The position numbers and the translations under genes were made by a program. Source: a virus. Taken from it: a stretch of DNA of 20,349 nt. The stretch covers positions 1-20,349 of IMG/VR virus record IMGVR_UViG_3300049491_000532, one strand, 5' to 3'. The notes beneath the pieces were generated by a model. That model did no database searches. It saw nothing but the letters and a program-made list of their open reading frames with translations, and was not told the DNA's origin. How positions within the stretch are numbered: the stretch's first letter is position 1; the number at the start of each line of letters is the position of its first letter. Shown one piece after another: positions 1-20,349 of this stretch.

Positions 1-276
1 CGCAAAGTCCTTCATCACCACCTCAGCAGCGCCTTCGGGCAGCAGTTCGACGCAAGTCGAATACTTGGCGTCCATCCACGGCTGGTTCGTGTCAGCAACC
101 TTGCCGCCCATGAACTCGCCTCGGTTCTCGTCGCCAGCGTCGGCGTGCGCCAGTGCGCGCGCTTCTTCTTCCGTCTCGGCCCGCACCATAAAGCCGAACG
201 CCTTGTCGTACCACGGTTCCCACGGGTTGTCGTTCTTCTTCAGCCCGTCCACCGGGCGCAGCAGCCATAGCTTCAT
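1..276 (-). CDS. Hypothetical protein, 3' end outside the window
   Basis: A leftward reading frame starts at the ATG at 276-274 behind an AGGAG ribosome site seven bases upstream, and stays open to the window edge (at least 92 residues). The product begins MKLWLLRP and is acidic, with several tryptophans (DNPWEPWYDKAFGF), and looks like a small soluble cytoplasmic protein. No catalytic motif or membrane segment is visible. It is the first gene after attC site A on the leftward transcript, so it belongs to the accessory cassette region of the left arm. I do not recognise a characterised family; similar short proteins with this opening are, from memory, common as phage hypotheticals. The gene is real by ribosome site and composition; its function is unknown. 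Confidence 0.75.
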   Translation of the reverse strand, partial: MKLWLLRPVDGLKKNDNPWEPWYDKAFGFMVRAETEEEARALAHADAGDENRGEFMGGKVADTNQPWMDAKYSTCVELLPEGAAEVVMKDFA

Positions 277-304
277 CTTTGTTCTCCTGTGGCACGCGCC
301 GCGC

Positions 305-396
305 GCCTAACATGGCAGTCAACCGGACAAGCCCCGGCAGGCTATCTCGCTCCGGCAGCACCGCGCGGGGGCTTGCCGGTTACTTCTACGTTGGGC
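305..396 (+). repeat. attC site A
   Basis: The left core GCCTAAC is at 305-311 and the right core GTTGGGC at 390-396. The inner arms pair over about 18 bases around CCGGACAAGCCCC and GGGGCTTGCCGG. The left arm carries one extra base inside this stem and another next to GTCAACC, giving plus-strand polarity. The leftward gene 342-653 reads into this site and ends in its central loop. The next leftward gene starts 29 bases beyond the site. Confidence 0.85.
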
Positions 397-653
397 GTCT
401 TGCAGTCCGCGAAGTCCTCCGCGTGCTGCAAGGTGTCGCGGTCCATCTTGGTGGCGTAGTCAGGTTGCCATGTCCGGGCCACCTCCAGCACCAAGCGCAA
501 ATGCTTTTCCAACAGTTCGGCGCGGCTCTGCGCATCGACTTCCCACCCTTGGATCATCTCGATTACCGAAACGGGGTCCGTGTGCGCGTCAGTGCAGTCA
601 AGGTGCGCGCGGATGCGCTGCAATTCGGCATACATCGCTGGCGTCATGCTCAT
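342..653 (-). CDS. Hypothetical protein whose C-terminus is encoded by attC A
   Basis: This 103-residue leftward gene starts at the ATG at 653-651, overlapping the stop of gene 653-883 (TGATG). An AAGGAG ribosome site lies eight bases upstream, inside that gene. The body is a predicted helical soluble protein (MTPAMYAELQ, then a second helix around SRAELLEKHLRLVLEVARTW). No known domain is recognised. About residue 85 the frame enters attC A, so the tail (TPNVEVTG and onward) is translated recombination-site DNA and the stop TAG lies in the attC loop. The original gene probably lost its own stop when it was joined to the attC. It is translationally coupled to its upstream neighbour in the leftward operon. 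Confidence 0.7.
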   Translation of the reverse strand: MSMTPAMYAELQRIRAHLDCTDAHTDPVSVIEMIQGWEVDAQSRAELLEKHLRLVLEVARTWQPDYATKMDRDTLQHAEDFADCKTPNVEVTGKPPRGAAGAR

Positions 654-883
654 CAGGCGTTCTCCTTCATTTGGTCCAGCCAGTCGAAGTAGGATTCCGG
701 GTCGCTCACAAGCGCGGCGGTGCACAGCAGCATGTAGCAGGCGCGAGCCATCGTGTCCGCGCGCTGCGGCCCAGCCGCTTTCGCCATGCGGTTTGCCAGT
801 CGGACAGCATCGTCTAATAGCTCCGGCACCGGCCGCCCAACTGGTTGGTCAACCGGACTTGCGCCGGCAAGGGTGTCATTCAT
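653..883 (-). CDS. Small hypothetical protein, family shared with the right arm
   Basis: This 76-residue leftward gene starts at the ATG at 883-881, which overlaps the stop of gene 880-1179 in an ATGA junction. AGGAG lies five bases upstream. Both the ribosome site and the start codon sit in the apical loop of attC B, so roughly the first 15 residues are translated attC sequence. The rest (GRPVPELLDDAVRLANRMAKAA, then a helical C-terminus rich in aromatic and acidic residues) looks like a compact helical protein of unknown function. A degraded relative at 14679-14795 shares two 17-base identical blocks with it and also begins right beside an attC core, so this family seems to travel with attC sites. 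Confidence 0.7.
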   Translation of the reverse strand: MNDTLAGASPVDQPVGRPVPELLDDAVRLANRMAKAAGPQRADTMARACYMLLCTAALVSDPESYFDWLDQMKENA

Positions 884-928
884 CGTTGCTCCTGTGTGGG
901 CGCAAGCCGGTTACCGCCGACGTTAGCC
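835..928 (+). repeat. attC site B
   Basis: The left core GCCCAAC is at 835-841 and the right core GTTAGCC at 922-928 (one deviation from GTTRRRY). The inner stem GTCAACCGGACTTGCGCC pairs with GGCGCAAGCCGGTTACC, with extra bases on the left arm only, so polarity is plus. The whole site is coding on the minus strand. Its loop contains AGGAG and the ATGA junction that ends gene 880-1179 and starts gene 653-883. The left core complements the right core of site A (GTTGGGC), as expected for the cassette 391-922. Confidence 0.85.
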
Positions 929-1179
929 GGCTTGCTGCGGTTCACCAGTTCGCGCATCAAGTCCATGCCGGCATCAGCCAGTGTGAGCTTGCGAAGCTCG
1001 TTTTCTGGCAGCGCCAGCACTTCGGTGCGGCGAAGCATGCGCACAGCGCACTTTCCGTGATACAGGCCACCGACCGGAAACCCCGGCAGAGTCAGCATTC
1101 GGTCGAGATGTCCCAAGCCGTTGCAAATGGCGCATAGCCGCAGCTTGCGAACGTCGTGTGCAGTAAATTGTTTGCTCAT
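880..1179 (-). CDS. Hypothetical protein with a CxxC zinc-binding-like motif
   Basis: This leftward 99-residue gene starts at the ATG at 1179-1177. The region between it and the divergent gene at 1245 is only 65 bases, and no clear ribosome site is seen. Residues 16-19 are CAIC followed by NGLGH, with a third cysteine near residue 45 (HGKCAVRML), a layout suggestive of a small metal-binding fold; this is inference. The last 20 or so residues (ANVGGNRLAPTQEQR) are encoded by attC B. The stop TGA overlaps the start of gene 653-883, so the three genes 880-1179, 653-883 and 342-653 form one coupled leftward unit across two attC sites. No characterised family is recognised. Confidence 0.7.
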   Translation of the reverse strand: MSKQFTAHDVRKLRLCAICNGLGHLDRMLTLPGFPVGGLYHGKCAVRMLRRTEVLALPENELRKLTLADAGMDLMRELVNRSKPANVGGNRLAPTQEQR

Positions 1180-1232
1180 GTCGATTATTGAATCACGTCA
1201 ACATCAAGCGCGCAAGTGGTTTTTGCATCACC

Positions 1233-1238
1233 TATACT
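1233..1238 (+). promoter_or_regulatory. Candidate -10 element for a leaderless cassette gene
   Basis: TATACT lies six bases before the ATG at 1245 and no ribosome site is present, so a transcript started from it would begin almost at the start codon. No good -35 element is visible at the usual distance, hence the low confidence. Confidence 0.3.
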
Positions 1239-1244
1239 CGCGGG

Positions 1245-1409
1245 ATGGAAGAACCGAAGAACAAGGGCGGTCGCCCGCCGAAGCCAGAAGCCGAACGCCT
1301 GGTGCAGCGGTCAATCCGCTTGCCGCCTGCGCTGTGGGCCAAGATCGACACCCACGGCCTGGAGTGGTTGCGCGCGGTCATTCAGCGCGCTCGTCCACCA
1401 GCCGGCTAA
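1245..1409 (+). CDS. Small basic protein, cassette gene in normal orientation
   Basis: This 54-residue rightward gene begins MEEPKNKGGRPPKPEAER and continues with a predicted helix (IRLPPALWAKIDTHGLEWLRAVIQRA). The opening KNKGGRPP resembles the AT-hook-like, basic start seen on many small ribbon-helix-helix or plasmid-type DNA-binding proteins, and the RSIRLPPALWAKID stretch fits a ribbon-helix-helix strand and helix. DNA binding is therefore a reasonable inference. The stop TAA is part of the left core GGCTAAC of attC C, the classical arrangement for an integron cassette gene. It runs opposite to the leftward operon around it. The start is chosen at 1245 because the composition upstream is not gene-like. 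Confidence 0.75.
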   Translation: MEEPKNKGGRPPKPEAERLVQRSIRLPPALWAKIDTHGLEWLRAVIQRARPPAG

Positions 1410-1462
1410 CTGGTCGCTCAAGCGGACCGCCTTCGGCGGCCCGCTTAGCTCCAACGTTAGGC
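1404..1462 (+). repeat. attC site C, canonical 59-base element
   Basis: The left core GGCTAAC is at 1404-1410 and the right core GTTAGGC at 1456-1462, exactly 59 bases. The inner arms GCTCAAGCGGACCGCC and GGCGGCCCGCTTAGC pair around a TTC loop, with extra unpaired bases on the left arm only. Spacer and arms closely resemble the attC of aadA cassettes. The left core complements the right core of site B (GTTAGCC), although both deviate from the consensus at the matching position. That compensatory pair is strong evidence for a true cassette at 923-1456. Confidence 0.92.
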
Positions 1463-1550
1463 GTCGAAGAAGCCACAGTTTCACTCCGCGACTACGTTGC
1501 AAGCAATGTTTGCGCTTGACTTTGCGCCTTGCGCCTTCAACATCGAGAAA

Positions 1551-1635
1551 GACGGCGACAGGATTCGAACCTGCGATGTCGCGTTAGCGAAGCTCCTTGC
1601 CGGGAAACTGCAATCGACCACTCTGCCACGCCGTC
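1551..1635 (-). tRNA. Serine-type (class II) tRNA-like gene, apparent GGC anticodon
   Basis: On the minus strand the 85 bases fold as a 7-bp acceptor (GACGGCG with CGCCGTC), a D arm GCAGAGTGGTCGATTGC typical of serine tRNAs, a 5-bp anticodon stem (GTTTC with GGAGC, two wobble pairs) around CCGGCAA, a 4-bp variable-arm hairpin (TCGC-TAAC-GCGA), and a T arm with TTCGAAT. The anticodon at the normal position is GGC (1599-1601), which reads alanine codons, and base 33 is C instead of the near-universal U. No CCA end is encoded. It is either a degenerate tRNA-Ser copy or an altered tRNA with a serine body. It lies downstream of gene 1678-2139 in the same cassette. Confidence 0.65.
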
Positions 1636-1643
1636 AAAACCCA

Positions 1644-1670
1644 GAACGCCCGGATGACCTCCGGGCGTTC
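1644..1670 (-). terminator. Rho-independent terminator after the HARE-HTH-like gene
   Basis: A perfect 10-bp stem GAACGCCCGG / CCGGGCGTTC with a 7-base loop is followed on the minus strand by TGGGTTTT. It lies eight bases beyond the stop of gene 1678-2139 and just before the tRNA-like gene. The T run is short. Confidence 0.65.
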
Positions 1671-1677
1671 GTCCTTC

Positions 1678-2139
1678 TTAAGCCCCCTTCTTGAGCATCC
1701 ACTTCTTCTCGTCGTCATGCGTCACTAAGCTTGAGTGACTCAAGTGGGCCGACAAGTTTGCCTTCGGGTCCTTGCCCCGAACGACAATGCCTTTCGCGGC
1801 AAGCCGCTCGAAGATCTCGTTCCGCGTCAACCCTCCGCCAGCCTCGCGTAGAACCTCGACAATGGCGGGCTCCAACTTTGGGGTTCGCTTAGGCTGGAGC
1901 GAGAAACGCTGACCGTTCGTCAGAAAGTTGAGTACCTCGCCATCCGCTTGCGCCGGTCGCGCGACCTCCGACCGACCTTCGGTTTGAGGCTCTTCATCTA
2001 CGTCCTCCCCTTCGAAAGCAACGGCAACGCGCTCCATCCGCGCGAACAGTTCAGCATCAATCAGCGCAAGCTGCTCGTTTTGTTTCGCGATCTCGGCCAC
2101 TATGGCCCTGCGCCTACGAATGAGTTGCTGGAGCTTCAT
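1678..2139 (-). CDS. HARE-HTH-like winged-helix protein
   Basis: This leftward gene encodes 153 residues if it starts at the ATG at 2139, which has GAGG seven bases upstream; an ATG at 2145 is too close to the ribosome site. Residues 1-40 form a basic coiled coil (LIRRRRAIVAEIAKQNEQLALIDAELFARM) and residues 41-88 an acidic then basic linker. Residues 90-153 form a winged-helix module with the pattern EVLREAGGGLTRNEIF...GIVVRGKDPKANLSAHLSH, close to the HARE-HTH family found on restriction and chromatin-associated proteins. DNA binding is likely; the target is unknown. It has its own promoter (2159-2187) and terminator (1644-1670), so it can be expressed independently of the phage operon, as a lysogenically expressed cargo gene would be. 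Confidence 0.8.
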   Translation of the reverse strand: MKLQQLIRRRRAIVAEIAKQNEQLALIDAELFARMERVAVAFEGEDVDEEPQTEGRSEVARPAQADGEVLNFLTNGQRFSLQPKRTPKLEPAIVEVLREAGGGLTRNEIFERLAAKGIVVRGKDPKANLSAHLSHSSLVTHDDEKKWMLKKGA

Positions 2140-2158
2140 TGCCATTCCTCTGCCACGC

Positions 2159-2187
2159 ACTGTATCGCAATCCAGTAGTTGCCACAA
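2159..2187 (-). promoter_or_regulatory. Sigma70-type promoter for the HARE-HTH-like gene
   Basis: Read on the minus strand, TTGTGG (2187-2182) and TACAGT (2164-2159) are separated by 17 bases, about 20 bases upstream of the start codon at 2139. Confidence 0.5.
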
Positions 2188-2237
2188 CACCACTTAATCC
2201 CGACTTTTGCGCTCAACTATTATCGCGGCTAGTCGAC

Positions 2238-2363
2238 GCCTAACCCTTCGCTCGAGCCGACCCGCTCCGGCAGGCCAGCCCGGCCGCCCAGTGCGGCAAG
2301 CCATGTTGCACCGGTCGGCCGGGCAGTCCTGCCTCCACGGTCGGCTCAGCTCAAACGTTAGGC
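2238..2363 (+). repeat. attC site D
   Basis: The left core GCCTAAC is at 2238-2244 and the right core GTTAGGC at 2357-2363 (126 bases). GCTCGAGCCGACC pairs with GGTCGGCTCAGC, with one extra base on the left arm. The spacers closely follow those of aadA-type sites. The long central part is GC-rich and partly self-complementary. The right core supplies the TAA stop of the leftward gene 2358-2786. Confidence 0.88.
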
Positions 2364-2786
2364 CCCAAGGCCCACATCGTGCACGGCGCGACAGTCAGGG
2401 CAGCCGGGCGGCAGGCCACACTTCACGCATCGGCCGGCGTTGTCATTGCCGGTGAACTGGCAGTCCGTGATTGCAGAGTCAATGCACCGCAGGCCACGCT
2501 GCACGTACTCGCGCACCGACTCTGCGCCCATGCGCTCGCGCCAGATTGGGTCGATCAACTGCCGAGCGTCATTGATCCCGCGCAGCAGCGTCTCGATTTG
2601 CTGGCTCTTTCGCACGCGCCACATGCGCTCGCCCGTCGCCGCGTCTTGCCATGACTCGTAGCCTTTTGGCCCGGCCACGGCTGCACGCAGTCGGTAAATC
2701 TCGGCCCACAATTCCGCCTCGGTAGCGTTGGGGCCTAACCCTTCCATCGAGCCGACCTTTGCCGGCGTAGTTCCTTCAGTGCTCAC
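2358..2786 (-). CDS. Hypothetical protein with C-terminal cysteine cluster, both ends encoded by attC DNA
   Basis: This 142-residue leftward gene starts with GTG at 2786, four bases after AAAGGA. Start and ribosome site lie in the apical loop of attC E, so the first 17 or so residues (up to SMEGLGP) are translated attC sequence. The stop TAA is in the right core of attC D. Residues 20-100 are helical and charged (EAELWAEIYRLRAAVAG, then RMWRVRKSQQIETLLRG). Near the end CVKCGLPPGCPDC suggests a small zinc knuckle. No characterised family is recognised. An internal ATG (Met14) could be an alternative start, but it has a poorer ribosome site. It occupies the cassette 2358-2828 in reverse orientation. 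Confidence 0.75.
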   Translation of the reverse strand: MSTEGTTPAKVGSMEGLGPNATEAELWAEIYRLRAAVAGPKGYESWQDAATGERMWRVRKSQQIETLLRGINDARQLIDPIWRERMGAESVREYVQRGLRCIDSAITDCQFTGNDNAGRCVKCGLPPGCPDCRAVHDVGLGA

Positions 2787-2834
2787 GGTGTCCTTTCTTG
2801 CGCCGTCAAAGGCGGCTCATGTCAAACGTTAGGG
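2733..2834 (+). repeat. attC site E
   Basis: The left core GCCTAAC is at 2733-2739 and the right core GTTAGGG at 2828-2834. The inner stem ATCGAGCCGACCTTTG pairs with CAAAGGCGGCTCATG, leaving extra bases on the left arm only. The loop holds the AAAGGA ribosome site and GTG start of the leftward gene 2358-2786. Its right core GTTAGGG, off consensus at the last base, is matched by the equally off-consensus left core CCCTAAC of site F. Confidence 0.88.
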
Positions 2835-2865
2835 CGCTTAGGGTTTGCGAGCATCAAAACTCCCC

Positions 2866-2894
2866 TTGCATAGTCCGCATGATGCGGCTATAGT
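2866..2894 (+). promoter_or_regulatory. Sigma70-type promoter inside the cassette 2829-3490
   Basis: TTGCAT (2866-2871) and TATAGT (2889-2894) are separated by exactly 17 bases. They lie 45 bases upstream of the ATG at 2939, with AGGAG in between. This is a strong match, so the cassette carries its own promoter. Confidence 0.75.
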
Positions 2895-2938
2895 CTAGTC
2901 ATCGGTTGCAGGTCGCAGCCGACAACCAGGAGACCGCA

Positions 2939-3199
2939 ATGACTACCGCCACCACCTACACCGATCCCGTCGTTATCGAGCGCATGCCTGACCATCTGCG
3001 CGGGTCGCATCGCGCCGCTAGAAACTGGGGCAGCTACCCGCACAACGGCGCCGAGCGCGTCATCGTCGAGCGCTCGGATACCGAACAGTGGTGCTACGAC
3101 GCCGAAAAAGACGCACACTCCGGCATCGAGGCCGACGAATACGATCGCATCTTGCGGGACGCGGCCCAGGCCGACTTCGAGCGCTACAAGGCTGAGTGA
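2939..3199 (+). CDS. Small acidic protein, first gene of a self-promoted two-gene cassette
   Basis: This 86-residue rightward gene starts at the ATG at 2939, seven bases after AGGAG. The product is polar and acidic, with several aromatic residues (MPDHLRGSHRAARNWGSYPHNG, then QWCYDAEKDAHSGIEADEYD) and a helical C-terminus. No membrane segment, signal peptide or known motif is seen. Its stop overlaps the start of the next gene by one base (TGATG), so both are translated together. The pair runs in the attC direction, opposite to the phage operon, under its own promoter. Self-transcribed two-gene cassettes are often toxin-antitoxin modules; the layout allows that here, but nothing in the sequence proves it. 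Confidence 0.78.
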   Translation: MTTATTYTDPVVIERMPDHLRGSHRAARNWGSYPHNGAERVIVERSDTEQWCYDAEKDAHSGIEADEYDRILRDAAQADFERYKAE

Positions 3200-3399
3200 T
3201 GCCAGGCCGCCCGTCAGCGGCGGCCGAGAAGGCCGCCAAATGGCTCGCAGCAGGCATCGCCGCCGGCCTGCCGCGCACGCACCCAGAGGCCGCACGTCGG
3301 TTCGGGCTGTCGCTCGACCAGACCGCGCGAATCTGGGCCAAACTGGGCCAGCCACCATTGGCGCGCAGCCGTCCGCGCGCTCCGGCCACAGCGCCCTAA
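3199..3399 (+). CDS. Small helix-turn-helix-like protein, second gene of the cassette
   Basis: This 66-residue rightward gene starts at the ATG at 3199, overlapping the previous stop. The sequence is basic and helical. HPEAARRFGLSLDQTARIWAKLG (about residues 28-50) has the spacing of a small helix-turn-helix, so DNA binding is plausible. A basic, proline-rich tail follows. The TAA stop is part of the left core CCCTAAC of attC F, the classical end of a cassette gene. As the co-translated partner of the acidic protein before it, it could be a regulator or one half of a toxin-antitoxin-like pair. This is inference. Confidence 0.72.
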   Translation: MPGRPSAAAEKAAKWLAAGIAAGLPRTHPEAARRFGLSLDQTARIWAKLGQPPLARSRPRAPATAP

Positions 3400-3496
3400 C
3401 ACGCCGGTCGAGGCGAGAGCCAACAGCAGGCGCCGCTGTGCCGCTCCGGTCAGTTCGTCTCATGCTGTTGGCTCCGCCTCACCGGCAACGTTAGGC
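3394..3496 (+). repeat. attC site F
   Basis: The left core CCCTAAC is at 3394-3400 and the right core GTTAGGC at 3490-3496. A long stem, CGAGGCGAGAGCCAACAGCA with TGCTGTTGGCTCCGCCTC, leaves extra bases on the left arm only. Both outer cores supply stop codons: TAA of the rightward gene 3199-3399 on the left and TAA of the leftward gene 3491-3742 on the right. Confidence 0.9.
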
Positions 3497-3742
3497 CTCA
3501 TCTTCATCCGCCGCGTGTTCAATCGGCGCTGTGCACCAGAACGGTTCTTCTTCGCCTGGTGCATCATTCGGGCGATCCTCGACCCCATACACTGAATCCA
3601 GTTCATCGGCCAGAATCACATCCCCGCAGCGCGCCAGCCAAACGTGTCTGACAGTGGATCGTGGTTCACCATCCCACACATACCGAACGTGAGCGTCGTC
3701 AGGCATTGCCGCAAGTAACGCCAACAGTTTATTTACTCGCAT
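3491..3742 (-). CDS. Small acidic hypothetical protein
   Basis: This 83-residue leftward gene starts at the ATG at 3742-3740, with AAAGGA eight bases upstream. It opens MRVNKLLALLAAMPDDAHVRYVWDGEP, a pattern familiar from small phage proteins in which a short helix precedes a beta-rich part, and ends in an acidic tail (EHAADEDEA). No catalytic residues or membrane segments are visible. The stop TAA is part of the right core of attC F, so the gene fills the cassette 3491-3861 in reverse orientation. Function unknown. Confidence 0.75.
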   Translation of the reverse strand: MRVNKLLALLAAMPDDAHVRYVWDGEPRSTVRHVWLARCGDVILADELDSVYGVEDRPNDAPGEEEPFWCTAPIEHAADEDEA

Positions 3743-3767
3743 CTCTGCATCCTTTCGCGCAAATGAG

Positions 3768-3867
3768 TTCTAACAATTCCATCGAACGGACACACAACGG
3801 CGGGTGCCGAAAGTATGTTTCTCATAGAGCTGTCACGCCGTTGTGTGCCGCTCATGTCACGTTAGGC
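3768..3867 (+). repeat. attC site G, last of the left array
   Basis: The left core TTCTAAC is at 3768-3774 and the right core GTTAGGC at 3861-3867. The stem ATCGAACGGACACACAACGG pairs with CCGTTGTGTGCCGCTCATG, with extra bases on the left arm only. The left core does not complement the right core of site F, the only one of six junctions that fails. The right core provides the TAA stop of the phage gene 3862-4131, so this is the boundary between the cassette array and the phage operon. Confidence 0.88.
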
Positions 3868-4131
3868 CTTCTCGAACACATGGAACACCAGCGAGCCGCC
3901 GCGCATCTGGTATGTGCCGGCGTACTGCCCAGGGTCGCCGTCTGGCATTGGGTTTCCGGTGCCGTAGGTGGCGAAGTTGCGATGCACGATGGGCGCTTTC
4001 TCGTCAACCAGCGCCCACAGTTGCGGCATGTCACCCTGCACCTGTACTGTCAACAGTTTCGCGCCTTCCGGGATCGGCAGGCTTTGCAGGTCGAGCAATT
4101 GCAGCGACCATTTCCAGATTCGCATCTTCAC
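3862..4131 (-). CDS. DUF7352-like phage protein
   Basis: This 89-residue leftward gene starts with GTG at 4131, overlapping the methyltransferase stop (GTGA), with AGGAGG seven bases upstream. The pattern IWKWSLQLLDLQSLPIPEGAKLL, then LWALVDEKAP, then YGTGNPMP and a final LVFHVFE, matches the small beta-rich phage proteins that I recall as the DUF7352 family; the match is from memory. The role of that family is unknown. The stop TAA is contributed by the right core of attC G, so the last codons of a conserved phage gene border the cassette array. It is co-transcribed with the methyltransferase. Confidence 0.78.
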   Translation of the reverse strand: MKMRIWKWSLQLLDLQSLPIPEGAKLLTVQVQGDMPQLWALVDEKAPIVHRNFATYGTGNPMPDGDPGQYAGTYQMRGGSLVFHVFEKA

Positions 4132-4823
4132 AACAGCCCCTCCTGCACAGGCTGTCGCGGTTTTTCTGGCGGTAGTAGCGTGCCCTGGGCCTGGGCGCGG
4201 CTGATCCTCTCGCAGGCGATGTCGAAATACTTGCGCTCGCGTTCGATGCCGGTGAACGCCAGCCCGAGCTGCACGCAGGCCACGCCAGTGCTAGCGCTGC
4301 CCATGAAAGGGTCCAGCACTGTGGCGGGCCTGCCGGCTTGGTCCAAGCACCACGCCATCAGCGGAACGGGCTTCTGTGTCGGGTGGTAGTGCTTGCCTTC
4401 GGTCGCCAGTTGCCCATGGCTGTAGTCGAAAACTCGGTTCGGCTTCTCCAGGTTCGTCCAGGCATGCTCGGCTTCGCTACCGCTCCAGTTGCGAATGATC
4501 TTGTTCCACGACAGCAGGCACCGCGTCGACTGCATCAGGTAGAACTGGCCGCCCCAGACCACAGCCGTGTCGGCCTGCGCAAGCGCCATCAGCACGCCAT
4601 CGTCCACCGTGTTCCGGTCCCAGATTTCCGCGCCGGCCGCGTAGTGCTTGCTCCAATATTGCGGGCCGCTCGTCCTCGAAGCGCCGGGCCGGTGCAGCAG
4701 GTCGCCCAGGCCATACGGAGGGTCAGTCAGCACTAGGTCAAAGCGCGGAAGCAGCGGCAGCACCTCTCGGCAGTCCCCGTGCCACAGTTCAGCGTTCCCG
4801 ATCACTACTTTCTCTGCCATCAT
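4128..4823 (-). CDS. DNA methyltransferase, beta class (N6-adenine or N4-cytosine)
   Basis: This 231-residue protein is an S-adenosylmethionine-dependent DNA amino-methyltransferase, predicted to modify phage and host DNA, probably against host restriction. The catalytic motif DPPY is at residues 34-37. HPTQKP follows at 147-152 and the AdoMet-binding motif DPFMGSASTG at 171-180. The order catalytic then AdoMet motif is that of the beta class. Length fits solitary phage enzymes, and no restriction gene lies nearby. Two adjacent ATGs (4823 and 4820) are possible starts. The stop overlaps the next gene. Target sequence and methylated base cannot be read from the sequence. Confidence 0.93.
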   Translation of the reverse strand: MMAEKVVIGNAELWHGDCREVLPLLPRFDLVLTDPPYGLGDLLHRPGASRTSGPQYWSKHYAAGAEIWDRNTVDDGVLMALAQADTAVVWGGQFYLMQSTRCLLSWNKIIRNWSGSEAEHAWTNLEKPNRVFDYSHGQLATEGKHYHPTQKPVPLMAWCLDQAGRPATVLDPFMGSASTGVACVQLGLAFTGIERERKYFDIACERISRAQAQGTLLPPEKPRQPVQEGLL

Positions 4824-4845
4824 TTGCTTTCTGTTCGTGCCGGGT

Positions 4846-5070
4846 TCATGGATGCTCTGGCGTTTTAAGAGGGTTCGCAGCCCACAGTATTATTTTGTTA
4901 TTGCCGCGCTCGACTATGGTGGACTCGTAGAGCAGACCTTGAGTTTTCAACCATTGAAGGCTTTCCAGCACATCGATGCGGGACATATTCATCATGGTTT
5001 GCAACTCCCCCGTTGTCTGGGGGCACTCGAGGATGATGCGATGGAGTCGGCCGCACGCTGCGTAGTTCAT
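4846..5070 (-). CDS. Small winged-helix DNA-binding protein
   Basis: This 74-residue leftward gene starts at the ATG at 5070, overlapping the stop of the preceding gene (ATGA). The order CGRLHRIILECPQTTGELQTMMNMSRIDVLESLQWLKTQGLLYE is a typical winged helix: helix, turn, recognition helix, then wing strands (IIVERGNNKIILWAANP-like). It probably acts as a small transcription factor or DNA-binding accessory in the early leftward operon. A longer open frame across the neighbouring gene exists but is an overlap artefact. It is translationally coupled to the larger two-HTH regulator upstream, and the pair may work together. Confidence 0.8.
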   Translation of the reverse strand: MNYAACGRLHRIILECPQTTGELQTMMNMSRIDVLESLQWLKTQGLLYESTIVERGNNKIILWAANPLKTPEHP

Positions 5071-5696
5071 GCCGGCATCCGATTCGAGTTTGCGGCCAAG
5101 GCGTTGTTGATGAGTTGCTGCCGAGCGATTGACCTTCGCGCGCGCGCGTATCGGGCTGCGTACTCGCTCTGTCGGAGCTTCTTCGGCTTGGGCACGTCGT
5201 TGCGGTCCACGGCGATCTCGAAATAGCGGGTGTAGTCGCCAACCTTGGCTTGGCGGTCCCACATGCAGATCCGAACGATGCGGGCTGCTCGAGCCAGGCG
5301 GATCGCCGACAGGCAGGTGGAGCGGGACGAGCCGGAGGCCTCCTGGAGGTCGGCCATGCTGACCGGGTGACTGAACAACAGGTCGACCATCTTGAGGAAG
5401 GCCACCATTTCCGAGCGGACGACGGGGCGGACGCACGATCGGAATACGCGCACGCACTCGGGCATCGGCGCCTCGCCGTCAGGCCCGATCAGCCAGAAAG
5501 CCGCCGGCCTGCCCTTGCACGTTGCCTTGTAGTGGTCGACGTGCACCGCCCGGCCCTGCATCTGGCGCAGCACTTTGCTGATTGTGTTCTCCCTAGAGTC
5601 CAGTTCGGCCGCGATCTGGCCGATGGTCATCGGGATGCGGGCCACGGAGGCTAGAACGCGCACGTAGAGCTGAACGCATCGGAGGTGGGATGCCAT
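5067..5696 (-). CDS. Protein with two predicted helix-turn-helix domains
   Basis: This 209-residue leftward gene starts at the ATG at 5696, overlapping the exonuclease stop (TGATG). Residues 18-60 resemble a winged helix (MTIGQIAAELDSRENTISKVLRQMQ). A second similar unit lies at about 100-140 (LLFSHPVSMADLQEASGSSRSTCLSAIRLARAARIV). The C-terminus is basic (LRQSEYAARYARARRSIARQQ). The duplicated MarR/IclR-like architecture points to a DNA-binding regulator. It sits in the recombination operon of the phage, between the nuclease and the methyltransferase. I do not recognise a named phage regulator. Confidence 0.75.
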   Translation of the reverse strand: MASHLRCVQLYVRVLASVARIPMTIGQIAAELDSRENTISKVLRQMQGRAVHVDHYKATCKGRPAAFWLIGPDGEAPMPECVRVFRSCVRPVVRSEMVAFLKMVDLLFSHPVSMADLQEASGSSRSTCLSAIRLARAARIVRICMWDRQAKVGDYTRYFEIAVDRNDVPKPKKLRQSEYAARYARARRSIARQQLINNALAANSNRMPA

Positions 5697-6388
5697 CAGC
5701 CGAGCACCCGGTGGGCTGCGGCCGGCACGAACGCGGTTGGCGTGTGCGTGCGGTCGAACTCGTCGATGACCTTGGCCATGTACTCGCGGGCCGCGCGAAC
5801 CTTCTGCTCGATCAACGGTTCCACCGAGCGGTCGCGCGTCACCACCCAGGTGGTCAGCCGCAGGTGCTCAGCGATGTGGCTGACGAAGTGCATCGTCTGC
5901 GGCTCGTAGCCGATCAGGCGCTCGGGCGTGTCCAGCAGCGCGTACTGCACATGCCATTCCTCGGCATCCCACAGCATCATGTAGCCGCGCATCTGCCAGA
6001 GGTAGTTATTGTCCTCACAGTCGGACAGCACGAGCGGTAATGTCGCCACCGACCACGAAACCTTGGTGTCGTGACCGATGCGCGCTCCCATGTCGAAGCA
6101 ATCGGCCTCGCCGGTCAGGATGCCGTTGCTACGGCGCTCGGTGTTCTTTGTCAGGCTCAGGCCGCGTACTCGGTTCACCAACTCGATCGCCTCGCCTTCC
6201 AGTTCCAGGCCCTTCTCGAGCTGCTTGCTGCCGATCTCGAAGTCAACGCCGAAGATGGTTTGCGCGGCCAGCGATCGAATGTGCATCTTGGCGCCCACCG
6301 ACAGCACCTCGCCAGCCTTCGCGGCGGCGGCGGTCGGCTCGGTCATGATCTTGCCGAGCGACGAGCACCGGATCAGGATGTCAGGCAT
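5696..6388 (-). CDS. YqaJ-type phage exonuclease (PD-(D/E)xK)
   Basis: This 230-residue protein belongs to the YqaJ-like viral recombinase/exonuclease group, which degrades one strand of broken DNA ends and feeds an annealing protein. The N-terminal IRCSSLGKIMT motif (residues 6-16) is characteristic. E64 and E66 (LELEGEAIEL), GEAD at 93-96 and DTK at 107-109 fit the PD-(D/E)xK active site. NYLWQMRGYMMLW (128-140) is the conserved Q-containing helix. The start at 6388 is preferred because translation from further upstream would add an unnatural leader. It directly follows the ERF gene, the classical two-component recombination pair. Confidence 0.88.
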   Translation of the reverse strand: MPDILIRCSSLGKIMTEPTAAAAKAGEVLSVGAKMHIRSLAAQTIFGVDFEIGSKQLEKGLELEGEAIELVNRVRGLSLTKNTERRSNGILTGEADCFDMGARIGHDTKVSWSVATLPLVLSDCEDNNYLWQMRGYMMLWDAEEWHVQYALLDTPERLIGYEPQTMHFVSHIAEHLRLTTWVVTRDRSVEPLIEQKVRAAREYMAKVIDEFDRTHTPTAFVPAAAHRVLG

Positions 6389-7271
6389 GCGCACCCCTCT
6401 CGTCGGCCACGCGGGCGGCCTTGCGCATGGCGCCGAACTCGGCATTCATCAGTTTCTGGCCCGTCTTGGTAAGAGCCCCCCACCAGTCGGTCAGCGGCTT
6501 GGTTCCCTGCATCGCGGCGGCGCGGCCTTGCTCGCAGAGTTCGTCGAACCGGTTGCCCTCGGCGTCGCTGCTGTCCTCGCCATGGCTCTGCGTGGCGCCG
6601 CGGCGGCGCATGCGACTCTCGTCGTCCTCGCCGCCGGTGGCCGTGCCGGTGATGGCCAGCAGGGACTGGCGCTTGAAGTACGAAGCGGCCGACTGCATTT
6701 CCTGCAATGGGTTCTTGGCGCCTCCGGTATCGGGGGGGCCTTCAAGAGAAAGCGTCTCGGTGTGCCCGTCGCGGTGTTCGAGGTAGCAGGTGACATAGAC
6801 CCACGGCTGGTCGCTCACCACGCCGTCAGTCGTCCAGGCCTTCGCTCCGAACTTCATGTCGTGGCGGAAGCCGAACCCGTGCTTCGACAGGGCTGGCGAC
6901 AGCATCCCGCACACCACGTCGAACTCAGATTGCATGAACTTTGGGCCTTGCCCGCCGTCCTTCTTCTTCTGGTCGACCAACTTTGTCTTCGGCACGACGA
7001 CGTTTTCTCCACGGAAGGCCGCGAAGTCGCGCCGGAACGCCAGCACTGCCTCGCGCTGGCGCTCGCGCTCCTGCGCCTCGCGGTGGCGCTCCTGCATCGC
7101 CATCAGCCGCTCGAGCCGGTCGAGGTCGGTATCGCCGGCCGCCATGGCGATGCGCAGGAGGTCGCCTGGTGTCACGACGGTCGGAACGTCGACCGTCTTC
7201 AGGGCTGGCAGCGCAGCCTCGCGCGGAACAAGGTCCAATTCGCGCACGGCCTCGGTGGTTGCTTGTTGCAT
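6381..7271 (-). CDS. erf: ERF-family single-strand annealing protein
   Basis: This 296-residue leftward gene starts at the ATG at 7271 behind AAGGAAA. Residues 60-95 form a charged helix (MQERHREAQERERQREAVLAFRRDFAAF). The ERF core follows from about 85 to 215: VVPKTKLVDQKK, YLEHRDGHTETLSLEGPPDTGG and MQSAASYFKRQSLLAITG; the last segment is the best-conserved part of ERF proteins. The acidic and basic C-terminus probably binds partners. ERF proteins anneal complementary single strands during phage recombination and genome circularisation. The pairing with the adjacent YqaJ-type nuclease supports the call. The stop lies seven bases inside the nuclease leader. Confidence 0.92.
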   Translation of the reverse strand: MQQATTEAVRELDLVPREAALPALKTVDVPTVVTPGDLLRIAMAAGDTDLDRLERLMAMQERHREAQERERQREAVLAFRRDFAAFRGENVVVPKTKLVDQKKKDGGQGPKFMQSEFDVVCGMLSPALSKHGFGFRHDMKFGAKAWTTDGVVSDQPWVYVTCYLEHRDGHTETLSLEGPPDTGGAKNPLQEMQSAASYFKRQSLLAITGTATGGEDDESRMRRRGATQSHGEDSSDAEGNRFDELCEQGRAAAMQGTKPLTDWWGALTKTGQKLMNAEFGAMRKAARVADERGAHA

Positions 7272-7287
7272 GAGGTTTCCTTGTGGT

Positions 7288-7446
7288 TCAGCGGAACAGC
7301 CAGCGGATCGCACGCACCCACCAAGGCGCCCGGGTGCGGATGACGACGGGACCTGTGATGCCGAGGCAGTTCTCCGGCCACTCGCGGAAGGCGCTGCGCA
7401 TGTCTCTCGGGAATCGGCGCGTCGTCTGGTTGTTTGGAAATGTCAT
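7288..7446 (-). CDS. Small basic hypothetical protein
   Basis: This 52-residue leftward gene starts at the ATG at 7446 with AGAAGG four bases upstream, overlapping the stop of the preceding peptide frame (ATGA). The product is basic and tryptophan-rich near its end (APWWVRAIRWLFR), possibly an amphipathic or membrane-associated helix. The frame is clean and fits the tight operon. It ends 17 bases before the ERF start. No family is recognised. Confidence 0.65.
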   Translation of the reverse strand: MTFPNNQTTRRFPRDMRSAFREWPENCLGITGPVVIRTRAPWWVRAIRWLFR

Positions 7447-7499
7447 GCGCCTTCTCCGGCGGACTTCTCCGCTTCACGCTCGGCCCGGAGCGCGCTCAT
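7443..7499 (-). CDS. Possible 18-residue peptide linking two operon genes
   Basis: The frame MSALRAEREAEKSAGEGA starts in an ATGA overlap with gene 7496-7735 and stops in an ATGA overlap with gene 7288-7446. This double coupling fits the rest of the operon and is its main support. The peptide is charged and helical. It is too short to judge by composition and could simply be a translational bridge. Confidence 0.4.
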   Translation of the reverse strand: MSALRAEREAEKSAGEGA

Positions 7500-7735
7500 G
7501 CGAACATGCTCCGCACGATCGGCCACAGCGTGAAGAACAACCACAGCACGAGGCACGAACTCATGCCCATCAGCAGCATGGCGAGCAGCGCCCAGCAGTT
7601 CACCGTCTCGGGCTGATAGGCCGGCGGCTTGATCGGCGCCGCTGGCGCATCCGGGTAGTCGCCCGTTTCAGACAGCGCCTGCGCGAAGTGCGGCAAGTGC
7701 CACGGCTCGAAGTCGGACAAGAGTTTCTCGGGCAT
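7496..7735 (-). CDS. Small single-pass membrane protein
   Basis: This 79-residue leftward gene starts at the ATG at 7735, six bases after AAGGAG. The first 45 residues are acidic and proline-rich (LSDFEPWHLPHFAQALSE, then PDAPAAPIKPPAYQP). A hydrophobic segment follows (WALLAMLLMGMSSCLVLWLFFTLW-type), most likely one transmembrane helix with a cytoplasmic N-terminus. Early left-operon phages often encode such small membrane proteins of unknown role. A function in superinfection exclusion is possible, but nothing proves it. Confidence 0.78.
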   Translation of the reverse strand: MPEKLLSDFEPWHLPHFAQALSETGDYPDAPAAPIKPPAYQPETVNCWALLAMLLMGMSSCLVLWLFFTLWPIVRSMFA

Positions 7736-7750
7736 GTCGTGCTCCTTCGG

Positions 7751-8131
7751 TCAAACAGATTGCTGATCGCAGCCGCCGAACATGTCAGGCGTTGCCGGGC
7801 ATCGGAACGGAACCGGAGCGCCGGCTGGCATGAACGCCGTGCAGCACGGTTGCCCGGCCTTGTCGATCACCCACTCGGCCACGCCTTCGACCATGAAAGA
7901 GTCGTTCAGGATCTGGCAGTAAAGGCTCGAGTCGGCATCGGCCTGTTCCTGCGTGGCCTCGCCGTTCATCACCTTGTCGCGGGCGCATTCCTCGCACCAC
8001 ATGGCGTGGAAATGCTCGCCCTCGGTGCCGTTGCACGGCTGGTATCTCTCGCCCGGCGTGCGCTCCATGAACTTCACGCGCGGCAACTTCGGCTGCACGA
8101 ACACCGCTACAGGTCCAACAGGCTCTTTCAT
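7751..8131 (-). CDS. Conserved phage hypothetical protein with CxxC motifs
   Basis: This 126-residue leftward gene starts at the ATG at 8131, six bases after GGAG. The central part (RYQPCNGTEGEHFHAMWCEECARDK) with its MWCEEC motif, followed by AEWVIDKAGQPCCTAF, is a layout I recall from uncharacterised proteins in many betaproteobacterial phages. Cysteines in CxxC and CC pairs suggest metal binding. No enzymatic signature is seen. It lies in the early leftward operon between two small membrane proteins. Confidence 0.8.
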   Translation of the reverse strand: MKEPVGPVAVFVQPKLPRVKFMERTPGERYQPCNGTEGEHFHAMWCEECARDKVMNGEATQEQADADSSLYCQILNDSFMVEGVAEWVIDKAGQPCCTAFMPAGAPVPFRCPATPDMFGGCDQQSV

Positions 8132-8143
8132 GCTCAGCTCCAG

Positions 8144-8335
8144 TCAAACGATCGGCGGGACGCGAGGCGCACAGCGCTTGTCGGCGGCGTGCTTCGCGCA
8201 GTGCTTGCTGCCCTCGTACATCGGCGGGGCGAATCCGTAGGGCTCGGCCTGGCTCATGGCAATGCCGGCGGCGAAGCCTCCAACAGCCACGATGGCGACC
8301 ACGAGGTCGCGCAGGGTCAGCGGCAAGTCCGTCAT
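8144..8335 (-). CDS. Small membrane-anchored protein
   Basis: This 63-residue leftward gene starts at the ATG at 8335, overlapping the stop of gene 8332-8565 (ATGA). After a short polar start (MTDLPLTLRD) comes a hydrophobic helix (LVVAIVAVGGFAAGIAM) and a polar tail with two cysteines. It is probably an inner-membrane protein with its C-terminus exposed. Two similar small membrane proteins are adjacent, so they may form a complex. Function unknown. Confidence 0.7.
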   Translation of the reverse strand: MTDLPLTLRDLVVAIVAVGGFAAGIAMSQAEPYGFAPPMYEGSKHCAKHAADKRCAPRVPPIV

Positions 8336-8565
8336 GCCGCGTACCTCAGAGCCGCATAGGCAGCGGCGAGCGCCACGGCGATCCAGCCGGCAACGATGCC
8401 CACGCGGATGATGTTTCCGCTCACCTCGTCGAACACGCTTCCGGTCGGCTTGAGGTGGTCGCCGGTGTCGACGGTTCGCCCGCCGTTGCGCGTCTCGAAA
8501 GTCGGGAGTTCTGCGCTGCACAACTTGCCTTCGCGCAGAGGTGGAGAGCTGAGATTGGTGCTCAT
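8332..8565 (-). CDS. Small C-tail-anchored membrane protein
   Basis: This 77-residue leftward gene starts at the ATG at 8565, overlapping the stop of gene 8562-8732 (ATGA), with GGAGG seven bases upstream. The first 50 residues are polar. Residues 53-75 are hydrophobic (IIRVGIVAGWIAVALAAAYAALR), giving a tail-anchored topology. No family is recognised. A longer open frame through this region is an artefact of overlap with the next gene. Confidence 0.7.
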   Translation of the reverse strand: MSTNLSSPPLREGKLCSAELPTFETRNGGRTVDTGDHLKPTGSVFDEVSGNIIRVGIVAGWIAVALAAAYAALRYAA

Positions 8566-8732
8566 GCGGCACCTCCGGTTGCCTTGCTGGCCATGTGCTT
8601 CGCGACGAACGCGTCGCAGGCCAACTTGTGATACAGGCGCTCGGCGCGGCGCATTACCGTCGCGTTGATGCGCCTTGCGGAGAGCGCGAACATCACGCGG
8701 CGAGCGCGCGAGGCCTTCTCTGCTGCGCTCAT
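8562..8732 (-). CDS. Small basic helical protein
   Basis: This 56-residue leftward gene starts at the ATG at 8732 inside the end of gene 8729-9058 (ATGA) and stops in an ATGA overlap with gene 8332-8565. The product is basic, alanine-rich and helical (AEKASRARRVMFALSARRINATVMRR, then LYHKLACDAFVAKHM). Its charge would suit a nucleic-acid contact, but no motif confirms this. The unbroken chain of overlaps supports it as a real gene. Confidence 0.65.
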   Translation of the reverse strand: MSAAEKASRARRVMFALSARRINATVMRRAERLYHKLACDAFVAKHMASKATGGAA

Positions 8733-9058
8733 GCCAGCGCTCCCATCTCGTCGTCCCAGTCGTCCATCGGGTCGCTGTCGTCGACCTCCGGCCGCGTGTA
8801 GGCGCCTTCGAGCGACAGCCGGCAGTCCGCAAGCGCGCCTTCGAGGGACTCGATGACTTCCGATGTCGAGAACGTTTCCTCGGTAGCCGCGAGTTGCTGC
8901 GCGAAGTCGAGCGCGTCGGTGATCTTGGCGATGAGGTTCACCCAGGTCAGGCGCTCGGTGTCGGCGAAGGCCGGCGAGGTGTGCGTCTGTGCGCAGAACT
9001 TGGCAAGCAGCGCCGGAGACACTTTCGGGTCGGCGGTGAGGAGGTTGAGCATGCTCAT
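8729..9058 (-). CDS. First gene of the leftward early operon, hypothetical
   Basis: This 109-residue leftward gene starts at the ATG at 9058, seven bases after AAAGGAG. It is the first gene behind the PL promoter (9102-9130), the position held by lambda N or its analogues. The product is not N-like: it is acidic and helical, with an acidic end (DDSDPMDDWDDEMGALA). It shows no arginine-rich motif. It may be an early regulator by position, but no family is recognised. A longer frame upstream crosses the operator region and is not used. Confidence 0.75.
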   Translation of the reverse strand: MSMLNLLTADPKVSPALLAKFCAQTHTSPAFADTERLTWVNLIAKITDALDFAQQLAATEETFSTSEVIESLEGALADCRLSLEGAYTRPEVDDSDPMDDWDDEMGALA

Positions 9059-9101
9059 CTTGGGCTCCTTTCGCGCCGCTGAAGTGCGTCGCGTTGGAGC
9101 C

Positions 9102-9140
9102 AATGTACCGAATTCGGAATGACGATGCAACCGAATTCGG
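9102..9140 (-). promoter_or_regulatory. PL promoter with two operators
   Basis: On the minus strand, -35 TTGCAT (9130-9125) and -10 TACATT (9107-9102) are separated by 17 bases. The 10-bp palindrome CCGAATTCGG occurs at 9108-9117, between the promoter elements and touching the -10. It occurs again at 9131-9140, touching the -35 from upstream. The two palindromes start 23 bases apart. The same geometry recurs at PR, which marks these as the repressor/Cro operators of the phage. Confidence 0.88.
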
Positions 9141-9173
9141 TAGGCAAGTATGTAACAGTCCGGCGGCGGGCGC

Positions 9174-9197
9174 AAAAAGGCCCGCTCGCGGCTGGCC
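9174..9197 (-). terminator. Rho-independent terminator of the repressor transcript
   Basis: On the minus strand a GGCC...GGCC stem, extended by GC pairs around a GCGA loop, is followed by TTTTT. It lies downstream of gene 9231-9488 and just before the PL operators, so it keeps the repressor transcript from running into the left operon. A tract of nine G sits at about 9222-9230. Confidence 0.6.
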
Positions 9198-9230
9198 TGC
9201 TTTGGCTTTTGTGGCCGGGGTGGGGGGGGG

Positions 9231-9488
9231 TTAGAACACCGTCTCTTGTGACTCCGTGCGCACGCCTCGCTCAATCTTGGCCCATAGCATGCCCGCCACG
9301 CCAAGTGCGACCACGTTGTTCCGATGCAGTGTCCCGGCCGCGTCGCAGTAGTAGCGCTGCCCGCGGAAGGATGCCCCGAAGACGATTCCGTTCATTCCGC
9401 CGGACTTGGCCGCCTCGAGTAGGCCAGTCAGAACCTCGATTAGCTCGTGGCTTCCTCCTTCCTCCGGGAGGATGTGAACCGGGCTCAT
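9231..9488 (-). CDS. Hypothetical protein in the rex position
   Basis: This 85-residue leftward gene starts at the ATG at 9488, overlapping the repressor stop (ATGA), with AGGGGGT upstream. The order is a helix (LIEVLTGLLEAAKSGGMNGIVF), a short beta unit (FRGQRYYCDAAGTLHRNN) and a final helix. I recall this layout from small uncharacterised phage proteins encoded near repressors. Because it is transcribed with the repressor, it should be made in the lysogen. A lysogenic conversion or exclusion role like lambda rex is possible by position only. Confidence 0.72.
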   Translation of the reverse strand: MSPVHILPEEGGSHELIEVLTGLLEAAKSGGMNGIVFGASFRGQRYYCDAAGTLHRNNVVALGVAGMLWAKIERGVRTESQETVF

Positions 9489-9958
9489 GTTGACCCCCTA
9501 TTCTTTATTTTTGCGGCGCCCTTCGGCTCTGCCGCGATCCGGATGGGGTCTGGGCGCCGGCCCCGCCTGGCTCGGCGCACCGTCTCCTTCAAGGCGGCGA
9601 CATCTGCGTCGACTCCAACATCTGTTGCGGCGAGCTTCAGCGCTGGCACTCTTTGTGCCCAGGCCGCCAGCGGCACAGGAGTCTGAACAGGAACTACGCG
9701 GCGATCAGCATCGATCACGTACATCTCAGCGCCCAACTTGGGAGCCAGCAATTGCCAAGGGTCGACCCCGAACATACCGGCCAGCCGCTCAACGATCTCC
9801 ACTCCGACACTCGTCTTTGCCTCCTTGAGGCGCGTTGACGTAGCGGGTGCGAACTTCGCTTCGCGCGCGAGTTTCGTGAGATTTTCACGCCCATAGCGCG
9901 CGTCCATCAGCGCGCTGATGTTCTCCCACAGGACGGCCTTGGTGTCCGGAACCGGCAT
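9485..9958 (-). CDS. CI-type repressor lacking the S24 cleavage domain
   Basis: This 157-residue leftward gene starts at the ATG at 9958, 27 bases from the nearest operator of PR; the ribosome site is weak. Residues 10-70 form a helix-turn-helix of the XRE/CI type (LTKLAREAKFAPATSTRLKEAKTS, then IVERLAGMFGVDPWQLL). The C-terminal part (residues 75-157) is short, proline- and alanine-rich and then strongly basic. It shows no Ala-Gly cleavage site or Ser/Lys dyad of LexA-type peptidases. It probably binds the CCGAATTCGG operators at PL and PR. Release from lysogeny would then need a mechanism other than RecA-stimulated self-cleavage. Confidence 0.85.
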   Translation of the reverse strand: MPVPDTKAVLWENISALMDARYGRENLTKLAREAKFAPATSTRLKEAKTSVGVEIVERLAGMFGVDPWQLLAPKLGAEMYVIDADRRVVPVQTPVPLAAWAQRVPALKLAATDVGVDADVAALKETVRRARRGRRPDPIRIAAEPKGAAKIKNRGST

Positions 9959-9984
9959 CCCGACACGGTAGTTGAAAGACCCCG

Positions 9985-10023
9985 CCGAATTCGGTAGACA
10001 CACGCAACCGAATTCGGTAGGAT
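9985..10023 (+). promoter_or_regulatory. PR promoter with two operators
   Basis: On the plus strand, -35 TAGACA (9995-10000) and -10 TAGGAT (10018-10023) are separated by 17 bases. The palindrome CCGAATTCGG is present at 9985-9994, touching the -35 from upstream, and at 10008-10017, touching the -10. This is base-for-base the same layout as PL, again with 23 bases between operator starts. A protein bound at either operator would block RNA polymerase. The repressor promoter PRM must overlap this region on the other strand, but I cannot define its elements. Confidence 0.87.
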
Positions 10024-10031
10024 GGCTGCTC

Positions 10032-10247
10032 ATGAGTAGCTCAAACATCACGACAACCGCTGAAGTTCGCGCGGCGCTCGAATCCCTCGGCCACGCGCAG
10101 TTGCAAGAGCTGGCTGAACTGTCAGGGGTCTCATTCACGACGCTGTGGAGCATCCGCTCTGGCGAGCGGAAGAACCCGGGCATCCAGACCGTTGCCGACT
10201 TCATGGCCTGTATCGAGCAGGCGCGCGGCGGCGCCACCACCACATAG
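10032..10247 (+). CDS. Cro-like helix-turn-helix regulator
   Basis: This 71-residue rightward gene is the first on the PR transcript. AEVRAALESLGHAQLQELAELSGVSFTTLWSIRSGERKNPGIQTV (residues 10-55) contains a typical XRE helix-turn-helix, with the recognition helix around SFTTLWSIRSGE. Size, position and divergence from the repressor fit a Cro protein that occupies the same operators to drive lytic growth. The ATG lies only nine bases after the -10 element of PR and no ribosome site precedes it, so the mRNA would be nearly leaderless. Confidence 0.88.
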   Translation: MSSSNITTTAEVRAALESLGHAQLQELAELSGVSFTTLWSIRSGERKNPGIQTVADFMACIEQARGGATTT

Positions 10248-10272
10248 ACCGAGAAGGGCCAGACCCCGTGCG

Positions 10273-10431
10273 TCATCGCCCAGAGCCAGCTCGCAGCGCG
10301 AGGCTTTCCATCTGCCGAGCCGCCGTGAAGCGCATTTCCAGCGCGAGCCGCCTCGCAAGCTGGAGCATGCACCTCACAAGCATGGCTCGCACCGCCTGGT
10401 CGGCCCAGTCCGAATCGGTTTGTCGTTCCAT
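10273..10431 (-). CDS. Small leftward helical protein facing cro
   Basis: This 52-residue minus-strand gene starts at the ATG at 10431, seven bases after AAAGG. The product is helical and amphipathic (ADQAVRAMLVRCMLQLARRLALEMRF, then ARQMESLALR) and has natural composition, unlike the other frames here. It runs toward cro and ends 26 bases from the cro stop, so the two genes converge. Function unknown. A transcript reading on would be antisense to cro. Confidence 0.6.
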   Translation of the reverse strand: MERQTDSDWADQAVRAMLVRCMLQLARRLALEMRFTAARQMESLALRAGSGR

Positions 10432-10441
10432 GGGCAGCCTT

Positions 10442-10540
10442 TCAGGCGTCACGAACTCTCTTGGCGTCGGCGCACAGCCGACGCCATCTCTCCGCTACCA
10501 AGCCGAAGGCCGCAACACCCGGGAAAACGGCCTCGCTCAT
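10442..10540 (-). CDS. Possible small leftward gene upstream of 10273-10431
   Basis: This 32-residue frame starts at the ATG at 10540 (MSEAVFPGVAAFGLVAERW), with GGA seven bases upstream. It ends ten bases before the start of gene 10273-10431. It ends in a basic helix (RWRRLCADAKRVRDA). Spacing suggests a two-gene leftward unit divergent from the ribbon-helix-helix-like gene at 10584. The shortness keeps confidence moderate. Confidence 0.5.
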   Translation of the reverse strand: MSEAVFPGVAAFGLVAERWRRLCADAKRVRDA

Positions 10541-10583
10541 GGCGGTGTCCAAGTGAAATGGCCGAAGAGCCGTTGTGGTGTCT

Positions 10584-10826
10584 ATGGGAACAGCAATGGG
10601 GGACGACCTTTTGGCGGGCGATGACAGAGTTGAACTTCGAACCGAGTACCCGCGCGAGTTCGTCGACGTGCTGGATGCCGTCGTCATCCACCGCAACCGG
10701 AAGCATCCGAACTCGACTTCGCGCACCACCGTACTCACGGAGTTGCTGCGCGATTTCGTCGACGACGTGTCGGGCCTGACCGATACGGTTTATCTGGTCA
10801 AGAGAGGCAAGGGGGTTGATCGATGA
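10584..10826 (+). CDS. Ribbon-helix-helix-like early regulator
   Basis: This rightward gene encodes 80 residues from the ATG at 10584. A second ATG at 10596 has GGAA upstream, so the start is uncertain. VELRTEYPREFVDVLDAVVIHRN (a strand, then helix 1) and STSRTTVLTELLRDFVDDV (helix 2 with the usual SR.TVL pattern) fit an Arc/MetJ-type ribbon-helix-helix. It lies downstream of PR where lambda has cII, so a regulatory role is likely, though it is not CII-like in sequence. The stop overlaps the next gene (ATGA). Confidence 0.7.
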   Translation: MGTAMGDDLLAGDDRVELRTEYPREFVDVLDAVVIHRNRKHPNSTSRTTVLTELLRDFVDDVSGLTDTVYLVKRGKGVDR

Positions 10827-10948
10827 CGACACGCCGAGAGAGTAGGTGTCGCCTGGCGATTCTTCAATCCGGCAGGGTGCCGGTTGAATCGGCCCCCTAC
10901 GGTGAAGCCCCCAGCGCACAGACGACCACGCGGGAGCCCAAGGCATGA
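10823..10948 (+). CDS. Small hypothetical protein
   Basis: This 41-residue rightward gene begins MTTRRESRCRLAILQSG and starts and ends in ATGA overlaps with its neighbours. Those overlaps, and its unbroken frame in a tightly packed operon, are the support. It is basic at the start and polar at the end. No motif is recognised. Confidence 0.6.
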   Translation: MTTRRESRCRLAILQSGRVPVESAPYGEAPSAQTTTREPKA

Positions 10949-11325
10949 GACAGCTTTCGCTCGTCGATCCGATCGACCAGTCCCGAAGCGCTGCGCGGGC
11001 GGAGGCGCTGGAAGCCTCGAAGCGCCGCGGCGGCCGACTTGCCGATTGCGCAGGCGACAAGGCCGGCGGTGAATGGGTCGAGGCCGCAGTCGCCTCTCTG
11101 CGCGTGCTCGCTGTTGCTGCTTACCCAGGAATGTTCAGCATCGAGCAGGCCCGCCTCGTGATTCATCAGTCGCTGCAACGCCCGCATGACCTTCGCGCGT
11201 GGGGCCGCGTCACGCAGCTCTCCGTCAGGCGCGGGTTCATCGCCCGCGTCAAGGGCAAGACGCTCCCGGCAGCGAGCAGCCATGGCAGCGAGAAGCCATG
11301 CTTCACGAAGGGGCCGAACGCATGA
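10945..11325 (+). CDS. Putative winged-helix protein before the replication gene
   Basis: This 126-residue rightward gene starts in an ATGA overlap. Residues 1-55 are polar and basic. Residues 58-105 (AYPGMFSIEQARLVIHQSL, then DLRAWGRVTQLSVRRGFIARVKG) resemble a small winged helix seen in phage replication-module proteins. The C-terminus is basic and low in complexity. DNA binding is likely. Its role may be in origin function or regulation, since it directly precedes the O-like gene, whose start overlaps its stop. Confidence 0.7.
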   Translation: MRQLSLVDPIDQSRSAARAEALEASKRRGGRLADCAGDKAGGEWVEAAVASLRVLAVAAYPGMFSIEQARLVIHQSLQRPHDLRAWGRVTQLSVRRGFIARVKGKTLPAASSHGSEKPCFTKGPNA

Positions 11326-12104
11326 GCACAGCCATCATGGGCCTGTGCTGGCCCATGCAGATGCCGCCGACGCCAAAGGCGGTTTTGATCTCACTCGCCG
11401 ATCAGGCGAACGACCACGGGTCGTGCTGGCCGTCGATGAGCGGCATTGCCGAGCGCACATGCTTTGGCAGAACAGCCGTGATCGAGGCAATCAAGTGGCT
11501 CGAAGAAGCCGGCCTTCTTTCGATCGAGAAGAACGGCGGCAGGACGAACCGCTATCAACTCGACCTCAACCGGTTGCGCCAGCGCGAGATTGAACCAGTA
11601 CGCCAAGCGTACCAGTCCGGCAAACGGACCAGTCCGACAAACGGACATACCAGTCCGTCAGGCGGACTACCACCAGTCCGGGAGGCGGACCAACCAGTCC
11701 GGGAGGCGGACCCGAACCGTCAAGAACCGTCAATAGAACCAAAGAGAAAGAAGAAGCCTTCCGTTTCCGTGACGGTTCTGGTCGAAGCCGGATTCGACGA
11801 GGCCACCGCGGCTGAGTTCATCTCCCACAAGGTCGGCGTGAAAGCGCCACTCACAGAGCGGGCATGGAAGGACCACCTTGCCGAGTCGCGCAAGGCTGGA
11901 TGGTCGCCAGTAGCAGCGGCCGAAAAGGTCATGGCGCGGAACTGGAAAGGGTTCGATGCGAAGTACGTTTCTGGCGATCGCGGCGGAGGGTCGCAGAGCC
12001 GCAAGGAAACCCAACTCGAAACCGCAGCCCTCATGACCGGCGCAACGCGCCAACACCAGACCGGAGAGGTGATCGATGTCACACCCAGAATCCTCGCTTC
12101 CTGA
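11322..12104 (+). CDS. O-like replication initiator
   Basis: This 260-residue rightward gene starts in an ATGA overlap. Residues 10-85 are a winged helix of the phage replication-initiator type (PTPKAVLISLADQANDHGSCWPSMSGIAERTCFGRTAVIEAIKWLEEAGLL in pattern). Residues 90-145 are a low-complexity linker (PVREADQ repeats), and its DNA is an array of inverted repeats. Residues 148-220 form a folded C-terminal domain (VTVLVEAGFDEATAAEFISHKV, then KAGWSPVAAAEKVMARNWKGF), common in phage O-type proteins. As in lambda, the protein probably binds the iterons within its own gene and recruits the loader encoded next. Confidence 0.87.
   Translation: MSTAIMGLCWPMQMPPTPKAVLISLADQANDHGSCWPSMSGIAERTCFGRTAVIEAIKWLEEAGLLSIEKNGGRTNRYQLDLNRLRQREIEPVRQAYQSGKRTSPTNGHTSPSGGLPPVREADQPVREADPNRQEPSIEPKRKKKPSVSVTVLVEAGFDEATAAEFISHKVGVKAPLTERAWKDHLAESRKAGWSPVAAAEKVMARNWKGFDAKYVSGDRGGGSQSRKETQLETAALMTGATRQHQTGEVIDVTPRILAS
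11598..11765 (+). other. Predicted phage replication origin: six iterons plus a purine/AT-rich tract
   Basis: Five copies of the inverted repeat GTCCG-N5-CGGAC start at 11615, 11632, 11653, 11676 and 11697, each preceded by CCA. A diverged copy, GTACG-N5-CGTAC, starts at 11598. Steps are 17, 17, 21, 23 and 21 bases, close to two helical turns. A purine- and AT-rich stretch follows at about 11713-11765 (cgaaccgtcaagaaccgtca, then aagagaaagaagaag). Iterons plus an adjacent easily melted tract inside an initiator gene is the lambda origin plan. Confidence 0.83.
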
Positions 12105-12564
12105 CCGCTGGATCGAGCGCATCTGGTCCGTTATGCGGGCCAACTACGGCGCGAGTTTCGATCGGCAGTGGGAGTGCCCTGCCGGCACTGATCCGGTCGC
12201 GCACGTTGCAGAGATGCGGCTTCACTGGGGTCGCGAATTGCGCTACTACCAGCAGAGCCCGCACGCGATCGCCTACGCGCTAGAGCACCTGCCGGAGTTC
12301 CCGCCGAACCTGCCGCAGTTCAAGGCACTTTGCGTGCGCAGGCCTGACCACCCGGAGGTGAAGCAACTTCCGCCGCCGCCTGCCGACCCTGCGCAACTCG
12401 AGCGAGTTCGCGTGATCGCGAAGGGAATCAGAATACGGCACGATCGCGAATGGGCTCATCGACTGGCCGAGCGCGCAAAGGCCGGCTTCCGCCTCACGAT
12501 CACCCAGCGCGACATGCTGCGCGAGGTCATGCGCGACGCCGAGTCAGAGGCGGAAGAGGCCTGA
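12076..12564 (+). CDS. P-like replication protein (helicase loader)
   Basis: This 162-residue rightward gene overlaps the end of the O-like gene by 29 bases, with GGAGAGG upstream of its ATG. RWIERIWSVMRANYGASFDRQW, WGRELRYYQQSPHAIAYALEHLP and FPPNLPQFKALC have the order and spacing of lambda P-type proteins, in which this region binds the O protein and host DnaB. A proline-rich linker (PPPPADPAQ) and a basic helical tail follow. Loading of the host helicase at the iteron origin is the expected function. No Walker ATPase motif is present, so it is not DnaC-type. Confidence 0.78.
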   Translation: MSHPESSLPDRWIERIWSVMRANYGASFDRQWECPAGTDPVAHVAEMRLHWGRELRYYQQSPHAIAYALEHLPEFPPNLPQFKALCVRRPDHPEVKQLPPPPADPAQLERVRVIAKGIRIRHDREWAHRLAERAKAGFRLTITQRDMLREVMRDAESEAEEA

Positions 12565-12567
12565 GCG

Positions 12568-12810
12568 ATGGCCGTCCCCTACCAAACCCCTCACATCCGC
12601 TGCCGCTGCGGCGGGCGGGGCATGCTGCCGCGCAACGGCGGCTTCCAGTTCACGGACAAACACCTCGAACTTGGCGTGGTCCAGCGGTACCGCATTTGCG
12701 AGGCCTGCAAGAAAAAGATGCACACCACGGAGATCGAGAGCGGCGAGCTTGCCGACCTTCGGCGCAGGGCGTTCATGTTTGAAAGAACTGTCGGGAGTGC
12801 CGCCAAATGA
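12568..12810 (+). CDS. Zinc-ribbon protein, NrdR-zinc-finger-like
   Basis: This 80-residue rightward gene begins MAVPYQTPHIRCRCGGRG and later has YRICEACKKKMHTTE. Two Cys pairs about 30 residues apart, followed by a HTTE-like end, resemble the N-terminal zinc ribbon of NrdR-type regulators. A small nucleic-acid-binding role is inferred. It lies three bases after the P-like gene and overlaps the next gene (ATGA). Confidence 0.75.
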   Translation: MAVPYQTPHIRCRCGGRGMLPRNGGFQFTDKHLELGVVQRYRICEACKKKMHTTEIESGELADLRRRAFMFERTVGSAAK

Positions 12811-13157
12811 ACTTCGGTCTTCCGCGCTGCAAAACTGGCGATATCGCGATGTTCGAGCGCGACACCGAAGGGTACGTCGGCGGCCGCCTCTACACGGTCC
12901 AGAAGGGCACGTTCTGCTACGTGGTCGGGATGGACTGGAAGTCATCGGCCAAGCTGATGTCATGGTTCTGGCACATCGCGCATTTCAAAGTTTCGTCGCC
13001 CTTCGGAGGCTATATCGGAACCGTCACTGGCGCGGCCGACGCAGTGCTGCGTCCGATCAGGCCCGGCGATGAGGATGAGGTTTTGCGCGTCGCCGGCAAG
13101 CCCGCGCAGCGGGACGATACGCTCAGGCCGAAGAAACAGGTGGAGCATTCAAGGTGA
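12807..13157 (+). CDS. Conserved phage hypothetical protein
   Basis: This 116-residue rightward gene starts in an ATGA overlap. GDIAMFERDTEGYVGGRLYTVQKG at the start looks like a small beta-barrel. The later LRPIRPGDEDEVLRVAGKP motif is one I recall from many phage hypotheticals in nin-type regions. The C-terminus is basic. No enzymatic motif is visible and the role is unknown. Confidence 0.78.
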   Translation: MNFGLPRCKTGDIAMFERDTEGYVGGRLYTVQKGTFCYVVGMDWKSSAKLMSWFWHIAHFKVSSPFGGYIGTVTGAADAVLRPIRPGDEDEVLRVAGKPAQRDDTLRPKKQVEHSR

Positions 13158-13387
13158 AATTCATCTCGTTGTCGCCACGCGAGCCGCGCTGCCGGCCCGA
13201 GCCACCGAACCAAATCCTGCACAACGACTGCGGGATGCAGGCCAAGTGCGCGAGGCGTCTGGCTGCCAACACGATCGGCGCTCTCGAGTTCGACTACTCG
13301 CGCAAGGCGCAGTCGATGATGGGCATGTTACTGTGCCATCAGTACATCGACGCATCGTCCGTCGCTCAAGTGGTGAAGCACACATGA
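13154..13387 (+). CDS. Hypothetical protein of the nin region
   Basis: This 77-residue rightward gene starts with GTG at 13154, overlapping the previous stop (GTGA). It contains cysteines in NDCGMQAKCARR, then a helical end with two methionine-rich turns. No motif is recognised. Its overlap with both neighbours, including the NinB start (ATGA), makes it a convincing gene. Confidence 0.7.
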   Translation: MKFISLSPREPRCRPEPPNQILHNDCGMQAKCARRLAANTIGALEFDYSRKAQSMMGMLLCHQYIDASSVAQVVKHT

Positions 13388-13824
13388 GCGAGCGCAAGAC
13401 CGTATACCTCGTCGGGCCGCGCCAAGTCGAAACGGCGAAGGGCTACGTCGCAGACCCGGCGCACGTCGGCTGGCGCATGGAGTTGACGCCTCCGGCAAAG
13501 AAGCGCATCCAAGAGGAAAAGTACCACGCGATGTGTGGAGACATCGCGGCGCAGTGCGAGTTCATGGGCCGGAAATGGGACACCGAAGACTGGAAACGGT
13601 TGCTTGTCGACGCGTTCGCTTCGGCCATGCGCGAGGCAGGGACGCCACTGCACCACGACGGCCGGGTGATCCCGAGCCTTGACGGCCAGCGCGTCGTGCA
13701 ACTCGGCATCCAGACGCGGAAGTTCTACGTCGCCGAGGCGTCTCAGTTCATCGAGTACCTCTTTGCCTGGGGCGCCGAGAACGGCGTCGAGTGGACAGAA
13801 CCTGCCGCGATGGAAACCATATGA
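13384..13824 (+). CDS. ninB: NinB-family recombination protein
   Basis: This 146-residue rightward gene matches lambda NinB (Orf) in length and pattern: a strand-rich start (TVYLVGPRQVETAKGYV), EMELTP-type segment WRMELTPPAKKRIQEEKYHAMCGDIA, WDTEDWKRLLVDAFASAM, and the end YVAEASQFIEYLFAWGAENGVEW. In lambda, Orf binds single-stranded DNA and helps recombination proteins load, complementing host RecFOR. It presumably supports the ERF/YqaJ pathway encoded in the left arm. Confidence 0.9.
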   Translation: MSERKTVYLVGPRQVETAKGYVADPAHVGWRMELTPPAKKRIQEEKYHAMCGDIAAQCEFMGRKWDTEDWKRLLVDAFASAMREAGTPLHHDGRVIPSLDGQRVVQLGIQTRKFYVAEASQFIEYLFAWGAENGVEWTEPAAMETI

Positions 13825-14009
13825 GCAATTGGGCCGACGACATCATGACTCTGGTCGAGGACTGCGAGAAGCGCAGCGATCGCCTCAGCGACTGGGAATG
13901 CCAATTCATTGACTCGCTGCGCCGCCAACTCGAGGAAGGCCGCCGGCCGAGCCCCAAGCAGGTCGACGCGCTCAATGACATTTGGGATAAGGCAACGGCC
14001 GGCGGTTGA
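13821..14009 (+). CDS. Small conserved nin-region protein
   Basis: This 62-residue rightward gene starts in an ATGA overlap with NinB. WADDIMTLVEDCEKRSDRLSDWECQFIDSLRRQLEEGRRPSPKQVDALNDIWDK reads as three helices. The pattern, with its W-E-FI-S and PKQ..L..IW elements, is one I recall from small phage proteins next to ninB. Function unknown. Confidence 0.75.
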   Translation: MSNWADDIMTLVEDCEKRSDRLSDWECQFIDSLRRQLEEGRRPSPKQVDALNDIWDKATAGG

Positions 14010-14011
14010 CC

Positions 14012-14200
14012 ATGAAACCCAGGAACTTCATTAAGTCCGCATTTGACGCGCTAGCGGTCGTAGTGCTCGTGGCGATCGCTCTGTTTGGAAGAGTCGCCGT
14101 GCTCGTGTTATACGGAGCGATCGTTGCATTCTTTGGCGCGCTTGTCAGCGTATTCTTTTGCGCTGTCGTGGGGGCATTCATGGCGCTCGCTGGCATCTGA
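14012..14200 (+). CDS. Small hydrophobic membrane protein
   Basis: This 62-residue rightward gene starts two bases after the previous stop. After MKPRNFIKSAFD it is almost wholly hydrophobic (ALAVVVLVAIALFGRVAVL, then GAIVAFFGALVSVFFCAVVGAFMALAGI), giving two membrane helices. It could be a small inner-membrane protein; a holin is possible by shape, but the place in the nin region argues against it. Confidence 0.72.
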   Translation: MKPRNFIKSAFDALAVVVLVAIALFGRVAVLVLYGAIVAFFGALVSVFFCAVVGAFMALAGI

Positions 14201-14201
14201 A

Positions 14202-14636
14202 ATGCTGCGCCGCTCACCCATCCAGCGCAAGCGGCCAGAGCCGCTGAAGGCGCGCGATCGATCCGACGAGTTCGCCTCGTTCGTGGTCGATCGCCAGCGC
14301 GCCGTGCTTGCGCAGGGCCTGGGTGAGCGTGCGCCGGTCGTGGTCGAGAAGGACGTGCCGCACTACAGCGAGGCGTGGCGCCGTGCGGTGGCTGGCCTGC
14401 CGAACTGCGTCAGGTGCATGCAGCCCGGTGGCGTGCAGGCGGCTCACCGAAATCAGGGCAAGTCCATGGGCAAGAAAACGGACGATTGTTTGACGGCGGC
14501 CCTATGCCAGGAGTGCCATGCCGAGATCGACCATGGCAAAGACATGACTCGAGAAGAGCGCCGCGCAGCGCTCGACGGCGCAATCATGCGCACGCTGGTG
14601 CTGCTGTTTCGCGCTGGCAAGTTGAGGGTCGCATGA
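14202..14636 (+). CDS. YbcO-type (DUF1364) putative nuclease
   Basis: This 144-residue rightward gene starts at the ATG at 14202. Residues 1-45 are basic and charged. The core carries CVRC (69-72), a conserved histidine in AAHRNQGKSMG (H82), KTDD (92-95) and ALCQECHAEIDHG (C102, C105, H106), then a helical end with MRTLVLLF. This Cys/His pattern fits the YbcO family of metal-dependent phage nucleases found in place of other nin-region endonucleases. It may process recombination or packaging intermediates. Five bases after its stop the attC-remnant patch starts. Confidence 0.82.
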   Translation: MLRRSPIQRKRPEPLKARDRSDEFASFVVDRQRAVLAQGLGERAPVVVEKDVPHYSEAWRRAVAGLPNCVRCMQPGGVQAAHRNQGKSMGKKTDDCLTAALCQECHAEIDHGKDMTREERRAALDGAIMRTLVLLFRAGKLRVA

Positions 14637-14640
14637 AAAC

Positions 14641-14672
14641 GCCTAACGTTCGAGTTGAGGCCGCCGTTGGTC
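14641..14672 (-). repeat. Decayed attC remnant
   Basis: GCCTAAC (14641-14647), the spacer GTTCGAG and arm TTGAGGCC match one end of an attC read on the minus strand. GTTGGTC (14666-14672) looks like a degenerate opposite core. The central stem is missing, so the site is probably inactive. It follows the stop of gene 14202-14636 by five bases. Confidence 0.5.
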
Positions 14673-14678
14673 CGGCCG

Positions 14679-14795
14679 GTGCCGGAGCTAGAAGACGCTG
14701 CCGCGCTACTAGCAAAGCGCATGGCGAAAGCGGCGCCAGGGCGCGTGGGCGAGCCGACGCACATGGTGGTGCGCGGCATGCTTCATGATGCCTAA
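14679..14795 (+). pseudogene. Truncated relative of gene 653-883
   Basis: The 38-codon frame from the GTG at 14679 reads VPELEDAAALLAKRMAKAAP and continues to a TAA that lies in an attC core (GCCTAAC, 14790-14796). It shares with gene 653-883 (opposite strand) the identical blocks GGCCGGTGCCGGAGCTA and CGCATGGCGAAAGCGGC. It lacks the C-terminal third and a clear ribosome site, so it is probably a remnant. As in the left arm, homology begins right next to an attC core. Confidence 0.6.
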
Positions 14796-14796
14796 C
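14790..14796 (-). repeat. Isolated attC core
   Basis: GCCTAAC followed by GTTGGAATTCC resembles one end of attC H (GTCTAACGTTTGAATTCACC). It supplies the stop of the frame 14679-14795. No opposite arm is found, so only half a site remains. Confidence 0.4.
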
Positions 14797-14837
14797 GTTG
14801 GAATTCCATGAACGACGCCGCAACCGAGAGGATGAAG

Positions 14838-15059
14838 ATGGCAAAGGAATACACGGTTCAGCAACGCGCCGCGATTGCGAAGAAGGCCATGCCAAAGCCG
14901 ACGCTTGGCGCAAAGCAAAAGCGGCAGGTGGAAGAACTGCTCTACACGCTCAGCGAGGCAGGAGAACTGCCGCGCCTGGAAGTTGAGGATGCCGCGTTTC
15001 TGTGGGCGGCGGTCGAAATGGTGAAGGCGGGCAGTTTCACGGACGAGATGCGGCTCTGA
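14838..15059 (+). CDS. Small helical hypothetical protein
   Basis: This rightward gene encodes 73 residues from the ATG at 14838, six bases after GAGAGG; the ATG at 14808 lies close to the attC core and has no ribosome site. The product (MAKEYTVQQRAAIAKKAMPK, then QKRQVEELLYTLSEAGELP and VEDAAFLWAAVEMVKAGSFTDEM) is helical, basic at the start and acidic at the end. No family is recognised. It belongs to the right-arm accessory patch. Confidence 0.7.
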   Translation: MAKEYTVQQRAAIAKKAMPKPTLGAKQKRQVEELLYTLSEAGELPRLEVEDAAFLWAAVEMVKAGSFTDEMRL

Positions 15060-15095
15060 CGCCTCGCACAGACCGACCTCTGAGGAGAAACGACG

Positions 15096-15638
15096 ATGAG
15101 CAAGACACCACGAACCACGCTCGCAATCCGAAAGGCGGCAAAAGCCGAGCGACCTGCCGCGTACATGACTGGCTTGTGCAAAGAGTTGGAACTTGAGAAC
15201 CAGGCGCTGCGCGCTGAGGCGGAGCGCCATGGATGGCCCATCACCCTTGAATGGGGAGCGGCGCCGGTCAAGACGCAATGGGGCGCCGGCATGCGAGTCG
15301 CGGAAGTGGCGCTGTCGAAAGACGCTACTGCCAGCATCTATGCGCACGAAGACGATCTGCATTTGGTCAGGCTGGCCCTGTGGCCTAGCCTGGGGCCGAA
15401 CGTTGCGGTTGAGCGGCAAGACCGTACCCTGGCTTGTCCGTCTCGTCTGTCGCCCCTCCGACACGACGATGCCGGCATTGGAAACGCTGAGATTGACGAA
15501 CTGATCGGCGAATGCGTGAGCGGTGGTGTGGAGGCGTTCCTCGTGGGCGAGGACGACTTGCGCCGGTTCGCCCGCTCGGTTCTGGTGCACGGGCAAGGCC
15601 TGCTGCGCGAGAAAGTGCAGCAGGCTCTGGACGTCTAA
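15096..15638 (+). CDS. Hypothetical protein ending in attC H, possibly fused through an older attC
   Basis: This 180-residue rightward gene starts at the ATG at 15096 behind GAGGAG. The first 65 residues are basic and helical (LAIRKAAKAERPAAYMTGLCKELELENQALRAEAE). About residues 100-110 (GPNVAVERQ) the DNA resembles the end of an attC (GCCGAAC, then GTTGCGGTTGAGCGGC), so two pieces may have been fused. The C-terminal part (IDELIGECVSGGVEAFLVGEDDLRRF) is acidic and helical. The stop TAA is in the core GTCTAAC of attC H. No family is recognised. Confidence 0.7.
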   Translation: MSKTPRTTLAIRKAAKAERPAAYMTGLCKELELENQALRAEAERHGWPITLEWGAAPVKTQWGAGMRVAEVALSKDATASIYAHEDDLHLVRLALWPSLGPNVAVERQDRTLACPSRLSPLRHDDAGIGNAEIDELIGECVSGGVEAFLVGEDDLRRFARSVLVHGQGLLREKVQQALDV

Positions 15639-15690
15639 CGTTTGAATTCACCGGCACCCGAAGGGTGTCCGGTGGAATGAAGGGTTGGGC
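15633..15690 (-). repeat. attC site H, complete, opposite orientation
   Basis: Read on the minus strand, the left core GCCCAAC (15690-15684) and right core GTTAGAC (15639-15633) enclose a 58-base site. Inner arms TTCCACCGGACACCC and GGGTGCCGGTGAA pair around TTC, with extra bases on the left arm only, as in sites A-G. Polarity is therefore minus. Its left core complements the isolated core at 16083-16089, marking a cassette of about 445 bases between them. Confidence 0.88.
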
Positions 15691-15715
15691 GTCACCTGCG
15701 GCAAGACGCGCCGTA

Positions 15716-15744
15716 TTGGCATGGGCCGTAGCCGGTGCTGTATT
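15716..15744 (+). promoter_or_regulatory. Candidate promoter inside the right-arm cassette
   Basis: TTGGCA (15716-15721) and TGTATT (15739-15744) are 17 bases apart, 38 bases before the start of gene 15782-16081. This moderate match may let the cassette gene be expressed on its own. Confidence 0.35.
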
Positions 15745-15781
15745 TGAGCCGAGCCGAATGGCTGGGCGGATTGGAGCGAAG

Positions 15782-16081
15782 ATGACATTCCTTGGCTACA
15801 CATTTGCAACGCTGCTGTTATTGGTTCTCGGCGCACTATGGCGCGGGTACGTTTTGTGCCTTCTTTGGGCTTGGTTCATGGTGCCAACCTTCAAGGCGCC
15901 GGAACTTTCGATTCCTGCGGCCATCGGTGTTGCTCTGGTTGTCTCGTACTTGTGCCGCGACGGCAAGCCGTCCGAGAAAGACAAGACGTTCGCGCAACAG
16001 CTCGCTACCGGAGCAGTGACGGTCGCGCTGTCGCCATTGATTGCACTGGGTATCGGGGCTATGGTGCGTGGCTTCATGTGA
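15782..16081 (+). CDS. Membrane protein encoded in the right-arm cassette
   Basis: This 99-residue rightward gene starts at the ATG at 15782 behind GGAG. Hydrophobic segments at about residues 5-32 (LLLLVLGALW, then VLCLLWAWFMV), 43-55 (IGVALVVSYLC) and 72-97 (TGAVTVALSPLIALGIGAMV) suggest three or four membrane helices, with a charged loop (RDGKPSEKDKTF) between. The stop directly precedes the core GCCCAAC at 16083. It fills the cassette bounded by attC H and runs opposite to that attC's polarity. Holin-like or exclusion roles are possible, but nothing is diagnostic. Confidence 0.72.
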   Translation: MTFLGYTFATLLLLVLGALWRGYVLCLLWAWFMVPTFKAPELSIPAAIGVALVVSYLCRDGKPSEKDKTFAQQLATGAVTVALSPLIALGIGAMVRGFM

Positions 16082-16082
16082 C

Positions 16083-16089
16083 GCCCAAC
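16083..16089 (-). repeat. attC core at the end of cassette H
   Basis: GCCCAAC is the exact complement of the core GTTGGGC at the other end of the cassette (15684-15690). It lies one base after the stop of gene 15782-16081. The rest of the attC it came from is not recognisable, so it could be a remnant or a simpler attachment site used for insertion. Confidence 0.55.
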
Positions 16090-16121
16090 GTGATTTAGAC
16101 AACTTCCGAAGACTTTCGAGC

Positions 16122-16607
16122 ATGCAACCGAGCAAAGCAAAACACCGCATCAAGCGCGACCGCCTCACGCCCAGGTCGCGCAGCTTGCCGGGCCGCGTCT
16201 TCCGCGTCCACCCGGACCCGTCTCTGCCGTTCGTCGTCGAGGTGCGTGTCGCGCGGACTCGACGCCACATGCGCGAGGAAATGCGCCGCGTCGACAACGC
16301 CACCGGAGACGACTTGGACCCGCGCTGCATGGGGCAGGTGCGCCGCTGGATGTCGAAGATCACCGGCTGCCTGTGCTACCGGCCGAGAGGCATCGTCGCG
16401 CGCATGTACCTCAACGTCAGGGACTTGCGCGACAAGCCCAGCGAGATCGTCAGCCACGAGTGCGCGCACGCCGGCATGACATGGGCGCGGCTGCGCGGCG
16501 CGAATCTCTCGAGGATGGACGGAGAGGAAGTGCTCTGCTACGCGGTCGGGCACCTCGTTCGGCAAGTGAACAGCGCGTGCTTCGCGCATGGGGTCTGGAA
16601 ACCATGA
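16122..16607 (+). CDS. Putative HExxH metalloprotein of phage type
   Basis: This 161-residue rightward gene starts at the ATG at 16122. After a basic start and a beta-rich part (VEVRVARTRRHM, then GIVARMYLNVRDL) comes SHECAHAG, with HECAH at 112-116, the zinc and catalytic signature of HExxH metallopeptidases. MDGEEVLCYAVGHLVRQV (132-149) supplies an acidic third ligand. I recall this layout in uncharacterised lambdoid phage proteins near the late-control region. Peptidase activity is plausible; the substrate is unknown. The stop overlaps the next start (ATGA). Confidence 0.78.
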   Translation: MQPSKAKHRIKRDRLTPRSRSLPGRVFRVHPDPSLPFVVEVRVARTRRHMREEMRRVDNATGDDLDPRCMGQVRRWMSKITGCLCYRPRGIVARMYLNVRDLRDKPSEIVSHECAHAGMTWARLRGANLSRMDGEEVLCYAVGHLVRQVNSACFAHGVWKP

Positions 16608-16873
16608 TCTGCGACGATTGCGAAGACGCACGCCGCGGCAACCCGAGAAGTAACGCCTTCACGGCGTCTTGCTACTCATGCAATGGCAGGGCGTTCGCCA
16701 GCATCGGCGCTCACCTCGAAAGCCAGGCCGCAGGCGCGATGACTGCTGACTATCGCGCCGCGCTCGAAAAAGTCTTCGGCGCCGCATGGGCTGACGGGCA
16801 CCGCCAGGTCAAGGCCTGGGCTAGCCGAATCGATTCCTACACCGCGAGCCGAAAGGCCGCGCCGAAAAAATGA
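16604..16873 (+). CDS. Small cysteine-motif hypothetical protein
   Basis: This 89-residue rightward gene starts in an ATGA overlap. CDDC at residues 3-6 and CYSCNGRAF at about 23-31 form a small zinc ribbon-like N-terminus. The rest is helical (YRAALEKVFGAAWADGHRQVKAWASRID) with a basic end. It stops in an ATGA overlap with the Q-like gene. Nucleic-acid binding is a reasonable guess. Confidence 0.72.
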   Translation: MICDDCEDARRGNPRSNAFTASCYSCNGRAFASIGAHLESQAAGAMTADYRAALEKVFGAAWADGHRQVKAWASRIDSYTASRKAAPKK

Positions 16874-17619
16874 GCCTGCGCACCACGACAGACCTCCCGC
16901 CCGGCATCGCAGAGCGGTACAGCAGCGCGATAGACAGCGGAAATCTACGGCTCGGCGAGCGCCGCGGCGATGTCGACATGATCATTGCTGCCGGACTCGC
17001 GCCGAACGGCCTCGCATCCGCGCTGTTCAGGCTGCTGGTCGAATACGACGCCGTGCGAAGCGAGCACGTCGCCAGCGAAGCCCGCATGCGCTCGCAGGAG
17101 TTGATGGCGAGCCGAGAGACCGGCGAGGACGACCAGACCGGCGAGACGGCCGAAGAGCGATCCGCGAAGATCCTGCTCGACGCCGAGCACGATGCGCTGA
17201 CCGCGCACGCGATGATCCTCGTTCACCTCACCAGCTTGCGCGATGCGAAGGAGCGGTTCGGCGCCTTTGCGATCGAGGAAGCGCGGCGGCGGCGCATGGC
17301 GATGTCCTCACGCGACGTGATGGTGCTCGCCGGGCGGGCCCTCGACGTGGTGATGCGTCCGACCTGCCGGCGCTGCGACGGCCGAGGCTACAACGGCGGC
17401 ACGACGCTTGGCGAGCCGACCTACAAGTGCGGTCCGTGCAAAGGTACGGGGCACAGACGCGACAGCATCGGGCGCGACGACACCGAGCGCCTTTTCGCCG
17501 GCCACCTACTGATGCAGACCGACGCGCTGCTGGCGCAGGCCCAGGGCGACATTGCATTCGCGCTTCGGAAGGTTGATGATGCCAAGGCGATGATTTCTGC
17601 GGCTACCGCCGCGGGCTGA
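16870..17619 (+). CDS. Candidate late antiterminator (Q-like) with DnaJ-type zinc finger
   Basis: This 249-residue rightward gene starts in an ATGA overlap. Residues 10-160 are helical and highly charged. Two CxxCxGxG units, CRRCDGRG (166-173) and CGPCKGTG (187-194), form a DnaJ-type zinc finger, a feature of several phage Q-type antitermination families. A helical end follows. Its position, after the replication and nin genes and before terminase, is where lambdoid phages encode Q, which would switch on late transcription. The assignment rests on zinc finger plus position, so a different DNA-binding role is possible. Confidence 0.65.
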   Translation: MSLRTTTDLPPGIAERYSSAIDSGNLRLGERRGDVDMIIAAGLAPNGLASALFRLLVEYDAVRSEHVASEARMRSQELMASRETGEDDQTGETAEERSAKILLDAEHDALTAHAMILVHLTSLRDAKERFGAFAIEEARRRRMAMSSRDVMVLAGRALDVVMRPTCRRCDGRGYNGGTTLGEPTYKCGPCKGTGHRRDSIGRDDTERLFAGHLLMQTDALLAQAQGDIAFALRKVDDAKAMISAATAAG

Positions 17620-17621
17620 CC

Positions 17622-17831
17622 ATGATGCGCATGCCATTTTCAACCCACCCCGCAATCGCCGCGTGCCTGACTTTCGCGGTCGGGCTCTCGCTTGGCATCG
17701 TCGTCGGGTCCGTGCCGCCGAAGCAGAAGGCCGAGAAGCGGATCGAACCTACCCCTGGACGTCTGATGGTCGCCAGGCTTGACGGAAATATCCAAGCACA
17801 TCACAATCCGCGCCAGACATGGATGTCATGA
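17622..17831 (+). CDS. Small N-terminally membrane-anchored protein
   Basis: This 69-residue rightward gene starts two bases after the previous stop. FSTHPAIAACLTFAVGLSLGIVVGSV is a single membrane helix near the N-terminus, followed by a basic polar tail (PPKQKAEKRIEPTPGR). No lipobox or lysis motif is clear. Position just after the Q-like gene would suit a lysis or membrane accessory gene. The end of the gene overlaps the first 40-base repeat and the next gene. Confidence 0.62.
   Translation: MMRMPFSTHPAIAACLTFAVGLSLGIVVGSVPPKQKAEKRIEPTPGRLMVARLDGNIQAHHNPRQTWMS
17778..17817 (+). repeat. 40-base imperfect direct repeat, copy 1, with promoter-like motifs
   Basis: This copy begins CTTGACGGAAA and ends CACAATCCGCGCCAGA, as does the copy at 18081-18120, 303 bases away. 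TTGACG (17779-17784) and CACAAT (17802-17807) are 17 bases apart, as in a sigma70 promoter. It lies inside the end of gene 17622-17831. Confidence 0.7.
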
Positions 17832-18085
17832 AATCACTCGGGCAGATTGCGTGCGAAGCGATTTCCGGCCCAGACGGCTGGGCGGGCTGCGCAGATGTTC
17901 CCGGTTTGCAAGCCATGTGGGAGAGCGCGGCTCAAGCCGTGGCCGACAAAGCGGCTGCCGAAGAGCGCGAGCGGTGCGCCGTCACCGTCGAGACATGCGA
18001 GTGGCCCGGATGGGCCGAGCCGACTGATGCGCGCGATGTCTACGCGGCTGCCATTCGTGCGCGTGGAGTAGGGGCGCCCGCTTGA
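17828..18085 (+). CDS. Hypothetical protein between two direct repeats
   Basis: This rightward gene encodes 85 residues if it starts at the ATG at 17828, which overlaps the previous stop (ATGA); an ATG at 17819 is also possible. MKSLGQIACEAISGPDGW is followed by a helix (LQAMWESAAQAVADKAAAEERERC) and a C-terminal segment ending ARDVYAAAIRARGVGAP. The ERERCA and AAAIRARG elements recur, as I recall, in small phage proteins of unknown role. It is flanked by the two copies of the 40-base repeat, so it may be a separately acquired insertion. Confidence 0.72.
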   Translation: MKSLGQIACEAISGPDGWAGCADVPGLQAMWESAAQAVADKAAAEERERCAVTVETCEWPGWAEPTDARDVYAAAIRARGVGAPA

Positions 18086-18120
18086 CGGAAACAAACCGCA
18101 CATGCACAATCCGCGCCAGA
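18081..18120 (+). repeat. 40-base imperfect direct repeat, copy 2, with promoter-like motifs
   Basis: TTGACG (18082-18087) and CACAAT (18105-18110) are again exactly 17 bases apart, although the sequence between them has diverged. It starts at the last bases of gene 17828-18085 and lies in the non-coding gap before the leftward HTH gene. Confidence 0.7.
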
Positions 18121-18126
18121 TCGACG

Positions 18127-18156
18127 CGCCCCGGAAAGATGCGCTCTCCCGGGGCG
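18127..18156. terminator. Strong stem-loop without a T tract
   Basis: CGCCCCGG (18127-18134) pairs perfectly with CCGGGGCG (18149-18156) around a 14-base loop. No run of T follows on either strand, so an intrinsic terminator is uncertain. It may pause or stop polymerase between the rightward genes and the converging HTH gene at 18237-18563. Confidence 0.4.
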
Positions 18157-18236
18157 AATGAGCTGACATGAAAGCACGGTCAGACGCACCCTACGGTAAC
18201 CGGGCCTCGCGATGCGGGGTCGGTGCTGGCTGATCG

Positions 18237-18563
18237 TCACTCCTTGCAGACCCCTGCGCTCAGCGCCACCGCGCGAAGCTGCTCCACCAGATCAAGAAAC
18301 GCCGGAACCCAAGGCGGAACCGGCCGCTTCTCGGTCGCCCAGTAGTTCACGCCCATCGTAGACACGCCAGTCCGCCTCACGAACTCGGCCTGCGACCACC
18401 TCACGCGCTCCAGGGCAGCCCGGAACTCGGCGCCCGTCACCTGGGTAGCCTCCGCCGCTCCAACGGCCCGTAGCCGCTCCCTGACGCGCGCCCGGCCCGC
18501 CGGCCCGCCCGGCCCGGAGGCTACTAGCAGGCTGATCGACAGACGCGAGACGGTGGCAGACAT
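18237..18563 (-). CDS. Leftward helix-turn-helix protein before terminase
   Basis: This 108-residue minus-strand gene starts at the ATG at 18563, seven bases after GGAG. Residues 1-40 are low in complexity (alanine, glycine, arginine). Residues 43-100 form an XRE-like helix-turn-helix with the pattern VTGAEFRAALERVRWSQAEFVRRTGVSTMGVNYWATEKRPVPPWVPAFLDLVEQL. Phage and prophage genomes often carry this domain in short single-domain proteins. It is transcribed against the late genes, so it may be expressed in the lysogen. Its target is unknown. Confidence 0.8.
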   Translation of the reverse strand: MSATVSRLSISLLVASGPGGPAGRARVRERLRAVGAAEATQVTGAEFRAALERVRWSQAEFVRRTGVSTMGVNYWATEKRPVPPWVPAFLDLVEQLRAVALSAGVCKE

Positions 18564-18881
18564 CGCAGGACTCCGGTTCGTTGTGTGTGTCTGTATGATA
18601 TGCCACAGCGGCAGTGTAGTACAGCGTTATACGTCCTACCCACTAATGAGGGATGGCCGGTCTTTCCTGGGAGGCGCCGGCCCTGGCGCCTGATCGCCGC
18701 GCCGTGCGCCAAGCCGCGGCCCGGCGGATACATGCAGCCTCGCGCACTCCGGGGCGTGCGCTTCTCCCGCACACCAGGGGCCCGAGTGCTACCGGCAAGG
18801 CGCCAGCGGGTCAACCCCGTGAGCCGGCAACCCCGGCAGATGGCCGATGGCGCCACAACCCAACACCCGAAAGGCTAGCCC
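18564..18881. other. 318-base intergenic region upstream of terminase
   Basis: I see no convincing gene here. It must hold the promoter of the leftward HTH gene and possibly packaging signals, since lambda-type cos sites lie just before the small terminase gene. Visible structure: an inverted repeat AGGCGCC-GGCCCT-GGCGCCT at 18672-18691 and several GGCGCC and CCGGC motifs between 18780 and 18860. A cos site cannot be identified from sequence alone. Confidence 0.5.
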
Positions 18882-19478
18882 ATGGCATCCAGCGCAGCCA
18901 AGGCGCCGCGCAATGCCGGCGGCGGCCTGACCCCCAAACAGAAGCGGTTCGTCGACGAGTACCTGATCGACCTGAATGCGACGCAGGCCGCAACGCGAGC
19001 CGGCTACAGCGCCAGGACGGCGAACGAGCAGGGTGCTCGCCTGCTAGCAAAAGTTAGTGTGCGCTCCGCTGTTTCGGCGGCAAAACAGAAGCGCGCCGAG
19101 CGAACCGAAATCACGGCCGACCGCGTGCTGCGCGAGTACGCCAAACTGGCGTTTCTTGATCCGCGGGCGTTCTTCGACGATGCCGGGCATCTGATCGACG
19201 TGGCGAAGTTACCCGCCGATGTCGCGGCAGCGCTGGCCGGCATGGACGTGACGACCGAGCGCGTCGGCGAGGACGAAGAGGGTCGGCCGCAGTACGCGCA
19301 GATTCGCAAGGTGAAGTTCACCGACAAGAAGGGCGCCCTCGACTCGATCGCGCGGCACCTCGGGATGTTCAACGACAAGCTCGCTGTGACCGGCGCCAAC
19401 GGCGGGCCGGTGCAGTCCGTCAGCATGTCTCCGAAGGAGTTCCAGGAGATCGCGCGGGGCGTTGCCGGCGAGGTCTGA
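18882..19478 (+). CDS. terS: Terminase small subunit (Terminase_2 family)
   Basis: This 198-residue rightward gene starts at the ATG at 18882 with AAAGG eight bases upstream. LTPKQKRFVDEYLIDLNATQAATRAGYSARTANEQGARLL (residues 16-55 in pattern) is the signature DNA-binding helix-turn-helix of the family. It is followed by LREYAKLAFLDPRAFFDDAGHL and DKKGALDSIARHLGMF, the typical oligomerisation part. It recognises phage DNA for packaging and hands it to the large subunit. The stop overlaps the large-subunit start (TGATG). Confidence 0.95.
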   Translation: MASSAAKAPRNAGGGLTPKQKRFVDEYLIDLNATQAATRAGYSARTANEQGARLLAKVSVRSAVSAAKQKRAERTEITADRVLREYAKLAFLDPRAFFDDAGHLIDVAKLPADVAAALAGMDVTTERVGEDEEGRPQYAQIRKVKFTDKKGALDSIARHLGMFNDKLAVTGANGGPVQSVSMSPKEFQEIARGVAGEV

Positions 19479-20349
19479 TGCGCGAATTCAGCGCGCAGGA
19501 GCGTTTCGCTGCCAACGTGATGGCGCGAGAGGATCTGTACTTCTTCTCCCGCTGGATGTTCCAGCAGCGGCGCCGATACAAGTGGCAGCGCGCGGCGCAT
19601 CACAAGGCGGTCAGCGACGCGCTGATGCGCGTGTACCGCGGCGAGTGCCGGCGGCTGATCATCAATGTTCCGCCGCGCTACTCGAAGACCGAACTAGCGG
19701 TCGTCAACTTCATCGCCTGGGCGCTTGGCAAGGTTCCCGACAGCGAATTTATCCACGTCAGCTACAGCGGAGCGCTGGCGGAGAACAACAGCGGCAACGT
19801 GCTCCAGGTGATGCAGCACGAGGCGTACCAAGGTGTGTTCCCAGGCGTCGCGCTCGCGAACGACGCCAAGCACCATTGGCGGACGACGGCAGGCGGCGTG
19901 ATGTACACGGCCGGCGTGGGCGGCACGCTGACTGGCTTCGGCGCGGGCAAAGAGCGCGAAGGGTTCAGCGGCGCGATCGTCATCGACGACCCGCACAAGG
20001 CCGACGAGGCGCGCAGCGACACGATCCGCAAGAACGTCATCGACTGGTTCCAGAACACGCTTGAAAGCCGGAAGAACAGCCCGACGCGCACGCCCGTGAT
20101 ACTGATCATGCAGCGCTTGCATGGCGAGGACTTGGCGGGTTTCCTGCTGGACGGCGGCAACGGAGAAGAATGGGAACATCTCTGCCTGCCGGCGCTGCGT
20201 GAAGATGGCTCGGCGATCTGGACCGAGAAACATTCGGTAGAAGACTTGCGGCGCATGGAGCGGGCGGCGCCCTACACCTTCGCCGGGCAGTACCAACAGC
20301 GTCCAAGTCCGGGCGAGGGTGGCGTCTTCAAGCCGGCGATGCTGGAGGT
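19478..20349 (+). CDS. terL: Terminase large subunit, 3' end outside the window
   Basis: The frame starts at the ATG at 19478 and stays open to the window edge (290 residues seen). This is the packaging motor ATPase and nuclease. An adenine-binding segment YKWQRAAHH (34-42), a variant Walker A VPPRYSKTEL (64-73) and a Walker B VIDDPHK (168-174) with the catalytic acid next to the aspartates are all in order. A coupling region (VILIMQRLHGEDLAGFLL) and the start of the linker to the nuclease domain (FAGQYQQRPSPGEGGVFK) follow. This fits the P-loop TerL group that uses PPR(H/Y)xK(S/T) in place of a standard Walker A. The C-terminal nuclease lies beyond the window. Confidence 0.95.
   Translation, partial: MREFSAQERFAANVMAREDLYFFSRWMFQQRRRYKWQRAAHHKAVSDALMRVYRGECRRLIINVPPRYSKTELAVVNFIAWALGKVPDSEFIHVSYSGALAENNSGNVLQVMQHEAYQGVFPGVALANDAKHHWRTTAGGVMYTAGVGGTLTGFGAGKEREGFSGAIVIDDPHKADEARSDTIRKNVIDWFQNTLESRKNSPTRTPVILIMQRLHGEDLAGFLLDGGNGEEWEHLCLPALREDGSAIWTEKHSVEDLRRMERAAPYTFAGQYQQRPSPGEGGVFKPAMLE

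Follow-up and report, generated by a model that had tools for sequence, protein, structure and literature searches.

Many IMG/VR phages appear to carry integron attC arrays in divergent arms, with the attC sites antisense to transcription and the cassette genes inverted, and a comparison of many phages suggests that they exchange small genes within a separate pool of cassettes, whose genes run opposite to the direction seen in bacterial integrons. No description of such divergent-arm phage arrays with antisense attC and inverted cassette genes was found in the literature. The arrangement was recognised in a stretch of virus DNA, here called the window, which is the whole of positions 1-20,349 (20,349 nucleotides, one strand, 5' to 3') of IMG/VR record IMGVR_UViG_3300049491_000532. 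It has a lambda-like early layout with divergent arms, the recombination genes being on the left and the replication initiator and terminase on the right. The gene order, from Pfam and PHROG, is exonuclease, Erf, O-like, HNH and terminase small subunit. The exonuclease and Erf genes are in the leftward arm (5696..7313, minus strand; PHROG 5715 and 155), the O-like initiator lies between the arms (11199..12104, plus; PHROG 391), and the terminase small subunit is at 18882..19478 (plus; PF03592).

The window sites are integron attC. Seven are clustered within 3.6 kb of the left arm, all on the plus strand and with G|TT cassette boundaries: attC1 (305..396; R'' GCCTAAC, R' GTTGGGC; scan score 17), attC2 (835..928; GCCCAAC, GTTAGCC; 16), attC3 (1404..1462; GGCTAAC, GTTAGGC; 10), attC4, of 126 nt (2238..2363; GCCTAAC, GTTAGGC; 13), attC5 (2733..2834; GCCTAAC, GTTAGGG; 16), attC6 (3394..3496; CCCTAAC, GTTAGGC; 16) and attC7 (3768..3867; TTCTAAC, GTTAGGC; 14). 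An eighth, attC8, is found in the right arm in the opposite orientation (15633..15690, minus; GCCCAAC, GTTAGAC; 17). All eight have the cores RYYYAAC and GTTRRRY, with at most one letter per site off consensus, and an L''/L' stem in which one arm carries two extrahelical bases, giving the orientation. In six of the seven left-arm sites both of these bases are on the L'' side with no more than two mismatches to the pattern (a top-strand C, six pairs, and an A), attC4 having two; attC3 has three, because its A opposes a C instead of bulging. The initial annotation had described seven attC sites in one orientation at 305-3867, and sequence, pairing and extrahelical bases place all seven there, but it had overlooked attC8 and the inverted polarity of the genes. 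The right arm also has two isolated R' halves on the minus strand, one at 14641..14647 (GCCTAACGTTCGAGTTGAGG on the plus strand), possibly a decayed attC, and one at 14790..14796 (GCCTAACGTT on the plus strand), which overlaps a gene stop; a relaxed scan found a complete attC at neither.

Noise was estimated by running the identical scan on 100 dinucleotide shuffles of the window, which gave 0.11 matches per window and a top score of 11. Seven of the eight window sites score above every shuffle, attC3 alone being within the noise with its score of 10. A covariance model of the short-attC type, trained solely on bacterial attC (n=58), matched attC3 with 60.3 bits (E=3e-15; opposite strand 17.1 bits) and attC8 with 58.6 bits (E=1e-14; opposite strand 14.8 bits). 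The six remaining sites have long loops, and with this short-attC model four of them reach 12-18 bits (attC1 18.2, attC2 17.8), while attC4 and attC7 are absent from the listing. The bottom strands fold into attC hairpins, with z-scores from -1.8 to -8.8 (attC1 -2.7, attC4 -8.8, attC6 -7.8, attC7 -3.6). No Rfam family catches the window sites at its gathering score. A mixed covariance model that included long attC was dropped, MAFFT having misaligned the right arms, and a weak model match of 28 bits in a relative (L012, 17426-17520) was not counted, the extrahelical pattern being absent. The scanner recovered three attC in phage TJE1, the same number as Qi et al.; at the cut-off score of 12 it found nothing in P12002L and MW202573, though Qi et al. 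report sites there, and it therefore overlooks some attC. The bacterial-attC model had no match in the virus records behind eight isolate relatives of the methyltransferase or exonuclease.

At five of the six left-arm junctions the R'' sequence and the start of its own cassette are reverse complements (GTTGGGC/GCCCAAC, GTTAGCC/GGCTAAC, GTTAGGC/GCCTAAC twice, and GTTAGGG/CCCTAAC), so that the covariation originally reported, including its off-consensus pairs, was reproduced. The sixth junction (GTTAGGC/TTCTAAC) has no complementarity. Counting the cassette of attC8, the relation holds at six of seven testable junctions.

In the attC frame the left-arm cassettes all read on the plus strand. Cassette a (391..922), whose start GTTGGGC complements its own R'', has the minus-strand genes 342-725 and 653-883. 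Cassette b (923..1456) has 880-1179 (minus), which overlaps 653-883 by an ATGA sitting inside attC2, and 1188-1409 (plus), homologs of which (72-79%) adjoin attC in the viral contigs L161 and L164. Cassette c (1457..2357) carries two minus-strand features, gene 1678-2193 and, at 1550-1635, a predicted tRNA; cassette d (2358..2828) has gene 2358-2786 (minus), with its TAA stop within the R' core of attC4 and its GTG start within attC5. Cassette e (2829..3490) has two plus-strand genes, 2906-3199 and 3196-3399, that are sense to the attC, the second with a homolog (57%) close to an attC of contig L194; cassette f (3491..3861) has gene 3491-3742 (minus), with its TAA stop within the R' core of attC6. 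In the right arm, the open reading frame 15096..15638 (plus) has its stop in the R' core of attC8, and the cassette with attC8 (15639..16088, minus) starts at 16083-16089 with GTTGGGC on the minus strand, complementary to its own R'' GCCCAAC.

The array had been described as running directly into the early phage operon. The adjoining genes are themselves likely to be cassette cargo. The DUF7352 gene (3862..4131, minus; PF24043) has its TAA stop within the R' core of attC7 and so seems to open one more cassette, and the orphan N6/N4 DNA methyltransferase (4128..4823, minus; PF01555) has relatives between attC sites in five phage contigs (L116, L117, L119, L170 and L313). No relative of DUF7352 was found in viral contigs, a search of the phage collection found no relatives of two window cassette proteins, and the cassette proteins are mostly without a match in Pfam, PHROG and PADLOC.

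Most of the window cassette genes are antisense to their attC. The typical bacterial polarity, with the gene along its attC, is seen only in gene 1188-1409 and cassette e (2906-3399), that is, in two of six cassettes. Stops are placed in the R' core, and some starts and ribosome sites lie inside the attC hairpin. When one search was applied to both kinds of site, antisense ORFs ending in R' numbered 91 against 46 sense ORFs ending in R'' at viral sites (n=200), and 57 against 181 at bacterial sites (n=380); the contrast has a Fisher p of 7e-16 for ORFs of at least 50 aa and 1e-18 for those of at least 100 aa. Judged by conserved coding frame (tblastx), 31 phage cassettes are antisense and 5 sense, compared to 11 and 15 for bacterial cassettes. 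At methyltransferase-relative loci, which were gathered without an attC query, 34 of 35 attC are antisense to the methyltransferase. Arrays in both arms are also found in four other phage contigs (G001, G002, G006 and G025). Relative to flanking genes, 24 arrays are antisense and five sense, the latter being evidence against the explanation preferred here.

Cassettes also recur between phages. Homologs in other phages were found for 39 of 137 phage cassettes, while a comparison of these 137 with 285 bacterial cassettes gave no match in this sample. One swap (L091/L168) has 90% identity inside exact G|TT ends with unrelated flanks; further exact G|TT swaps join L088 to L134 and L125 to L121. 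The sister phages L126 and L148 share 98% identity across 5.9 kb and part at a G|TT, the point at which L126 has additional cassettes. In addition, an attC at 1421-1522 of a different phage contig (L099/L194) is 98% identical to attC5, its flanks being unrelated to those in the window. Several of the attC-array contigs also carry terminase. The presence or absence of cassettes with exact G|TT boundaries, the comparison originally suggested, is seen in the sister pair. For the window itself no close relative differing in cassettes was found: one credible attC contig (L003) came from the loci at which its recombination genes have relatives, and most relatives are without attC.

A search for intI in the 20 kb record, which may be a fragment, gave no TIGR02249 match, and no intI was found beside the array as in a complete integron. 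Among 30 array-bearing viral records, possibly fragments, one full IntI was found, apparently in a host chromosomal integron, and full-length IntI is present in 8 of 10 sampled bacterial genomes having the window attC type. The explanation we prefer, and consider probable, is phage cassette exchange at two integrase-less attC loci of inverted polarity, with host IntI acting in trans. The two loci, one per early arm, would serve as swappable accessory-gene loci. The integrase, most likely from the chromosomal integron of the bacterial host, would act at G|TT on the bottom strands in their folded form, and cassettes would thereby be gained, lost and swapped, mainly among phages. As the attC are antisense and most genes inverted, transcription of the two phage operons, leftward and rightward, could express the cassettes without an integron promoter. 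If replication begins at a central point near O, lagging-strand synthesis in both arms would use the recombinogenic bottom strand as its template. Against this explanation weigh the negative intI search in the record, the single full IntI among the viral records, the sense genes of two window cassettes, the five sense arrays, the failure to find a close relative with other cassettes, and the low scores of the six long-loop sites with the short-attC model. Here we infer the catalysis by IntI, the expression from phage operons and the direction of replication. For the wider proposal, that many temperate phages have their own cassette economy with both-arm inverted arrays, lagging-template exposure, borrowed host integrases and pools separated by polarity, we consider the chances to be even.

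The sites could be true attC whose cassettes are moved by Erf and exonuclease through homologous recombination via attC and conserved flanks, instead of by IntI. The phage encodes both enzymes, near-identical attC are found on different bodies, and methyltransferase bodies are common to loci with and without nearby attC (L116/L327). However, identity ends at G|TT on both sides in the best swaps, and homology anchoring does not predict an R'' that varies with its own cassette start, which makes this unlikely. It is improbable, too, that the array is a fossil, a stretch of host integron acquired by illegitimate or specialised transduction with cassettes no longer moving. A Vibrio phage with a segment of host integron has been published (PMC9892861), the half sites at 14641 and 14790 appear decayed, and attC are absent from most relatives of the phage; against this, cassette genes in host integrons run mostly with their attC and the present ones mostly against it, both arms are occupied with opposite site orientations, the cassettes match other phages and not the sampled bacterial integrons, hairpins and core complementarity are intact, and cassette content differs between the sister phages.

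Stops in R', and some starts and ribosome sites within the hairpin, would also fit hairpins that work mainly on mRNA, in translational coupling or termination, and merely resemble attC; attC hairpins do affect translation (PMC8876359). Such roles are compatible with recombination, and the extrahelical bases, core consensus, own-cassette complementarity, model score and exact swaps fit a recombination site, leaving this very improbable as the main function. That the record, a single virus fragment, is an assembly chimera of phage and integron contigs is scarcely credible, since the architecture is seen again in independent contigs; five contigs, including the window, have arrays in both arms, and several array-bearing contigs have terminase.

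The early arms of phages are rich in small variable genes, often for counter-defence, such as orphan methyltransferases, and gene movement between unrelated phages is mostly ascribed to homologous or illegitimate recombination. If phage cassette exchange is correct, site-specific recombination would provide a precise mechanism for this movement and would give host integrons an active part in phage evolution. A testable rule for separating phage from bacterial cassettes follows from the inverted polarity, and the near-identical attC on unrelated gene bodies bear on how cassettes are made.

Clusters of attC without an integrase (CALINs) have been described in phages TJE1, PH101, P12002L and MW202573 (Qi et al., 2023; PMC9892861), as has a Vibrio phage carrying a segment of its host's integron, and IntI1 recombined some phage attC with attI1. 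Phage CALINs as such are therefore not new. The initial annotation had proposed the uptake of cassettes by an integron route as a novelty: the exact G|TT movement between phages agrees with such uptake, but the principle was already published. The window resembles these CALINs in having integrase-less attC in a phage genome and a DNA methyltransferase as cargo, a relative of which is held by MW202573. TJE1 has three attC and sense genes, whereas the window has eight sites in two arms and mostly inverted genes; its pattern, moreover, is repeated across many phage contigs, where the evidence points to a phage cassette pool apart and to exact swaps. The attC type is shared with the sedentary chromosomal integrons of Xanthomonadales and Burkholderiales, attC4 being 79% identical to 126-nt attC of Rubrivivax and Piscinibacter. 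Chromosomal integrons, however, carry IntI and mostly sense genes, in contrast to the mostly antisense genes of the window, in which no IntI was found. Their attC bottom strands were on the leading-strand template in 25 of 30 published cases (PMC5371416), opposite to the placement inferred for the phage. The phage arrays occupy the genome positions at which lambdoid phages have the nin region and the left-arm accessory region, and in one contig (G010) the array starts at the stop codon of a NinB gene. Unlike those accessory regions, the phage arrays have their genes separated by attC, which would offer a site-specific route of exchange.

The initial annotation placed seven attC sites in the left arm, in a single orientation, and all seven were recovered by three scans with different criteria (core and fold, arm pairing, and the presence of both extrahelical bases): attC1 (305-396), attC2 (835-928), attC3 (1404-1462), attC4 (2238-2363), attC5 (2733-2834), attC6 (3394-3496) and attC7 (3768-3867). 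The extrahelical-base scan scored them 17, 16, 10, 13, 16, 16 and 14 respectively, against 0.11 hits per window and a top score of 11 in 100 dinucleotide shuffles; as a positive control, it recovered three attC in phage TJE1, the number reported by Qi et al. (PMC9892861). The lowest-scoring site, attC3, is yet the top match of a covariance model built from 58 attC, all bacterial (60.3 bits, E 3e-15, against 17.1 bits on the other strand). Having been trained on short attC, this model is weak for the long-loop sites (12-18 bits for four, two unlisted). When folded, the bottom strands form attC hairpins. A tRNA gene is predicted inside a cassette at 1550-1635 (-) (Rfam tRNA, 44 bits; ARAGORN tRNA-Ala GGC, 86 nt, unusually long).

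An eighth site, attC8 (15633-15690; 58.6 bits, E 1e-14), lies in the right arm and is oriented the other way; its cassette extends to a core at 16083-16089, and the cassette start complements its own outer core R'' (GTTGGGC/GCCCAAC). Isolated R' half-sites (R' being the other outer core) at 14641 and 14790, where a complete attC was sought and not found, may be decayed attC. By eye, the peptide (RPVPEL...) of a small gene beside the left array, 653-883 (-), resembles one in the right arm at about 14656-14795 (+), which suggests a cassette duplicated or exchanged between the arms; the right-arm copy may be frameshifted.

Two genes adjoining the left array look like cassette cargo too. The DUF7352 gene (3862-4131) has its TAA stop inside the R' core of attC7; the methyltransferase gene (4128-4823) has relatives between attC sites in contigs L116, L117, L119, L170 and L313, the last 82% identical. 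Methyltransferase bodies 90% identical to each other are found between attC sites in L116 (9777-10387) and with no nearby attC in L327 (6001-6611).

The window has a lambda-like gene order (exonuclease, Erf, O-like initiator, HNH nuclease, terminase), and no integron integrase (IntI) is present in its 20,349 bases. Of 77 loci scanned, which included those retrieved as Erf and exonuclease relatives, only L003 carried a credible attC, at the corresponding position and oriented alike, so the array is sporadic in this lineage. Contigs G001, G002, G006 and G025 share the two-arm layout of the window, where leftward genes are interspersed with + sites and rightward genes with - sites, and the G010 array begins at the NinB stop, which places this right-arm array in the nin region. 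Two separate searches found terminase genes on array-bearing contigs, which are therefore phages and not merely misclassified integrons; the exception among the viral records is L150, which has a full IntI and in which most genes are sense.

Most cassette genes of the window oppose their attC and follow the leftward operon. IMG/VR and GTDB genomes were surveyed with one exact attC-arm pattern and then a common site finder. With ORFs of 50 aa or more, the R' TAA was the stop of an antisense ORF at 91 of 200 deduplicated viral sites, and a sense ORF terminated in R'' at 46; the corresponding counts for 380 bacterial sites among the GTDB matches listed were 57 and 181 (Fisher p 7e-16; p 1e-18 with ORFs of at least 100 aa). 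By locus, antisense against sense, viruses gave 36 to 8 and bacteria, among the matches listed, 6 to 55. An antisense start codon with ribosome site inside the attC occurs at 27/200 viral and 20/380 bacterial sites (among the matches listed; p 0.001), and is thus enriched in phages, not unique to them. Two tests independent of ORFs ending in a core were also made: by tblastx, the frames of conserved phage cassettes were antisense in 31 cases and sense in 5, those of bacterial cassettes antisense in 11 and sense in 15 (among the matches listed), and, with genes outside the arrays as reference, 24 arrays were antisense and 5 sense. In loci retrieved via the methyltransferase, a query lacking attC, 34 of 35 attC were antisense to that gene.

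Cassettes with exact ends at the recombination point G|TT and unrelated flanks are common to viral contigs L091/L168 (90%), L088/L134 (83%) and L125/L121 (79%), with looser sharing between L101 and L134; two adjacent cassettes of L134 are common with L088 and L101 respectively. The sister phages L126 and L148 (98% identity over 5.9 kb) have a cassette and attC in common and diverge at the core, beyond which L126 has additional cassettes, their R'' matching the preceding core (TGCTAAC/GTTAGCA), and L148 none. In this sample 39/137 phage cassettes had phage homologs; none of the 137 matched any of 285 bacterial cassettes, and 38 of the latter matched each other, both among the matches listed from a limited bacterial sample. 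The Desulfobulbaceae MAG contig L202, probably a prophage or misbinned phage, shares 755 identical bases with a viral cassette of L121. Near-identical long attC (92-98%) stand on unrelated gene bodies (2733-2834/L194:1421-1522; L140/L158/L169; L123/L132/L085), identity stopping inside R'', whose first bases vary; this looks like attC hairpins placed on new bodies, that is, cassette genesis.

The arrays are best explained by cassette exchange through a host IntI. The site anatomy is consistent with an IntI that works in trans on the bottom strands once these have folded, and we infer IntI to be the acting enzyme; a full IntI is found in 8/10 bacterial genomes carrying the same attC type, and none above the cut-off in 29/30 array-bearing viral records. 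In lambda, replication begins close to O and proceeds bidirectionally. If the same holds here, the attC bottom strands of either arm would belong to the lagging template, which would favour their folding and recombination. Of chromosomal integrons, 25/30 have the orientation opposite to that deduced for both phage arms (PMC5371416). Polarity may also explain why phage and bacterial cassettes form separate pools: in a phage arm, a bacterial cassette with a sense gene would not be expressed, and vice versa.

The initial annotation suggested that integron-mediated cassette uptake by a phage would be a new route, but CALINs (attC clusters without integrase) in phages and IntI1 activity on phage attC were already published (PMC9892861). 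In a literature search of partial coverage we recognised no paper describing phage arrays that occupy two arms or are inverted.

Follow-up and report, generated by a model that had tools for sequence, protein, structure and literature searches.

Cassette features in the two arms of the window

Our analysis of the window, the whole 20,349-nt stretch of viral DNA from the IMG/VR record IMGVR_UViG_3300049491_000532, identified two copies of a small gene family, one in each arm, together with the following integron attachment sites and genes.

305-396, plus: attC bounding the left cassette at its other end (finder score 18.5)
653-883, minus: left copy, 76 aa with an ATG start, consisting of the attC leader and the family body (RPVPELLDDAVRLANRMAKAA...)
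835-883, minus: attC-encoded leader MNDTLAGASPVDQPVG(R), start codon at 881-883
835-928, plus polarity, opposite to the gene: attC with boxes R'' GCCCAAC (835-841) and R' GTTAGCC (922-928), expected cut between G922 and T923
889-893, minus: Shine-Dalgarno (SD) motif AGGAG, read from the sequence, in the attC loop and 5 nt upstream of the ATG
880-1179, minus: upstream gene, its C-terminal tail (...NVGGNRLAPTQEQR*) encoded by the attC, as read from the sequence
1404-1462, plus: short attC without internal start (score 14.8)
2238-2363, plus: attC (score 14.5)
2733-2834, plus: attC with SD and GTG in its loop and leader VSTEGTTPAKVGSMEGLG, which starts gene 2358-2786 (minus)
3394-3496, plus: attC (score 22.0)
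3768-3867, plus: attC (score 18.8)
14641-14672, minus: attC remnant read from the sequence, with R', spacer, L', and R'' and without hairpin or start codon
14661-14795, plus: right copy of the family body, its TAA supplied by the core GCCTAAC that follows
14790-14807, minus: half attC (R' and L' only) read from the sequence, bounding the right copy and resembling the matching half of 15633-15690
15633-15690, minus: full attC of the right arm, opposite to transcription (score 15.0)
16083-16089, minus: core-like boundary GCCCAAC read from the sequence, after gene 15782-16081

The attC at 835-928, whose bottom strand folds, scored 16.5 with the finder, against a best value of 10.0 in 20 shuffles of the window. 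Its R'' box matched the consensus RYYYAAC exactly and its R' box matched GTTRRRY at six of seven positions, and both an extra C and an extra A were present as extrahelical bases in the plus-strand L''; the finder requires one extrahelical base, so this polarity feature is partly by construction. The site codes for the first 16-17 residues of gene 653-883, the family proper starting at core R''. In a single-sequence AlphaFold2 model, residues 1-18 formed coil (mean pLDDT 52 for residues 1-10 and 64 for 11-20), which suggests an unstructured leader, and helices were predicted at residues 19-37, 39-60, and 62-75. The TGA of the upstream gene overlaps the ATG of gene 653-883 (ATGA), and the left cassette also contains gene 342-653 on the minus strand. 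The left copy is best explained as a working cassette of a reversed kind whose start lies within the attC; a second window attC with a start in its loop is that at 2733-2834. The left array corresponds to a CALIN (at least two close attC without intI), with seven attC in 305-3867; a TIGR02249 profile search of the record from which the window comes, itself a fragment, found no intI. Five of the six window cassettes are reversed and one is forward, which departs from the classical layout of an attC 3' of the gene and in the same polarity.

In the right arm, an uninterrupted plus-strand frame extends from 14637 to a TAA stop at 14793-14795, and position 14679, taken as its beginning in the sequence-only reading, is its GTG. 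The right copy has no SD or ATG in its frame, and neither the remnant at 14641-14672 nor the half attC at 14790-14807 was detected by the attC finder. The right copy is best read as a related body whose attC has lost hairpin and start; it is truncated and probably untranslated.

The relatedness of the two copies, proposed from the sequence alone, was borne out by a local DNA alignment score of 83. Dinucleotide-type shuffling of the right segment, repeated 1000 times, reached a maximum of 34, a score also obtained at the second-best place in the window. Both of the reported 17-base identical blocks were found, although one is 18 bases long (835-818 minus and 14673-14690 plus); the other comprises 17 bases (790-774 minus and 14718-14734 plus). 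The protein pattern RPVPEL..LA.RMAKAA was common to gene 653-883 and the plus frame 14661-14795, and a tblastn search of the record with the left protein retrieved the right copy at 14661-14744 (E 1.6e-5, 68% identity, residues 13-41). The best local DNA alignment began at the GTTGG core in both arms, as had been claimed. Both cores lie in attC structures, but the left gene overlaps its attC by 49 bases rather than abutting it. The sequence-only interpretation, a cassette gene in both arms with one copy decayed, was thus partly supported: the copies are homologous and lie within attC-bounded units, and the right one has lost its SD, ATG, and hairpin and is cut at its 3' end by the next core, but the unit, as originally put, was not supported: the gene starts inside the attC, and the part travelling along with the core is a body for which different attC can act as carriers. 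The family body (residues 17-76) had no relative in viral contigs by peptide search or two-row alignment, none in phage or plasmid records by tblastn, and none in 398 genomes; gene 653-883 had no match in Pfam, PHROGs, or NCBIfam.

Cassette orientation and starts within attC

Dozens of further viral contigs show the reversed layout with a start in the attC. Earlier viral counts, drawn via reverse-cassette genes, were biased and were replaced by a sample of 119 orientation-neutral viral stretches among the matches listed, drawn with one attC motif; in 32 of these the finder called no attC, at least one contig (3300025896_000201) had been known before, and attC or cassettes identical to one another entered the counts a single time. 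With genes called by a home-made codon model, the viral cassettes comprised 146 reversed, 2 forward, and 23 without call among the matches listed, whereas in 40 chromosomal integron regions 24 cassettes were reversed, 106 forward, and 96 without call. Polarity calls agreed with the polarity expected from intI at 259 of 261 sites in chromosomal arrays. The finder, tuned to GC-rich proteobacterial sites, called 0 sites in a Shewanella integron phage and 1 in a Vibrio integron phage; P12002L and MW202573, phages named by Qi et al., had no attC above its threshold. Phages with forward cassettes exist, as TJE1 by its annotation, and one forward call was made in Rctr41k.

An SD with a start codon on the bottom strand was present inside 50 of 255 viral attC among the matches listed and 3 of 236 chromosomal attC, and on the top strand in none of the same 255 viral or 236 chromosomal sites. 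Among the chromosomal three, L065 looks, by eye, like part of a kinase gene. The viral starts were concentrated in long attC (48 of 112 among the matches listed, compared with a mean of 11.9 and a maximum of 17 in 100 rounds of loop shuffling); the other 64 long sites had no start by the rule used, and of the 143 short sites just 2 had one (among the matches listed). One site, L107 13693-13762, is possibly a false case: it has an ATG of its own behind R''. The stop codon of the previous gene fell between -8 and +15 nt from the start in 27 of 59 cases and at -4 in 13, this overlap being the commonest value among 53 measured cases. The reading phase at R'' was 0 in 30 and 2 in 20 sites among the matches listed; phase 1 was absent, at least partly because GTTAGGC gives TAG there, and its absence was therefore not counted as selection.

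Shared modules, exchanged bodies, and phage-borne intI

Other phages and prophages contain near-identical modules of attC and leader fused in frame with different bodies, and the 5' flanks of these modules differ as far as the cut point. In L010, L005, L011, L013, and others, unrelated sequence precedes A^AC, the cut point in R'; L004 has AGC in place of A^AC. The AGGAG motif was kept in eight of nine other copies of this module (type A), the exception being L100 2721, which has AGAAG and a broken gene body, SD and reading frame being lost together. In diverged relatives the loops differ, yet SD, start, and frame are kept. Searches of phage and plasmid records gave no match to the type A attC, and the type A body has GTG/TTG at residue 19, where a start after R'' would be possible.

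A two-gene cassette of ~524 bp occurred in five contexts; all 10 pairwise alignments start within ~11 bases of the cut point, and nine of the 10 stop at positions 807-816, which correspond to the core GCCCAAC in four of the five loci. The refuting condition proposed from the sequence alone, homologues never next to attC, could be applied to another body fused to the same attC as the left copy; that gene was seen with two unrelated attC leaders, as the second gene of other attC cassettes, and without a nearby attC found. More generally, shared bodies occur with different leaders and also with their own starts, and the fused bodies of L051 and L100 4046-4145 have no start near R''. As uncaptured versions of the gene, L116, L119, L120, L125, and L122 were rejected: they have their own start but stand second in another attC cassette. 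Only L121 and L124 lacked an attC by our search.

Several phages of this kind carry their own intI. Complete integrons, with intI above the curated cut-off together with attC, were found on one related phage genome (G001) and on 4 of 43 viral records, and the phage intI adjoins a phage integrase. The viral IntI belong mostly to one clade (support 100/99). The IntI of L217 and L219 fall outside the main clade, and those of L262 and L053 are long branches that meet.

Mirror-image cassettes with probable portable starts

We consider it likely that the two copies are members of a mirror-image pool of integron cassettes in temperate phages, in which the attC hairpin carries the translation start. 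Anatomy, orientation, recurrence, enrichment of SD and start, and the sharing of bodies between different leaders were established directly; we infer the use of attC starts by ribosomes, the mobility of these sites through IntI, and the mode by which R'' junctions form. Each cassette would have its attC at the 5' end of the gene, the recombining bottom strand being the sense strand, and a long attC such as 835-928 would hold the SD and start codon in its hairpin loop. Transcription of the phage operon would cross the attC, and the RNA hairpin could display SD and AUG in the loop, where the previous gene often stops at or over that AUG (ATGA), so that ribosomes may be handed on. Translation would then exit via L'' and R'' into the body behind, adding an unstructured leader. 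Because the cassette would be moved by IntI cutting at R', the gene would move with its own translation start, and bodies may also be re-joined to different attC at R''. Set against this explanation, the RNA folds of attC depend on energy models, and the available text of two papers reports that attC stem-loops hinder ribosomes (PMC8876359, PMC4670013).

A plain duplication within the phage, through homologous recombination or template switching with the attC cores as bystanders, would agree with the presence of both copies in one genome and with no further copy among viral contigs, phages, plasmids, and 398 genomes. We nonetheless regard it as unlikely, because homology begins at the core in both arms, the right copy ends at the next core, the attC halves flanking the copies differ, and other bodies, compared between contigs, also jump in identity at R'' (57-72% in the attC end, 82-88% in the body). 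It is also rather improbable that the attC starts are annotation accidents, the real start being a GTG or TTG immediately behind R'' and the open frame a chance product of GC-rich DNA. Such codons do stand at the same body position in several copies, and loop shuffles alone still yield ~12 of 112 by the same rule; however, the observed 48 of 112 (among the matches listed) exceeds every shuffle round, the other strand gave 0 of 255 (among the matches listed), diverged loops keep SD, start, and frame, no SD was seen upstream of the GTG, several fused bodies (L051, L100 4046-4145) have no start near R'', and L100 2721 lost its SD along with its reading frame.

Host flanks can occur in IMG/VR proviruses, and one contig, L175, resembles a host array, its 4.5 kb including 11 intervals in which no gene was called, but chromosomal integrons mis-binned as viral are a very unlikely source, given that gene orientation is opposite to that in chromosomal arrays, that phage integrase, exonuclease, and tail genes lie beside the arrays, and that the window continues into terminase. 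Finally, it is extremely unlikely that the hairpins serve in transcription termination or RNA processing rather than as integron sites: they do form inverted repeats in intergenic positions, and the available text of Qi et al. (PMC9892861) mentions a proposed role of attC as weak terminators, but they match attC in core boxes, spacing, and extrahelical bases, polarity in chromosomal arrays is as expected from intI (259 of 261), the context of cassettes switches at the cut point, and intI adjoins the arrays.

An integron cassette is usually described as a gene followed by its attC and read from an outside promoter. The mirror-image cassettes share with classical cassettes and CALINs the attC architecture, cut-point boundaries, and cassette-sized genes of unknown function, and with CALINs also the several attC without intI in the window; they differ in that the attC lies 5' of a gene on the other strand (5 of 6 in the window, 146 of 148 called viral cassettes among the matches listed) and carries the start. 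In class 1 integrons, ORF-11, ORF-17, and ORF-18 of attI1 likewise place a translation initiation region within a recombination site, the ORF crossing the crossover and aiding translation of the cassette behind, according to the portions available (PMC8876359). These ORFs lie in attI, one per integron, and serve the first cassette (PMC8876359, same portions), whereas the phage starts lie in attC rather than in attI next to intI, occur one per cassette, travel with it, and encode the N-terminus. The attC start would at most work like ORF-11. Fused cassettes such as blaGES-1/aacA4, where loss of the attC hairpin joins neighbors as in the right-arm remnant, are treated as a rarity in the accessible part of that report (PMC4670013); in the phage cassettes, unlike there, the intact attC is the fusion partner. 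The text available of Qi et al. 2023 (PMC9892861) describes attC and intI in phages, recombination of five of six phage attC by IntI1 in an assay, and a typical array structure for TJE1 and PH101, and in that text attC-internal starts, a reversed-cassette class, and the present intI clade are not mentioned. Among the papers listed by full-text searches of the open PMC subset, titles and abstract openings contained nothing on attC-internal start codons or on reversed phage cassettes as a class.

We give about even chances to a broader reading, in which temperate phages, probably mainly of Burkholderiales-like hosts, have their own integron lineage (the intI clade adjoining the phage integrase) with cassettes placed back to front, attC hairpins serving as portable translation starts, and bodies re-joined at R'' in compatible phase, so that cassette birth could be read from phage genes both free and captured. 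A large phage-borne pool of this opposite layout, with the hairpin encoding ribosome-binding site, start codon, and N-terminus, would alter the annotation of cassettes in viral contigs, and the immediate translation of genes dropped into a phage operon would be explained. Since one gene can be found both free and joined to an attC, the old question of cassette birth would become directly testable.

A start codon within attC and the paired gene copies

Our purpose-written attC finder, which looks for R'' and R' boxes, paired inner arms and one extra C in L'', called eight attC in the window with scores of 14.5-22.0 (maximum in 20 shuffles, 10.0), seven on the plus strand in the left arm and one on the minus strand in the right arm. 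In the window, a virus record of 20,349 bases, the left arm, encoding an exonuclease and an Erf-like annealing protein, is transcribed leftward; the replication genes run rightward, and the small and large terminase subunits lie at the right end. All eight attC oppose the main transcription direction of their own arm, and the start of gene 653-883 (minus strand) falls within attC 835-928. The following features mark the internal starts:

889-893, minus strand: AGGAG in the attC loop
881-883, minus strand: ATG of gene 653-883, in the attC loop
2733-2834: second window attC with an internal start, GTG as start codon

The preceding gene, 880-1179, runs on into the remaining half of this attC, and its TGA overlaps the ATG of 653-883, whose reading frame exits the attC via R'' (MNDTLAGASPVDQPVG/R PVPELLDD). 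Residues 1-18 of the product were predicted, with low confidence, to be coil, and the first helix to begin at residue 19 (AlphaFold2, single sequence). The interval between attC 1404-1462 and 2238-2363, which also contains gene 1678-2139, is a cassette-like phage unit carrying a tRNA gene (1550-1635, minus strand).

The sequence-only reading held that 653-883 and 14679-14795 represent one cassette gene family abutting an attC core, GTTGG, in both arms. The homologous pair was confirmed, with two identical blocks, 18 and 17 bases long, that share a reading frame, and homology running from GTTGG in both copies (local alignment score of 83 vs a shuffled maximum of 34; the next-best place in the window scores 34). 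In the right arm, GCCTAAC (14641-14647) and GTTGGTC (14666-14672) are separated by 18 bases, a spacing that, as read from the sequence, is far too short to form an attC hairpin. In the right copy, the body frame has neither SD nor ATG and terminates at 14795 with a TAA supplied by the next core, GCCTAAC, and another frame begins at the ATG that overlaps the HNH gene's end (14633); the right copy is presumably dead. The right-arm cassette ends, a half attC at 14790-14807 and a bare core at 16083-16089, are perhaps insertion scars or secondary sites.

Gene bodies and the attC-leader module

Near-identical copies of the 94-base site are present on four viral contigs and three MAG contigs, with further ones in loci L099 and L100, and more diverged versions occur in other genomes. 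The SD, start and open frame are retained across copies despite differing loops; the sole copy with a spoilt SD is that of L100, in which the body is broken too. Behind R'' of the near-identical sites the bodies differ (RPVPELL..., RPLPKRYEGG..., RPRRADVVPG...), and the diverged versions carry still others. A two-gene cassette of about 524 bp was found in five backgrounds, with 10 of 10 pairwise alignments beginning no more than about 11 bases from the cut point and 9 of 10 finishing at 807-816. Searched alone, its first gene gave 11 viral loci, or 13 with loci L011 and L013: it is fused to the leader of the 94-base site (type A) in 5 of the 13, and in one an unrelated leader, type B (MEQRDPPQAVGSSEGLG), takes that place. 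It has its own start in the rest: five in which it stands second in other attC cassettes and two with no attC found. In three locus pairs, the body directly behind R'' is 82-88% identical and the last 60 attC bases 57-72%. Judged from these comparisons of sequence, attC and leader form one unit, and the body is separable from both. We can only guess that bodies were joined at R'' through top-strand cutting, which PMC9892861 describes as rarer.

In locus L115 (IMGVR_UViG_3300048589_000746), a leader attC is fused to the gene pair, the 3' end resembles that of locus L116 and R' is spoilt (AGC instead of AAC), possibly representing a half-made or half-lost cassette. Inter-attC units in L112 (10014-10811; a prophage-like MAG contig) and locus L110 (14355-14456) encode a DNA methyltransferase as well as a phage gene that has relatives in phages of Pseudomonas, Xanthomonas and Caulobacter.

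Cassette direction and integrases in viral and chromosomal samples

With home-made gene calls and attC finder, viral contigs were scanned for one generic attC half-site motif that takes no account of gene direction, giving at least 119 stretches; the finder called attC in 87 of them, with at least 255 distinct sites. Among the matches listed, the best gene in 171 intervals between adjacent viral attC was reversed (attC 5' of the gene, opposite polarity) in 146 and forward (attC 3' of the gene) in 2, with no call in 23; a stricter gene score gave 120, 2 and 49. Internal starts, defined as an SD and start inside the attC with the frame open for at least 40 codons beyond it, occurred in the same matches on the bottom strand of 50 of 255 attC (41 sequence clusters) and on the top strand of none. 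Among the listed attC of at least 85 bases, 48 of 112 had such starts; 100 rounds of shuffling restricted to loop interiors gave 11.9 on average and never more than 17. Of 59 start-bearing viral attC from the motif sample and earlier viral loci, 27 had an upstream frame whose stop lay between -8 and +15 bases relative to the start, most commonly as a 4-base ATGA overlap (13); the upstream frame stopped earlier in 21, overlapped further in 5 and was absent in 6. The chromosomal comparison covered 40 regions around IntI genes, not all containing attC, picked from the 182 of 399 genomes with IntI in one GTDB family. Its intervals were forward in 106, reversed in 24 and without call in 96 (strict: 52, 3 and 171), internal starts numbered 3/236 on the bottom and 0/236 on the top strand, and attC polarity relative to intI was as expected at 259 of 261 sites called.

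The window's own record, a fragment cut within an array, had no IntI match (0/1); IntI above the curated cut-off was found on G001, a related phage record, and in 4 of 43 viral records searched. Arrays in locus L010 and records G740 and G738 are directed toward intI on its own strand, and a phage tyrosine integrase neighbours intI in G740, G738, G739 and L112. In the IntI tree (58 rows), a branch supported at 100/99 unites six viral IntI with two from reversed-cassette MAG loci (L053, L112), and two further viral IntI are placed elsewhere. Viral intI genes lie at L257 2430-3500, L259 14126-15223 (minus strand), L261, L262 and L054 1245-2303, mostly in one clade; several adjoin a phage tyrosine integrase and share the strand of the cassette genes. 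Reversal is no rule for all phages, because TJE1 cassettes are forward per annotation, Rctr41k has one forward call and genes next to intI in the published integron phage M16-3 are directed away from it. Virus Rctr41k (L267, KX853513, 4680-8813), a 41-kb phage record, has long attC-like sites, a forward methyltransferase gene and an IntI-related gene annotated as 'xerD' (46.6% to the G740 protein).

A probable portable start

IntI cleaves attC at R', acting on the folded bottom strand. The bottom strand is here the sense strand, and therefore the same hairpin can form in the transcript. RNA folding of nine such sites predicted paired arms, with the SD and start in the apical region, where several showed weak pairing. 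Ribosomes would be passed on from the preceding gene to the start in the attC, and every such cassette would carry a ribosome-binding site and start within its own recombination site. A portable start is the most likely working of these cassettes.
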